From: Methylococcales bacterium
GTDB taxonomy: Bacteria > Pseudomonadota > Gammaproteobacteria > Methylococcales > Methylomonadaceae
Direction of reading: 5' to 3'
DNA length: 64,000 nucleotides
Assembly (NCBI GenBank): GCA_030693155.1
Contig: JAUYBJ010000057.1
Location: forward strand, 74,275-138,274
Shown: positions 1-64,000 of the stretch, piece after piece
Numbering within the stretch: the first letter of the stretch is position 1
Layout: each line of letters starts with the position of its first letter
Position numbers and translations under genes: made by a program
The notes under the pieces: model-generated
Database searches by the model: none
What the model was told of the DNA's origin: nothing
What the model saw: only the letters and a program-made list of their open reading frames with translations

Positions 1-234
1 CGTATAAAAATTGATGAAGAGGGATGCAATCCCAATCACGATAAATGCTGCCGAAATCGTGTTTTGTGCCAAATCAGGTATTAGCAAGGCATATACACCA
101 ACAACCAGTGAAATAAAACCAATCCATCCAGGGATCTTTTCGACCATATCATAAGTGGCTAAGTGTTTTTTAGCCCCGTAGCCAATGTTATATCCGCTTT
201 CAGCAATCAGTTTTAATAGGTTGTCTTTAGTCAT
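1..234 (-). CDS. Partial (cut by window edge) SLATT-like membrane protein
   Basis: Hand translation from CAT at 232-234: MTKDNLLKLIAESGYNIGYGAKKHLATYDMVEKIPGWIGFISLVVGVYALLIPDLAQNTISAAFIVIGIASLFINFYT; open to window edge, two hydrophobic helices, resembles SLATT-family N-termini. Not in ORF track because incomplete. Confidence 0.6.
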   Translation of the reverse strand, partial: MTKDNLLKLIAESGYNIGYGAKKHLATYDMVEKIPGWIGFISLVVGVYALLIPDLAQNTISAAFIVIGIASLFINFYT

Positions 235-369
235 CGTTTTACTTTCTCTAGATTTAATTTGTACAAAATTACAAACAGGGCTTCACAAAGCATATCAAAC
301 ATGAGAAAATAAATCTAGTCCAATTTATACAAATATAAATATGATTATTATCAATAACTTAAATATTAA

Positions 370-1506
370 GTGGGCGAAATGAAAGAAATTAAAGATGATT
401 TAGTCCAGTTAATCAGACTGGCATTGGCAGAGCAAACAGACGATGTGAGATTGTTTGTGGCTAGACTTGTTCGAAAATATCGCGATGGCGATCCTGAGCT
501 TGTAGAGCAGATTAATCTCTACCTGAAGTCTAAACCGACCAGGAAAAGCACGGCGTTACGGAAGACCACGATTGCGTCTAAAGAAACAGTATTGCCTAGA
601 GATGATGAATCTCGCTTATCTTTACTTAAGGTATTTAAAGACAAGCCTGACGATGTACATCCGTTACTCTCTACAGAGTTAGAAGACACTTTAGGGCAGT
701 TGATTCAAGAGCGAAAACAAGTTGCGAAATTAGCATCACTGGGGCTTGATCCTACTAGGTCTGCCATTTTCGTAGGTAAGCCTGGGGTTGGGAAGACACT
801 AACTTCAAGATGGCTTGCTGCACAGTTGAATCTACCACTTTATGTACTTGACCTTACTGCAGTAATGAGCAGTCTACTGGGCCGCAGCGGAAGCAATATA
901 AGAGCTGCATTAGACTTTGCTAAAAGTAGTCCTTGTATTTTGCTATTAGATGAAATTGATTCGATTGCCAAGCGCAGAAGTGATGACTCTGACATAGGCG
1001 AGCTTAAAAGACTCGTAACAGTGATACTGCAAGAGCTAGATGAATGGCCAGCTGAAGGGCTACTGTTAGCCGCAACTAATCACCCAGAATTAATTGATCC
1101 AGCATTGTGGCGACGATTTGATCTTAAGGTTGAGTTTGAGCTGCCTGATAGAAAGTCAATCAAGGAAGCTATCCAGCATTTTTCTGGGCAGGATTATGCT
1201 TTGCTTAGCCGCTGGGCAGACGTCCTTGCATTTGCATTTGAAGGTGAATCTTTCAGTGATATTGAACGGGCGATACAAAGGTTTAGGCGTGCATTGGCTC
1301 TTGGAACAGACTCAGATGCCGATATGGTGGAGGATTTCATAAAAACGCGAGCTATAAACTTAGATAGGCAGAAAAAAATCGAGTTTTCAGTATTATTGGC
1401 AAAACAAACACGATTCTCTCAGCATGCTATCTCAGATATCACCGGCGTAAGCAGAGACACGATTCGTAAACATTTGAAAGATGATAAACCTACAGAAGGG
1501 GACTAA
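370..1506 (+). CDS. AAA-family ATPase, IetA-like partner of the downstream subtilase
   Basis: Walker A GKPGVGKT, Walker B CILLLDEIDSIA, sensor/arginine region ATNHPELIDPALWRRFD; followed by an S8 peptidase gene as in ietAS pairs. Confidence 0.8.
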   Translation: MGEMKEIKDDLVQLIRLALAEQTDDVRLFVARLVRKYRDGDPELVEQINLYLKSKPTRKSTALRKTTIASKETVLPRDDESRLSLLKVFKDKPDDVHPLLSTELEDTLGQLIQERKQVAKLASLGLDPTRSAIFVGKPGVGKTLTSRWLAAQLNLPLYVLDLTAVMSSLLGRSGSNIRAALDFAKSSPCILLLDEIDSIAKRRSDDSDIGELKRLVTVILQELDEWPAEGLLLAATNHPELIDPALWRRFDLKVEFELPDRKSIKEAIQHFSGQDYALLSRWADVLAFAFEGESFSDIERAIQRFRRALALGTDSDADMVEDFIKTRAINLDRQKKIEFSVLLAKQTRFSQHAISDITGVSRDTIRKHLKDDKPTEGD

Positions 1507-1510
1507 GCGT

Positions 1511-3727
1511 ATGAGTCAAACAAACTTTTTGATTGGGCGTGGTGAACTATTAACCCATGATATTAAAGCGCCAAAACGAATGCCCGGGAAGGCTCAGGCA
1601 TATACTTTCGATCAGGCTGTTGAGAGACTAGCCCCTCAACTAAAGTCTACAGCCACAGAATTGGATAAATTATCGTCAGATGCTTGTCCTGACGATTTCG
1701 GTGTTGCGCTTCTTACGCTTAATCCAAGTTTTATAGCGAAGTCCTATTTTCCAACTGCGTTATTGCGTTCAGCTGGAGTTGAATCAATAGGAAGTCGCAC
1801 CGTTTCAGTAACACCTGAAAATTGGACAAAAAAATCTGCACCCAAAGAATGCACTACGACAGAGATTTTTATTGCCGCTAAACGTGATGTTTTTAGACAC
1901 TTGAGTGATTGGGTACAAAACATCAATCCAATTTCTCATGAAGCAGAAGATCTAACCCATATTGAAAAATTCTCAAGTTTTGTGCCTGGGGGTCGATTTG
2001 CTACCAAAATCGACGGGGATGAGAAATTCTTTGAAGTTGGCCTCCATTTTTTACCAGAAGAAGGGCGAGTGCCACAGCAACAGGCATTTCTAACTTATGC
2101 TAAACGTAATGGATTAAAAGTGCATGTGGATTTGGGCTTTAGGGTAGGAAGCTTATGGTTTATACCAGTAGAGGGGGATGCGAAACATCTTAAAAAGCTG
2201 TCTGAATTTGTGTTTGTACGGGTTATACGTGCCATGCCTAAACTAAGAGGTATGCGACCTGTTCAACGGTCAGGCGGTCCTGCTTTGGGATGTCAACTGC
2301 CTACTTCACAACCATTATCTGCAGGACCTAAAGTCGCAATACTTGACGGAGGTTTACCTGATAAACATGTCATCTCAACTTGGTTACGTTCATATAGACA
2401 GATGGATCCAGTTGCCGGTGATGATCCTGAAGGCCCAGATCATGGCTTGGCTGTGACTTCAGCGTTTTTATTTGGCCCAATCATACATAATCAGCAAGCT
2501 GCACAACCATATTCTTTTGTAGACCACCTTAGAGTTTTGGATCGTAAAACTGAAGATGAAGATCCTTTAGAACTATACAGAACATTGGGCTTTGTAGAAG
2601 AAGCATTGCTGTCTCGTCAGTATGAGTTTATCAACCTTAGCCTTGGCCCTGATTTACCAATAGAAGACACGGAAATCCATGCTTGGACGTCTGTAATCGA
2701 TGACATACTCAGTGACGGTGATACTTTTATGACTGTTTCGGTAGGGAACAATGGTGAAATGGATCACGCATCTGGGAATGCTAGAGTTCAAGTACCCTCT
2801 GACTGTGTTAATGCTATTGCTGTTGGCGCTGCTGATAATACTGATGGCACATGGGCGCGCGCCTCTTATAGCGCAGTAGGTCCAGGTCGTAGCCCTGGCG
2901 TTGTAAAACCCGATTTAATGGCTTTTGGTGGCGATCCAAATAAATACTTTCATGTACTTACGCCAAGTAGTAAACCAGAAATTACACCAACTCTAGGCAC
3001 CAGCTTTGCCGCACCATATTTGCTTAGGAATGCTGTAGGTGTTAGAGCTATTCTAGGGAGAGAACTTTCCCCATTAGCAATTAAAGCATTACTAGTACAT
3101 AGCGCAGACCCGTTACATCACAATAAAAATGAAGTGGGTTGGGGGAAAATACAAGAAGATTTAATCGACATTATTACTTGTCCATCTGGGGTTGCTAGGG
3201 TCGTATACCAAGGTGAACTTAAGCCTGGTAAATATCTACGCGCAACTTTGCCACTTCCAGAAGGGGGTTTAACTGGCAATATTACGTTAAAGGCAACTTT
3301 TTGTTATGCCTCCCCAACGGATCCACAAGATTCTGCTGCATATACACGTGCTGGGCTAGAGGTAACCTTTCGACCGGATGAAAATAACGTCAAAACTGGC
3401 AAGGCAAACGCTGAAACTAAAGGTTTCTTCGATATGAAAAAATACTCTACAGAAGCCGAGCGCAGATCGGATATGGGTAAATGGGAAACAGTGCTGCATG
3501 GTGAAAAGAATATGCGTGGAACTACCTTAAATGGCCCCGTATTCGATATTCATTACAATGCTAGGGCTGGAGGTGCAGCCAATACGCGTGCCGAGAAGAT
3601 TCGATATGCGCTCATTATCTCAGTCGAAGCACCAAAACATGAGAATTTATATAATGATATCTTACGTGCCTATCAAAATATTTTGGTACCTCTGCAGCCG
3701 CAAGTATCAATTCCGATTAGAATATAG
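1511..3727 (+). CDS. Subtilisin-like (S8) serine peptidase, IetS-like
   Basis: Asp region VAILDGGLP, His region DHGLAVTSAF, Ser region TLGTSFAAPYL; ATG at 1511 just after the IetA-like stop. Confidence 0.8.
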   Translation: MSQTNFLIGRGELLTHDIKAPKRMPGKAQAYTFDQAVERLAPQLKSTATELDKLSSDACPDDFGVALLTLNPSFIAKSYFPTALLRSAGVESIGSRTVSVTPENWTKKSAPKECTTTEIFIAAKRDVFRHLSDWVQNINPISHEAEDLTHIEKFSSFVPGGRFATKIDGDEKFFEVGLHFLPEEGRVPQQQAFLTYAKRNGLKVHVDLGFRVGSLWFIPVEGDAKHLKKLSEFVFVRVIRAMPKLRGMRPVQRSGGPALGCQLPTSQPLSAGPKVAILDGGLPDKHVISTWLRSYRQMDPVAGDDPEGPDHGLAVTSAFLFGPIIHNQQAAQPYSFVDHLRVLDRKTEDEDPLELYRTLGFVEEALLSRQYEFINLSLGPDLPIEDTEIHAWTSVIDDILSDGDTFMTVSVGNNGEMDHASGNARVQVPSDCVNAIAVGAADNTDGTWARASYSAVGPGRSPGVVKPDLMAFGGDPNKYFHVLTPSSKPEITPTLGTSFAAPYLLRNAVGVRAILGRELSPLAIKALLVHSADPLHHNKNEVGWGKIQEDLIDIITCPSGVARVVYQGELKPGKYLRATLPLPEGGLTGNITLKATFCYASPTDPQDSAAYTRAGLEVTFRPDENNVKTGKANAETKGFFDMKKYSTEAERRSDMGKWETVLHGEKNMRGTTLNGPVFDIHYNARAGGAANTRAEKIRYALIISVEAPKHENLYNDILRAYQNILVPLQPQVSIPIRI

Positions 3728-3829
3728 AGGATTATCTAGTGGCAGTTGTGGTATTAAGACGTATTTGCGAAGTCGATAGATAACGTAGAAACATCCTACG
3801 AAACATTCGAGAAATAAAAAATAAAGCGC

Positions 3830-4003
3830 CAGATCGCGTTGATTCGGACAGTCGATCTTCGGATGATAAACCTCGGTCAACACCCCGTAGGCGACGGTGA
3901 ACCAGACGCGGGAGCGTTCGCTCAAGGCGGTGCCGACCACTTGCTTGCGGGCACTGGCCCAAGCGCTGTGGAGGCCGGGCTGGCCGAACGGAAGTTCACT
4001 CAT
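3830..4003 (-). pseudogene. 5' fragment of a GH15 glucoamylase-family gene, truncated
   Basis: MSELPFGQPGLHSAWASARKQVVGTALSERSRVWFTVAYGVLTEVYHPKIDCPNQRDL resembles GH15 N-termini; similarity stops abruptly at about 3830 where composition switches to AT-rich. Confidence 0.7.
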
Positions 4004-4068
4004 CGGGCAGGTCTCCATGGCCAATCATCGAGTTTGGTGGCAAATACCAGCTTGTTTGTCGATCCGTC

Positions 4069-5775
<1,707 letters not shown>

Positions 5776-5795
5776 TTAGGCAACGGCCAATGCCG

Positions 5796-6218
5796 TCAGC
5801 CTCGTTTGGTCGGAAGTTCGCAGCTATCCGACCCGCAACGGCGGTTTGCCGGCGAAATAAAATCCCAGATCGATATTCCGATCATGAAGGCCAGGCCGAC
5901 ATAGAGTAGGCTCTCCGCCCACCTGTTGCCGAGAAACACGAGCGTGGCCAACAGCACGATGGTCGGCCCGACCATGCCGAGCAGGCTGCGGTGCCATTGG
6001 CGGTGACTTAGCCAGCCCAGCGCGTTCGCCAGCAAAGCCAAGACTGCAAACAAGGGTAGCAGCCGGGTGATGAACAGGCCCTCGTACTGGCTCAGAAAGC
6101 CCAGCCCGATGGCCGCGCCAAAACTGGCAAGCGCGGGAAAGCAGGACGCGCAGCCCATCGCGGAAACGACGCTGCCGAGCGCGCCGGTTTTATCGGCTAT
6201 GCGTGTGATCAGTCTCAT
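5796..6218 (-). CDS. merC: Mercury transport protein MerC
   Basis: MGCASCFPALASFGAAIGLGFLSQYEG; four TM segments; position between merP and merA. Confidence 0.93.
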   Translation of the reverse strand: MRLITRIADKTGALGSVVSAMGCASCFPALASFGAAIGLGFLSQYEGLFITRLLPLFAVLALLANALGWLSHRQWHRSLLGMVGPTIVLLATLVFLGNRWAESLLYVGLAFMIGISIWDFISPANRRCGSDSCELPTKRG

Positions 6219-6233
6219 GACCTTGCTCCCGGT

Positions 6234-6524
6234 TCAGTGGCTCACTGCTTGACGCTGGACGCTGGACGGGTACCCGGCGTCTTCGGTGGCACGGGTCAGC
6301 TTCTGCACGCTGGTCTTGGCATCGTCAAAAGTGACGACGGTCTCGCGTTTCTCGAAGCCCACATCGACCTTGCTCACGCCCTCGACCTTGGAGAGCGCTT
6401 TTTTGACGGTGATCGGGCAGGCGGCGCAGGTCATGTCCGGCACCGCCAGCGTGACGGTCTGGGTGGCTGCCCACACCGGGGCAGCGACAGCGGCGAGTAC
6501 GAGGGAGGCAAATAGCTTGTTCAT
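6234..6524 (-). CDS. merP: Periplasmic mercury-binding protein MerP
   Basis: Signal peptide plus VPDMTCAACPITVKKAL; start taken at MNKLFASL. Confidence 0.95.
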   Translation of the reverse strand: MNKLFASLVLAAVAAPVWAATQTVTLAVPDMTCAACPITVKKALSKVEGVSKVDVGFEKRETVVTFDDAKTSVQKLTRATEDAGYPSSVQRQAVSH

Positions 6525-6537
6525 GGGGAACTCCTGG

Positions 6538-6888
6538 TTAATAGAAAAAGGGAACGACATAGGGAAATCCAAGCGCGACTAAAACCAGCACGGCCACGAT
6601 CCAGAAAATCAGCTTGTAGGTGGCGCGTATCTGCGGCATCGCGCAGACCTCGCCAGGCTTGCAGGCAGCTGCCGGCCGGAAAATGCGCCGCCAGGCGAAG
6701 AATAGAGCCACCAGCGCCGCGCCGATGAACAGCGGACGGTATGGTTCCAGCACCGTCAGGTTGCCAATCCAGGCACCGGAAAAGCCCAAGGCGACTAGGA
6801 CCAGCGGCCCGAGGCAGCAGGTCGAGGCGAGGATGGCGGCCAGCCCGCCAGCGAAGAGCGCGCCGCGCCCGGTTTGTGGTTCAGACAT
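6538..6888 (-). CDS. merT: Mercury transporter MerT
   Basis: MSEPQTGRGALFAGGLAAILASTCCLGPLVLVALGFSGAWIGNLTVLEPYRP; internal ATG at 6888 preferred over the longer ORF. Confidence 0.95.
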   Translation of the reverse strand: MSEPQTGRGALFAGGLAAILASTCCLGPLVLVALGFSGAWIGNLTVLEPYRPLFIGAALVALFFAWRRIFRPAAACKPGEVCAMPQIRATYKLIFWIVAVLVLVALGFPYVVPFFY

Positions 6889-6923
6889 GCGCTTGTCCTT
6901 TTGAATTTGAATTGGATAGTGTA

Positions 6924-6954
6924 AGCTTACTTCCGTAGTCATGTACGGAGTCAA
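6924..6954 (-). promoter_or_regulatory. mer operator/promoter with 19-bp spacer
   Basis: On the minus strand: TTGACT-(CCGTACATGACTACGGAAG, 19 bp)-TAAGCT, with dyad CCGTACATGACTACGG, the MerR-type overlong spacer. Confidence 0.9.
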
Positions 6955-6959
6955 GTGAT

Positions 6960-7394
6960 ATGGAAAATAATTTGGAGAACCTGACCATTGGCATTTTTGC
7001 CAAGGCGGCCGGGGTCAATGTGGAGACGATCCGCTTTTATCAGCGCAAGGGCTTGTTGCCAGAGCCGGACAAGCCTTACGGCAGCATTCGCCGCTATGGC
7101 GGCGCAGATGTAGTTCGGGTGAAATTCGTGAAGTCGGCCCAGCGGCTGGGTTTCAGCCTGGACGAGATTGCTGAGCTGTTGCGGCTCGACGATGGCACCC
7201 ATTGCGAGGAAGCCAGCAGCCTGGCCGAGCACAAGCTCAAGGACGTGCGCGAAAAAATGGCCAACTTGGCGCGCATGGAAACCGTGCTGTCTGAACTGGT
7301 GTGCGCCTGCCACGCGCGGCAAGGGAATGTTTCCTGCCCGCTAATAACGTCGCTACAGGGCGAAGCAAGTCTGGCATGGTCGGCTACGCCTTAG
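6960..7394 (+). CDS. merR: Hg(II)-responsive regulator MerR
   Basis: [26 protein letters not shown] and conserved Cys ([21 protein letters not shown]); divergent from merT. Confidence 0.97.
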
Positions 7395-7427
7395 CGTGCT
7401 TTAATTTCCGTTTTCTGAGGCGATCCC
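7390..7427. repeat. 38-bp Tn3-family (Tn21-like) terminal inverted repeat, single end
   Basis: Reverse complement reads GGGATCGCCTCAGAAAACGGAAATTAAAGCACGCTAAG, ending ACGCTAAG as in Tn21-group ends; abuts merR and its outer edge is at the GC shift. Confidence 0.85.
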
Positions 7428-7445
7428 AATTAATGAGGGTTAGAA

Positions 7446-8636
7446 TTACCAACTCAATTTGTGACGCTCTTCAGTATCTTGATGACGCTTATCATCTTCA
7501 GAATGTAGGTAATTATTGGTTGTAGAAATCGACTCGTGACCCAAGTTATCTCTGACATGTCTTATATCCATATCGCTTGAAGTCATGTTTGATCCAGCTG
7601 TATGTCGCATCCAATGCGCTGATGCAGCTTCCAATCTTGTCGCTAGAATTAAAGAGTCTGCACCTCTTTCCCGCAGACGCTTAGCGGTGATGTTAAAAAT
7701 CTGTTTAAGTATTAAATGGACTGCACTTCTGGTCATTGCCCTTAGCTTGCCTCCGATAGGTAAAAATAGGGGAGTGGATTCGCCTTCAATAGGCGTCAAA
7801 TGCAGACCCATCTCACGACGGTAACGACTCAACTCAAGCATCAACTCATTCGTAGCCGGAACAATGCGGGTTTTATCACCCTTACCTGTAATTTCCAGCC
7901 ACCACCTTGATTCACTGCTTTTATCTTTACGATTGAAGAATCCGCCCATTGTATTTTGCGTGACCTCCGATACACGGAGTCCTGTGATATACAGTAACGA
8001 AAATAACCAGCGTACGCGCTGGTAATGCTCGCGCTCACGATTAGTTTCTCGTGGCATGCTTTCAATCGTGAGTTTTACTTCTTTCCATAGATCCTCATCT
8101 AGAAAACGCGTAACTCTAGGCTTTGCTTTACGCTGACGGTTCCTGGATAAAGACAACGGGTTACCAGCAAGGTATCCAGCATTCACTAACCAAGAAAACA
8201 TGCCATTGAGTATTACTATGGCTTGTCGTTGACTGGTGGGGGAGAGGGGACCTGCAAACGGGCGCCATTTAGGGTCGTCTCTGGCCACTTTACGTTTAGC
8301 CATAATCCAACGTTCTACTGGTAATGGATTTGTCAGAAAGTGCTGGTATACCAAGAAGTCCTCATGGCTTAATGATGATAACGGTTTGCCTAGTTCTATT
8401 ACTGACCACAACAGCAGTCTTTCGGCTTCTTTGCGATAGCTGTCGAATGTGGTCTTAGTATCAAGATAGCGAGCTAGCCACACCTTAATAGCATCGGTAT
8501 CAGTATTGGCAGTAATCTGGGGGCGGTTACCGATAGCACGGTTAGCGCCACTGCTGCCATCCAGCTCAGGCGAGAGTTTAACCAAATCTATAGTTGCAAT
8601 TGCAGGGATAACAGTTAATTTAGTCTGCAAAGCCAT
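7446..8636 (-). CDS. Tyrosine recombinase / site-specific integrase
   Basis: LLYITGLRVSEV, HWMRHTAGSNM, LGHESISTTNNYLH. Confidence 0.92.
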   Translation of the reverse strand: MALQTKLTVIPAIATIDLVKLSPELDGSSGANRAIGNRPQITANTDTDAIKVWLARYLDTKTTFDSYRKEAERLLLWSVIELGKPLSSLSHEDFLVYQHFLTNPLPVERWIMAKRKVARDDPKWRPFAGPLSPTSQRQAIVILNGMFSWLVNAGYLAGNPLSLSRNRQRKAKPRVTRFLDEDLWKEVKLTIESMPRETNREREHYQRVRWLFSLLYITGLRVSEVTQNTMGGFFNRKDKSSESRWWLEITGKGDKTRIVPATNELMLELSRYRREMGLHLTPIEGESTPLFLPIGGKLRAMTRSAVHLILKQIFNITAKRLRERGADSLILATRLEAASAHWMRHTAGSNMTSSDMDIRHVRDNLGHESISTTNNYLHSEDDKRHQDTEERHKLSW

Positions 8637-8674
8637 TTTTCAGGTCTCAATACTTTTAAAATTGTAAGTTTAGA

Positions 8675-8710
8675 TATTATTTGACATTAGAGTAATAATG
8701 TCAAATAATA
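8675..8710. promoter_or_regulatory. Perfect 15-bp inverted repeat, candidate operator upstream of the KfrA-like gene
   Basis: TATTATTTGACATTA-GAGTAA-TAATGTCAAATAATA in the int/kfrA divergent intergenic region. Confidence 0.75.
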
Positions 8711-8777
8711 GTCACAAATAATTGTATTTACAACATAATACGTAATATTATTTATTAATAATATTGAGGTAAAAATC

Positions 8778-9734
8778 ATGAATGCCATCATTGTTAACGA
8801 ACAGCAGCTTCTAATTGAAATTGAAAAGCTGAGAAGTGAATTTACTGAGACGCAGGATTTGTACCGTGAAGTATGTGTGCTGTTATTTTTTCGATATGGC
8901 ATTACGCCAACGGCCAATAAGCTATATCAATATGTACGCAGAGGGAGCATGTCTGCACCAGCGGATGCGTTAAATAAGTTTTGGTCTGAGTTGCGTGAAA
9001 AAAGCCGCGTGCGCATTGATCGCTCGGATATACCTGAAAGTATTGGTCTAGCAACCGGAGACTTTGTTGCAACATTATGGAACGAAGCTCAAAAAGCAGC
9101 ACAATTAGGATTCACGGATCTAGTTGAGAATGCAACAGCTGAAATTCTAAAATCTAAACTAGATGCGGAACTTGCCAGGCAAGATGCTACAAAATTAAAG
9201 GTTCAACTTGATGAATGTAATCTTGATCTAAAAAGTACTCAAAAACGTCTCTCTGAGACTGATAATTTATTGCTTGTTAATACCAACACATTAGCCATGC
9301 AAGAAAAAGCTCTTAAATCACTTAGAATTGAATGCGATAACTTATCAACGGCATTAAGTGATGAAAAAGCCACATTTAGTAGAGATTTAAATTTAATAAA
9401 TGCTTCTTTGCAAAAAGCCGAAGATAGATTTAGAAGTTTAGAGAATAAGTCATTACTAGAGGTTGACCAGGCAAGACAACTAATTAAACGCTTAGAAAAA
9501 GAAATCATCTCATTAAGAAAAATAACTAAAGATGATCAATCATCGCACACCAAAGATCAAATTAAAAATCAGAATATTATTGCGGCACTTAATGAGAGAG
9601 TAGGAACGCTAAATGGGAAGTTAATTGAAATTTCAAAGCAGCTATCCAAAACCTCAAGAAAATTAGCCCAAGCAGAAAAGAAAATTAATCTAAAAAAAAC
9701 AAGTGATATTAAACGCGATTTAGAACTAAATTAA
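8778..9734 (+). CDS. KfrA-like DNA-binding coiled-coil protein
   Basis: N-terminal KfrA_N-like region (FRYGITPTANKLYQYVRRGSMSAPADALNKFW) followed by long alpha-helical coiled coil. Confidence 0.8.
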   Translation: MNAIIVNEQQLLIEIEKLRSEFTETQDLYREVCVLLFFRYGITPTANKLYQYVRRGSMSAPADALNKFWSELREKSRVRIDRSDIPESIGLATGDFVATLWNEAQKAAQLGFTDLVENATAEILKSKLDAELARQDATKLKVQLDECNLDLKSTQKRLSETDNLLLVNTNTLAMQEKALKSLRIECDNLSTALSDEKATFSRDLNLINASLQKAEDRFRSLENKSLLEVDQARQLIKRLEKEIISLRKITKDDQSSHTKDQIKNQNIIAALNERVGTLNGKLIEISKQLSKTSRKLAQAEKKINLKKTSDIKRDLELN

Positions 9735-9763
9735 TACAAGTGATTATTAGTTATTTGTGCGAA

Positions 9764-9854
9764 TGAAAGAGTTTATCCCTATAAAAAATCGAATGTGAAA
9801 GAGTTTATCTTATTCAATGAAAGGGTTTATCTATATATTTGTAAAGAGTTTATC
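9764..9854 (+). repeat. Iteron-like array of four copies (TGAAAGAGTTTATC)
   Basis: Copies at 9764-9777, 9796-9809, 9818-9831 (TGAAAGGGTTTATC), 9841-9854 (GTAAAGAGTTTATC); spacings 32, 22, 23 bp. Confidence 0.8.
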
Positions 9855-9954
9855 TTTAACGCGCGCTTTTTGAGTAATTACGCAACACCATAAAATATGC
9901 CATTGATTCGTATAACAATGATTATGTTAAATAACCCATTGATTATTAAGCATA

Positions 9955-10356
9955 TTATTCTTTGAATCTTCTTGATTTTAATATTAAATCAATAGATTTA
10001 ATAGCAATAGTTTCTTGTATTTCAAATTCATTTTTTTCAAATGTTAAATACACAGATAAAGAACTGGTTAAAACAGAACTCGCACCGAATATAAATGTAA
10101 ATAAATCAGACATGCCATATAAAAATGCACATAAAGCAAATAATAAAACCAAAACTGTAAATAGAACATATATTGGTAAAAATGATCTTATTTTTTCTTT
10201 AAATTCATTTTTTAAATTTTCATTTCTGAATATTTTTTCATGTAATAGTTCATCATTTGTACAATTTATTAGTAATTTATAATCGTTATTAGAAGCATCA
10301 TTTATATTAAAATCACCCTCAATGTGCAATCGACCTTTATTGTTAAAATCTCTCAA
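9955..10356 (-). CDS. Small two-TM membrane protein, unknown function
   Basis: Hydrophobic segments FLPIYVLFTVLVLLFALCAFLYG and FTFIFGASSVLTSSLSVYLTF. Confidence 0.55.
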   Translation of the reverse strand: MRDFNNKGRLHIEGDFNINDASNNDYKLLINCTNDELLHEKIFRNENLKNEFKEKIRSFLPIYVLFTVLVLLFALCAFLYGMSDLFTFIFGASSVLTSSLSVYLTFEKNEFEIQETIAIKSIDLILKSRRFKE

Positions 10357-10373
10357 TTAAAATCTTCCAGTAA

Positions 10374-10802
10374 TTACGAATAATTATAACCAACACGTTC
10401 AAAATATTGGTTGGCCAACATTCTTTCATCTGATCCATTGCTTGATAATTTATCCGCCCTTGGGTTATCAATTGTGTTGTGGATCTCACACAAATCTGCA
10501 ATAAAACCATGTAAAACAGTTTCAGGGCTTACCTTATTATCAAAACAGAGATCAGTAAATTCTTCTGGCAGACCTAAACGAACCTGGTCATCAAATTCCC
10601 TTGAATCATTAGGCTCGCTTTCATAAATGTAAATCTGATCTGCATTTGCAGGATTACTTGAATCAACAGTTAAGTCTTTTGAAGAATAAGATATTTTAAT
10701 GTCTGTAATTACTGCTTCGGTGCCATTGGAACTTAACTCGATAGCAACTTCTGCATCGTCTGGGAACTTGTTGATCAATTCTTTTAGTTGTTTAACATTC
10801 AT
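10374..10802 (-). CDS. Hypothetical protein
   Basis: Start overlaps the end of the upstream ORF (10792-11049); same strand operon. Confidence 0.55.
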   Translation of the reverse strand: MNVKQLKELINKFPDDAEVAIELSSNGTEAVITDIKISYSSKDLTVDSSNPANADQIYIYESEPNDSREFDDQVRLGLPEEFTDLCFDNKVSPETVLHGFIADLCEIHNTIDNPRADKLSSNGSDERMLANQYFERVGYNYS

Positions 10803-11049
10803 TGCCTGGCACTCCTACTAATTTGAAAGATTTAGAATCAACCCAGTCAAGTTGAATCTTGCGGCCATCTTTAGCCGTAAATTGCATGTTCACATTAAAT
10901 TTTCCATCAACAGAAGTAGATCCAAATATTTTAGACATTTCTAGAGTTTCTCCTGCTTTGAATGGTATATCTCCATTGGTATACATGTCTTTTAGTAATT
11001 CGACTTTGGGAGCAAACTTTAACCAGCGTAAGAAAAGTTCTTGATCCAT
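10792..11049 (-). CDS. Hypothetical protein, 85 aa
   Basis: Directly follows the AbrB/MazE-like gene; overlaps the next ORF. Confidence 0.55.
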   Translation of the reverse strand: MDQELFLRWLKFAPKVELLKDMYTNGDIPFKAGETLEMSKIFGSTSVDGKFNVNMQFTAKDGRKIQLDWVDSKSFKLVGVPGNEC

Positions 11050-11051
11050 TG

Positions 11052-11300
11052 CTATTCCTTAATGCCGATAATAGAAAAAAGATGTTTACGATCATCATTA
11101 CTTAAGCTTTTTGTAAGCTGCAGTATGTTTTTTGCTATATCTTCTAAACTAAGAGTGCCAGGTACTGGCTTGATGATGATTACACCATTGTCGATCGTAA
11201 TATCTACGGCATCACCGATATTAAGGTTGCATTCCTTTAGAACATTTTGAGGTATCACAACGCCAGCGCTGTTACCCCATTTACGAATATTAGTTTCCAT
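11052..11300 (-). CDS. AbrB/MazE-family SpoVT-AbrB DNA-binding protein
   Basis: METNIRKWGNSAGVVIPQNVLKECNLNIGDAVDITIDNGVIIIKP. Confidence 0.85.
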   Translation of the reverse strand: METNIRKWGNSAGVVIPQNVLKECNLNIGDAVDITIDNGVIIIKPVPGTLSLEDIAKNILQLTKSLSNDDRKHLFSIIGIKE

Positions 11301-11373
11301 TATTCTTTATTAAGTTATACATTGTATAATTGTATTTTACAGGGAATAAAAGCCCCGTCAACATTTATATTAG

Positions 11374-12720
11374 CTATTTAATATGATTTATCAGGTAAGA
11401 TTTTACCCAAGATGTGACATCGCTCGCAGCAATAGGCCTAGATATAAAATAACCTTGCGCATATTTACAACCCATATCTTGCAATATTTGTTGTTGTTGG
11501 CCAGATTCAACACCTTCCGCAATTACCTGAAAATTAAATGTATGTGAGAGCTTAATAATCGTCTCAAGGAGTTCTTTATCTTTTTCATTCTTTGCAATGC
11601 CATTGACAAAAGCTTTGTCGATTTTTACATACTCTGCAGGAAAAGCCTTCAAATGCAATAAAGAGGAATACCCAGTACCAAAATCATCTAGCGAGAACTT
11701 AAAACCTAGCGTCTTGTACGATTGTATGGCTTCTGTGAGACGATCTACATCGTCGATAGCATCCGACTCCAGTATTTCAAATTCAAGCATCTGAGGCGTT
11801 ACAGAATGATATTTATGAAGTATCTTATTTACATCTGGTAAAAACGACTTATGAATTATCTGGGCACCAGATATATTTACGCTGACACACAGATAAATAC
11901 CTTGCAAATTCCATTCATGAATTTGTGATGCAGCTGATTCAACAACCCATAATCCCAGCTCGTACCCTACTCCATTTGATATTACCTCAGGTAAAAATGC
12001 AGCAGGCTCTAAAAGTCCTTTAACTGGATGCTTCCAACGGACTAGAGCTTCCATACCCAAAATCTTACTGTTACCTAAGTCTATTTTTGGTTGATAGTAA
12101 AGTTCCAGCTCTTTATTAACTATTGCTTGACGTAAAAGCTCACATTTATGAAATTTATTTTTTTCTACAAATGCAGATTGAGAATCATAGATCTCATATC
12201 TATTTTTACCAGACTGTTTAGCAGAATACATGGCTAAATTAGCATGACGGATGAGTATTTCAGATTTAACACCTTCGATAGGATAGATTGAAGCGCCTAT
12301 ACTTGCAGTTAAGGCAACATGTTTTTCATTATCATGTCTTACATTGGTGATGGAATTTTTCAGGTGCCTCAACATTGGCACAATATCATCGAGGGAATAT
12401 ACTGGACGAAGTAATAACAGTAATTCACCATTAGATATGCGCGAGACTATGCCACTGGCACCACAGAGATAACAGATCCTTTCCTCAATAATTTTGAGTA
12501 CCTTGTCCATGTTATTAAAACCATGAGCCTGGTTTAATTCAGTTAGATTATCAATATTCACATTACAGATCACAAAGACTTCATTTTTTTGTGATTCTTT
12601 AATGGCCAAAGCTAATTTCTCTGCAAAATGTGCAGGTGGAAACATATAAGGTAGTGATCTAGCAAAACGATACTTCTCGATCAAAGCTCGATACAGTTTC
12701 ACAACATTGAATGTCATCAT
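11374..12720 (-). CDS. GGDEF-EAL protein with degenerate GGDEF (SNGEL) and intact EAL
   Basis: EALVRW, NISGAQ, DDFGTGYSSL, VIAEGVES present; GGDEF position reads ISNGELLLLL. Start at MMTFNVVK (12720) avoids overlap with topoisomerase. Confidence 0.85.
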   Translation of the reverse strand: MMTFNVVKLYRALIEKYRFARSLPYMFPPAHFAEKLALAIKESQKNEVFVICNVNIDNLTELNQAHGFNNMDKVLKIIEERICYLCGASGIVSRISNGELLLLLRPVYSLDDIVPMLRHLKNSITNVRHDNEKHVALTASIGASIYPIEGVKSEILIRHANLAMYSAKQSGKNRYEIYDSQSAFVEKNKFHKCELLRQAIVNKELELYYQPKIDLGNSKILGMEALVRWKHPVKGLLEPAAFLPEVISNGVGYELGLWVVESAASQIHEWNLQGIYLCVSVNISGAQIIHKSFLPDVNKILHKYHSVTPQMLEFEILESDAIDDVDRLTEAIQSYKTLGFKFSLDDFGTGYSSLLHLKAFPAEYVKIDKAFVNGIAKNEKDKELLETIIKLSHTFNFQVIAEGVESGQQQQILQDMGCKYAQGYFISRPIAASDVTSWVKSYLINHIK

Positions 12721-12724
12721 ATTT

Positions 12725-14566
12725 TTAATCAACTTTTCCAAAGTCTGGTTTACCGTCTTTATTTTTATACGAAGATTTACATCCATCTTTAAAGCCAGAA
12801 CATCCCCAAAAATCATAACCAGCTTTACCTGGCTTAATACGATGAATTAATGGTTTATTACATTTGGTGCATAAATGTGTTTCAACTGCAGATCCTGATA
12901 ATGGAATACCAGCTATTTCTTTCTTAAGCGTTTCATATACATTCGATACCACAGTCTTATAGTCAGCTTTCCCATCAGCAATAGCATCCAATTCCTGTTC
13001 GACATTGCGTGTAAATTCATATTCCATAAAATCGAATTTACCTACCAAAGAATCGACAACTAACTCACCAGTTTTAGTTGGAACTAGGAATTTTCCAAGA
13101 AAACTTACATAGGCACGAGAAACAATGTTATCCATAATCGATGCATATGTGGATGGACGACCAATGCCTTCTGACTCTAACTGTTTTACAAGTGATGCTT
13201 GAGTGTAACGACTTGGAGCTTTCGTTTTTTTCTCTAGCAATTGGCCACGTGCGACATCTAGTGTGCTACCAACTAAACATACAGGAACAGGGTTTATTGG
13301 ACTAGGATCAGAATCTGATTCATCTGTTTGATCACTTTGGATCAATTTAAGCCAGCCGTTATAAATCAGTGTGCGGCCACGACCTTCAAATTCTAAAGAT
13401 TTGCCATTAATAGTGACAGGTTGCAAGGAATCAAGTTTAACCGTACGAACTGCATACCGTGCGTCAGCCAGCTGACAGGCAATAGCTCTCAACCGAATAA
13501 GTTTATATAAAGCACGTTGCTCATCATTCTCTCCTGCCACCTCAACATCCCAGTGTGTAGGTGTTATTGCAGGATGACCTTCTTGTGCGTTTTCCGAAAC
13601 TTTATATTTTCTGAATTTGTCGGCCATGACTAAATCCAAACCATTAGCAATAGCTCTAATATCGTCTAATGAATCAAGTGAAACATTCGGATTATCAGTA
13701 CGGTGATATGTAATATGTCCTTGTTCATACAGTTTTTGGGCTGCATCCATTGTGGCCGTTGGATTAAGATTTAATGTAACGCTAGCTGCTTGCTGCAAAG
13801 TGGATGTAGTAAATGGAGGTGGAGGACTACGGGTTTCTTCACTTTCCTCGCAAGATTTAACAGTTACTGATTTAACCTCTGACACAGCAAGTGCAACAGA
13901 TTTATCCATGAAGTATGGATTATCATCAGTAGCGAAATTAGGTTTTATAAGCCACTCTGCGCTCCATTCTTTATTCGATTCTATATCTTTTAAAAATAAT
14001 GAAGCGCCAAAATGCGTAGTTGTTTTAAATGCAGATATAGCACGCTCTCGCTCAACTACAAGACGCACAGCTGGACTTTGTACACGGCCAGCAGAAAGCT
14101 TAGATCCAGTTCTATTGCTAAGTTCTGGGCTTACTGTGTAGCCTACAAGCCTATCTAAAGACCTTCTTGCATCTTGCGCATGTACACGTTTAATATCGAT
14201 TCTACGTGGTGAAGCAAGTGCTGCTTTAACAGTAGACTCTGTAATTTCATTAAAAGTAACTCGCAGCGGATTTATTAATCCTAAACATTCTTGCAAATGC
14301 CAACTGATACTTTCACCTTCTCGATCAGGATCCGTTGCGAGATAAACGGTATCTGCCTGCTTTGCTAATTTCTTTAATTTAGAAACAACGTTAGCGCCTT
14401 TATCGGTTAATTCGTACTCAGGTAGAAAACTAGGAGCTTCCACACCCATTCTTGCTTTTGGCAAATCTCTTACGTGACCGTAACAAGGAGCAATCGTCCA
14501 ATCACTACCAAGAATGCTTGAAAGTAGTGTCATTTTGCCTGGTGATTCAATAATCATGAGTTTCAT
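12725..14566 (-). CDS. Type IA DNA topoisomerase
   Basis: Toprim LMIIESPGK, YLATDPDREGE, active-site region ITYHRTDNPNVS, GIGRPSTYASIM, C-terminal zinc finger LCTKCNKPL; start at MKLMIIE. Confidence 0.93.
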   Translation of the reverse strand: MKLMIIESPGKMTLLSSILGSDWTIAPCYGHVRDLPKARMGVEAPSFLPEYELTDKGANVVSKLKKLAKQADTVYLATDPDREGESISWHLQECLGLINPLRVTFNEITESTVKAALASPRRIDIKRVHAQDARRSLDRLVGYTVSPELSNRTGSKLSAGRVQSPAVRLVVERERAISAFKTTTHFGASLFLKDIESNKEWSAEWLIKPNFATDDNPYFMDKSVALAVSEVKSVTVKSCEESEETRSPPPPFTTSTLQQAASVTLNLNPTATMDAAQKLYEQGHITYHRTDNPNVSLDSLDDIRAIANGLDLVMADKFRKYKVSENAQEGHPAITPTHWDVEVAGENDEQRALYKLIRLRAIACQLADARYAVRTVKLDSLQPVTINGKSLEFEGRGRTLIYNGWLKLIQSDQTDESDSDPSPINPVPVCLVGSTLDVARGQLLEKKTKAPSRYTQASLVKQLESEGIGRPSTYASIMDNIVSRAYVSFLGKFLVPTKTGELVVDSLVGKFDFMEYEFTRNVEQELDAIADGKADYKTVVSNVYETLKKEIAGIPLSGSAVETHLCTKCNKPLIHRIKPGKAGYDFWGCSGFKDGCKSSYKNKDGKPDFGKVD

Positions 14567-14577
14567 AAAATACCTTT

Positions 14578-15273
14578 TTAATTTTCCCAACCAGTTACGT
14601 TAGATGGTGCGTTTTTTACATCATTTAAGTTAAATTTGTTCTTTGGATTTTTGGCCGTTTTATACACGGCACGACTTACTTGGACTGATCTATTACGCTG
14701 TTTTTCGGTTCCTACATTTAATTTTGGTACGACATAGGAACCAGCGGTAACAACCTTACTTACATAACCATTTTTAAAACCATTGGTAAAATTACCTGTG
14801 TTATAAGCACTTATGGCCGCGTACAAAGCCTCACGTCCTGGCCCATATTTTCTTTGAGCACTTTGATAAAAATCGACTAGAACCTTTGATGCACCAGATA
14901 GATTTTTACAGGGTTCAAAAGCATCGTACAAAGACATATTCAGCCTAGCTAAATTACGATTATTTAACTGACCCAAACCAATATCGATCACGTGACCATC
15001 TGCAATTAAACTATTAGAAATCTGGATAGCTTCCTCGACCGATGATGGATAATAGGTTTTATGTACCCTATCCTTTTTAGGAATATCCCAATCGCCGTTA
15101 TCACCAATAATCAAATAATTACCACGTGATTCATGACTAACGATTGCACCCATAGTTTGAGGGTGTACCTCTGGCGCACATGTAGATAATAAATCTTCAA
15201 TAGGATAAGAACTCTCATTAGCTAATAGTTGATTTGAGAAAAACAACAATCCAATAAATATTGATATTTTCAA
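14578..15273 (-). CDS. VirB1-like lytic transglycosylase
   Basis: Signal peptide, GAIVSHESRGNYLI, GLGQLNNRN, AISAYNTGNF. Confidence 0.85.
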   Translation of the reverse strand: MKISIFIGLLFFSNQLLANESSYPIEDLLSTCAPEVHPQTMGAIVSHESRGNYLIIGDNGDWDIPKKDRVHKTYYPSSVEEAIQISNSLIADGHVIDIGLGQLNNRNLARLNMSLYDAFEPCKNLSGASKVLVDFYQSAQRKYGPGREALYAAISAYNTGNFTNGFKNGYVSKVVTAGSYVVPKLNVGTEKQRNRSVQVSRAVYKTAKNPKNKFNLNDVKNAPSNVTGWEN

Positions 15274-15285
15274 AACAAATCCTTT

Positions 15286-16944
15286 TTAGATCTCTAAGGC
15301 TAATTGTTCTTTAACCTTTTCTTTAACTACGCCCTTGCCCTCACTGTAATTAACAACAGCTGAACGGCCAAGAGTAAGTTGTTTGTCTAAGTTGACTGAT
15401 TTATGTGCTATACCTACAGATTTGCCAATATCCTGAATAAAGTAGCCTTTCTCAACAGCCACAATTGAGCCAGAATAATTACCAGTATTTTCATTAGCCA
15501 TTTTAAGGATTGTAACCACCTCTTTACTGATGGTTAGCACTTCATCAGGCAGATCAACTGGAACAGACTCGCGCCTGGTACTTTTCCCTGAAAACACATT
15601 TAAAGTGTTACCAACCTCTTGGCCTAGGTCTTTAAATGGGGAGTAGACAACACTTTGCCCTAATACTTCATGTGCAATCGTATTGGATAAACCCTCTATA
15701 AGATGTTCTGGTACTTGCTTGATACGGGCATGCTCTGCAGCCGTAAGTTGACGTAATAAATCAGGATCATCAGGATGTTGAATTTTTGGATCTGTAGATC
15801 TTACCTTGGCATAGCCTTTGGTTAATGTACCAATATGTTCACTATCAGCATCAAAGACCTGCATTTTAAAATTTTTCCCTTCGGCAAGATCGCGCACCTG
15901 CTTATCTTTAAGACCTTGCATTTTGCTCCAACGTGGATCGTTCTGATCAATGTCATCTAAAACATCACCTAAACGCATTACTTTTACATCAGGGGCAATC
16001 AACTGCGAAAAATCAAACTCAATACCATGAGTTACGGCCACCATAACCCAACGATCTCTATTTTCGAGAGTGCCCCATTCCTTGCCATTTAAAATGCGCT
16101 CATGCGTGTTGTAACCCATGTCTTTAAGCTGATTGCGCAAAATATCTGCGCTTGCTGAATTAGCATAAGGAGGTACGTTTTCTAGGACTACGATCACTGG
16201 GTTAGTTTTACTTAAAATAACAAGAGCACTCACCACTAAATGCCCTACTTCGGGGTGCGCCTCTGGATGTACAAGGCCTCTTTTTGCCATACCTGCTTTT
16301 GATGCACCACTACATGGCAAACCCATAATTAGCACTTCGGTACGTGGAATATTTGCTAAACCTCGTTCATCAAATGCCAATTCCTGCATCGGTGCTGCAA
16401 AAGCCTTTGTAGTATCTGACCAAGCATCATTATGTATGGCTGCATGTTCTAATAACTCTTCTCTAATCTCATTTGCGAAAGCCAACTTACTTTCAATACC
16501 AGCCGCTTTAAGACCAGAATGAATTGCATGATCTAAAATTCCACCACCATGCGAAAGACTTCCTAACGCAATGCTTTCACCAGTTTCTAATTTATTTTTT
16601 AAACGTTTGTAACGCTCTTGTTTCTTTAATTCAGAAGCAAGTGGCACCAGATAGATTTGCCCTTCTTTCACCGCCACTCTAATTGAAGACATCCCATCAA
16701 AAATAGCCAATAATTCACGGCTATTTATATCGATGACAGGATTAAGTGATTCACCAGACTTTTTTGATGATACTACTCTGGATCCATCCTGATTAGCTTG
16801 CAACACAATAGTTTGACCTTCAACATGAATATCAAACCTTTGACCAGGTGCAAAGCCAGCTTTAGCCGTTTGTGAACCTTCTAACCATACGCGAGGTGCA
16901 CCCTTATTTTGACCAATCTTTTTTATATAATAACCATCAAGCAT
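15286..16944 (-). CDS. C5-cytosine DNA methyltransferase with C-terminal KfrB-like domain
   Basis: Catalytic MGLPCSGASKAG, VVLENVPPY; C-term YSGSIVAVEKGYFIQDIGKSVGIAHK...VNYSEGKGVV. Confidence 0.85.
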   Translation of the reverse strand: MLDGYYIKKIGQNKGAPRVWLEGSQTAKAGFAPGQRFDIHVEGQTIVLQANQDGSRVVSSKKSGESLNPVIDINSRELLAIFDGMSSIRVAVKEGQIYLVPLASELKKQERYKRLKNKLETGESIALGSLSHGGGILDHAIHSGLKAAGIESKLAFANEIREELLEHAAIHNDAWSDTTKAFAAPMQELAFDERGLANIPRTEVLIMGLPCSGASKAGMAKRGLVHPEAHPEVGHLVVSALVILSKTNPVIVVLENVPPYANSASADILRNQLKDMGYNTHERILNGKEWGTLENRDRWVMVAVTHGIEFDFSQLIAPDVKVMRLGDVLDDIDQNDPRWSKMQGLKDKQVRDLAEGKNFKMQVFDADSEHIGTLTKGYAKVRSTDPKIQHPDDPDLLRQLTAAEHARIKQVPEHLIEGLSNTIAHEVLGQSVVYSPFKDLGQEVGNTLNVFSGKSTRRESVPVDLPDEVLTISKEVVTILKMANENTGNYSGSIVAVEKGYFIQDIGKSVGIAHKSVNLDKQLTLGRSAVVNYSEGKGVVKEKVKEQLALEI

Positions 16945-16964
16945 TTTAATAATCCTATCGTCAA

Positions 16965-19424
16965 TTATTGACCAACTACTGAACCTAACTTACCGTCTGC
17001 ATCGTAAGCCACTAAATAATCCTGACCTACAGCTACAGGCGCAGTTAATCTAGCCTGGCGATGGATAACCGCATTGCCATATCCTGTATCTTGTACAACG
17101 TAACCGCTATCTATCAATACAATAACGCCGTAATTTTTGGATAATTTTTCAGCGTCTTGCAATTTGACTTCATAACCAAAGTTTTTAAGTGCTTTCTTAA
17201 TCACTTGTTTTTTACGCGCTGAAATAACAACAAACTCACCTGCATAACGAACATTCTTATATGCAGAGGAATCAATTAAACGTAGGCTTACAGAGAATTC
17301 GTCCTGTAGATCGATGTCGTCTGAATTTCGACTCTTTAATGAAAACTGATTTGTGATAGAGAATGGCCCTTTAGATTTAATAACTTGATCTTTATCTAAA
17401 AAGTCGTAAAGACTTTCTTTGGCCACCAATACACCATCAACAACACGCTCTTGTTTTATCAAAGCATATACAGGAGGCAATAACTCACGGTCTTTTAGAT
17501 TTAACCAGACCTTAAGAGTGCCAGAAGCGTCTTTTTCAACCAAAAGCATCGCCCAAACAAAAGCAGATCCTTGGTTGGATTCCATTTCAATAGAGCATCT
17601 AACTGGAGGTGCTATTTCTGCCCTTGATTGAAATACTGGCATTTCATAATAGCGAAGTTTCTTACCTTTAATAGGTGCAAATCCAGATGCTTTTAGGATT
17701 ACATCGGTGGGCGGTAATGATAAAAGTTCATCTGGTGTCATTAGTTCACGGCCAGCCATTTGTGTTGATAAACTTACTTGGCCAAGTGCATGCGTAGTTC
17801 TAGATCCAGAGTGATTACGTGTTTCATATTCGACGGTTTTTTTACCCAGCATTTCACTTAATGGTTTTGCTTCATCCATGGTGTTAGGTGCATACGCAAT
17901 TCTCAGATGACAGCCTGCAGATACAGACTCTTTATCTCCATAAGCTTCTTTGAGCTGCACCATGTCTTGAATAATCATTACTGCTTTAAGGCCATAGCCT
18001 GCGATATAAGCTAAACCATCTTGAAGTACATCAAGCTTACGCAATGAAGGCAATTCATCCATCATAAGCAGTAAACGATGTTTGTAACCTTCAATAGATT
18101 TGCCACCTTCAAATTTCATTTCTTCGGTTAATCTACGGATCACAAATGCAAAAAATAGGCGTGATAACGGACGTAAACGCTCTTTATCAGCAGGAGGCAC
18201 AATGTAATAACAAGAAACTGGTTGTGTTAGGTTCATTAGGTCACGAACCCTGAAATCAGATACTGCCACATTCATAGCAACAATAGGTTCTGTGAATAAA
18301 CCAAGTTTAGTGACTGCCGAAGAAATAACCGAGCCTAATTCCTTCTCTTCTTTTTTAAGCATTTCAGAAGCAACTAGCATAACCTCTGGGTGAGTTCTGG
18401 TAGGCCTGCCGCCTTCATCGCGCCAGCCCATTTTACCGTCTGGATCATGTTCATAACCCAACATAAAAGATAGCATTTGCTTTACGTCTTCAAATGAACT
18501 ATCAGCAATGAATTTAGCTGCTGCAGTTAAACTTCTGTCAGTAGAGCCGCCTGAATAAACTGTATGTAGGAATACACCAGTTAATAACTTGTAGCTAGTT
18601 GATACCCAGTGATCTTCCATGCCTTTTGCATCTGGATCCGCTACCATGGCAGCGATATTTTGTGCATCACGTACATCATCAAGCGTCCATACTCGTATTT
18701 CATCTAATGGATTCCACCTGGCCGCCGTACCATCTTTGCAAGTTGGATTAAAATTAAGAATTAGTTGTCCTGCTTTGTGACGGAAACCTGCGGTAAGTGC
18801 AAAGTTTTCCATTTTGACATCGTGAACCAATGTTGAAAAACGCCAGCTCAATAATGTTGGGAGTACCACACCTACACCCTTACCTGATCTTGTCGGTGCA
18901 GCCATTAATACATGTGTTTTTTGATCATCACGCAAAATAATACGTATTACACGACCAAATAACCTTCCTGCCAGTGTTTTATCTTGAATATCAACAGAGC
19001 CAACACAAACACCATCTTTAGATATAAGGCCAGTATCACGGATCTCTTTATCGGTTGCCCAATGTGCGGAGCCATGTAAATTATCTGGTGTACCTTTATT
19101 ACGTGTACGTAAATAATTAATAAAAGCACATAGCAGTATAGATAGAGCTATACCGCCATTAAAGACATACATGCCTTGTGAAAGAACTTCATCAATAATG
19201 CCCTTCTCTTCTGACCATCTAAATGTCCAGGTAAGCCATGACCAAGGTTCATATATTGAAACACCAAAGAACGAAAATAAAGGCACCCCAAGGGCGGATT
19301 GATAGCTAAAATTAGAAGCTTCATATTGCGTTGCTACCCAAGAGGATAAAAGCAAACAAATAATAAATAGGGCTATTACCCACCACGCGATTGAATCGGA
19401 ATTTCTTTTTTTGTCATCGGCCAT
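16965..19424 (-). CDS. Type IV coupling protein (VirD4/TraG) with extra C-terminal KfrB-like extension
   Basis: Walker A MAAPTRSGKGVGVVLPTLLSW, LLMMDELPSL; C-term YGVIVLIDSGYVVQDTGYGNAVIHRQARLTAPVAVGQDYLVAYDADGK. Confidence 0.92.
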   Translation of the reverse strand: MADDKKRNSDSIAWWVIALFIICLLLSSWVATQYEASNFSYQSALGVPLFSFFGVSIYEPWSWLTWTFRWSEEKGIIDEVLSQGMYVFNGGIALSILLCAFINYLRTRNKGTPDNLHGSAHWATDKEIRDTGLISKDGVCVGSVDIQDKTLAGRLFGRVIRIILRDDQKTHVLMAAPTRSGKGVGVVLPTLLSWRFSTLVHDVKMENFALTAGFRHKAGQLILNFNPTCKDGTAARWNPLDEIRVWTLDDVRDAQNIAAMVADPDAKGMEDHWVSTSYKLLTGVFLHTVYSGGSTDRSLTAAAKFIADSSFEDVKQMLSFMLGYEHDPDGKMGWRDEGGRPTRTHPEVMLVASEMLKKEEKELGSVISSAVTKLGLFTEPIVAMNVAVSDFRVRDLMNLTQPVSCYYIVPPADKERLRPLSRLFFAFVIRRLTEEMKFEGGKSIEGYKHRLLLMMDELPSLRKLDVLQDGLAYIAGYGLKAVMIIQDMVQLKEAYGDKESVSAGCHLRIAYAPNTMDEAKPLSEMLGKKTVEYETRNHSGSRTTHALGQVSLSTQMAGRELMTPDELLSLPPTDVILKASGFAPIKGKKLRYYEMPVFQSRAEIAPPVRCSIEMESNQGSAFVWAMLLVEKDASGTLKVWLNLKDRELLPPVYALIKQERVVDGVLVAKESLYDFLDKDQVIKSKGPFSITNQFSLKSRNSDDIDLQDEFSVSLRLIDSSAYKNVRYAGEFVVISARKKQVIKKALKNFGYEVKLQDAEKLSKNYGVIVLIDSGYVVQDTGYGNAVIHRQARLTAPVAVGQDYLVAYDADGKLGSVVGQ

Positions 19425-19456
19425 TCAATATACCTATATGTTCATTAAATATCTAA

Positions 19457-19816
19457 TTACCAATTAGAAAGACCGTTTTTTGTGGTTTCACGAATAACAG
19501 TTTTGACCTGATCGGATAATGGTGATTTATTAAGATAAAATACATCACATGCAGCAATACTTCTTAAACAATCACCATATTTTGGATCATCAAAGTTTTC
19601 ACGGAAAGAATTCTCATTGTGATCACCCAGATGCACCAGTATTGTTTCATGACCTCTTAAAAATCTGACTGTATCAACAATATTAAGCTCAATATCTTTT
19701 GATATTTGTGAGCGTTCGTATGTCAATCTTTTTTCCAGATTTGCATTATTAGTCATTAACCTACTAATAATGCTGTCTTTCTCTATTAACAATTGCCTTA
19801 AATCCTTATTGGTCAT
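19457..19816 (-). CDS. Hypothetical protein, 119 aa
   Basis: ORF in operon context. Confidence 0.5.
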   Translation of the reverse strand: MTNKDLRQLLIEKDSIISRLMTNNANLEKRLTYERSQISKDIELNIVDTVRFLRGHETILVHLGDHNENSFRENFDDPKYGDCLRSIAACDVFYLNKSPLSDQVKTVIRETTKNGLSNW

Positions 19817-19892
19817 TCTTGCCCCTCAATTAAGATGAAATGCAATTGTACAATAAATAATTATATATTTAATAATTTATTTTAATTAAAAC

Positions 19893-21968
19893 TTATAATG
19901 CAATCTCTTTAGTGCGTTCGTTTAAAAGATTAAGTTGGTCTTTTACAACCTTAAGCCCTTCTGTTTTATAAAGGTCATTAAAATCAGTGCCTGAATAATC
20001 ACTCGCCCTAAACTTAGGGAAAATAGCTCTGCCACCTACGGCTTCTGCTGCTTCCAGCGCTTTATTCCTACCAGCATTAGGTAATGCACCTTCATTCACT
20101 AGTGGATTACTATGAACATATTTACCTTCACTAGACCAAGCGACCGTACATTTGATAAAGCGATCATCATCACCACCGATAATGATTTCAGAAGCTTTAC
20201 CAGCTTCCTTAATTGCTTTAGCTACCTCTAATAGATTTGTAGAATCAAATGCAACAGCTACTGTTAAGCCTGTAGCTATATGCGCAGTAGCACCAGTTGC
20301 GTAGCCTTCCATTACCATGACAGGCTTATTAGAATCGAATTCTCCAATCAAATGAAAACATCCTGTTTTACGACCACCAGATTTATATTTCTTTTGCCCA
20401 TCTTCTGTAATGGATTGATATGACCAAATTTTATTGTTGATGTCTCGTAAAGGGATCACAACCAAAGACTTATCTGCAAAATCCACATCATGCTTCAAAC
20501 CTAATGCAGGAATGCCTTTATCAGTTAAGTATTTATGTGGAAAGTATTCATCCATATCTGGGCATTTGCCAATATAGTGTTTTGAATAAGCCGCAACTCG
20601 TTCTTTTTCTTTTAAATCCTCTGCATCACGCTTGGCAGCATTTTCTTTGGCTTGTTTTTCAAGATCATTGACTCTGGCAACATCGATACCTACTGTCTGG
20701 AATTTCCAGCCACGTGAACGAGTATCATCATACATATTTTTAATGTAACCATTAGGTATGGCATCTAAAGAACCTTTATAGGATCCTTGAAGCTCTTTTT
20801 TGCGGCCACCTTCTACAGGAACATAATGCCATTTACCATCCATTACAGGTTCGCCATCTAAAATAAGACCTGCATCACGGATAGCGGCCTCAAATTCTCT
20901 AACGGCATCATAATCACCTCTAGGATTTTCCCATTTAGAGAATGTACGAACATCAGCACCAGAAGGTACAAACCAAGATTTATTATCAGAATCCCATTTA
21001 GCACCTAATGCTTTAGCCTCACCTCGTTCTGCGAACGGCACATGTAGATAAATTTTGCTTTTAGCCACACTTTCCTCCTTAAGTATTTCTGTTTCCACTT
21101 CTAATGTTTTTTGTAATGCCAGATCCATCACATGCGTAACAATCTTTTCAGCATCACGTGCTGCTTTGAAAATTTCGTGCTTATCTTCTTTCAAAGCTTT
21201 GATCCAACTTCCTACATAGGAAGCGTGTTGCTCAAATTCAAATGGAATACCCAACCGATCTGATAAAAACAAACTGGCTAATTCAGCCCGTAATTCCTCT
21301 TTGGCATATTCAGGGGTGCCAAATCGACCGTCTAGTGAACGATTTAAACGAGATTCATGGCCTGTCCAATGTCCAAGTTCATGTAAAGCCGTTGCATAAT
21401 ATTTTGGAGCATCTGCAAATGCTGATTTTAATGGTAGATGAATTTCATCATGAGTTGGTGAATAGAAAGCTCTATTAGACTGGTCATGGAAAATCCGTGC
21501 TTGTGATTTAATTAATGCATTCTCAGCAAGCTCTAATGGATCCCATTCAGGAATAGCTTTTGCAAGCTCAGGTGTATTTTCCATTTGGCTTAAATTAAAA
21601 ACCTTTGCATAGAATACAGAGGGACGCGCCTTATCAAGAGCAACTTCAACTTCCTGTCCTGATTCTTCGTTGATTCCTTTGGTACTATCAGCCCATTTCC
21701 AATATTCAATCCAAGTAGCTTTTTCACCCTTACGTATTTTCCAGCCATTGTCATTGGCTTGATTAAACGTACACCAGCGGTTGTCTTCATAACCTTGACT
21801 TAATAAATGCAAGGCATTACCACCTCTATAAGCTTTGCCTGTAGTGGGATTAACAGGTGAAAAACCACCAACGGATCCATCCCAAGGTTTTTGCCATGGC
21901 GCGGTGCCTGCTTCTAAAGCGGCAATGATTTTATCCGTCAGGTCTTGCCTAAAATCATGATCAGCCAT
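19893..21968 (-). CDS. ArdC-like antirestriction protein fused to DUF5710-like and Toprim domains
   Basis: ArdC N-term IIAALEAGTAPWQKPW, zincin ALHELGHWTGHESRLNR, KIYLHVPFAERGEAKALGAKWDSDNKSWFVP, Toprim PVMVMEGYATGATAHIATG...IIGGDDD. Confidence 0.9.
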   Translation of the reverse strand: MADHDFRQDLTDKIIAALEAGTAPWQKPWDGSVGGFSPVNPTTGKAYRGGNALHLLSQGYEDNRWCTFNQANDNGWKIRKGEKATWIEYWKWADSTKGINEESGQEVEVALDKARPSVFYAKVFNLSQMENTPELAKAIPEWDPLELAENALIKSQARIFHDQSNRAFYSPTHDEIHLPLKSAFADAPKYYATALHELGHWTGHESRLNRSLDGRFGTPEYAKEELRAELASLFLSDRLGIPFEFEQHASYVGSWIKALKEDKHEIFKAARDAEKIVTHVMDLALQKTLEVETEILKEESVAKSKIYLHVPFAERGEAKALGAKWDSDNKSWFVPSGADVRTFSKWENPRGDYDAVREFEAAIRDAGLILDGEPVMDGKWHYVPVEGGRKKELQGSYKGSLDAIPNGYIKNMYDDTRSRGWKFQTVGIDVARVNDLEKQAKENAAKRDAEDLKEKERVAAYSKHYIGKCPDMDEYFPHKYLTDKGIPALGLKHDVDFADKSLVVIPLRDINNKIWSYQSITEDGQKKYKSGGRKTGCFHLIGEFDSNKPVMVMEGYATGATAHIATGLTVAVAFDSTNLLEVAKAIKEAGKASEIIIGGDDDRFIKCTVAWSSEGKYVHSNPLVNEGALPNAGRNKALEAAEAVGGRAIFPKFRASDYSGTDFNDLYKTEGLKVVKDQLNLLNERTKEIAL

Positions 21969-22125
21969 TTTTCTCACCTTTGCTATCATCTGCACCAGTG
22001 TAATCACTTAACAATTCTGTTTCTGGTACTTCTTGTTCGTTAGCTTCACTACCTGAAATTGCAATATCAAAAACAGCCAAGTCCGCTGTATTGTTTTTAT
22101 TATCTTGCGTTTTGTTTGAGTTCAT
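21961..22125 (-). CDS. 54-aa acidic small ORF bridging the methylase-helicase and ArdC-like genes
   Basis: Hand translation MNSNKTQDNKNNTADLAVFDIAISGSEANEQEVPETELLSDYTGADDSKGEKNG*; stop overlaps ardC ATG (ATGGCTGA) and start overlaps end of the 1952-aa ORF; below ORF-track length cutoff. Confidence 0.5.
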   Translation of the reverse strand: MNSNKTQDNKNNTADLAVFDIAISGSEANEQEVPETELLSDYTGADDSKGEKNG

Positions 22126-25100
22126 TTTTAATATCCTGTTTGATGATGTTAGCCTGGTTGTTTTTGTAACGTACTTCCATTAAATCACCTACTGGAGGGT
22201 GATTATCTAAAATATTTATATCATGCAATACAATATAACGTTTACCAATATTTTGCACTATGTGATAGTCGGTTTTTTCTAAAATAGTGCCTCTATAATA
22301 CCCAAATTGAGTATCTACAGGCATTACATCCCGTCCATTTGTATTAGCTAAGATACGTGAGCGATCTTGACTTACTAGATCACCAAATATCATTTGTTCA
22401 ACTGGCGCTTCAATATGCGGATCAGCAGCTGCTTTTTGTGGCTCTTCGGGTACGTCTTGTGAACGTGGTTTCCATTTTGAAATATAATTATCATCATTCT
22501 GTACTTTCTTTAACTCAGACAAAACATCACCACAATCCATACGTAATATTTCTAGTTTCTTAAGTTGAGTAAAGGGCTTGGACTTTTCAACCATAGCCTT
22601 ATCAAGCTCTTCTAAATCGGTTACAAGTTTTGCCTGATTAGCCAGTATCTTCTCTTCAAAACTATTTACATAATTATTAAGGCGGTTGATAAATCCATTT
22701 AAGCTGAATTCATCCTCTTTATGATATTCAAGATTGCGAGGGCTATATAAATCTTCGCCCTTAATGACAAACTGCAAAGAATCTCTTTCACCATAAACAG
22801 CTATATCGAATCCACGAAATTTACCTACTGAATATGTTTCAGGATTTTTCTCTCCTACTTTAGCTTTATTTTGTAAAGCGAGTTTCATTACGGCCATAAT
22901 TTCAGGGAGTAACTCTTTTTTAGTTTTTTCACCATATTTCTTGCCGCCTAATTCGTAACTAAAATGTTCACTAGGTTGTGCATCGCGCCTGGCTATTTCT
23001 GCATTAAGTTTCTGTAAAATAGCACTAGACCTCTGTTCAGCATTGGATAGCCAATCAATACGGCTGTCTAATGTGTGATGTGCCCGTTTATAGCTTGAAT
23101 ATACAGCTTCAAGTTTTTTCAAATCTGCATTTAATTTAACCTGCATGAAAATTAACGGATTACCTGTAGCTGCAGCTTTCATTTCGGCAGCATTGGCCGC
23201 TTCACTGGAAATATCTTCAATCACACGTTGTAAAGCATCGCCCTTACGGAATTGTTCGATACCAGCAGCTTTAACTTCAATAGTTTGCCACATACGACCA
23301 TCATAGGTTTTCTCAGTAGCATATCGTAATAGCTCCACTTCAAAGCCTTCTGGATCCTCTTCGTAGAATTCATTACCTTGTCTGATTATGCGGCCTTCGC
23401 GTTGTTCAAGATCTGACGGCCTCCATGGTGCGTCTAAATGATGCTCTGCAACCAGTTTTCTTTGAACATTAGTGCCAGCTCCCATCTTTTCAGTAGAACC
23501 CAACAAAATGCGTACAACACCTCTATTCATTTCATCGAATAATTTACTTTTCTGCAAATCTGTTTTTGCGTCATGAATAAAACGTATTTGATGTGGTGGT
23601 ATTCCTCTTGCAACCAGTTTGTCACGAATATCTTCATAGACACTGAACTTACTGTTTGCAGACAGCAATTCATCCATTGAAACAGTATCAACATCTTCAA
23701 TTTCATCGCTTGCAGCAGGAATAATTTCTGGTACCACAAATGCTGTTTTTTGGCTGCTTGCTTTAGGTGTAGACAAATCACAAAAGATTAACTGAGTGCC
23801 CTTACGTGCATCCCAACGTGCATATATATTATGTGCTCGATGAACAAGCTCATTAAGCTTAGAACCTTCGTGGTCTTCGGCATCAGGATCTATCAAACGA
23901 TAATCGAGACCAGCTTTACGCGCTTCATTGGTTATTTTTAATGGATTGTCGATACTTGGATCATCAGGTAGATTTTCCATACGATCAATAATAGAGCCTG
24001 CAGTCCATTTTTTAACAATAGTGCCATCTGCACGTGTAACTGGCATACCATCATCATCAAGAACAGGGGTTTGCACACCCATAAATAACGCCTGATCCTG
24101 AGATCTGGGCACAATAATATTTTCAGGTTTACCACCTTTGATTTTAGGCGTAGGAAATGGCTTACCTATTTCTAAACCTTGACGTTCTAAATCTGAACGT
24201 GTGATGACATCAGCAAAGCTTCGATAAAGTGCTGTGAGTTCTGGTACGTTCTGAAATTTTGCAAAACGTGAATTTAGTCTGTAATTAACCCCAGTAGCAT
24301 CAAGTTCCCAACCTGTTACCACTTTGCCGAATGTTGAAGCCCATGCATCAAAATGAACAATACCTCTACGTTTCATTTCATCATATTGCATATAGCGCTG
24401 CACGGTATAAAGCTCTGCAATGGTATTGGAAATAGGAGTACCTGTACCAAAAAATAAACCACGGCCATCATGCTTCATTTGCAGGTATCGAGCTTTAATA
24501 AACAGATCAAAAGCTTTTTCTGAGCCTTCTAAATTGCCAAGGCCTGCGACTCTGTTCATCGATGTTGTGATGTACAAGTTTTTGAATTGTTGAGATTCAT
24601 CCAAAAATATTGCATCAACACCTAAATCTGCAAAACTAACGACCGCATCTTTTGAGCCTGTATCAGCAGCTCGTGCTAATCTTGCCTCCATACGATCTCT
24701 TGTTTTTTCTAATTCTTTGATAGAAAAGTGTTGGCCATTGTTTCCCTTTAGCTCTGAAATAGCCATTGTTAAATCATCGATCTGTTCATCAAGAATGATT
24801 TTCAAAGTTTCATTAGGAACGCCGATTTTCTTAAAACTGGAATGCGCAACAATAACTGCATCCCAGTCACCTGTAGCAATACGACCAAATAAACGTTGAC
24901 GGTTTTCTTTACTAAAATCAGACTTTTCAGCAATTAAAATATTAGCACTAGGATAAAGCTCATAAAAAGCATCTTTCCATTGTAATAAAAGATGATTAGG
25001 CACAACAAACATAGGCTTTTTCATTAAGCCCATACGCTTGCTTTCAATACCAGTAGCAATAAACTCGTAAGTCTTACCTGCACCTACAACATGATCAAAT

Positions 25101-27958
25101 AAAGCAGTACCATCTTGAATGCCACGCCAGATAGCATTCTTTTGGTGTGGGCGTAACTGAACAGAAAGTGACGCACCAGGTAATGTTAAATGTGAGCCAT
25201 CGTATTTAGTAGCAACATTCGTATTGAACTGATCATTATATAAACGTGCCAGGCTTGTTCTACGTTCTTTGTCTTCCCATACCCAATCTTCAAAGGCCTG
25301 CTTGATTTCATCAGCTTTTTGTGTGGCCGCTGCAGTTTTGCCTTCATTTAATCTGTAAATTGGATTTCGATAGTCATCGTAGCCAACAATATCTTTAACC
25401 TCGATAGATTTATTGGTAAGAATTTTTTCGATTAAAGTATTGGCACCAAGATCCTCTGTGCCCCATGTAACATTATTAGTTGTTTCATCAGGTGCTGATA
25501 TTTTTACAATCCATTTACCAATGGCTTTTTGATAAGAAATATCACGCTTAACATCACCTATCAAATGGCCAATAAAATCGCTCACAATTGCATCTGGAAC
25601 CCATGAAGAACCTAACTGAATGGAAATGTCTATAGGTTCAATATCTTGTGGCTGGACAAGCTCTAAAGCAGCAACGTTTTCTTCATAAATAGCATTACGA
25701 AATGTTGCTTCCCATGCTTGCTGTAATTTTTCCTTAACATTCCCAGATAGATAATGTTCAGCAGTTTCATATTTATTGTTAATCGGGTTTAAATAAATAA
25801 ACCCTTTTAATTCATCTAGGATTACATCTTCTGCTTTCCCAGTTAAACGCACCATGCGAGATAAATCTACACGGCCAAGTTCATTCATTGAAACTATTAA
25901 TGCTTCTTTAGCTGTACCGACCTTTGTGATTTCACGTAAAGGCGACAATACACGTTTGGTGAAAATAGCCGCTTTCTTTGCACTTGCTTCACGAGGCTCT
26001 ACACCGTGTTTTTTTGCTGAATCTTTCGATATACCTTTATCATAATCACGCTCTAATGCCATGAGTAACGGAAACTCAGGATCGTCACCCATGGCTTGTT
26101 TCATTAATAACGATGAAATATAGCCGTGTTTTTTAACAAACTTGTCATAGACACTGTTTAAATGATTACGATAAGCATCCAGCTCTATTCCAGAAGAATA
26201 TTCTGATTTTTCATAATCCATTAAAGTACGTAAAGCAGTTTTAATACCGAGCATGCCCTTAATACGCTCTCCTACGAGTTCGTTTTTGAATTCAGCCCAT
26301 TCATAGGACTTATCTGCTAATATATCTGGCAACCGTCTAGCTATACGTTCCTTATCTAGTGCTTTGCCATTGATCGCACTTACAACAAAATAACCACCAA
26401 CTTTGACATCATCAGGTACTTCGACTTTATCATCCACAATATCAGACTCATTAAATATGCCAGGTTTCTGATAAATACCTTCTGGCAATTTACCAATAGC
26501 ATTAATTAGTGCATTTGGTAAATCTTGGTTTTCATCGGCAACAAGTGCTGAATTACCACCCCTGAAACTCATATTGACCATCCTCATCGTACCAAGCATC
26601 ATTTCTGGCCGATCAATATAATATTTGTTCAGGTTATATCGTGTATTAGTCTGCGTATCGAATTGCGGTTCAGTATCTAACCAAGATTTATCAGTTTCTT
26701 GTCCTTCAAAAGCCTTTTGAAAGAAAATAATATCGGTAGTAACTTCGGTTAATGAATTTTGTTTGAAAGTATTATTTGGTAGACGTATAGCACCTAATAA
26801 GTGTGCTCTGTCTGCGACATAAGCACGTGCTTTATCATCAATACCATCCATCAAATAGTTTGATACCACCATTGCCATCAAACCGCCTGAACGAATATTG
26901 TCTATTGATTTAGCCGTAAAATAATTATGGATTGAAAATTTAGCTAACTCTGGGTAGTCTTCGTCATAAACCGTTTGGCTACCAAAAGGAAAATTACCGA
27001 TAACAACATCAAATCTGTTTTTAGGAATAACAACTTCCTGAAAACCCTTATTGATAATTGAAGATTCTGGATATAAGGCGCTTGCAATACGTGCTGTTAG
27101 AGGATCTAGCTCGATACCAGTTACTTTGCTATTTTGATTGATTGAATCTGGCAATAGACCAATGAAATGACCACTACCAACTGCAGGATCCAAAATATTT
27201 CCACCAGTGAAGCCCAAACGTTCAAGACCTGCATAAATATTACTAACAACGAGAGCTGGCGTATAATGAGCGTCTTGTGTGGATCTACGAGCCGCCTCAT
27301 ATTCTTCAATCGTAAGAATAGAGCTTAATTCTTTAAATTCATTTGCCCAATTATCATTTCGATGATCAAAAGCTTGGGGCAAACCACCCCAGCCAACATA
27401 TTTAATTAATATAGCCTGTTCATCTAATGTTGCATTTCTGCTTTCCGTCTCAATATTTTTTAAAGTTGTGATCGCTGCAATGTTATCTTGATATTTTGCC
27501 TTTGCACCACCGATCCCAAGATTATCTGAATCAGTGATTTTGTAATTATTTGGCTCTACAAATCGAGCTGGACTTGATGTAATTGCAATATTTCTGTTTT
27601 CGTCATCCCCTCGTTGATCTGCTGCATGTTCTGTAGGATTATTTCCTGTTCCATTTTCTGTTGATCCAGAAGTCGATTGAATATCACTACTTCCCCCTTG
27701 CTCTCCAAATCCATTAGCGCTTGCGGTGAATTCATTGCCCATCTGTCTGCTATTGTCCATCCGTACTGATTGAACGGTGCCTTGTGAATCAATTGCAATG
27801 TCTGGGTATTCAGAACCCTTGCCGCTATCGCTAGCGGTTGTTGTTGGCCTTCTATCATCATTTATCTCCTGTAGTTTAGTTGCTGTGTTCAGAATATTGT
27901 TAAAATCCGCGTCAAAGTCGAAGCCTAACTGTTGTGGTGCCAAATCTTTTTGTTTCAT
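22100..27958 (-). CDS. Giant N6-adenine methylase plus SNF2-type helicase polyvalent protein (DarB-like), C-terminal KfrB-like domain
   Basis: LDPAVGSGHFIG, DVVIGNFPFGSQ (NPPF-type), helicase FDHVVGAGKTYEFIATG, AIFLDESQQFKN, EQREGRIIRQGN; C-term YYRGTILEKTDYHIVQNIGKRYIVLHD. Confidence 0.88.
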   Translation of the reverse strand: MKQKDLAPQQLGFDFDADFNNILNTATKLQEINDDRRPTTTASDSGKGSEYPDIAIDSQGTVQSVRMDNSRQMGNEFTASANGFGEQGGSSDIQSTSGSTENGTGNNPTEHAADQRGDDENRNIAITSSPARFVEPNNYKITDSDNLGIGGAKAKYQDNIAAITTLKNIETESRNATLDEQAILIKYVGWGGLPQAFDHRNDNWANEFKELSSILTIEEYEAARRSTQDAHYTPALVVSNIYAGLERLGFTGGNILDPAVGSGHFIGLLPDSINQNSKVTGIELDPLTARIASALYPESSIINKGFQEVVIPKNRFDVVIGNFPFGSQTVYDEDYPELAKFSIHNYFTAKSIDNIRSGGLMAMVVSNYLMDGIDDKARAYVADRAHLLGAIRLPNNTFKQNSLTEVTTDIIFFQKAFEGQETDKSWLDTEPQFDTQTNTRYNLNKYYIDRPEMMLGTMRMVNMSFRGGNSALVADENQDLPNALINAIGKLPEGIYQKPGIFNESDIVDDKVEVPDDVKVGGYFVVSAINGKALDKERIARRLPDILADKSYEWAEFKNELVGERIKGMLGIKTALRTLMDYEKSEYSSGIELDAYRNHLNSVYDKFVKKHGYISSLLMKQAMGDDPEFPLLMALERDYDKGISKDSAKKHGVEPREASAKKAAIFTKRVLSPLREITKVGTAKEALIVSMNELGRVDLSRMVRLTGKAEDVILDELKGFIYLNPINNKYETAEHYLSGNVKEKLQQAWEATFRNAIYEENVAALELVQPQDIEPIDISIQLGSSWVPDAIVSDFIGHLIGDVKRDISYQKAIGKWIVKISAPDETTNNVTWGTEDLGANTLIEKILTNKSIEVKDIVGYDDYRNPIYRLNEGKTAAATQKADEIKQAFEDWVWEDKERRTSLARLYNDQFNTNVATKYDGSHLTLPGASLSVQLRPHQKNAIWRGIQDGTALFDHVVGAGKTYEFIATGIESKRMGLMKKPMFVVPNHLLLQWKDAFYELYPSANILIAEKSDFSKENRQRLFGRIATGDWDAVIVAHSSFKKIGVPNETLKIILDEQIDDLTMAISELKGNNGQHFSIKELEKTRDRMEARLARAADTGSKDAVVSFADLGVDAIFLDESQQFKNLYITTSMNRVAGLGNLEGSEKAFDLFIKARYLQMKHDGRGLFFGTGTPISNTIAELYTVQRYMQYDEMKRRGIVHFDAWASTFGKVVTGWELDATGVNYRLNSRFAKFQNVPELTALYRSFADVITRSDLERQGLEIGKPFPTPKIKGGKPENIIVPRSQDQALFMGVQTPVLDDDGMPVTRADGTIVKKWTAGSIIDRMENLPDDPSIDNPLKITNEARKAGLDYRLIDPDAEDHEGSKLNELVHRAHNIYARWDARKGTQLIFCDLSTPKASSQKTAFVVPEIIPAASDEIEDVDTVSMDELLSANSKFSVYEDIRDKLVARGIPPHQIRFIHDAKTDLQKSKLFDEMNRGVVRILLGSTEKMGAGTNVQRKLVAEHHLDAPWRPSDLEQREGRIIRQGNEFYEEDPEGFEVELLRYATEKTYDGRMWQTIEVKAAGIEQFRKGDALQRVIEDISSEAANAAEMKAAATGNPLIFMQVKLNADLKKLEAVYSSYKRAHHTLDSRIDWLSNAEQRSSAILQKLNAEIARRDAQPSEHFSYELGGKKYGEKTKKELLPEIMAVMKLALQNKAKVGEKNPETYSVGKFRGFDIAVYGERDSLQFVIKGEDLYSPRNLEYHKEDEFSLNGFINRLNNYVNSFEEKILANQAKLVTDLEELDKAMVEKSKPFTQLKKLEILRMDCGDVLSELKKVQNDDNYISKWKPRSQDVPEEPQKAAADPHIEAPVEQMIFGDLVSQDRSRILANTNGRDVMPVDTQFGYYRGTILEKTDYHIVQNIGKRYIVLHDINILDNHPPVGDLMEVRYKNNQANIIKQDIKNELKQNAR

Positions 27959-27994
27959 GTCTCATCCCGATTGTTATTATATTTTTTTATTTAA

Positions 27995-29086
27995 TTAACG
28001 TTCAAAACTATTGGTTTTTTGATTATTTATTTCGGTAACTTTAGCGGTTTTACCTTGATAAAGAATGTCTAACTTAGCACCTTCCTTTACCTCACCAACA
28101 CGCGATTTCTCATGAATAACAAAAGTTTTCCTACCAATATCCTGAACAACATGACTATCAAAAACTTGCGCAACACGTCCAGAAAAGTTACGTGTTTCAT
28201 TGGTTTTATCAGGATATGCAATGCCAGCGTCACGTTCTAACGCATAATTTTCAGCAGCTTGGCGTGATGCTATGAGCTGTTCCTGTTCAGCAGCATTCAG
28301 CACAGGTGTTTTAACTAAATGATATTCAGCCAAGCGTTGTTTGTCTTTCTCATTCGGCTCGTAACCTTTGACAGTCAGACCTTTGATTGAAGCTTGATAC
28401 CACGCTTCGGCTTTAAATTTATCTGTACCATTCACCTGAATGCCAACCCAGCCTTTAGATTCGGCCAATTCGATAGCAGCTTTGAACGTCTCTAAATCTT
28501 TGTTAATCACTTTTAGCTTCATACCTTCATCGATTAAAGCAGGCTTATCACTATCGATACGATAAAAAGCATTAGGCTCACGTTCAACATATAAGCCATT
28601 GAGTAATTGACGATTAGGTTCACTCTTTTTTAACGCCGCTACTGCACCATCTGTTTCTAAAATTGGTTCAATACTACCTTCCAACTCTGCACCAGTTATT
28701 TGCGGAGCACTGGTAATTGATTTTTGGTATTCAACCAGTTCATTGAATGCTTTATTTGATAAACCAGTTTCTTGAACTAGATCTTTTCTGTCGCGTACTA
28801 TGCGCAACAGTTCATAAGTGCCTAGATGGGTAATATCAAAATAAGACTCGATATTTGGGAACAAAACATCCACTGCATTTTTAAGTCTTAGATCAGAAAA
28901 TTTTGATAGGTGATCATCTTCAAAATAAAAAGCAAGCGGCTCATTATCCTTAAAACTTTCTATATATCGATATGCGCCTATCTCAGCAGGACTTAGATGC
29001 ACCAATTCTTTTAAATCAATTTGGCCGTTGTCACTAGAATCAACAATGCCAGTTATTGTATTTTCATCTGTTTGCATAATATTCAC
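27995..29086 (-). CDS. Polyvalent-type protein with LPD7-like and KfrB-like domains
   Basis: AIELAESKGWVGIQVNGTDKFKAEAWYQASIKGLTVKGYEPNEKDKQRL; C-term FSGRVAQVFDSHVVQDIGRKTFVIHEKSR. Confidence 0.75.
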   Translation of the reverse strand: MNIMQTDENTITGIVDSSDNGQIDLKELVHLSPAEIGAYRYIESFKDNEPLAFYFEDDHLSKFSDLRLKNAVDVLFPNIESYFDITHLGTYELLRIVRDRKDLVQETGLSNKAFNELVEYQKSITSAPQITGAELEGSIEPILETDGAVAALKKSEPNRQLLNGLYVEREPNAFYRIDSDKPALIDEGMKLKVINKDLETFKAAIELAESKGWVGIQVNGTDKFKAEAWYQASIKGLTVKGYEPNEKDKQRLAEYHLVKTPVLNAAEQEQLIASRQAAENYALERDAGIAYPDKTNETRNFSGRVAQVFDSHVVQDIGRKTFVIHEKSRVGEVKEGAKLDILYQGKTAKVTEINNQKTNSFER

Positions 29087-29156
29087 CTTATTAAATAATT
29101 AATGTACTAAAGAACTGCTATTTGATTTTATGACATCATTTTCAATATCACTGTTT

Positions 29157-31808
29157 TTAAATGGTTAATGATTTATCTGTCGATCTATCAATATTGATAG
29201 GCACAGCCCTTTTATTCTCATATTTGATTGAATATTTACCCCCTCTTTTAATGCTTTTGGATAAATCTCGTTTGTCATGTGCTATATGGACATTTTTACC
29301 AATATTTTGTACAACATGAACGGGAGTGATTTGTGATACAGAACCTCGATAGAATCCTCCGTCACGATCTGCTAAAGCAACTTCATTGGCACTGTAAACA
29401 TCTATAGAAGTAAGACTTTCTAAAGTTTTACTATATTGTGGAGGATCAGTTAACAAGCGGCCTGCATCCAGTATTAATCCTTGTAACTCAAAATTGCTAA
29501 ATGGAATATCCAGACCAATCGATCTTACAAAACTAGCGGCTTTTGCATAAACAGATTTAATCAGTGATAATTCAATATCTAGATCACCGTTTATATCTAA
29601 ACAATGCTCTACGGCCAATGCAATTAATTCTTTTGCTTTTGTTTCAACAGAAGCATTGGGATATTTATCTTCTACTTCCTGTAATAGCTCATTTAATTTG
29701 CTACCTTCTTTTTGTGCAGCAGCCATGACCTTGAATAAAAATTCACCAAATTCGCGTTCTGACTCGAAAAGATTAGCAAAGGCTATATGTCCTATTGCTT
29801 CGTGACCGATCGCAAGCTGTACGTCCTTTAAATCATAGACATTAGAAGTAACCAGGTAAATTTTGTCATCATAAGCAGCTGCTTGTGTATGAGCTGGGGC
29901 AATAAATGGTAAATCATCAGTGCTATGGATTAAAACAACATTTGGTAAACCTGGCCACATTTCCTGAATGCGTACAATTTCATTTTGAATATCAGAATCA
30001 CTTAGCATTAATTGTTCTGATTTATTTCTATCCTGCAGTCTAAAAAGGGGTAAACCTTTTAAAATAGTCTTCTGCATTTCTGGGGTAATGTTGAAGGCAA
30101 CTTGAGTATTTTGTTTTTCTGTTTCACCATAGTAATAAAAATCATGATTTAGAAAAAAATCCTCAAAATCTTCTACATCAGATAACTCGACCATCAACTC
30201 ATCGTCATCATCTGAAAAGTAAAAAACTTCTTTGCCTTCATCGAAGCGCTTTTTTGCATCCATATCAGAAAGCTTAATAGTTTCTGACACGTCTAATGTA
30301 ATTGTAGATAATTCACCACCTACTTTTTTGAGTAAATCTTTCGTAACTTTAGGAATAATAAAATTGTAAAAAGTAAGCATGCCTTCACCGCCTACACGCA
30401 AATCTACACCAGTGTAGCTTTTACCATTTTCGTGACCACTTACATCTTTACCTGATTCATTTATTATTTTTTCAGCAAGTTCTTTACCTATCGAATTTGC
30501 TAACTGTTCATTGGTAAGATTTTCTTGCTCTAAAACTGCTGTACCTTTATTCCACGCATCAATATTAAAAGTACCATCATTATTTTTGAATGCACGTACC
30601 TCTTCAATTTGCTTAGTCAAATCATAAAGGTCTACTGCTTGTTGACCGTTAATAAAAGCAACCGTATGAAAATTATTTTCAGCTGCATAATGCATCATAC
30701 GTTTAACAGCCAAAGACACCCATGCATCTGTTTTAGTAACAAAAGGTGCATTAGGGACTGTGCCAGCGTTTTTTACTTTTTCTAAAAGGGTAGCACCTAC
30801 GCCTTTCTCTTTTAGTTTTGTGTGTAATTCACGCTCTTCTGGAGTTAGATCCCTTTGGTAAGTAAAACCATTCAGGCGTTGAAGCTCCTTTTCGTCAGCA
30901 GTTAGATTGTTAGGTTTAAATCCCTTCTTTCTGCCCTCTTGCCCCCAATCCGATTGAATTTCATTGATAAACAAAATGCGTTTACCATGGGGATCAATAT
31001 GTTCATTAAAACGAATATGCGCAAGTATGTTTGCTTGTTCGAAATGGCCCATTCTGAATAATGGAGCACCACCATCAAGAGAAGTGAAATCTAGACTACC
31101 ATTGTTGTGATCAGCAATTTTTTTAAATGAATTTAATTCGGATCTGGTTAAACCACTAAATTCTACATACTCTTTATGAATACCGTCATCGACTCGACCA
31201 TAATCCAAATTTTCATAGCCTTGAATGCTTAAATCAGTTAGAAAACCATCTACATCATCTGGGTGCTTGAAAGTAACACGACCTTCCTGAGAGTTGCTTT
31301 GCGCATCAGGCAGGATAAGTAATAATTCTTTATAGTTATTACCGCCAGGTACGGTATATTTCTCATACTTGGTGTCTGATTCGATTTGGCCAGTAATATT
31401 CTGATAAGCAATATCTAAATCTTCTGGAAGTAACTCTGTATCAACAAGTTCGCCATTCTTATCATACAGGTATACATCATCATCCATGCCACGATCAAAT
31501 GTGTAGCCTGCATCATTAAGCTTTTGCATATTTAAAGATAAATGATCGAGTCCATAATGAACTTCACTAATCTTAACGCCATTATCTTTTAGATAAGCCA
31601 GTACCGATTCTTTTGAAACTAAATCAGGTTGCAATTCTAACCAAGTATTAAGACCAGACCATTCAAGCTCTTGTGCTTTAAATAACAGACCCTCACGCGA
31701 TTTCGCATTTAACCAATCTTTGATGACAGATTGTTTCACTGAGTTATTTTTATTTGTTGGCAATGATTGTTCAATTGCCAGTTCTAATGCGCTGTACCAG
31801 GTACTCAT
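29157..31808 (-). CDS. Large polyvalent protein (phage/conjugative type) with KfrB-like C-terminus
   Basis: ILFINEIQSDWGQEGRKKGF and DAWVSLAVKRMMHYAAENNFHTVAFINGQQAVDLYDL are signatures of phage/conjugative polyvalent proteins; C-term FYRGSVSQITPVHVVQNIGKNVHIAHDKRD. Confidence 0.75.
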   Translation of the reverse strand: MSTWYSALELAIEQSLPTNKNNSVKQSVIKDWLNAKSREGLLFKAQELEWSGLNTWLELQPDLVSKESVLAYLKDNGVKISEVHYGLDHLSLNMQKLNDAGYTFDRGMDDDVYLYDKNGELVDTELLPEDLDIAYQNITGQIESDTKYEKYTVPGGNNYKELLLILPDAQSNSQEGRVTFKHPDDVDGFLTDLSIQGYENLDYGRVDDGIHKEYVEFSGLTRSELNSFKKIADHNNGSLDFTSLDGGAPLFRMGHFEQANILAHIRFNEHIDPHGKRILFINEIQSDWGQEGRKKGFKPNNLTADEKELQRLNGFTYQRDLTPEERELHTKLKEKGVGATLLEKVKNAGTVPNAPFVTKTDAWVSLAVKRMMHYAAENNFHTVAFINGQQAVDLYDLTKQIEEVRAFKNNDGTFNIDAWNKGTAVLEQENLTNEQLANSIGKELAEKIINESGKDVSGHENGKSYTGVDLRVGGEGMLTFYNFIIPKVTKDLLKKVGGELSTITLDVSETIKLSDMDAKKRFDEGKEVFYFSDDDDELMVELSDVEDFEDFFLNHDFYYYGETEKQNTQVAFNITPEMQKTILKGLPLFRLQDRNKSEQLMLSDSDIQNEIVRIQEMWPGLPNVVLIHSTDDLPFIAPAHTQAAAYDDKIYLVTSNVYDLKDVQLAIGHEAIGHIAFANLFESEREFGEFLFKVMAAAQKEGSKLNELLQEVEDKYPNASVETKAKELIALAVEHCLDINGDLDIELSLIKSVYAKAASFVRSIGLDIPFSNFELQGLILDAGRLLTDPPQYSKTLESLTSIDVYSANEVALADRDGGFYRGSVSQITPVHVVQNIGKNVHIAHDKRDLSKSIKRGGKYSIKYENKRAVPINIDRSTDKSLTI

Positions 31809-31842
31809 AATATTCCCGTAACTCTGTAGATATGATTTTTAA

Positions 31843-33222
31843 TTAGCGTTCAGCACCATGGCCTTGAGCACGTTGTGAAATATCCACTTTTGCTCGATAG
31901 CTTTCATACTTAACACTTAACTTATCACCTACTGCAGGAAGTTTATCTAAAATACGTTTATCGTGAATTACCGCAGTATGCTGACCAATATTTTGAATCA
32001 CATGATGGGTAGTTTCACCTACTACAGTACCTACATAGGAACTCTTTTCAATATTTGCAGAAATTGCTTTTAGTCCCACATAATCAACAAAATCATGTGC
32101 ATCTAATAAAGAACGTTGACCATTACGATCCTTGGACAAATTCTTTTCTTTTTCCAAGCTGTAAGCCTGCTTAATGTGAGTTTCTTTAATACCCATGCTG
32201 GCACCATGCTCGACCATAGAATCAGCACTACCGAATAAAGCCGTATATTGAGTATTATTCTCAACATAATTAACCGCTATACAGCGAGACGTTTCATCAA
32301 TATATACATCAGAAACAACATTTCTAATATGCGTTTCAATTGGCTCAATGATTTTAGGTGTAGCTGCTCTTACATCCATTGCTTGAGCTACAAATGATTT
32401 ATCTAAACCTTCGGCCTCTTGGAATTTTGCAATTGAGTTAATACTGTTGAAAAGAATTTTTTCTTTAACAACACCATCAGCATTAGTTAAATTAACTGCC
32501 AAATCATTAGTTTCATTATCAATGTAAGGCTCAGAGATAGTTAATTCCTTGCGGTTAATAACTTGGCCTTGGCCACGATAATATGAAACCATGACATCTT
32601 GACCAACAGCAGGCAAATTCATCAATCTACGATTTTCATGAGTCACTACTTCCCCAGCATGAGTAGCCTGAACCGTAAAATCTTTATTCTGGGCAAGAAT
32701 CTTTCCCACAGACACCACATCAGGTGTTCGATCACTAATTGGTGAACCATGAATTGCTTCTGCTTGTTCAATCGCTGGACGTAACCCAAGTGACATTTGT
32801 TGCTGTTGATTTATTTCATTCAAAATCCATGGATGAGTTAAGCCAGCTGATAGCAGTTCGTAATCTCTAATAATGTCATCTGAAAGAGGAATAATTGCAC
32901 CTGTTGGGGAACGGCTTTGTGAAGTTTCCAAAACAGTTGACATCCATGCACCACGTATTGATACAAGCTCGGCTACTTTAAGGTTATCTCTTAATGAGGT
33001 TGGATTAAGCCATAACTTTTCAGTTAAGGCATGCAGCATAATGTCCTTAAATTCATGTTCTTGATGTTGTAAAGGCAATTTAGAAGCCACGGGGCCATTT
33101 AGGTATACAGAATAAGTAACGACCTCTTGATCATTGCCTAACCTAGGCCAACGATTAATTGCACCAGAAGCTCTTACCGCATCAGCAAAATCTGCAAATT
33201 TCATTAAATCTTTAACGTCCAT
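31843..33222 (-). CDS. Unknown protein with two KfrB-like domains (internal and C-terminal)
   Basis: Internal VGKILAQNKDFTVQATHAGEVVTHENRRLMNLPAVGQDVMVSYYRGQGQV; C-term YVGTVVGETTHHVIQNIGQHTAVIHDKRILDKLPAVGDKLSVKYE. Confidence 0.7.
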   Translation of the reverse strand: MDVKDLMKFADFADAVRASGAINRWPRLGNDQEVVTYSVYLNGPVASKLPLQHQEHEFKDIMLHALTEKLWLNPTSLRDNLKVAELVSIRGAWMSTVLETSQSRSPTGAIIPLSDDIIRDYELLSAGLTHPWILNEINQQQQMSLGLRPAIEQAEAIHGSPISDRTPDVVSVGKILAQNKDFTVQATHAGEVVTHENRRLMNLPAVGQDVMVSYYRGQGQVINRKELTISEPYIDNETNDLAVNLTNADGVVKEKILFNSINSIAKFQEAEGLDKSFVAQAMDVRAATPKIIEPIETHIRNVVSDVYIDETSRCIAVNYVENNTQYTALFGSADSMVEHGASMGIKETHIKQAYSLEKEKNLSKDRNGQRSLLDAHDFVDYVGLKAISANIEKSSYVGTVVGETTHHVIQNIGQHTAVIHDKRILDKLPAVGDKLSVKYESYRAKVDISQRAQGHGAER

Positions 33223-33248
33223 TTTAATACTCCTAAATAATTAATTTA

Positions 33249-33914
33249 CTAACGCGCTATAGCGAGTTGGTTTTTGTGTTCTTGGTTAACCTGGATATTT
33301 ACTCGACCGTTTTCATATTTGAAATTTGCTTTTTGACCAACATATGGTTCATTACTGAGTAAAAGCCTGTCATGAACTACCATGGTGTTTTGACCAATAT
33401 TTTGCAATGCAAAATACTTACTAACATCAATAACCGTTCCGTAATATGAGGAACTTTGGATATTGGTATGCTCTATCTTTTTATTCCAGTCCCTATGCTT
33501 AATGGTTAGTTTTTTTAGATCTTCCACCTTATGTATAAAATCAGGTGCTTTAATAAAGTCTTTATGCATACCGATTGCATCAGCCATTAAGACTATATTT
33601 GCAACATCAAGTAACGCATGGGGTACATATTTTTGAACATCACGATGATAAGCAAGTTTTGCAATAGTTGGATCATTGATAATATTCTGTTCTAACAGTT
33701 TAAATACAACATCACCATCACCCATTTCCCACAGGCTATCATGAGCTCTTGTCGCTAATGGATTAACAATATCACCAAAGAATTCACCTTTTTCTCTGCG
33801 AATACCATTTTTAGCCATTTCTTGCCAATGCTCAATAACAGTTTTTGCGCGGCTCTTAGCGCCTTTTGTTACTTCACCACGTGTTGTATCACCAAACAGA
33901 TCCATTAAAATCAC
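33249..33914 (-). CDS. Unknown protein with C-terminal KfrB-like domain
   Basis: C-term YYGTVIDVSKYFALQNIGQNTMVVHDRLLLSNEPYVGQKANFKYENGR. Confidence 0.7.
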   Translation of the reverse strand: MILMDLFGDTTRGEVTKGAKSRAKTVIEHWQEMAKNGIRREKGEFFGDIVNPLATRAHDSLWEMGDGDVVFKLLEQNIINDPTIAKLAYHRDVQKYVPHALLDVANIVLMADAIGMHKDFIKAPDFIHKVEDLKKLTIKHRDWNKKIEHTNIQSSSYYGTVIDVSKYFALQNIGQNTMVVHDRLLLSNEPYVGQKANFKYENGRVNIQVNQEHKNQLAIAR

Positions 33915-33946
33915 CTTTATGTGTTTTATTTCCTATATAAGAAATA

Positions 33947-33969
33947 AATAGGGGCTAATAGCCCCTATT
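33947..33969 (-). terminator. Hairpin between two operon genes
   Basis: AATAGGGGC-TAATA-GCCCCTATT, 9-bp perfect stem followed on the minus strand by TATTTCTTATA. Confidence 0.65.
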
Positions 33970-33973
33970 CCCA

Positions 33974-35038
33974 CTAACGTTCCATACCAATGCTTTTGTC
34001 TTTTTCTTGTTTACGATCCTGAACTGCACCACGACCTTTTTCATAGGTAATCTTAAGATTTTGACCTTCTTTCACTGGTTGATCTAAAGCACTTTTGCGA
34101 TGCAACTTAAATTCATTTTGACCACCATGTTGCAATACATATCGCTCACTCACATCAATTACATTACCATAATGGGCTAAACCATCTTTTGTGAATGCAT
34201 CACGAACTTTTGCCCCATCCAGTTTTTGTTCAGCAACTAATCCTAATGTATAGCGTTCATTTAAGTCAGAGCTAAATTCTTTACGCATGTCAGATACAGC
34301 TTTAATTACAAATTCTTTATGCGTTAAAGGAACTTCCCAGGCACCAGCATCTTTATTAAATTCCACGTCAGCAATACGTTGCAAACGATGTTGAATATCT
34401 GGATTGTAATCAAAAGATACTTGGTATTTATCACCAGCTTGTACTACTTTGATACCATCAACACTATTACCTAAAGCAGCATCAAAGTCTTTAGCGATCT
34501 CATCTGCGGATTTAACTTGACGACGATCAAACACTTCACCAATACCATTATTATTGTATTTAATCCGTACATCATCGCCTTTATATACAGGCTCACTCAA
34601 ATCAGCAACACGGTGGATTGAAACAAATGCAGCGCCATTATCTTTACCAAAACCAGTTAATTGCGCAGCATAGCGCCCATTTACATTTAGAATCTCACCA
34701 GAATGATTACCGCCTTCTTTATGAAAATCACTAATTTGGGCAGAAATACCTGCTTCTGTACCATAGTCTTTCATACGGTCACTTGCAGAAGCTTTAGCAA
34801 GCTCCATAATTGATTCACGGTCTTTGGCAATTGCCTTAACGTCAAAATGCATAGTTTCGATAACTTTATCAAGCGCCTCTTCACTGTCTTTTGGAATAAT
34901 CCAAGACTCGGCATCTTTATCAAACTTTGCGCCAGGCACCTTATTAATTTTATTAACAAGTTCCCGATCATATGGAAATTTAACCGCAAAACCACTATCT
35001 AAAACTTCTACATTCACTTCATTTTGTTCAGCCATCAC
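33974..35038 (-). CDS. Protein with two HARP-like motifs and two KfrB-like domains
   Basis: VKFPYDRELVNKINKVPGAKFDKDAESWIIP and VSFDYNPDIQHRLQRIADVEFNKDAGAWEVP; KfrB-like SGEILNVNGRYAAQ... and C-term HYGNVIDVSERYVLQHGGQNEFKLHRKS. Confidence 0.65.
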   Translation of the reverse strand: MMAEQNEVNVEVLDSGFAVKFPYDRELVNKINKVPGAKFDKDAESWIIPKDSEEALDKVIETMHFDVKAIAKDRESIMELAKASASDRMKDYGTEAGISAQISDFHKEGGNHSGEILNVNGRYAAQLTGFGKDNGAAFVSIHRVADLSEPVYKGDDVRIKYNNNGIGEVFDRRQVKSADEIAKDFDAALGNSVDGIKVVQAGDKYQVSFDYNPDIQHRLQRIADVEFNKDAGAWEVPLTHKEFVIKAVSDMRKEFSSDLNERYTLGLVAEQKLDGAKVRDAFTKDGLAHYGNVIDVSERYVLQHGGQNEFKLHRKSALDQPVKEGQNLKITYEKGRGAVQDRKQEKDKSIGMER

Positions 35039-35071
35039 ATTCTCCTAATATAAAAAAAGATAAAATAAATA

Positions 35072-35344
35072 TTACATTGCACTGCTTAAAGCAAGCTCTC
35101 TCATTGATACTAACTTAATTGAAACAGCTTCTATTGACACCACTTCGTCAATAACTGGGAGGCCATGATCAGCTCCAAAAATTTTCTTTACATCATTGGA
35201 TGGAATAACTCGGCCAAACTTACCTTGTAACTCTTTCTTGAAAAGATTCTTAATATCTTCTAACACCGCTGGATTAGCGCCTTGGCATGACGCATTATTA
35301 AATTCTGCTACATTCATAACTGATTTCATAAAAAATCCTTTCAA
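35072..35344 (-). CDS. Hypothetical small protein
   Basis: ORF in operon; likely start at internal MKSVMNV. Confidence 0.45.
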   Translation of the reverse strand: MKGFFMKSVMNVAEFNNASCQGANPAVLEDIKNLFKKELQGKFGRVIPSNDVKKIFGADHGLPVIDEVVSIEAVSIKLVSMRELALSSAM

Positions 35345-35373
35345 GATTTAGTTAGTACGACAAATTTAAAAAA

Positions 35374-35877
35374 CTACCTTCCACCACGCTCTTTTTCTAA
35401 CATCCTTAGTTTTGTTTCAGCAAAACCATTTTTATAATGGAATTCAACACTAGTACCAACTGCAGGCGATCTATCGATTTTACTTAACTCATGTACCATC
35501 ACCTCTTCATGCCCCAAATCCTGAACTAGATGATAATCAGTTTTTAATAAGACCTTTCCAATTGATTGACCGTTATCTGGTGCATTTCTTACTAAGATAT
35601 TATCCCCTTGCAAATCACGTACAGCTTTTACTGCTTCCGCACGACTTATTGCCAATACATTTTCTGTATTTGGTAAAGCCAAGTTAGCAACTTTATTCGT
35701 TTTATTCTCACGCTCAAGCACAGTTAGTACACGCGACAACTGCGAAGGAACAATACCTGTTTCCTGACATACATTAACCTGGCGCATTCCTTCAACTAAA
35801 ACCATATGTGCCGCTTTCCTGCTTTTTGCACTTAAACGTGTTTTATTTACTATCTGGTTGAATTCGTCTTCGTTCAT
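35374..35877 (-). CDS. TrfB/KorA-like HTH regulator fused to KfrB-like domain
   Basis: AAHMVLVEGMRQVNVCQETGIVPSQLSRVLTVLER (TrfB-type HTH); C-term IGKVLLKTDYHLVQDLGHEEVMVHELSK. Confidence 0.75.
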   Translation of the reverse strand: MNEDEFNQIVNKTRLSAKSRKAAHMVLVEGMRQVNVCQETGIVPSQLSRVLTVLERENKTNKVANLALPNTENVLAISRAEAVKAVRDLQGDNILVRNAPDNGQSIGKVLLKTDYHLVQDLGHEEVMVHELSKIDRSPAVGTSVEFHYKNGFAETKLRMLEKERGGR

Positions 35878-35889
35878 AAATTGCTACTT

Positions 35890-36296
35890 ATTAAATCCAT
35901 TTAATTACCATTAAAGATATGTTAACAATAAATTAACAGTTTGTATACAGTTTTATAACGCTTATTATCACTTTTAATAAATTAATTAACTAAAATTACA
36001 TACTAAACAATAATCACCATTTTTGCCATGTGGATAATTAATTATTTTTTTATATAAATTTTAATCATCTAGATTAGACGTTATTAATATAATTATGCTT
36101 ATATAACTATTCATGAACATAATACTGAAACAGTAGCTGAGTAATAAACAGTCAATCCTAATATTCTGTTAAGCAGCAATAACTTAATCGTCATTTAATT
36201 ACGAAGATCACATATTTATCCACAGATTTTGTGGAAAAGTTAAATATTAATTTAATAAACAATAATTTTTTTATTTTGTATTGTACAATACAATTT
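35890..36296. other. Candidate replication origin: AT-rich noncoding region with DnaA-box-like sites
   Basis: TTATCCACA at 36216-36224 (+), TGTGGATAA (reverse complement of TTATCCACA) at 36029-36037, near-match TGTGGAAAA at 36230-36238; strongly AT-rich. Confidence 0.5.
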
Positions 36297-37052
36297 ATGA
36301 AACCAACTACCGAAACCTACGCAGAATTAACTTGGGCTTATGACGTATTTAATCAAAGCCTATTTGACGGGAAATTACCTAATTGTTTAATCACACTACA
36401 ACGTGAAAAACATACTTGCGGTTATTTTTCATCTGGACGATTTGCCAATATAGACGGGGCACTAACAGATGAAATAGCTATTAACCCTTCTTATTTTGCA
36501 GTCACCCCGATCATTGAGATTATGCAAACATTAGTTCATGAAATGGTGCATTTATGGCAATTCCATCTAGGCACACCTGGCCGTGGACGTTATCATAATA
36601 AGGAATGGGCAGATAAGATGGAATCCATAGGATTAATGCCCTCCTCTACTGGTAGGCCAGGTGGAAAGAAAACTGGCGACCGTATAGCAGATTATGCGAT
36701 TGAGAATGGTTTGTTTTTGATGACCTGTAAAAACCTGCTCACGCAATCGTTCAAATTGTCATGGTACGATCGCTACCCAGATGCTCGTGTTGCCAATAGT
36801 GGCCAAAGCTCGATAGCTTGTCAGCTAGAAAACATGCCTGAATCAGCGACAAGCATACGGGCAAATCAACCTAATTCACTTGTGCAAATACAATCCGCGC
36901 CTATTAAAGACACGCAAATAAACACAACAAACAAAGCCACCCGTATGAAATACACTTGCGATTGTCGCATTAATATATGGGCCAAACCTGGCATTCACGT
37001 GAAGTGCTGTGAATGTAATACAACATTTGCAGAGTCCAATAACAGCGAGTAA
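36297..37052 (+). CDS. SprT-like zinc metalloprotease family protein
   Basis: TLVHEMVHLWQFHLG and C-terminal CDCRINIWAKPGIHVKCCECNTTF zinc-finger-like segment; start at MKPTTETYAELTWAYDVFNQ. Confidence 0.85.
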   Translation: MKPTTETYAELTWAYDVFNQSLFDGKLPNCLITLQREKHTCGYFSSGRFANIDGALTDEIAINPSYFAVTPIIEIMQTLVHEMVHLWQFHLGTPGRGRYHNKEWADKMESIGLMPSSTGRPGGKKTGDRIADYAIENGLFLMTCKNLLTQSFKLSWYDRYPDARVANSGQSSIACQLENMPESATSIRANQPNSLVQIQSAPIKDTQINTTNKATRMKYTCDCRINIWAKPGIHVKCCECNTTFAESNNSE

Positions 37053-37085
37053 ATTATTAAAACAATTGAGTATCCAAAACAAAAA

Positions 37086-37103
37086 AACCGCACTGAGGCG
37101 GTT
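37086..37103 (-). terminator. Rho-independent terminator for the HU gene (minus strand)
   Basis: AACCGC-ACTGAG-GCGGTT with 7-T run on the minus-strand 3' side; between convergent genes. Confidence 0.8.
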
Positions 37104-37122
37104 GATTTGCATTCCGAATTTA

Positions 37123-37398
37123 CTAACCTCTTACAATGTTTTTTAAAGGTTTTGCAGCACCAAAATGAGGTACTTTTTTAGCTGAGATTTCCATAGGATT
37201 GCCTGTTGCTGGGTTACGGCCAGATCGCGCAGCACGTTGTTTAACACTTAATTTACCAATCCCTGATAACACCACCTCGCCACCATTTTTTAGCTCTTGC
37301 TGCACGACAACACCAAGCCCAGATAACATTTTTTTAACTGAAACTTTAGTAGCCCCAGACTCTAAAGCAATTTTTGTAACTAAATCATCTTGTTTCAT
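37123..37398 (-). CDS. HU/IHF-family DNA-binding protein
   Basis: GEVVLSGIGKLSVKQRAARSGRNPATGNPMEISAKKVPHFGAAKPLK. Confidence 0.92.
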   Translation of the reverse strand: MKQDDLVTKIALESGATKVSVKKMLSGLGVVVQQELKNGGEVVLSGIGKLSVKQRAARSGRNPATGNPMEISAKKVPHFGAAKPLKNIVRG

Positions 37399-37430
37399 AA
37401 TGTCTCCCAATCCTAGAATTTTCAATGCAT

Positions 37431-37661
37431 TCAGGTTAATAATTCTGATTCATTTTTCAAATCAGAAGATCTTCCTTTCAACTCCTCAGCTAATAATTTA
37501 GCTTCATTTACTACTATTACGTCATCACTACGCATAACAGTATTAACAACATAATAATAGGTACGCTGCAGAACTTCTGAACGGATCAAAAGCTGTTTTC
37601 TTTTTTCCGCATTAACATTAATTATGATATGCGATTTCTTGTTAGCACGTTGTTTAGACAT
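37431..37661 (-). CDS. Hypothetical small basic protein
   Basis: ORF between HU and bactofilin genes. Confidence 0.5.
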   Translation of the reverse strand: MSKQRANKKSHIIINVNAEKRKQLLIRSEVLQRTYYYVVNTVMRSDDVIVVNEAKLLAEELKGRSSDLKNESELLT

Positions 37662-37672
37662 TATAGGATCCT

Positions 37673-38131
37673 TTATAGAGGCTCATCAGTAGGAATAGGT
37701 TTGGCAGCAACTTCTCCATCTACAGTACGTCCAGTAATATTCGTCATATTATGACTATTGATAGATGCACCATCTTCAACCAATATGCGCTGATATAGTA
37801 TTTCTCCATCTACTCTGGCCGTAGCGTGAAGTTTTAGTAACTTTGCAGTAATATTGCCAATAACAGTACCAGCAATAATCACAATGTCGGCTTGAATATT
37901 GCCTTCTATCTTTCCACAATCTCGTAGACTTAAGATCATACCTTCACCATTGATCGTAACATTCCCTTCCAATAAGCCATTAATATGAATGGACTCTTCA
38001 AGGAACATATCGCCACGGAATTTAGCAGTTTTTGCAATCAATGTAGTGATACGGTGTTTTTCTGCATCAGGAGTAACATTTTTTGCTTTCATAAAAGCAG
38101 GTACTAATTTTGTAGTAGTTGATGTCATCAT
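37673..38131 (-). CDS. Bactofilin-family polymer-forming protein
   Basis: FRGDMFLEESIHINGLLEGNVTINGEGMILSLRDCGKIEGNIQADIVIIAGTVIGNITAKLLKLHATARVDGEI. Confidence 0.88.
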   Translation of the reverse strand: MMTSTTTKLVPAFMKAKNVTPDAEKHRITTLIAKTAKFRGDMFLEESIHINGLLEGNVTINGEGMILSLRDCGKIEGNIQADIVIIAGTVIGNITAKLLKLHATARVDGEILYQRILVEDGASINSHNMTNITGRTVDGEVAAKPIPTDEPL

Positions 38132-38994
38132 TGCACCTTATAAATCTTAGTGTCAGTTGTAATCGTGTTCTGTTCAGAATTAATATTTAATATTTTGCCG
38201 TTCAAATGTTTGGCATATTGACCAATAGCAACAGCAACATCACCATCAAACATTACACCATCGGACAAAAGTGCTGAAATATGCAGTTCTTTCATACTTT
38301 TTACAATTTCAGGTTTATTAAAAGGCTTCGTTTTCTCTACAACCTTCACTTTAGGCTCTGCGCGAGGCTTAGAGGCCTCATTGCTTTTTTCTGATGCCAG
38401 AGTATCTATTTTCTTAGATAACTCTTCTATGAGCGCTGCTTGAGTTGCAATTTTCTGTTCTAGCTCATTGAAATGTTCTTTTGAAAGATTCTGATTGGGT
38501 TCCGTAGTTATGGCCGTTATTGGAGCATCTTTTGGTTTATTAGTTGGAGCAAAATTTGGTTTGTATGGATCAGCAGTAGTATCAGCTGGTAAATTATTTA
38601 CTTGAGATACAGTAACTGCAATATTACTTGCCGCTGAATTTGATGGAGTATCAATTGATACCCCTTTTGATTCTATTGCAGAAGGATCAGCTGCAGATGC
38701 CACTCCTTTTTCACTAACTTCAAGTGAACCTGGCACAATATCATCTGGCAATGCAGCAGACTTAATAGTAGGTTTAGCTGCGACTACATCGGATTCTACT
38801 TTTGGTGAATACAATGATTTAATATCGTCATAGAATAAACCAACCATTCCAAGTATCAGCACTAAACCACCTACCGAAACAATTAGTAATTTGCGTGATT
38901 TAGGTTTCTGATAAATTACTTCACCGTCGATAACAGTTCCCTGCTTACCAGAAAATTCATTATTAAGAATATCGTCTTCAATGCTCATATCCAT
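38128..38994 (-). CDS. Single-TM protein with coiled coil, unknown function (TraP/PilP-like periplasmic end possible)
   Basis: TM KLLIVSVGGLVLILGMVGLFY; coiled coil EHFNELEQKIATQAALIEELSKKIDTL; overlaps bactofilin start. Confidence 0.6.
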   Translation of the reverse strand: MDMSIEDDILNNEFSGKQGTVIDGEVIYQKPKSRKLLIVSVGGLVLILGMVGLFYDDIKSLYSPKVESDVVAAKPTIKSAALPDDIVPGSLEVSEKGVASAADPSAIESKGVSIDTPSNSAASNIAVTVSQVNNLPADTTADPYKPNFAPTNKPKDAPITAITTEPNQNLSKEHFNELEQKIATQAALIEELSKKIDTLASEKSNEASKPRAEPKVKVVEKTKPFNKPEIVKSMKELHISALLSDGVMFDGDVAVAIGQYAKHLNGKILNINSEQNTITTDTKIYKVQ

Positions 38995-39010
38995 GTCCTT
39001 TGTACAATTT

Positions 39011-40507
39011 TTATTGAGAAAGTTTTACTGTTCTATACTTCGATGCTTTTTTTCCTGATTCCTTAATATGTACTAAAGCAGTTTCACGCGGAATCAAATT
39101 CTTTAATTGTTCTTTATCAATGTTTAACTTCACTGCCGTACCTTGCCAGTAAGTTTGATCAAGAGGTAACATAATTTTCAAAGCAACGTTAGTCAAAAAA
39201 TCATTACTAAAATGCGTTGGTGATTGAGAAGCACAAATAAGAGCTATCCCAAATTTACGGGCTTCTTTAGCAATTCTGTTTAAAATATTATCTTCATCAT
39301 CTGTGAAGAAATTGTGAGCCTCATCGATCAATATAACATCGAGGATGTTGTTTTCATTAGCCACAACTCCCCTCTGAACGGCCTTATTAAATAAGTCTTC
39401 AAGTTTGAAAAAAACAAAGAGAAGCCTTTCATCAGGTGATAAGTATTTAATGTCATACCGCCAAACAGATGCATTTGAATTAAAAGGTGGTGGAGTGGAT
39501 CTAAATATACCTATAGCGCGTAAGTTTTCTAATCGCTCATAAACACTTTTTAATATCTCTACTGAATCGTAACGTAATACCTCTGACATTTCCCTGCCGT
39601 TTTGGATAGATTTAAGATACTGGGTATAAGCGGAAATTGCTTTTTCTTGAGCTTTTTCAATTTCCTTTTCCAATTTATCTTTTTCATCAACGTCCGTATT
39701 TTTTCTAGCAGCTTCCGCAACTTTACGATGATATGCTGAAACCTTACTATTCACATCTGCCAGGTAATTTACTGATGCAGAATTCGCTCCAATAAATACA
39801 GCTTCTAATTTTCTTCTAGCAAATCGAACGGCATCAAATAATGTAGGTTGATATTTACCCCATATTTTTTCTGGCCACTGACATAATTGCCCTGTATGTT
39901 GGTTCTGATTAATCCACCAAGATTTTAATTCCGTGTCCCATTGGCAACCAAGACTCTTAGCCAAGTCTTTTTCTTCAAAAGCCACATCAAGATATACACG
40001 TCCTTCTTTACCAGCAAGGTTTACTGTTTGAATGTCTTCGGAACGAATTCTCCAGGTAGCAGGATCATCTTCTAAGAATTTATGAGCTCGATATAGATCC
40101 GATAACAAATAACGCAGTACCGCCTCTTGGCGAGGGCCAAGCTTACGAGTTGTTTTATTTATACCAGTAATAAATCTTTGGATCTGTTTACGAACCCCAC
40201 CAAAATCAGGATCTGGGTTAATAGCAAGAGGGTTAAAACCATATTCAGTAGTTTCAGAAAACTTAACTACTGATTCGTTATTGATAGTAATGTCACCATG
40301 TATATCAAAAATATGAAATCTAGTTTTTCCACCTCCATTACTTTGCATTGCTTCTATGAGCCGCCGTAATCGATGTGTTTTACCCGTACCAGAATCACCA
40401 GCAATTAGCATGTGGCCATTAATTGCCTTTTCACTATCCCAAACTATTTGCTGTTCTTTACGCTCTTGGTTTAAGAGGTAATGATCTAACCCTAATGGTA
40501 TACGCAT
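39011..40507 (-). CDS. HerA/FtsK-like ATPase with inserted DUF5710-like domain
   Basis: Walker A LIAGDSGTGKTHRLRRL, Walker B LDVILIDEAHNFF; insert VYLDVAFEEKDLAKSLGCQWDTELKSWWINQNQH. Confidence 0.8.
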   Translation of the reverse strand: MRIPLGLDHYLLNQERKEQQIVWDSEKAINGHMLIAGDSGTGKTHRLRRLIEAMQSNGGGKTRFHIFDIHGDITINNESVVKFSETTEYGFNPLAINPDPDFGGVRKQIQRFITGINKTTRKLGPRQEAVLRYLLSDLYRAHKFLEDDPATWRIRSEDIQTVNLAGKEGRVYLDVAFEEKDLAKSLGCQWDTELKSWWINQNQHTGQLCQWPEKIWGKYQPTLFDAVRFARRKLEAVFIGANSASVNYLADVNSKVSAYHRKVAEAARKNTDVDEKDKLEKEIEKAQEKAISAYTQYLKSIQNGREMSEVLRYDSVEILKSVYERLENLRAIGIFRSTPPPFNSNASVWRYDIKYLSPDERLLFVFFKLEDLFNKAVQRGVVANENNILDVILIDEAHNFFTDDEDNILNRIAKEARKFGIALICASQSPTHFSNDFLTNVALKIMLPLDQTYWQGTAVKLNIDKEQLKNLIPRETALVHIKESGKKASKYRTVKLSQ

Positions 40508-40557
40508 ACCTTAAGTTCCTTACGTGTTGTGTAATTTATATTGCATTCTCTATATAG

Positions 40558-40580
40558 GAAGCCAACTAAAAGTTAGCTTC
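40558..40580 (-). terminator. Hairpin downstream of parB
   Basis: GAAGCCAACT-AAA-AGTTAGCTTC (one G:U on minus-strand RNA), immediately after the parB stop. Confidence 0.5.
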
Positions 40581-40586
40581 TCTACT

Positions 40587-41690
40587 TTATTTCAATGTAT
40601 CCAATAAAGCCTTGCCAAGCCAAGATTGGTCTTCTGGTAGCTGACCACCCATCGACTGAATTGCATCAATCATAAGTTGTGAGGATAAAGGAATTGTAAC
40701 TGCAACATTCGCCTCGACCGTTACTGTTTCTAAGAGTTTTGCCAATTGGCCAATACTCATTTTTACCTCTTGAACTTCTAACAAATGATCAGGCACATGA
40801 ATATCATTCGTTGATTGAGGTAATTTATTAACAACCTCACTACCTGTATCATTTATAGCAGAAGCGCCTTTACCAATTAATTCATCTGGTTTGCGTGAAT
40901 AGGTTTCTTCTTGGTTCTGTTGAGCAGTAATAACCTCGGCAAATTCTTTACCAAAATCATCAAGAGCTCCCTTGGCAGGCTCTGAATTATTCATTTTCTC
41001 AGAGCGTTTTGCATCTTGTACCTCTAACGCAGAAATTGGTGTTCCTCTGTTTTTAGACTCCTCAACTAATTTTTCTTGAGTAGCTTCTGGCAATGCGCGG
41101 AATTGTTCTAAAACAGAAGCAAAGGTAATAATGCCACTTGAAACAACATGCTCCCAACGTGGATCCACAAATGCCATCATCCTGCTCACGTAACTTGGGT
41201 GTTTATTTAGCAGCTGGGCTAAATCACGTTTTTGTAGATCTGGGTTCTCATCTAGCATGCGTTTTACGAAACGTGCTGTATCGAGATCAGACATGTTTTC
41301 TCGTTGGACATTTTCAGCCAATTGGGCCAAGGCTACTTTAGCGCCTGATAAATCTTGTCTTATGATTGCAGGAATAGTTTTGTTGCCAGCCAAACGGCTT
41401 GCTCGCCAGCGGCGTTCACCGATAACGATCATATATTGTTCAGTACCTGTTTCGCGCAAGATAATAGGCTGCATAACTCCTTGCTCACGAATATCGTTTG
41501 CCAGATTCTCAAGTGCTACTCTTTCTGAGTCAGGCACAATGCCATCAATAGAATGCCAAGTTTGTCTTGGTTGATTTGGATCTGGTTGAATAGAATCTAA
41601 ATTAACCTCTAATACTGGTCTTTCATTTGAATCCAAATCAGTTAAAAAATCTATTGATGATTTTCTAACTGGTGCTTTATCTTTAGCCAT
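40587..41690 (-). CDS. parB: ParB-family partition protein
   Basis: QPDPNQPRQTW, IVIGERRWRASRLAG, AENVQRENMSDLDTARFVKRMLDENP. Confidence 0.93.
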   Translation of the reverse strand: MAKDKAPVRKSSIDFLTDLDSNERPVLEVNLDSIQPDPNQPRQTWHSIDGIVPDSERVALENLANDIREQGVMQPIILRETGTEQYMIVIGERRWRASRLAGNKTIPAIIRQDLSGAKVALAQLAENVQRENMSDLDTARFVKRMLDENPDLQKRDLAQLLNKHPSYVSRMMAFVDPRWEHVVSSGIITFASVLEQFRALPEATQEKLVEESKNRGTPISALEVQDAKRSEKMNNSEPAKGALDDFGKEFAEVITAQQNQEETYSRKPDELIGKGASAINDTGSEVVNKLPQSTNDIHVPDHLLEVQEVKMSIGQLAKLLETVTVEANVAVTIPLSSQLMIDAIQSMGGQLPEDQSWLGKALLDTLK

Positions 41691-41712
41691 CTTAATCTCC
41701 CGAATTTACAAA

Positions 41713-42456
41713 TTATTTTACTAGATTTAATACTTCAATGCAGAATTCATACCATTCTTGCCCAAGCTTCTTATCTTTCTTGTATGCCCATACAGGCAAG
41801 CCACGTGCAAGCATATCTGAAACAGGTACACGCGATCTAAACACTTTCATGATGTTGCTAGGTAATGATTCATGTAATTCAGTTACAAACTGATTTTGCT
41901 CTGTAGAACTAGAAATGAATTGATTGATCACTACACGAAATGCTAGACCAGCATTTTTGCGCCTGGCCAATTTTATTTGTTGAAGTAATTTACCTAATCC
42001 AATAATAGAAAAACGCTGTGGTTTAACAGGTGCTATAACCAGATCAGACCAGAATAAAGCAGCTAATTGACGTGGGCCACTAGATGGTGGAGTGTCAATG
42101 ATGACATAATCAAAAGGTAGGTTTCTAACCTTAGATCTAAGATTTAGTGATTCAAGATCAACATCCTCGCGGAAATCAATTTCTTCCAACCATGAATGCC
42201 CATGAAGCAAGAATACACCAGAATCTGTTTCTGCAAAAACAGGATCATCAACTTCATATATTTGTTGGGCACCAGATTCTTTAATATGATGCATATCAGG
42301 ATTGCCAGATAAGGTAACTCCAGCATTGCCTTGAGAATCAAGGTCAATTAGGGCAGTTTTATATCCAGCCTCAACTGCGGCCATTGCAAGATTACAAGCA
42401 AATGTTGTTTTGCCATCACCGCCCTTTTGAATACCAACTGCAATTATTTTTGCCAT
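41713..42456 (-). CDS. parA: ParA-family partition ATPase
   Basis: AVGIQKGGDGKTTFACNLAMA, YVIIDTPPSSG. Confidence 0.95.
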   Translation of the reverse strand: MAKIIAVGIQKGGDGKTTFACNLAMAAVEAGYKTALIDLDSQGNAGVTLSGNPDMHHIKESGAQQIYEVDDPVFAETDSGVFLLHGHSWLEEIDFREDVDLESLNLRSKVRNLPFDYVIIDTPPSSGPRQLAALFWSDLVIAPVKPQRFSIIGLGKLLQQIKLARRKNAGLAFRVVINQFISSSTEQNQFVTELHESLPSNIMKVFRSRVPVSDMLARGLPVWAYKKDKKLGQEWYEFCIEVLNLVK

Positions 42457-42467
42457 ATCTATACCCC

Positions 42468-42698
42468 TTAGAACTCGTACCCACAACGCGGACACATACA
42501 ATTTTTTGTTATAACTGCACTTAGAAGGCGTTTAACACCTCTAGTTACTACGCTATTGGTTACTTGTTCGGCTTCTGCAGCATATGTCATGCTCTTACCT
42601 TGAACTAGAACTATTCTACATGCTTTAGCCGTGCGACCATTTTGCGCCATTCTCGTAGCTCTTAATCGTTGTTGAAATTCTTCTTCCGTTAATCTCAT
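42468..42698 (-). CDS. TrfB/KorA-like HTH regulator
   Basis: MRLTEEEFQQRLRATRM...RIVLVQGKSMTYAAEAEQVTNSVVTRGVKRLL; directly upstream of parA. Confidence 0.75.
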   Translation of the reverse strand: MRLTEEEFQQRLRATRMAQNGRTAKACRIVLVQGKSMTYAAEAEQVTNSVVTRGVKRLLSAVITKNCMCPRCGYEF

Positions 42699-42718
42699 AT
42701 TGATCCCGAAATTTACTA

Positions 42719-42991
42719 TTATGAATCCAAAGCTCTTTGAACTTCTGTAGCCGAGCTTGAACCCAAGTTCAAATGGTATTTAGCTAAAGCAACAAGCACT
42801 TGAAATTCAGAAAGTCCAGCTGCATGAGCAACCATGCTCAAAGTCCATGTATTTATAGCCGCTTTAATTAAATTAACTCTATCTTCATAAGGCACTTCAT
42901 TAGCCACACGTCCTGCAAATACACCAGTAATTTCAGTAAATAAATCATTGTCATAATTAAACAATGCTTCTGCTGCAACTCTTGCACTCAT
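42719..42991 (-). CDS. Hypothetical 90-aa protein
   Basis: ORF in front of the korA-like/parA/parB operon. Confidence 0.5.
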   Translation of the reverse strand: MSARVAAEALFNYDNDLFTEITGVFAGRVANEVPYEDRVNLIKAAINTWTLSMVAHAAGLSEFQVLVALAKYHLNLGSSSATEVQRALDS

Positions 42992-43112
42992 TACTAGCCC
43001 CTAAATTAACTGCGTTTAATCACTAATTAATGCCACGGATTAATAATAGCACCTTTTGCTAGTTAATAGCAATATTTATTTAAAATGTTTAATAAATAAT
43101 TATTATTCTTGT

Positions 43113-43409
43113 AGGTTCTCATAAAAGGTGAAAAAAATCTCAAAAGTGAAAATTATTAGTGCCTGGCAACCCAATTGAATTTTTAAGTAACATTCACAAT
43201 CAATGACTTAGCAAATAGGATATTTGCAGCATTAAGTTAATATCGATAGGATGTTGTCACCTTTTATGATTATTTTAGCTGGTTACATTTCAAATAAGAT
43301 GAAAAAAGCCTTATAAATCAATACCACGTTTTTCACTTTATCTGTAATCCTAGAATTCTAGGTTCTCATAAAAGGTGAAAAATTTCTCAAAAATGAAAAA
43401 TAAGAACCT
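43113..43409. repeat. Repeat-rich noncoding region upstream of the par operon (candidate centromere/operator/origin)
   Basis: AGGTTCTCATAAAAGGTGAAAAAAATCTCAAAAGTGAAAA at 43113 and AGGTTCTCATAAAAGGTGAAAAATTTCTCAAAAATGAAAA at 43360; inverted CACCTTTTATGA at 43258-43269; palindrome CCTAGAATTCTAGG at 43349-43362. Confidence 0.75.
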
Positions 43410-43477
43410 GGATTTCTTACATAGGAAGTGAAACAGAAATAAAAAAGCGGAAATAAATTCCGCCTTGAACATTTGTA

Positions 43478-43915
43478 TTATTTTTGAGGATAAACGTATT
43501 GTATCCACCAGTAAATGGCGGTGTACGAGTATGTAGACATCGATATATCTAATGTCTTACATGTGGTAACTATTTTTTCTTTACGCTCTTTGGTTAAATT
43601 CAGATTAATTTGTTTCCATCCCGTTCTAGACGAATCAGAAGCCTGATATGTCATAGCCGATTTAGGTCTTCTCCATAAAAGACCAGCATCCCATGGCCTT
43701 TCGTTATCAAAACGAGCTAACATATCATCAAACATTTCAGTTAATGATGAATATTTCATCGACTGAATAACCTTACAGTATTTATACATAGGCTCAGGGA
43801 TGCGAGTTTGAATTACATCAAGCTCCTCTAATCGAGAACGAGGACGGCCAACTGGTACTTTTCTGTGAGAAAAAGTAACAGGCTTATCTACGATATTAGA
43901 TTTTTCTTTGGCCAT
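43478..43915 (-). CDS. Hypothetical DNA-binding protein with two ribbon-helix-helix-like segments
   Basis: VIQTRIPEPMYKYCKVIQSMKYSSLTEMFDDMLARF and KQINLNLTKERKEKIVTTCKTLDISMSTYSYTAIYWWIQ; start at MAKEKSN. Confidence 0.5.
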   Translation of the reverse strand: MAKEKSNIVDKPVTFSHRKVPVGRPRSRLEELDVIQTRIPEPMYKYCKVIQSMKYSSLTEMFDDMLARFDNERPWDAGLLWRRPKSAMTYQASDSSRTGWKQINLNLTKERKEKIVTTCKTLDISMSTYSYTAIYWWIQYVYPQK

Positions 43916-44059
43916 ATTCCCCCAGCAATTCGTCAATGTATATAAATAGTAAATGATTTTACTTGCAGAATACTAGCACAAAACTAGCAAATATAAACTA
44001 CCCTTTCTATTAAACGTTTATAAAATAGGGATGTTTTATCATATTTACTAATAAAACAC

Positions 44060-45316
44060 CTAGTTATAAGGCTTTTGAAAAACTATATCTTTAGTAACAT
44101 TAACATAGAAACGCTGACCTACAGGATTTGTTAAAGTAGGTTGAATTGCTAAGTTTTTACTAGTGATAGCAGTTCCAACTTGACCTAATTGTTGACCCAA
44201 TGAAGATGCCATTGTTTGACCTGGTGTTTGGGCTACAGCACCAACAGTAGATTGCGCACCTTGAGATAATTGATAACCTGCAGATAAAACACTGGTAGCC
44301 AAAGCAGCACCAAACAACTTCATATAATGATTATCGACTTCTGCATTTAATCCAGCACTACCCTCTTGGTCTGCTGCAGGCATGCCTTTTAAAGACAAGG
44401 TGGATCCATCAGGAAAAATTAATTTAGTCCATACCGCCAATAATCGACGTTGGCCATAAGCAACCTGACTATCATACGTGCCAACTATTGTGGATCCCTT
44501 AGGGATAAGCACATTAGCACCAGTGCTAGTATCATAAACATCTTCTGAAACAATACCACGTATCAATCCAGGAAGATCTGAGTTGATAGCCGATTTAAGA
44601 ATGCCAGGAATAACAGATCCTGCTTTAAGCTCGAATGAGGTAATCTGTGATTTTTTAACAGACAACAAATAACCATCATCACCATCCGATTCAGCTTTCT
44701 TTAGAAAATTTTCCTTTCTAATCTGTTTGTTCTGATCGTCTTGTTCTAGCGGTGCCGCCGATTTAGCCTGACTGGCTTTATATTCCTCTAAACTTTGGGT
44801 AGGTGATTGATTTAGAGTAGGCGATGAAACAATTGCAGTTTCATTACTAAATCCAGAAATGGATCCATTAGATTCAATAGCTCTATCTCTCGCGTTCCTA
44901 CGTTTTTCCTCTAAAGCCATTGCAATCTTATCTTCCGATTGCGTTTTAATTTCTGGATTAGCTAATGATGGCTCATTACCTATAGCTGGAACTATAGGAA
45001 CATTGGCATAAATAACTGATGGACCTTTATTTGCAGAAGGCACACCATCACTTACTTGCTCAAGAAATTCGGAGGGGACTGATGCAGATGATGATGTAGC
45101 CTGTTTTGAATCAGTAGAATACTCATTCTGTTTTGATGTATCTACGGTATCAACACTATCGACCGCATACATTAAAAGCATAAACAAAAACAATACCGCC
45201 CCTGCAATTATTTTAATAATTTTAGGACTAAGCTTTGTTACCCCACTTATTTTTCGTGTGAATGAGAAAGACTGCCCTTCTACACGATCTCCAACACTAT
45301 AAACATCATTACTCAT
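44060..45316 (-). CDS. trbI: T4SS VirB10/TrbI
   Basis: AGSVIPGILKSAINSDLPGLIRGIVSEDVYDTSTGANVLIPKGSTIVGTYDSQVAYGQRRLLAVWTKLIFPDG. Confidence 0.95.
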   Translation of the reverse strand: MSNDVYSVGDRVEGQSFSFTRKISGVTKLSPKIIKIIAGAVLFLFMLLMYAVDSVDTVDTSKQNEYSTDSKQATSSSASVPSEFLEQVSDGVPSANKGPSVIYANVPIVPAIGNEPSLANPEIKTQSEDKIAMALEEKRRNARDRAIESNGSISGFSNETAIVSSPTLNQSPTQSLEEYKASQAKSAAPLEQDDQNKQIRKENFLKKAESDGDDGYLLSVKKSQITSFELKAGSVIPGILKSAINSDLPGLIRGIVSEDVYDTSTGANVLIPKGSTIVGTYDSQVAYGQRRLLAVWTKLIFPDGSTLSLKGMPAADQEGSAGLNAEVDNHYMKLFGAALATSVLSAGYQLSQGAQSTVGAVAQTPGQTMASSLGQQLGQVGTAITSKNLAIQPTLTNPVGQRFYVNVTKDIVFQKPYN

Positions 45317-45329
45317 AAATAATCCTTAA

Positions 45330-46247
45330 TTATTTAAAGCCAAATAAACTGTTTTTGTTACTATTTTCAGTAGACTGCCCAGCTTTTTTCCAAATAATGT
45401 CTATATGACTGTCGGAACCATTTTCACCTATTAATAACGCACCACGTTCAAATACTTTATCAATAATGTACCATTGCTTTTTAACACGATAATTAGTAAG
45501 TTGCTTCTTATTATCCTTACCAATAATCACAAAAGCAGCTGCTTCCCATCCTTTAGCTTCATCGGGCATTAAAATACAAGTTTTAACACCATTGTTATAG
45601 ATTAATTTTGGTTTTGTAAAATTAGTACCACCTTTAATTTCATAAGCTGCATCAAAATGATCAATATCTGCTGCACATTCGGCAACTTCTTTTTGAGCTG
45701 AAACTTGTGTTTTTTCTTCTGTTTCTTTTAACTCTTCATCGCGCCAGGTATCCTGTATTTCATTAGGATAATAAAACGCAACTTGATTAATATATTCACC
45801 GTCACTACGGCTTACTAGTTCTATATGGTAAATACGCCTATCAGTTCTAACGATCAAATTGGTTTCAATATCAACATCTTTAGGTTTAACTACAACGTGA
45901 TTAATCTTCTTCTCATTTGTACCTGAAACTGATTTACTAATATCCCATCGTACAGAGTCACCAGTTGATGGAACATCTGTAATTTTTTCCCCTTCTTGTA
46001 AGGCGATATCACACACCCTAATAGGAGAACAGATAACTTTTGGCTGGTACTGCCCAAAAGGATAAAAAACAACACCATCATCACTTACAATAGGTCTAGC
46101 ACGTCCTGTTTGCTGCCATCGTTTTACTGCGGCTACTACAGCTTCATCCGCACTAAGAAACTTCTTAATGGATGGTTCAGCTTGCGCAAAACTGTTTGAA
46201 CCTGCTAACAAAAAACTTACTAATAAACTTGAGATAAATTTCATCAT
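45330..46247 (-). CDS. trbG: T4SS VirB9/TrbG
   Basis: Signal peptide; KVICSPIRVCDIALQEGEKI, NLIVRTDRRIYHIELVS, GWEAAAFVIIGKDNK; start at MMKFISS with GGAGA. Confidence 0.9.
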   Translation of the reverse strand: MMKFISSLLVSFLLAGSNSFAQAEPSIKKFLSADEAVVAAVKRWQQTGRARPIVSDDGVVFYPFGQYQPKVICSPIRVCDIALQEGEKITDVPSTGDSVRWDISKSVSGTNEKKINHVVVKPKDVDIETNLIVRTDRRIYHIELVSRSDGEYINQVAFYYPNEIQDTWRDEELKETEEKTQVSAQKEVAECAADIDHFDAAYEIKGGTNFTKPKLIYNNGVKTCILMPDEAKGWEAAAFVIIGKDNKKQLTNYRVKKQWYIIDKVFERGALLIGENGSDSHIDIIWKKAGQSTENSNKNSLFGFK

Positions 46248-46298
46248 TTCTCCAATACTTAAATATAGCAATAAATTCCTATGTAGGAAGTAAGGTTA

Positions 46299-47009
46299 TT
46301 ATTCTTGAGTTGACCAGGTTAAGTTGGTAACATAAAACCCGATAGCATTTTTATTAGCCTCTTCAATACTTTCTGGAATGCTGATCTCGTAAGTAACAAT
46401 ACCTTTATACCGAGTCTTCTTTAATATTTCCCCTGCTAAATTTCTTTCAGTTTCATCCCACTCAATCTGCCAAACCTTTTCACTTAGAGGTAATGCTGAA
46501 TATATCTGTGCTGATACTGTACCAATTTCTGCATATTTAAAAGGTGCTCGTTCAGCATAAAATTGGCCTACAAACTTGGATGCGGAGCTACGTGCTGCTA
46601 GTCTAGTATAGACGTAACTCATTACTTTTTTCTGAGCATGATTATCTGCAATAACCGTTCTCAATTGTTCAATGAATGTACGCACCTCATTTTGAACAAT
46701 TTGTTTCATTATCTTTTCGTCTAATGTTGCAGCCTCTTCTGCAGGCCCCATTACATGAACTATATAATTAGTTTTATCTACAACTGACATGTAAGGTTTA
46801 ATTTTGCTTTGGCTTCCTATATAAGTAATACCAAATACAAGAACTATACAAAGTAAAGTTAGACAGAAAGCGAAACCTTTCCATGCATGGGAAGTTTTAG
46901 TTAACTTCATCAAACGATCATCCCATTCATTTCTACCAGCTATAAAAGGATTTTTTCCTTTTCCACCATAACTGGGTTGTCCATCACTAGTATCATTTGT
47001 TCTAAACAT
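46299..47009 (-). CDS. trbF: T4SS VirB8/TrbF
   Basis: Single N-term TM; KPYMSVVDKTNYIVHVMGPAEEA, YAERAPFKYAEIGTVSAQIYSALPLSEKVWQIEWDETERN. Confidence 0.9.
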   Translation of the reverse strand: MFRTNDTSDGQPSYGGKGKNPFIAGRNEWDDRLMKLTKTSHAWKGFAFCLTLLCIVLVFGITYIGSQSKIKPYMSVVDKTNYIVHVMGPAEEAATLDEKIMKQIVQNEVRTFIEQLRTVIADNHAQKKVMSYVYTRLAARSSASKFVGQFYAERAPFKYAEIGTVSAQIYSALPLSEKVWQIEWDETERNLAGEILKKTRYKGIVTYEISIPESIEEANKNAIGFYVTNLTWSTQE

Positions 47010-47034
47010 GAATTTTCCTTAATAATTATTATAA

Positions 47035-48552
47035 CTAATCTTTACCATGCGTTAAGTTAAAACCTGATGTCTGAACACTGGCTTGATCATTAGGCACTAA
47101 ACTCCCTGCATTTCTTATTTTTTGATGTAAAGGAGTACCTGGCTGTTTAGGTGCTTTATCTTTATTATCAGATTGTTTAGGGAATATTTTATCCAATTTT
47201 GATTGTGTGTCAGATGAAACATTATTGCTTCCGATAGAAGCATTAGAAGCATTACCATTGCCTTTCGAATTATTTACCCACTCTTGAATCTCAGTTGAAT
47301 TTGATGCCCCACTTGCATTGCTTGAATTAACCAAAGAAGCTGTATCATTAGCAAGACTTTTGCTAGATTTAGCTATATTATCTTGTTGCTTTGGAAAAGC
47401 CTTGTCTAATTTGGATTGTGTTTCTGATGAAACATCATTACTACCTTTAGATGTAGTAGATGCATTTTCATTACCTCCTGGAGGAGGCCCATTAGGATCA
47501 GGAATTGCAGATGAGGGCATGCCACTAGATCCGCTAGAATTTTCAATCGAATTTGAACGTCCACTGCCAAACGAGCTTGCAAGATCTAGGCCTTTAGATC
47601 CTAAATTCTTTGCCCCACCGAATGTTGCAGCTCCAGCATCTCTAGTCATGGCAGCAGTACCTACTACAGCAGCTGCTGCAGTCGTAGCGACTCCAATGGC
47701 CCCACCTAATGTACTAGATGGTGAACCAGACATCATTGCTGATGCAAGGCTGGCAATATGCCAGGATAAAAATAAGAAAATTGCTGATTGTGCCAATAAT
47801 GTTAGCATCGATCTAATTAAATGATCTGCATCTAATGACATATCTTTAAAAACAGTCAATCCTGCGCCAATAATCAAATATGCCAACATAATCTTTACGC
47901 CAGTGCCCACGGCATATTTCAAATATGATGTAGCCATATCTGATGTCCATTTAGAACCTGAGAACCCTAGCATAATAATGCCTGCTCCAATAACTATATA
48001 ACTTTCTATTAAAGTTATTAACAACTGTCCTGCAATAACAGTAAAAGCAATAACAACAAATAAACCAACAAACAACATTGGTATTGCTAAACCAATTTGT
48101 TCCAAAATACCCAATTTACCTAACGCAGTAAATATATTAGTGCCTAAATCAACCCCATATCCCAAAATACCATCTGGTGTAATGGATGGGGTACCAGATG
48201 CCTTTTTTCCAATCAATGAGAATGAATCGATTATTTGCGGTATCCATTCACCACTCATTTTAATAAGCGTAAAGAAAAAACCTACAGTAATGGCTTTGCG
48301 TGTTAACCAAGCAAAACTATCCTCTAATGTTTTACGCTCTATCACGTGTTGCATTGTGCTATATGTAACATCCAAGAGGACTAACAACCAAAAAAGATTG
48401 TAGGTGAAAGGCAGTATGGCAGAACGCCAAGAGTCTTGTAGAGGTTGATAAGTAGATAAAACACCCCCTAATATCTGGGTTGGCTCTGCTAAAACATATG
48501 CACTAAAACCAAATAGAATTACACCTAAAGCTACCGTTAAGAATTTAAACAT
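47035..48552 (-). CDS. trbL: T4SS VirB6/TrbL, Ser/Asn-rich C-terminal tail with duplicated motif
   Basis: Multiple TMs, SYIVIGAGIIMLGFSGSKWTSDMATSYLKYAVGTGVKIMLAYLIIG. Confidence 0.9.
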   Translation of the reverse strand: MFKFLTVALGVILFGFSAYVLAEPTQILGGVLSTYQPLQDSWRSAILPFTYNLFWLLVLLDVTYSTMQHVIERKTLEDSFAWLTRKAITVGFFFTLIKMSGEWIPQIIDSFSLIGKKASGTPSITPDGILGYGVDLGTNIFTALGKLGILEQIGLAIPMLFVGLFVVIAFTVIAGQLLITLIESYIVIGAGIIMLGFSGSKWTSDMATSYLKYAVGTGVKIMLAYLIIGAGLTVFKDMSLDADHLIRSMLTLLAQSAIFLFLSWHIASLASAMMSGSPSSTLGGAIGVATTAAAAVVGTAAMTRDAGAATFGGAKNLGSKGLDLASSFGSGRSNSIENSSGSSGMPSSAIPDPNGPPPGGNENASTTSKGSNDVSSETQSKLDKAFPKQQDNIAKSSKSLANDTASLVNSSNASGASNSTEIQEWVNNSKGNGNASNASIGSNNVSSDTQSKLDKIFPKQSDNKDKAPKQPGTPLHQKIRNAGSLVPNDQASVQTSGFNLTHGKD

Positions 48553-48560
48553 AAGTTATC

Positions 48561-48794
48561 CTACATACCCTTAACAAGGTGCTTATCAATAGGTTCTTGA
48601 TCTAAGATTTTATTAACCGCATCACTTTTGGTAGATTTATTTGTATCAAGGTTTTTCACTATGTTTGGATTTACAGATTCTTGATCTATAAATTTGTTGT
48701 CGTTCTTTTTTTGTACAACAGTAATGAATGCAGCCAATACAACTAGAGCAATAGCAATTAGTGTTAATTTGGTTTTAGTGTTCATCATATTCAT
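48561..48794 (-). CDS. Small TM protein at the trbK position
   Basis: MNMMNTKTKLTLIAIALVVLAAFITVV then tail with two DQE repeats; lies between trbJ and trbL. Confidence 0.65.
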   Translation of the reverse strand: MNMMNTKTKLTLIAIALVVLAAFITVVQKKNDNKFIDQESVNPNIVKNLDTNKSTKSDAVNKILDQEPIDKHLVKGM

Positions 48795-48795
48795 C

Positions 48796-49503
48796 CTATT
48801 TCATATTTTTAATAAGCTTCGGGTTAATCTGTTCTTGGTCAATAAACGTTTTAACTTGCGCTTGCTGACTATCATTTTTTTGTTGTTGATTTAACAAATA
48901 AGCATTCTGCGCTTGCATTTGAGAAGTGTTTAATTGCCTCAATTTACGCATTTCATCAAGCATTTCTGATGATACCGCATTTCCTATTTGTATAGCTTGC
49001 ATTTGCCCAGTTGCAGAATGGTTCATAGTTCTTAATGTATCAGAGGTAGCAGATTCAGTTTCAAAGTTTCCCATTTGTAGGCCAGCAGACATTAAAGCAG
49101 ACCTGATAGAATCTGATGTGGTTTTAGACCAGTTACCGTAATTATCATAATAACTACCTTGCGTTTTAAAGCCAGGATATTGAGTTTCAAATTTTTTAGT
49201 AATGTTACCAATATCGTATCCTAATGCCTGACCTTGATTTACAATCCCCATCAATCCTCTTAATAAATTGGATGTTTGTGAAAATGGCGTATTAGCATTA
49301 AGTCTAGCTGCTTGAGTACGCATAACTTCAAGTTGATTAATGAGATTTTGTGTTTGTTGCTGATATTGTGCAAAGTTCTGAATTTGCCTCATCATATCTG
49401 TAGCTTCATTCGTACAGTTAACACAATAAACAGTGTCTGCAGTAGCAGACCCGTTCGATAACATGGCTAAAGCAAAAGATACAGCAATAAAGGTTTTCTT
49501 CAT
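48796..49503 (-). CDS. trbJ: T4SS VirB5/TrbJ
   Basis: Signal peptide, VYCVNCTNEATDMMRQIQNFAQYQQQTQNLINQLEVM. Confidence 0.9.
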   Translation of the reverse strand: MKKTFIAVSFALAMLSNGSATADTVYCVNCTNEATDMMRQIQNFAQYQQQTQNLINQLEVMRTQAARLNANTPFSQTSNLLRGLMGIVNQGQALGYDIGNITKKFETQYPGFKTQGSYYDNYGNWSKTTSDSIRSALMSAGLQMGNFETESATSDTLRTMNHSATGQMQAIQIGNAVSSEMLDEMRKLRQLNTSQMQAQNAYLLNQQQKNDSQQAQVKTFIDQEQINPKLIKNMK

Positions 49504-49570
49504 GATTAAATCTCCTAGTAGTTATATTGTATATACAATGTCTAATTTATGCAATGATTATATGATAAAT

Positions 49571-52039
49571 TTAATAAACTAAATTAACAAATTCGTCATG
49601 GATACCACATCTTTTAATCCACTCTTCAACCCAATTTACATCCCCATATAGATCAATTAATTCTCTTGCAAGTTTAATATCTTCTTTGCCACTTCTACCT
49701 ACAAATGCTAAAGCCACTTTTCCTAAATCAAGAGAAAATAACCTGCGCCCTACTGTGGATAAATAATAATAATCTCGTTTAGGAGTTCCCATGGTAATTA
49801 ATTCTAATTGACGCTCACTTAGACCCATTGCAGTATAAGCTTTGGCAGAAACTTCATTTCTAGCTTCTGGGTTAGGTAGTAATATTTTAGAGGGGCAGGA
49901 CTGAAAAATAACTGGAGCAATAGGGCTATTTACAATGTCCTCAATACTTTGAGTGGCAAATATAACAGCTGTATTAGCCTTACGTAATACTTTTAACCAT
50001 TCGCGGATCTTCTCCATGAATAGAGGGTGTGACAACATAAGCCAGGCTTCATCAAGAACCAATAATGTAGGTGAACCATCGAGCTGCTGCTCAATTCTGT
50101 GGAACAGATAGAGCAATACAGGGATCAGATTCTTTTCACCCATATTCATGAGGTTTTCCATTTCAAATACTTGGAAATTTCCTAAGCTTAATGAATCTGT
50201 TTCTGCATCAAGTAAGTGGGCTGCGGAGCCTTGGCCAACGTATGGTGAAAGTGCATTGCGTAATTCTTCATCCTGTAATGCAGCTTGAAAATGGGTGAGT
50301 GTTCGCAAATCTGCATCAGCCTCACCAATACTTAATAACGCATCTTGAATAACCGATCTTTGTCTAGGCCCTACTACTACGCCATTAAGAGTGAGTAATA
50401 TTTCAACCCACTCTTCTGCCCAGGCACGTTCTGATAATTTATCAACTTGCGATAATGGACAAAAAGCTAATGAGCTATTATCACCACCCACTTCATAATG
50501 GGTACCACCCATTGCCTTGACTGGAATAAAGGCAGACATGCCTTTATCAAAACCAAATATTTGGGCACCTTTATAACGCCGATGTTGAGCAATGATGAGA
50601 TTTAATAAAGTTGATTTTCCAGAACCCGTTGGCCCTAATATTAAGGTATGACCAACATCACTGATATGCAATGACAATCTGAATGGTGTAGATCCAGCAC
50701 CTCGGCCATATAGTAATGGCGCATTATCTTCTTTATAAAAAGGACAGGGATTTTTCTCAGCTCCAGCCCAAAATGATGTAGTAGGCAATAAATGGGCTAA
50801 ATTCAAGGAATGTAAGATAGGTTTACGAACATTAGCAACACCCTCACCTGGTAAGGATCCAAAGTAGCCTTCAATCGCATTAATATCTTCTAACCTTGCA
50901 GCAAAACCCATGTCACGTATAGCTTTAACAGTCAATGTGGTATTGAGCTTTAATTTTTCAATATTTTCTTCCATTAAAACAACAACAGAAGTGTAATGCC
51001 CGAATCTTACTGTAAGCGCCCCAGCCTCAGACATGGCATTTTCAGCATCAACCTGCATTTGTAAAGCATCAAGATCAACGGCACCATTTGAAGTATTGAA
51101 TATCTGATCTGATAATGGCGTAGCTTTTTGTCTCCATTTTTTTCTGAGCTTATTAAGGATCCCTTTAGCTTCTTCTGGATCTAAAAAGATGAAACGAGTA
51201 GAAAAGCGATAAGTAATTGGCAATCTATTGAGATTGTCCAATATGCCAGGAAAGCTTTCGGCTGGAAAACCTTCAATATTAATAATTTGAATATGTTTTT
51301 TACCAATCCTAGGAATGACACCACCCCAGAAATCTTGAGAACCTATAATTGTGTCAATATACATTGGCACTTCTGGAAGTCTGATTCTTTGTGAAATGCC
51401 AGTGACCGCATAATGCAAATAAGATATTAATCTATCTTCTGTCCAAGTGTCAGCAATGCCATTTTTCATGGTTTTATGAGTAACACACTTCAATCTAGTC
51501 ACACCTTGAAACACAGAAGATAAAGCACTTTCTACATCAGACATGGCGGCTTGAAATTTTTCTACCGCTTTTGTAGATAACGTTTTTTTATTAACTACGT
51601 TGACATCATCAGAAGACTCGAATAGCCACTCCCTACCCTTTGACTCAAGCAACGATGGTGTTAAATAGGTAAATATCAAAGCATAGGCAGATTGAAAATG
51701 ACCATCCTCTGAATTGTAATGTTGACGACGTTCCTCATCGATAACTTTGGATACTACGTCAGGGAAAGCGCCTAGATTAGGATAGCCGAGAGATTCAGTA
51801 CGAACAACATCACAATGAACCATCCATCCATTACCAAAAGAAGCTAAAACAGCATTTAGCCTAGCCGAAATAGCATTTAATTCCATCACAGAAGAACTTT
51901 CAGTGTCTGTTCCTAGGTATAAAAAACCACCTATTAACTCACCACCTTTTCCCATCACTACACCGTCATCAATTGATGCAGCATAACGAAGAAGATCAGA
52001 CAATCCTTCTGCTTTATCTCTAAACGTTTTCCAAAACAT
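49571..52039 (-). CDS. trbE: T4SS ATPase VirB4/TrbE
   Basis: LILGPTGSGKSTLLNLIIAQHRRY, PTLLVLDEAWLML, NTAVIFATQSIEDI. Confidence 0.95.
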   Translation of the reverse strand: MFWKTFRDKAEGLSDLLRYAASIDDGVVMGKGGELIGGFLYLGTDTESSSVMELNAISARLNAVLASFGNGWMVHCDVVRTESLGYPNLGAFPDVVSKVIDEERRQHYNSEDGHFQSAYALIFTYLTPSLLESKGREWLFESSDDVNVVNKKTLSTKAVEKFQAAMSDVESALSSVFQGVTRLKCVTHKTMKNGIADTWTEDRLISYLHYAVTGISQRIRLPEVPMYIDTIIGSQDFWGGVIPRIGKKHIQIINIEGFPAESFPGILDNLNRLPITYRFSTRFIFLDPEEAKGILNKLRKKWRQKATPLSDQIFNTSNGAVDLDALQMQVDAENAMSEAGALTVRFGHYTSVVVLMEENIEKLKLNTTLTVKAIRDMGFAARLEDINAIEGYFGSLPGEGVANVRKPILHSLNLAHLLPTTSFWAGAEKNPCPFYKEDNAPLLYGRGAGSTPFRLSLHISDVGHTLILGPTGSGKSTLLNLIIAQHRRYKGAQIFGFDKGMSAFIPVKAMGGTHYEVGGDNSSLAFCPLSQVDKLSERAWAEEWVEILLTLNGVVVGPRQRSVIQDALLSIGEADADLRTLTHFQAALQDEELRNALSPYVGQGSAAHLLDAETDSLSLGNFQVFEMENLMNMGEKNLIPVLLYLFHRIEQQLDGSPTLLVLDEAWLMLSHPLFMEKIREWLKVLRKANTAVIFATQSIEDIVNSPIAPVIFQSCPSKILLPNPEARNEVSAKAYTAMGLSERQLELITMGTPKRDYYYLSTVGRRLFSLDLGKVALAFVGRSGKEDIKLARELIDLYGDVNWVEEWIKRCGIHDEFVNLVY

Positions 52040-52053
52040 AAATACCTCTAATT

Positions 52054-52383
52054 TTATTTACCGACAAAAGCTGACATTTCTCTATAAGGTGCGTCTAACC
52101 TACCTTTTGCAGGATAAAAAGTACGATATTTTCTGTGCCTTTTATAAACTTGCCACATTTGCATATCATGTTTACCCATACGAGTTAGGATGTACATTAA
52201 CGTTGTCCAAACCCCTAAAGAAACAACAACTGCTTGCCAAATACCTACAGTTAATGCATAAATAAAAGCAAAATAAATTGAAATTAATAATGCAATTAAA
52301 ACTAGTGTCCGTTCTCCACCAAGCCAACCTAGTTGACGTATGAGTGAAGAACGAATACTTACACTGTGTAAATGGTTAGCCAT
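52054..52383 (-). CDS. trbD: T4SS VirB3/TrbD
   Basis: Two TM segments, position between VirB2 and VirB4. Confidence 0.85.
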   Translation of the reverse strand: MANHLHSVSIRSSLIRQLGWLGGERTLVLIALLISIYFAFIYALTVGIWQAVVVSLGVWTTLMYILTRMGKHDMQMWQVYKRHRKYRTFYPAKGRLDAPYREMSAFVGK

Positions 52384-52385
52384 GA

Positions 52386-52739
52386 TTAACTACACTGTTG
52401 ACCAATGCTACTATCTACCTTACTTGCAATCGTTGTAACGATACTTGATGCGCCCAACATGATACAAACAGCCACAAAAATATTAACCAGGGTTTTGAAA
52501 ATACCAGTAAGTTGTTCGCCCCAAACAAAACCAACCGCAGCTGCAACAAAAGCAATCGTAGCTACAGCAATCGCCGTTTTACCTTTTAAAGCTCCCACAA
52601 GCCAACATAATGCTCCATCCCATGGGGCAGCCTCACCTGCAGCGAAAGCCAGCGCTGGAAGTGCTAGTAAAGCCGCACCAAAAATAATAGTTCCACGATG
52701 TTTTTCTAAAAATGTTTTAGATCCAGACTCAATTTTCAT
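52386..52739 (-). CDS. trbC: T4SS pilin VirB2/TrbC
   Basis: Signal peptide LPALAFAAGEAAPWDGALCWLVGALKGKTAIAVATIAFVAAAVGFVWG. Confidence 0.88.
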   Translation of the reverse strand: MKIESGSKTFLEKHRGTIIFGAALLALPALAFAAGEAAPWDGALCWLVGALKGKTAIAVATIAFVAAAVGFVWGEQLTGIFKTLVNIFVAVCIMLGASSIVTTIASKVDSSIGQQCS

Positions 52740-52779
52740 GTTATTACCTTTCATAATTAAAATATACAACTTACATCAA

Positions 52780-53751
52780 CTACACAAACTCAAGAATAGG
52801 TAAATTGGATTCTCTATCGTATCCAGTTACATTTACCAACTCTTTAACTTCTCGACTACCTTCAACTTTCTCAATAAAAACTACGGCATGTACTGCTCGT
52901 GTAATCAAAGCCATCTTTGTAGGAACCCCAGCTTCTTGCACGTATTCATCTAATTTAGATAAAGCATCAGTGGTTGAATCTGCATGAATAGTAGCGAATC
53001 CACCAGAATGCCCAGAATTCCAAGCTTTTAGTAAGGCTAATGCCTCTTTACCACGCATTTCACCAACACAAATGCGATCTGGCCGCATACGCATTGTTGC
53101 TCTAAGCAATCTTGTCATGTCCATTGAATCAGATGTACGCATTTGAACAAGATTAGGAATTGGACATTGCAATTCAACTGTATCTTCAATAATCACCATT
53201 CGTTCATGAGGCGCTACTTTTGCCACTTCGTCTAACAAGGCATTCAATAGAGTTGTTTTACCTGATCCTGTACCGCCTACAACTAGTATGTTTTTTGAAG
53301 CTTTAATCATTTGCCTTAAGAAAATCACCTGTTTATCAGATAATATTTTTCTAAGCACATAATCATCCAATGTAAATACTCGGCTTGCTCGTTTACGAAT
53401 TGCAAACGAAGGTGCCGAAACTACTGGAGGCGCTAAACCTTCAAATCTAGAACCATCTAATGACAATTCACCTTCTACAATAGGATTGTCTCTGTTAACA
53501 ACAGCCCCTAACATTGCAGCTACATCTTGCAGTACAAGTTGCGCCTGGCTCGCTTGCATCTTAACGCCAGAAAACTTTAATCCTTCACCTAAGAAATCAA
53601 ACCAAATCGTGCCATCTGGATTGAGCATAATTTCAATTACATCTGGATTGGTAAGCGCTCCCAGAATTTGAGCACCTAAATTTCTTCTTAAAGATTCGTG
53701 TAAGCGGTTTTTCTGCTCATCACTCATCCTTACTGCGCCTGCTGAACTCAT
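52780..53751 (-). CDS. trbB: T4SS ATPase VirB11/TrbB
   Basis: ILVVGGTGSGKTTLLNALLDEV, MRMRPDRICVGEMRGKEALALLKAWNSGHSGGFATIHADS. Confidence 0.95.
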   Translation of the reverse strand: MSSAGAVRMSDEQKNRLHESLRRNLGAQILGALTNPDVIEIMLNPDGTIWFDFLGEGLKFSGVKMQASQAQLVLQDVAAMLGAVVNRDNPIVEGELSLDGSRFEGLAPPVVSAPSFAIRKRASRVFTLDDYVLRKILSDKQVIFLRQMIKASKNILVVGGTGSGKTTLLNALLDEVAKVAPHERMVIIEDTVELQCPIPNLVQMRTSDSMDMTRLLRATMRMRPDRICVGEMRGKEALALLKAWNSGHSGGFATIHADSTTDALSKLDEYVQEAGVPTKMALITRAVHAVVFIEKVEGSREVKELVNVTGYDRESNLPILEFV

Positions 53752-53770
53752 TATATAACCTGTTTAATAT

Positions 53771-54046
53771 TTAATTATTTTTAGGCATAGCAGCAACTAC
53801 TGCCCTGCTTGCCATATTGATAATTTCTTCCATCACAGGCCCATCTTCTAGAATTCTTTTCTTATCTATTTGTGAGATCTGAACTAGTCTTGATAAAGCT
53901 TTATTATCATCACTAATTTGATTCCAGTTATATATAGTAGGCGTGGTGCAATCTAATCGATATGCGAGAGAAACAATAAGCTTGTTCTCTTTAAGCTTCG
54001 TAAGAATATCGTTTAACGTTGTTACGTTTACCTTCTTGTCGATCAT
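53771..54046 (-). CDS. Small HTH-like protein
   Basis: LIVSLAYRLDCTTPTIYNWNQ helix-turn-helix-like. Confidence 0.5.
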   Translation of the reverse strand: MIDKKVNVTTLNDILTKLKENKLIVSLAYRLDCTTPTIYNWNQISDDNKALSRLVQISQIDKKRILEDGPVMEEIINMASRAVVAAMPKNN

Positions 54047-54166
54047 TTTTAAATTGTTCCCAATTAATTGTAATTAACTTTGTAGCCTGTAATTTACCAT
54101 ATTAAATATTTATTTGACAAATTATTTTATTAAATTTAATATTGCATACAATATTTAATTATTTCT

Positions 54167-54182
54167 TTTCCTATATAGGAAA
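54167..54182. promoter_or_regulatory. Perfect 16-bp palindrome TTTCCTATATAGGAAA upstream of the pil operon
   Basis: 27 bp upstream of the 54209 ATG; related motifs in other intergenic regions. Confidence 0.6.
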
Positions 54183-54208
54183 TATATTTAAGTTTATGAG
54201 GTCAACGA

Positions 54209-55123
54209 ATGAAATGTTTAGTAAGTACATTATTTTTAGTAATACCTTCATTTTGTAATGCAGCTTATTATTTAGAAGATGAAGTGCCTGCCAAGGTTAC
54301 AGCTCAATTAACAGTGGTTGAAGATAAGTATCAGACACAACCTACTTATATGTATAACGTGCCTTTTTATGTCAATAAATACGCACTAGGCCCATCAGCT
54401 GTTACTTCCTTAAAGAATTTAATGCCTGAATTCACTAAAGCTAAAAAAATTATCATTGAAGGTAGGCCAGATGCTAATGGACAGAACGATACTGACCTAG
54501 CACGTAGACGTGGATTGGCTGTAAAAAAATATCTTGCAATTAATGGTATTCAAGAATCAAAAATTAATGTGGAAATTAAGCGAGAAGTTAAATTTGATGT
54601 TAATCCAAGCATTTTTAATACTACTGTTTATACAAGTGAATCATTACCTGAATTAAATAAGAATGTAAAAAGTAGCCTTTATACCGAAAAGCCAGCAACT
54701 CAAGTAGAAGCTCCACAGCCTGCCAAGTCTATAGTGACAGAGATTAAAGCAACTAGTCCATCGGTTGAAAATAAATCTGCTGTTACTCTAAAAAGTATCC
54801 ATGCCCCAAATCAATCAGAAACCCCTCAGAAAATAAGCCCTAAAGTTGAGGGGAGTTTTAATGTCTTGCGAAAAGAAATGGAAGATAAGTCCAACCCGAC
54901 TACCTATGATTTTCCCGTTCGTGGAAAACTGGATATTGAGTTCAATAATATGATCTCTAATTTATTGATTAATTCTAAAGAAGTGCTGGTTATCGCTGAT
55001 GGATCCATTGCAGGCTATAAAAAAGCTAAAGAAATTAGCAATTATATAGGCGAAATGACAGGCTCATACCCTGAGGTTAAGCCAAAAGGTGCCAATAAAG
55101 ATTTTGTGAAAATTAAAGGGTAA
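54209..55123 (+). CDS. Secreted protein with OmpA-C-like domain, first gene of the pilus operon
   Basis: Signal peptide; IIIEGRPDANGQNDTDLARRRGLAVKKYLAINGI. Confidence 0.65.
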   Translation: MKCLVSTLFLVIPSFCNAAYYLEDEVPAKVTAQLTVVEDKYQTQPTYMYNVPFYVNKYALGPSAVTSLKNLMPEFTKAKKIIIEGRPDANGQNDTDLARRRGLAVKKYLAINGIQESKINVEIKREVKFDVNPSIFNTTVYTSESLPELNKNVKSSLYTEKPATQVEAPQPAKSIVTEIKATSPSVENKSAVTLKSIHAPNQSETPQKISPKVEGSFNVLRKEMEDKSNPTTYDFPVRGKLDIEFNNMISNLLINSKEVLVIADGSIAGYKKAKEISNYIGEMTGSYPEVKPKGANKDFVKIKG

Positions 55124-55146
55124 TAAATTTACCAAGTGATTATTGA

Positions 55147-55416
55147 ATGAATTATTTACCCGAAACCTCTATAAACGCCATTAGATTTAAGGAAACTGCT
55201 AAATGGTCTGGAACCGTTTTGTTTATGGTTGGTTCGTTTTTAATATCAGCAGTACCCTCTCTGGGTATGGTTTGGTGGCCTTTTTTCACCTTTTTTGTAG
55301 GGCATATTTTGTGGTCAATAGCTGGAATTATGATGAAGGACAGGGCAGTGTTAGCACTTAATATTATGTATCTGCCCATAGATGTTTATGCAATTTGCAT
55401 CAGGCTGTTTAACTGA
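55147..55416 (+). CDS. Small multi-TM membrane protein
   Basis: Hydrophobic; in pil operon. Confidence 0.55.
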   Translation: MNYLPETSINAIRFKETAKWSGTVLFMVGSFLISAVPSLGMVWWPFFTFFVGHILWSIAGIMMKDRAVLALNIMYLPIDVYAICIRLFN

Positions 55417-55421
55417 AAGAA

Positions 55422-56222
55422 ATGAATATGAATGACATAGCTATAATTAATGAACAAACTAGTGAAAAACTGAGTAATTGGCGCAGAGCTATACTTATAA
55501 GTGCATCTAAAGTTCTAGCCTACCCTCTTCAAGACAAGATTCAAAAACTTACGGATATGTGGGACAGGGCTTATCAATTTCCATATCCAACAGAAGATGA
55601 AATGGGAGTGTTGCCAAATGGTTGCTTAGTATTTGATGTAGATGTGGCAGGCCATGTGGTGCACTTTGTTGTATGGATGACTTTTGGTGAAGTCCGTATC
55701 GGTGTAAAAATGCCAATAAAACTCATCCCTGATACAGAAGTGGGTAAAAAAGTAAGTTATGCCTTCGATGGTAAACCATGCTCACGTGAAGAATTAACAG
55801 GCAATCATATTATTTATGATTGGATTTTCAGAGAAGGATTTGCCTCTCATGATCACATGATGAAATCACTTAGGGATGAATACTCATCCAGCGTCATTGC
55901 CTGGCGCATAGGTGAAATTCTTACTCATATTTATGTATCTGTTTTATCTTTTATTGTAGAAGGTAATGGTTACGTAGTAAGTATGAAAAAAATAGAAATA
56001 CCATCTGCTGGTGTAAAAAAACGTTTCATTATTTCTGGCGATTTACAAGCATATCTCACTTTTTTAGAACAACATGGTGGCCGACAATTAGAGCAGCCAT
56101 CGATTCTAGAAGACGGTTTGTGTGAGATTTATGCAGAAACCAATTCATCAGGCAGTTCATTAAATGTTGGTCAATATAGAGATCAAGATCATAGTGAATT
56201 TAATGTAATTTCTATTGAATAA
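55422..56222 (+). CDS. Hypothetical protein in the pilus operon
   Basis: Tightly packed ORF. Confidence 0.55.
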   Translation: MNMNDIAIINEQTSEKLSNWRRAILISASKVLAYPLQDKIQKLTDMWDRAYQFPYPTEDEMGVLPNGCLVFDVDVAGHVVHFVVWMTFGEVRIGVKMPIKLIPDTEVGKKVSYAFDGKPCSREELTGNHIIYDWIFREGFASHDHMMKSLRDEYSSSVIAWRIGEILTHIYVSVLSFIVEGNGYVVSMKKIEIPSAGVKKRFIISGDLQAYLTFLEQHGGRQLEQPSILEDGLCEIYAETNSSGSSLNVGQYRDQDHSEFNVISIE

Positions 56223-56224
56223 AT

Positions 56225-56680
56225 ATGAAGTTATTTGCTCTTATTTTCACATTAGTTTTATCTGCTCAAGCACAAGCCGAGGGCTGGCAGTGCTGGGAAG
56301 ATGCTGCAAACAGGTATCAAGTTCCAGTTGATTTACTTTATGCGGTGGCAAGAGTGGAAACAGGAAATAAAGCAAAGATTACGTCTAAACCCAACAAAAA
56401 TGGTACTTACGATATAGGTTTAATGCAAATTAATTCGACACATTTAGGCATGTTGAAAAAATATGGCATTACTGAAAACAGATTATTGGATGATGCATGT
56501 CTCAATTTGCATGTAGGCGCTTGGATACTTGCGGAATCAATAGAAAGACATGGTTATAACTGGAAAGGAATCGGCGCTTATAACGCTGGATCCAATGATA
56601 AAAGAAAGATCTATGCCAGTAAGGTAATTGCTATGTATGAACGGATCGTAAGGGAAAGAGATTTACGTGTTGAGTATTAG
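56225..56680 (+). CDS. pilT: Lytic transglycosylase (PilT/VirB1-like)
   Basis: LYAVARVETGNKAKI, DIGLMQINSTHLGMLKKYGI, GIGAYNAGSNDK. Confidence 0.85.
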   Translation: MKLFALIFTLVLSAQAQAEGWQCWEDAANRYQVPVDLLYAVARVETGNKAKITSKPNKNGTYDIGLMQINSTHLGMLKKYGITENRLLDDACLNLHVGAWILAESIERHGYNWKGIGAYNAGSNDKRKIYASKVIAMYERIVRERDLRVEY

Positions 56681-57255
56681 TGCTTGTTTATAAATTTATG
56701 TTTGAAGGGATTCTAATGAAAAAGTTAATGGTAGTTTTAGCTCTGACAGCTCCAAGTGTAGCTATGGCTTGTGGTGAACTTTCAGATTACGAAGTAGTGA
56801 AAGTTAATTTTTCACGTACACCAGTGAAAGAAGCAGTATCAAAAGTAACTGAGGGTATGCCTTTTCAAATTATTTTTAATGGCGATACGGATAATCTGGT
56901 CTCAGCAAATGATGTGTCTGGGCCACTTGATCAGGTGTTAAATTTATTAACAAAACAACTAGGGGTGAATTACACAAAAGATAGATGTGTGCTTACTTTT
57001 ACCCCAAAAATTGATACTTCATTAGTGATCAAGTCGGGAGATATTATTTCTGAGCGCTTAATTACTTGGGCGAAACGCTACAACTACACCTTGGTATGGG
57101 AAGCCGATGAATATCGTGCTACAGCACCTTTATCTATCGACAAGGGTTTCAACGAGACAATTGATGCGGTTGTAGATGCAATGACTATTAACGGGGTATT
57201 TCTTGAACCAACAACTTATGAAAATCGTGTTATTCGATTGATGGAGAAAAAATAA
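56680..57255 (+). CDS. PilL/TcpQ-like protein; likely start at the internal MKKLMVV (about 56716)
   Basis: Signal peptide; C-term VIKSGDIISERLITWAKRYNYTLVWEADEYRATAPLSIDKGFNETIDAVVDAM. Confidence 0.75.
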   Translation: MLVYKFMFEGILMKKLMVVLALTAPSVAMACGELSDYEVVKVNFSRTPVKEAVSKVTEGMPFQIIFNGDTDNLVSANDVSGPLDQVLNLLTKQLGVNYTKDRCVLTFTPKIDTSLVIKSGDIISERLITWAKRYNYTLVWEADEYRATAPLSIDKGFNETIDAVVDAMTINGVFLEPTTYENRVIRLMEKK

Positions 57256-58880
57256 TGAAATACAAGATTATTGCATTATCAATTGCAACATTGCTTTCTG
57301 GCTGCACTACTGCTGTAATGAAGCCCGTTCATGAAGGCGTGGCTAAAACTGAAAAAGAAGCTACTGTTGCGATTGAAGCATTACACAAAGGTGTACCAAT
57401 TGAAGCAGCGCCTAAGTACACTGCAATTAGACATGTAGATAAAGTCTGGATGCCTGTTCAAAAGGTTGAAAATACTTATAACCAAAAAGCCAATTCAAGT
57501 CTGGCTAGATCGGTTGCAGTAAATCGTCGGTTTACAAGCTTAAGTGAAGCCGTTTCATATGTCACTGCATTGACTGGGATTCCTGCCTCTACTTCTGTAC
57601 CACTAAGCTCTTTAAATGCAATAACAACTGGCGTTGCAGGTACTAATACTTCATTACCACCTGCTCCAGTAGGTGTGATGCCTACAATTAACAACGGTAT
57701 GCCTGGCTCTATTAACAACAATACAAGTGCAACGGTTGCTTACAATGGTAAATTGTCAGGCCTGTTAGATTTAGTAGCAGCACGATATAACGTTTCTTGG
57801 GAATGGGAAGGTAACGGTATCCGTTTCTTCAAAACAAAATCTAAAACATTTAGATTGGCAGCATTACCAGGTGACACGAGTTTAAAATCTACAGTAGGCA
57901 CACAATCAAGTACAGGTGGTGGCAATACTGATTCCAGTTCATCTTCGAGCGCAAGCTCTTCACAGGAGGCTGGTATCCAATTCAGCGGCCTTTCTGTTTG
58001 GAAGGGGATTGAAGATAGTGTAAAAACGATGCTGTCTACTGATGGGAAAATTACAGTTACCTCTGCTACAGGCACTATTACAGTGGATGACACGCCACTA
58101 GTGCTAGATCGCGTATCCAAATTTATTGACGAACAAAATGTTGCTTTATCGCGTCAAGTCGTTATTAATGTAAAAGTATTGTCGGTAAATCTAAGTGGTT
58201 CACATGAATATGGTATTAACTGGAATGCCGTTTACAATAACGTAAACAAAAGTCTTGGTTTTACCTTATCTAATGCTATTTCACCTGCAGCAGGTGCAAC
58301 CAATTTAACATTTAAAGTGCTTTCTGGCAGTATGTGGGATGGTTCAAGCGCCATGATTGATGCTTTGTCCAAACAAGGCAAAGTATCTCAGATTACATCA
58401 GCGTCTATGGTGACATTAAATAATCAGCCAGCCCCAATTCAGGTAGGTAAACAAACTTCATATTTAGCGTCAAGTCAGACAACACTTGGTACAGCAGGCG
58501 CAGGGAATACAACCACATTGCAGCCTGGCAAAATCACTACTGGTTTTTCAATGAATATGCTCCCACATATTCTTGATAGTAACAAATTGATGCTTCAATA
58601 CAGCGGTGACATTTCATCATTAACCAAAATTGATACTGTGACCTCTGGCGATTCGTCCATTCAAACACCAGAAGTAGATACACGTAATTTCTTACAGCGT
58701 GTGATAATGAATGGTGGTGAAACGCTTGTAGTCACAGGTTTTGAGCAGTTTAATTTAAGTGGTGACTCTCAAGGTGTAGGTGACGCTGAAAACGTTGCTG
58801 TAGGCGGTGGCGTAAAGACTAAGCATGATAAAAGCGTTCTTGTGGTGTTAATTCAACCTGTATTGAGTGGTAATAAATAA
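57255..58880 (+). CDS. pilN: Type IVb pilus secretin PilN
   Basis: Lipobox LLSGCTT; secretin region GKVSQITSASMVTLNNQPAPIQVGKQTSY...NGGETLVVTGFEQ. Confidence 0.92.
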   Translation: MKYKIIALSIATLLSGCTTAVMKPVHEGVAKTEKEATVAIEALHKGVPIEAAPKYTAIRHVDKVWMPVQKVENTYNQKANSSLARSVAVNRRFTSLSEAVSYVTALTGIPASTSVPLSSLNAITTGVAGTNTSLPPAPVGVMPTINNGMPGSINNNTSATVAYNGKLSGLLDLVAARYNVSWEWEGNGIRFFKTKSKTFRLAALPGDTSLKSTVGTQSSTGGGNTDSSSSSSASSSQEAGIQFSGLSVWKGIEDSVKTMLSTDGKITVTSATGTITVDDTPLVLDRVSKFIDEQNVALSRQVVINVKVLSVNLSGSHEYGINWNAVYNNVNKSLGFTLSNAISPAAGATNLTFKVLSGSMWDGSSAMIDALSKQGKVSQITSASMVTLNNQPAPIQVGKQTSYLASSQTTLGTAGAGNTTTLQPGKITTGFSMNMLPHILDSNKLMLQYSGDISSLTKIDTVTSGDSSIQTPEVDTRNFLQRVIMNGGETLVVTGFEQFNLSGDSQGVGDAENVAVGGGVKTKHDKSVLVVLIQPVLSGNK

Positions 58881-60161
58881 ATGGCCGCGCATATTTTCAA
58901 TATAGAAGGCACTGGCTTTATTGCAGGCTTGTTTTGGCAAACATTGTCAGAATCTAGCAATGGTGATCGGAATAAAGAGGTTAAATCTCTTGCTAAAGAG
59001 CTTTCCTTTAATTTGCATGTTCTTTGCAATACTTCTGCTCATTGTGTTGGCTTTGTAAATGAAAGTCAGACCATTAAATCTGGCATGTTGTCAGCTGCTG
59101 CAATTATTTCAAAATCAATGGATGTTGAATCTGGTGCAAGAGATTTTATATTTGTATCTCATTTACCAGATGGTGAGTGGCTATACATTGCTCAACGGGA
59201 TGGGTTAATACTTCCAGATGGAGATCTGGTGTTTGCATCAGAAGATGCAGCAAAATCAAGATTATTAGAGGATATGAGTCTTGGTGAATGGGCTGTGGTG
59301 ATTGCACCTTCTATTTGGGGTATTAAGAACTCTATAGAGCGCAGCTTTGTAGACATTATTCCTAGAAAGAAAAATGGCAAATTAGAATTGCATAAGTGGT
59401 GGAAATTATCTCATGTCGAGTCTTCCAAAGCTCTGGCCAATCACAAGGGAAAAATGATAGTTGCAGTTGCATTAATTGGCGCTTCTTTTGTTGGGTTTAA
59501 ATATTACAAAGACTACCAGCATAAAAAAGAAATGGAAGCAGCTGCAGCTTTGGCGGCTCAACAAATTGATGCTCAAGGCAACATATTACCGCCTGAACAT
59601 CCTTGGAAAACTATTCCTCTAGCGTCCGATATGCTTGGTGCTTGTATGGATGCATTATCTAATATTCGGCTGTTTCCTGGTAACTGGTCTATTTCAGGTC
59701 TTAATTGTTCCAATGGTAATTTAACTGTTTCATGGACACCAAAGGATAAGGGCTGGATTGAACATTTAAAGGTTATTCATCCGAATGCAATCATTTCAAC
59801 AGATGGTTCTCTTGCATCAGTCAGTGCACCATTAGGTGAATTAAAAACTGGTTATGATGAAGAAGTAAATCAGGAAAATCAACGACTGGTAGAAATGTAT
59901 TCAACCGCACAAAAGTATGGTGTTAAATTTACAGTAACGCCTAATGCGCAGCCTGTACAAACATTACCAGGTCAAACGGCACCAGCTGCACCACTAAAAG
60001 ACTGGAATGAAATTCATTGGAAAGTGGATGATATAGCTTTACCAGAATCTGTTTTAGCGGCTTTAGATGCCAATGGATTTAGAATGAATGCAATGAATGC
60101 CACTTGGCAAAACGGTAAATTTACATGGACTATGGAGGGTATTCAATATGTTAAACCTTAA
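58881..60161 (+). CDS. pilO: Type IVb pilus protein PilO
   Basis: Position between pilN and pilP; N-term soluble domain then TM MIVAVALIGASFVGFKYYKDY. Confidence 0.85.
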   Translation: MAAHIFNIEGTGFIAGLFWQTLSESSNGDRNKEVKSLAKELSFNLHVLCNTSAHCVGFVNESQTIKSGMLSAAAIISKSMDVESGARDFIFVSHLPDGEWLYIAQRDGLILPDGDLVFASEDAAKSRLLEDMSLGEWAVVIAPSIWGIKNSIERSFVDIIPRKKNGKLELHKWWKLSHVESSKALANHKGKMIVAVALIGASFVGFKYYKDYQHKKEMEAAAALAAQQIDAQGNILPPEHPWKTIPLASDMLGACMDALSNIRLFPGNWSISGLNCSNGNLTVSWTPKDKGWIEHLKVIHPNAIISTDGSLASVSAPLGELKTGYDEEVNQENQRLVEMYSTAQKYGVKFTVTPNAQPVQTLPGQTAPAAPLKDWNEIHWKVDDIALPESVLAALDANGFRMNAMNATWQNGKFTWTMEGIQYVKP

Positions 60162-60717
60162 AAAAATTAAACTAGCAGTTATCACAGCTTTATTCTTTCC
60201 TGCAATAACTATTGCAGCAGAGCCAGTGATTGAAATGCCTGTTAAACCAATTGCTGCGCCTACTACTCAAGAAAATATGGCTTCACTGTCAAAGCCTCAG
60301 TTTTCAGCCAAAACAAGTGCTGCAGCTAATGAAATTGCAGATATTAATGAGCGTTTAGCTGTATTAACAGCAAGACTGGCCGAACTTGAATTGCAATCAA
60401 AAATCGCATCTAAACGTGAAGAAATCAACAAGGTGAATAATCCATTATCAACAACTGGTGCAGATAGTTTTGTACCAACAGTTATGGACATTGACGGTGT
60501 AGATGGTAAATTAAGAGCGTCATTATATGTGCAAGGTGGCAATACTCAGTCTGTAAGAGTGGGTGATAAAGTTGGCGGCTGGAAGGTGAAGGAAATCAAA
60601 ATGGATTCTGTAACCGTTCAAAAAGGTAAAGAAGTTGTACGTTTGGGTTTTGGCTCATATTCACCAGAACCTACGGCAAATGCCTCTGGTGTTGGAATCC
60701 CTCAGCTCCCACGTTAA
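60148..60717 (+). CDS. pilP: Type IVb pilus protein PilP
   Basis: Signal peptide; ADINERLAVLTARLAELELQSKIA and VRVGDKVGGWKVKEIKMDSVTVQKGKEVVRLGF; start overlaps pilO end. Confidence 0.88.
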   Translation: MLNLKKIKLAVITALFFPAITIAAEPVIEMPVKPIAAPTTQENMASLSKPQFSAKTSAAANEIADINERLAVLTARLAELELQSKIASKREEINKVNNPLSTTGADSFVPTVMDIDGVDGKLRASLYVQGGNTQSVRVGDKVGGWKVKEIKMDSVTVQKGKEVVRLGFGSYSPEPTANASGVGIPQLPR

Positions 60718-60736
60718 TAATGTAAAGGTAAGTTAT

Positions 60737-62245
60737 ATGAAGGTTTTGACTGCAAAAGGTGGGGAATATCAAATATCAGATGATCTGAGAGAGAAGCTCG
60801 TCTTGTTAGATGATGGACGTTTGTTTATTGCCAAATCCTATTCATTTGATCCTCACGTTCGCAGCTTTATTGGCCGTCTTCAACACAAGAATGTGAATTA
60901 CACCATTCACAATGCTGATCTCGCCATTATTGCAAATTATTATCAGGATAAATCGAATCAAGAAGATCATTCTGATATGCAAAGAGCTGCAAAACAACTC
61001 TTTGAGAAAGGCGTATCACTTAGAGCATCAGATATTCATATTCGTGTAAGCAAACGCGGTAGAACTCAAATATTTTTCAGGGTTCACAATGATCTTGAAT
61101 TTATTGGTGAAAAACCTTTTGAATATGGTGATCAACTCTGCTCTACTATTTACCAAGCTATGGCCGATGTGTCAGATTCAACTTTTGAACAATTATCCAG
61201 ACAAGATGCCCGTATTTCAGAAAAATCAAAGATACCTGAAAATCTTGATGGTATTCGTATTGCAACAAGTCCGCAGGTAGATGGTTACATCATGGTATTG
61301 CGCCTCTTGTATAACGATACAAGTGATGATTTGAGTTTAACAAATCTTGGATATTCACAGACTCAAGTTGATTCTGTAGAGTTTATGAAAAAACGCCCTA
61401 CTGGTGTGATTATTATTGGTGGGCCAACTGGATCTGGTAAATCAACAACACTACAACGTACTCTTGGATCTATTATTCATGAGACAAGTGGCCGTAAACA
61501 TATTATTACTGTTGAAGATCCTCCTGAATATCCGATTCCTGGCGCAGTACAAACCCCAGTAACTAATGCGGATTCAGAAGAGGCACGATCACGCGAATAC
61601 CAAAAAGCAATTAAAGCGGCCATGCGTCTTGATCCAGACATTATTATGTTATCTGAGGTGCGTGATAACCCTACTGCTCGATTGGTTGTGCAAGCGGCAA
61701 TGACAGGCCATCAGGTGTGGACAACTGTACATGCTAACAGTGCATTAGCTATATTAAACCGCATGATGGATTTGGGTGTGCAGCCAGAATTGCTTTCAGA
61801 TCCAACTGTGATTGCAGGTTTAATTTGTCAACGTTTGGTTAAGAAATTGTGCCCCCATTGCAAAAGACCGTTATCACAACATATGGATGAATTTAATGAT
61901 AAGGATATTCGTCGCTTCATGAGTGTTCTTAAAGATATGGATAAGATTTTTGTACAAGGACATGGTTGTGATAAATGTCGCGGTAGTGGCACCTCTGGGC
62001 GTACTGTAGTTGCTGAAACTATTGTGACTGATAACAAGTTAATGAAATTTATCAAAGAAGGCGATCGTATCGGTGCAATTAATTATGTAAAAAATGAGCA
62101 AAATGGTATATCCATGCTTGAACATGCAATTATTAAGGTTAGTGAAGGCTTGGTGGATCCTTTTCAGGCCGAAGATGTTGTTGGTGCATTAAATACCGTA
62201 ATTATTGAGCGTGACCATAGTATATTGGCCGAAGAAATAAGATAA
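60737..62245 (+). CDS. pilQ: Type IVb pilus assembly ATPase PilQ
   Basis: IIIGGPTGSGKSTTLQRTL, MRLDPDIIMLSEVRDNPTARLVVQAAMTGHQVWTTVHANSA, CPHCK zinc motif. Confidence 0.93.
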   Translation: MKVLTAKGGEYQISDDLREKLVLLDDGRLFIAKSYSFDPHVRSFIGRLQHKNVNYTIHNADLAIIANYYQDKSNQEDHSDMQRAAKQLFEKGVSLRASDIHIRVSKRGRTQIFFRVHNDLEFIGEKPFEYGDQLCSTIYQAMADVSDSTFEQLSRQDARISEKSKIPENLDGIRIATSPQVDGYIMVLRLLYNDTSDDLSLTNLGYSQTQVDSVEFMKKRPTGVIIIGGPTGSGKSTTLQRTLGSIIHETSGRKHIITVEDPPEYPIPGAVQTPVTNADSEEARSREYQKAIKAAMRLDPDIIMLSEVRDNPTARLVVQAAMTGHQVWTTVHANSALAILNRMMDLGVQPELLSDPTVIAGLICQRLVKKLCPHCKRPLSQHMDEFNDKDIRRFMSVLKDMDKIFVQGHGCDKCRGSGTSGRTVVAETIVTDNKLMKFIKEGDRIGAINYVKNEQNGISMLEHAIIKVSEGLVDPFQAEDVVGALNTVIIERDHSILAEEIR

Positions 62246-62259
62246 TAATTGGACAAATT

Positions 62260-63339
62260 ATGAATGATATTGAATACAAATTAAATCGTGCTCTTTTTAA
62301 GATGGATGCTGCTGGCCGTAGACGTTTATGGACAAAACTATCTAAATTAATTAACAACGGAGTGCCGATTTTAGATGCACTAGGTTCAATGCATGCTCGA
62401 CGTGTTGAAAATGGCAATCCAAAACACCCTACCACTTTGGCTTTAGCTGATTGGATGGATAAATTAAAAAATGGTAGACGCTTATCTCAAGCTATTGATG
62501 GGTGGGTTGATCGTGATGAGCAAATGTTGTTAGCCGCAGGTGAACAATCAGGCAAGTTGGATGAAGCATTAACTTCTGCTGCAGAGGTAATGGAGGCTAA
62601 GAAAAAAATCCGTGGTGCCGTTATTGGTGGTCTTATTTATCCAGTAGTCATGATGTGTATTGCAATTGGTGTATTGATCATGTTCAGCTTCAAGATCATT
62701 CCTTCTTTTACTGGCATTGTTCCTGATGAAAAATGGCACGGCATCGCTCGATTTATGATTGACCTAGCTAACTTCTCTCGTAGTTGGATATGGTTAATTG
62801 TAGCGATCATCATCGCTGTGATAACTGCGTTTTTTGTTTCATTACCGCGCTGGAGCGAAGGTTTCCGTATTAAATTAGATAAATATCCACCTTACAGCGT
62901 TTATAGAATGTTACAAGGTAGTACATGGATGATTAGCTTTGCGGCTCTAGTTTCTGCTGGGGTTCGTATTGAAAACGCTCTTCAACAACTATCAGAAGGC
63001 GCATCGCCTTGGTTGTTAGCAAGAGTTCAATCGTGTTTGCGTGGGATGCGTTCAGGGCTTCATGCTGGGGATGCACTTGCCAAATCTGGGTACGGGTTTC
63101 CTGACCTAGAAATCATTGACGATCTTGGTGTTTATTCAAAGCTATCTGGTTTTGACCAAGCACTATCCATTATCGGTAGAGAATGGATTAAAGAGAGCGT
63201 TGAAAGTATCCAGGTAATGATGAAAGTCATATTTGGTATAAGTTTGCTTTTTGTTGGGATGTTTGTTGCTTTCATGGTAGGCGGTCTTGTTGGCATGGAA
63301 CTGCAAATGGCTGACATTATGCAAACGTCTTATCGTTAA
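62260..63339 (+). CDS. pilR: Inner-membrane platform protein PilR (T2SS GspF family)
   Basis: LSKLINNGVPILDALGSM, LAAGEQSGKLDEAL, GLIYPVVMMCIAIGVL. Confidence 0.93.
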   Translation: MNDIEYKLNRALFKMDAAGRRRLWTKLSKLINNGVPILDALGSMHARRVENGNPKHPTTLALADWMDKLKNGRRLSQAIDGWVDRDEQMLLAAGEQSGKLDEALTSAAEVMEAKKKIRGAVIGGLIYPVVMMCIAIGVLIMFSFKIIPSFTGIVPDEKWHGIARFMIDLANFSRSWIWLIVAIIIAVITAFFVSLPRWSEGFRIKLDKYPPYSVYRMLQGSTWMISFAALVSAGVRIENALQQLSEGASPWLLARVQSCLRGMRSGLHAGDALAKSGYGFPDLEIIDDLGVYSKLSGFDQALSIIGREWIKESVESIQVMMKVIFGISLLFVGMFVAFMVGGLVGMELQMADIMQTSYR

Positions 63340-63393
63340 TATATTTTTTAATTAAAGATTTATCACAGTAGTACTTAATCAAAGGAGCATTAA

Positions 63394-63936
63394 ATGAAAC
63401 AAGTTAATAATCGTATGAAGTTTGCAGCAAAACAAACAGGTGTAACCTTAATTGAGTTGATTGTCGGTTTGGTGATCATTGCACTTATTGTTGCAGGTGC
63501 TTTGGCTCTGTTCGGTACAGCACAATCTTCACAATCTTCAACACAAATGGTGCAAGACCTTACAGCAATGCGTTCTACAACTAAATCCCTTTATATGGGA
63601 CAAGGTAACTATGGTACATCTGGTAATAACTTGAATGATATTTTAGTGATAGCTAAACGTGTGCCAACTACAATTAAAATTGATACATCAACTACACCTG
63701 ATACATTGACTCACCAAATGAACGGTACAGTCAACGTTGCCTCTACTGGTGCTGGTTTCACAATCACACTTACCAATATTCCAGCTGATGTTTGCGTACC
63801 ATTAATGACAGGTGCTCAAAACTGGACTAGCGTAAAAGCTGGTACTGCAACAGCTATTACTACATTCCCAGTTGCTGCTGCTACAGCTGCTACAGATTGT
63901 GCAACAGGTACAACAATGGTGTTTACAGGTTCTTAA
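63394..63936 (+). CDS. pilS: Type IVb prepilin PilS
   Basis: TGVTLIELIVGLVIIALIVAGALALFGTAQSS prepilin cleavage region. Confidence 0.93.
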   Translation: MKQVNNRMKFAAKQTGVTLIELIVGLVIIALIVAGALALFGTAQSSQSSTQMVQDLTAMRSTTKSLYMGQGNYGTSGNNLNDILVIAKRVPTTIKIDTSTTPDTLTHQMNGTVNVASTGAGFTITLTNIPADVCVPLMTGAQNWTSVKAGTATAITTFPVAAATAATDCATGTTMVFTGS

Positions 63937-63946
63937 TTTAAAACAG

Positions 63947-63976
63947 TTATGGTTGGAGCTTCGGCTCCAATCATAA
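63947..63976 (+). terminator. Strong UUCG hairpin just after pilS (no clear U-run)
   Basis: TTATGGTTGGAGC-TTCG-GCTCCAATCATAA, 13-bp stem with one G:U. Confidence 0.75.
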
Positions 63977-64000
63977 GTGCCCTTGAAATAAGAGCATTTA

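Follow-up and report, generated by a model that had tools for sequence, protein, structure and literature searches.

The window analysed here, a 64,000-nucleotide stretch of DNA from a Methylococcales bacterium, corresponds to positions 74275-138274 of a contig of 144,515 bases (C52). A run of genes on its minus strand encodes proteins that carry the KfrB domain (Pfam PF18790, curated cut-off 25 bits) at their C-termini. We counted 11 copies in nine proteins, with all carriers above the cut-off (38-96 bits for whole proteins, 37.6-62.4 bits for each separate copy). The carriers and their context are as follows.

15286-16944, minus strand: C5-cytosine methyltransferase (PF00145, 82 bits; PF18790, 41.6 bits), C-terminal KfrB domain at 15319-15480 (46 bits), tail KEKVKEQLALEI
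16965-19424, minus strand: coupling protein of TraG/VirD4 type (PF02534, 315 bits; PF18790, 44.5 bits), C-terminal KfrB domain at 16983-17135 (48.6 bits), tail of 7 aa
19893-22007, minus strand: ArdC-like protein (ArdcN and MPTase-PolyVal) without KfrB, ending ...KEIAL (context)
22100-27958, minus strand: adenine methylase-helicase polyvalent protein (Eco57I, ResIII, Helicase_C; KfrB, 49.4 bits), C-terminal KfrB domain at 22145-22297 (55.9 bits), tail ...KQNAR
27995-29086, minus strand: LPD7 protein (LPD7, 62 bits; KfrB, 38.2 bits), C-terminal KfrB domain at 28031-28186 (41.9 bits), tail ...NSFER
29157-31808, minus strand: 883-aa polyvalent protein (KfrB, 42.9 bits), C-terminal KfrB domain at 29202-29351 (48.2 bits)
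31843-33222, minus strand: 459-aa protein with no putative function (KfrB, 95.9 bits in two stretches), terminal KfrB domain at 31882-32040 (62.4 bits; the copy modelled with AlphaFold2, mean pLDDT 89), internal copy at 32557-32709 (47.9 bits), tail ...GAER
33249-33914, minus strand: 221-aa protein (KfrB, 52.8 bits), C-terminal KfrB domain at 33291-33449 (55.4 bits), tail ...LAIAR
33974-35038, minus strand: 354-aa protein (KfrB, 85.3 bits in two stretches), terminal KfrB domain at 34019-34174 (58.7 bits), internal copy at 34532-34708 (37.6 bits), tail ...IGMER
35374-35877, minus strand: TrfB/KorA-type repressor (KORA, 29.7 bits) fused to KfrB (48.6 bits), KfrB domain at 35413-35562 (50.6 bits), tail ...KERGGR
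8778-9734, plus strand: KfrA-like protein (KfrA_N, 48.2 bits), untagged (context)
44060-53751, minus strand: Trb-type type IV secretion system (T4SS) genes, untagged, a putative channel, with TrbI (44060) and a VirB4-type ATPase (49571) recognized by Pfam (context)
C52:7811-10390, outside the window: TraI/MobP (MOBP) relaxase with a C-terminal KfrB domain
C52:10971-11780, outside the window: DUF6036 nucleotidyltransferase with a C-terminal KfrB domain

The sequence-only reading had noticed a KfrB-like module at the C-terminus of at least nine proteins, including the coupling protein, and further copies inside the 31843 and 33974 ORFs; PF18790 located all of these where they had been claimed. 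The homology of the copies also held, since in a leave-one-out test an HMM of the contig's 13 copies recovered each held-out copy at 36.6-64.4 bits while the next-best ORF on the contig scored 6.4 bits. This gap shows that the match is not due to chance, and we rejected a chance motif as the explanation.

With the two carriers outside the window, the genome contains 13 KfrB copies by PF18790, all on C52, and eleven otherwise unrelated proteins there bear the domain at the C-terminus; the PF18790 search detected none outside C52 in this 3.7 Mb genome. C52 has the makeup of an IncP-related MOBP/MPF_T element, with a MOBP TraI relaxase, a TraG coupling protein, a Trb-type T4SS, and a KorA/ParAB region, and its polyvalent-protein domains (LPD7, ArdcN, MPTase-PolyVal, and Eco57I/helicase) lie in this T4SS context. 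The contig ends have no terminal repeat, and C52 is a plasmid or an integrated form. Pfam found no KfrB in the ArdC-like protein, the transglycosylase, the topoisomerase, ParA/ParB, or the T4SS structural genes; the tag is therefore selective.

Anatomy of the tag

An AlphaFold2 model calculated from the 11 window copies, for the terminal copy of the 31843 protein, predicts a five-stranded, all-beta, OB-like barrel of about 50 residues (core pLDDT 95-97) followed by a disordered tail. In the model, then, the KfrB tag is bipartite, consisting of a barrel and a C-terminal tail, a layout that the description of the module in the sequence-only reading did not include. The barrels carry a mild positive charge. 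The model superposed on many OB folds (S1, NusA, RNase II, and RsgA) with weak E-values; OB folds are also widespread among proteins that bind nucleic acids. A KfrB profile matched residues 330-396 of the 401-residue zeta_1 toxin of a gonococcal conjugative plasmid in the PDB (E = 2.7e-4), and the model superposed on the same chain with a TMq of 0.69. Given these two matches, the solved structures of zeta_1 (6EPG/6EPH/6EPI) provide an experimental view of a KfrB-like domain. The BID domain, in contrast to the all-beta KfrB barrel, has a helical fold, and we found no sequence relation between the two. The KfrB model did superpose on a domain of the BepA/Bep1 structures (TMq ~0.6, rmsd 1.7-2.1), which we take to be the OB region next to FIC, and not on BID.

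The terminal KfrB copies of C52 each stop 12-15 residues short of the C-terminus, with the exception of the coupling protein (7 residues). We examined this spacing in 15 plasmids and contigs, which were picked by coupling-protein similarity and so are not a random sample, and found 84 KfrB copies in 72 proteins. The last copy lay within 25 aa of the C-terminus in 71 of the 72 carriers. As in known T4SS translocation domains, the position is modular and C-terminal on diverse proteins, here 22 families other than the coupling protein, in which the tails measured 11-22 residues, with one of 48.

The tails are basic and tend to end in arginine. Mean charge over the last 20 residues was +2.1 for tagged proteins versus +0.8, and a terminal Arg was present in 56 of 67 carriers other than coupling proteins (84%), compared to 92 of 819 for the remaining ORFs on these plasmids with a length of 150 aa or more (11%; p = 4e-37). 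By family, the majority of members ended in Arg in 18 of 22. Entropy at position -1 of the tail was 0.97 bits, against 2.8-3.7 bits at positions -2 to -12, and position -3 favoured L, I, or V. At these ends each of the six Arg codons and each of the three stops occurs, indicating that the amino acid itself is selected and ruling out a nucleotide-level cause such as overlapping start codons. Among carriers that had not been used for motif discovery, 20 of 28 ended in Arg, a count that omits coupling proteins, a duplicate, and a weak match at an internal position and that includes some proteins from a Burkholderia plasmid close to one used earlier. The exceptions were mostly entire families ending in L/I-x-L/I or similar, among them the methyltransferase and nucleotidyltransferase families, for which the arginine rule does not hold.

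Endings of cargo and machine proteins

The relaxase is an obligatory T4SS substrate. KfrB-tagged relaxases were found on C52 (C52:7811-10390), on pMsip01, and on the plasmids labelled Bmul, Cbas, and Pspr, so that the tag occurs on a protein of a proven substrate kind; the relaxases of the Acidovorax carolinensis and Cupriavidus metallidurans plasmids carry diverged copies (22-28 bits). Relaxases that lack KfrB, on IncP-like plasmids, ended in Arg in eight of nine cases, compared to 3 of 71 T4SS structural proteins and 2 of 21 ParA/ParB proteins. Cargo and machine proteins are thus told apart by their C-terminal endings. The likeness can extend over several residues: on a Methylophaga IncP plasmid, TraI ends SLKRSRGRSR and KfrB ends VKLSRGRSR, while on R751 the respective endings are SIKTSKGRSR and KLTRGRSM. 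The tail is shared, but the TraI C-terminus has no detectable KfrB homology, and the idea that it is a diverged KfrB was not supported (hhalign probability 1.6%). Similar ends were found on KfrB-free primase-like proteins (...SSGVGR and ...ASSGLQR) and on a DUF5710 protein of the gonococcal plasmid (...ASRGSR), which is primase-like by position only.

The seven KfrB-bearing coupling proteins end at the barrel or at most 7 residues beyond it and have no comparable tail. Since it lacks the tail, the coupling-protein copy has the look of a docking partner, or else of a relict, and not of cargo. There are counter-examples to the pattern of endings: two KfrB-free coupling proteins (Diaphorobacter and pYSCONJ) end in Arg, and the relaxases of KfrB-free plasmids of Pasteurella, Mesorhizobium, and Agrobacterium end in KK, GLGL, and GLSI, respectively.

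The plasmid RA3 contains no KfrB, and its relaxase, ArdC-like protein, LPD7 protein, and KfrC all end in -ER, whereas its coupling protein does not; among its 33 genes there is one further Arg ending. RA3 KfrC binds the coupling protein VirD4 with its C-terminal part (PMC8124265). The same study obtained negative two-hybrid results for the RA3 relaxase with VirD4, and IncP KfrC-TraG binding was negative as well (PMC8124265).

Relatives, distribution, and history of the copies

The closest relative is pMsip01 of Methylovorus glucosotrophus SIP3-4 (NC_012970.1), a conjugative plasmid typed MOBP and MPF_T, whose coupling protein is 78% identical to that of the window over the full length. It has 13 KfrB copies, the same gene order around the tagged block, and most of the tagged proteins in common with C52, but it is without the 883-aa tagged protein, has no detectable KfrA, and carries an additional tagged protein of its own (357 aa). 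The Trb block at 44060-53751 has orthologs on pMsip01, R751, and others, and fusions of a KorA-type protein to KfrB like that of the 35374 protein were matched on nine plasmids. Plasmids of Burkholderia, Paraburkholderia, and Cupriavidus align at about 37-43%, the tagged end included, and carry 5-9 KfrB copies. Those of C. metallidurans and A. carolinensis have 11 each, or 10 each at the 25-bit cut-off, with one relaxase copy falling below it. Among the plasmids examined, KfrB was absent from RA3, an IncC plasmid, a Pasteurella plasmid, and two rhizobial plasmids.

In sampled genomes the domain is rare, occurring in 5 of 299 from the phylum as a whole and in 8 of 369 from the class, with the window's own genome counted. 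A coupling-protein gene was found on the same contig within 20 kb in six of the nine genomes other than the window's that had KfrB. This corresponds to six of the seven that could be resolved, since two assemblies were too fragmented; the remaining genome had one weak match of 25 bits without a coupling-protein gene. A scan of genomes with an alignment of the methyltransferase returned one locus, in Cupriavidus campinensis, and the same alignment returned none from viral contigs. A genome scan with the window's coupling protein returned no relative, and PHROGs gave no match to the 11 KfrB copies. A tblastn search of phages with a single 57-aa copy also gave no match, a result that is uninformative because the same query found only two plasmids.

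We then considered the history of the copies. The nearest relative of 11 of the 13 C52 copies was the copy on the orthologous pMsip01 protein, from which we conclude that the tags are old and co-inherited with their proteins, and in the whole set the nearest neighbour of 70 of 84 copies lay on another plasmid. In 7 of 10 C52/pMsip01 ortholog pairs the KfrB domain was more conserved than the linker preceding it. The tails drift (14-62% identity), with the ending mostly kept and the terminal Arg retained. The tag of the 883-aa protein most resembled the tags of the 31843 protein, whose gene is adjacent, and of that protein's pMsip01 ortholog. Because the 883-aa protein has no pMsip01 counterpart, this suggests that a resident tag was captured by a new protein.

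Proposed function of the tag

We propose that KfrB is a portable, bipartite C-terminal tag for recruitment to, and translocation by, the plasmid's own conjugation machine, a putative function to which we assign a probability of roughly 0.6. The OB-like barrel of about 50 residues would present the short unstructured tail, usually ending in Arg and sometimes in L/I-x-L/I, to the TraG/VirD4-type coupling protein, and that protein, or a component associated with it, would read the tail's last residue. The tail-less barrel of the coupling protein itself may be the dock for tagged proteins, which would pass to the T4SS for delivery, either with the DNA or independently of it. The predicted cargo comprises the relaxase, two DNA methyltransferases, the KorA-type repressor, the LPD7 and other polyvalent proteins, and the nucleotidyltransferase-like protein. 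Such a set would protect and establish the plasmid during the recipient's first minutes, with the two methyltransferases acting against restriction and the KorA-type repressor controlling early expression. The sequence-only reading had offered a tag for proteins destined either for the T4SS or for a KfrA scaffold. Its T4SS half, still putative, gains from the tag on the relaxase, the Arg tail common to KfrB-free relaxases, the linkage to coupling-protein genes in unrelated genomes, and the recurrence on orthologs of sister plasmids; its KfrA half was not supported, as set out below.

Two main rivals to the recruitment and translocation tag stand out, one being docking in the donor cell with no export and the other tethering to DNA. 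KfrB might serve only donor-cell assembly (relaxosome assembly or regulation), gathering proteins at the coupling protein; that the domain occurs on the KorA-type repressor and on the coupling protein would suit such a role. We nevertheless regard donor-only docking as unlikely, since the methyltransferases, LPD7, and other polyvalent proteins better fit delivery, as proposed for proteins of this type (PMC5512222), and their endings are like those of relaxases, a class of protein that is exported. Alternatively, KfrB could be an OB domain that binds nucleic acids and so keeps plasmid enzymes attached to plasmid DNA or the transferred single strand, with the Arg tail supplying merely positive charge. 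The resemblance of the model to the OB folds of S1, NusA, RNase II, and RsgA is in keeping with such a tether, as are the mildly positive barrels and the fact that the relaxase, methyltransferases, and KorA act on DNA. But the zeta toxins of the gonococcal plasmid, which are not DNA enzymes, carry KfrB, and tethering does not predict strict C-terminal placement, one conserved last residue, or the same ending on KfrB-free relaxases; we consider it quite unlikely.

We find it very improbable that KfrB binds a KfrA (KfrC) filament, placing its carriers at the segregating plasmid as a tag for partition or scaffolding. The name KfrB does come from the kfrA-kfrB-kfrC operon of IncP-1 (PMC7783346), and the window contains a KfrA-like gene at 8778-9734. 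If the domain belonged to a Kfr partition set, KfrA should be present where KfrB multiplies, but five plasmids with 5-13 KfrB copies gave no match to KfrA_N, which weakens this explanation: pMsip01 (13 copies), the Burkholderia multivorans plasmid (9), and the C. metallidurans plasmid (11), together with those of A. carolinensis (11) and pYSCONJ (5), although a strongly diverged KfrA could escape such a search. RA3, moreover, has KfrA and KfrC but no KfrB domain. It would be most surprising if KfrB were a sticky C-terminal module without function that recombination had carried from one gene to its neighbours. The carriers do sit next to one another in an operon-like block, and the 883-aa protein's tag resembles the neighbour gene's and its ortholog's; however, for most copies the closest match is on the orthologous protein of another plasmid, 70 of 84 have their nearest neighbour on a different plasmid, and in 7 of 10 ortholog pairs the domain surpasses its linker in conservation while the terminal Arg stays.

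The recruitment and translocation tag has counterparts in known systems. T4SS domains that sit at the C-terminus and have basic tails are already known (BID, XVIPCD, and VirF type), and positively charged T4SS signals and the precedent of BID plus a basic tail are established (PMC10025392). Like the BID domain of Bartonella Beps and some rhizobial relaxases, KfrB is a small domain with a basic C-terminal tail that is sometimes present in multiple copies (PMC10025392). It resembles the XVIPCD of X-T4SS effectors in being a modular C-terminal recruitment domain on diverse proteins, the XVIPCD being bound by VirD4 (PMC10025392), but the latter has about 120 residues, a Gln-rich tail, and antibacterial toxins as carriers, whereas KfrB has about 50 residues, an Arg-ended tail, and conjugation or establishment proteins. 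Agrobacterium VirB/D4 effectors likewise have a basic C-terminal end in which Arg is important for transport (PMC10025392), but without an associated folded KfrB domain. The gonococcal zeta_1 protein combines a KfrB-like domain with the same basic Arg end as the KfrB of the gonococcal plasmid, the difference being that its carrier is the toxin of a toxin-antitoxin pair. R751 KfrB (63 bits) has the same PF18790 domain and tail placement and ends RGRSM, while the KfrB of related IncP plasmids ends RGRSR; classical IncP-1 plasmids, however, have one free-standing KfrB (115-156 aa in the four examined), compared to eleven proteins here, including the relaxase and the coupling protein.

The KfrB domain was already known, and the tail signature is new in this analysis. 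Our literature search, whose coverage leaves out most subscription journals, retrieved no paper using the phrase "KfrB domain," no function assigned to the domain, and no account of KfrB as a repeated tag, and the survey of polyvalent proteins does not mention Kfr (PMC5512222). More tentatively, KfrB plus an Arg tail may be a general cargo tag of IncP-related conjugation, with free-standing KfrB as the minimal form, the tail-less coupling-protein copy as the dock, and sets of about ten proteins, elsewhere even toxin-antitoxin toxins, being exported. In that event the last residue alone could mark cargo from sequence.

If the recruitment and translocation tag is real, KfrB gains a function, a sequence rule forecasts the proteins delivered by a whole plasmid lineage, and conjugation acquires a portable tag for protein delivery. 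Such a tag would agree with the observation that an F-family plasmid delivers 16 or more plasmid-encoded proteins into recipients (PMC11288057). Entry into the recipient, as proposed for polyvalent proteins (PMC5512222), would also become directly testable.

Surroundings of the tagged block

The KfrB-tagged block is adjoined by a bactofilin gene, and both a HerA-like ATPase and an ArdC-like protein of the window carry DUF5710:
Window 19893-22007, minus strand: ArdC-like protein with DUF5710
Window 37673-38131, minus strand: bactofilin gene
Window 39011-40507, minus strand: HerA-like ATPase with DUF5710
Window 54209-63936, plus strand: pilus/type II-like cluster (secretin, T2SSE ATPase and T2SSF)

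The closest relative, the Methylovorus glucosotrophus plasmid pMsip01, has a bactofilin gene at the equivalent place, and in relatives DUF5710 was found again adjoining KfrB proteins and within primase-like proteins. The pilus/type II-like cluster, which is kept on pMsip01 and on Burkholderia and Acidovorax plasmids, appears to be a type IV pilus associated with conjugation.

Cargo and form of the element

Putative defence genes, metal-resistance genes and an integrase gene were located as follows (C52 denotes whole-contig numbering):
Window 370-3727, plus strand: AAA ATPase and subtilase pair
C52:25334-60544 and window 4069-5775: metal-resistance cargo
Window 7446-8636, minus strand: phage-type integrase gene

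The ATPase and subtilase pair was matched by the PADLOC IetA/IetS defence system models (280 and 165 bits). The metal-resistance cargo comprises RND efflux, P-type ATPases and an HMA-domain mercuric-reductase-like protein. Comparison of the contig ends revealed no terminal repeat, so the element may be a plasmid or an integrated form.

C-terminal endings on other plasmids

Tags and endings were compared on two further plasmids:
NZ_CP020416.2 (gonococcal conjugative plasmid) 23845-25053 and 25279-26484: two zeta toxins
RA3 3620-4759: KfrC
RA3 10360-11355: relaxase
RA3 11394-13088: ArdC-like protein
RA3 13227-16292: LPD7 protein

Both gonococcal zeta toxins end in a KfrB-like domain followed by a basic, Arg-ended tail (KKTMKR and KKSISR), which the tail of that plasmid's KfrB (KKTLTR) resembles; a putative conjugation tag on a toxin is unexpected. 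No KfrB domain was found on RA3. All four RA3 proteins listed end in -ER, suggesting that the terminal mark may extend beyond KfrB.
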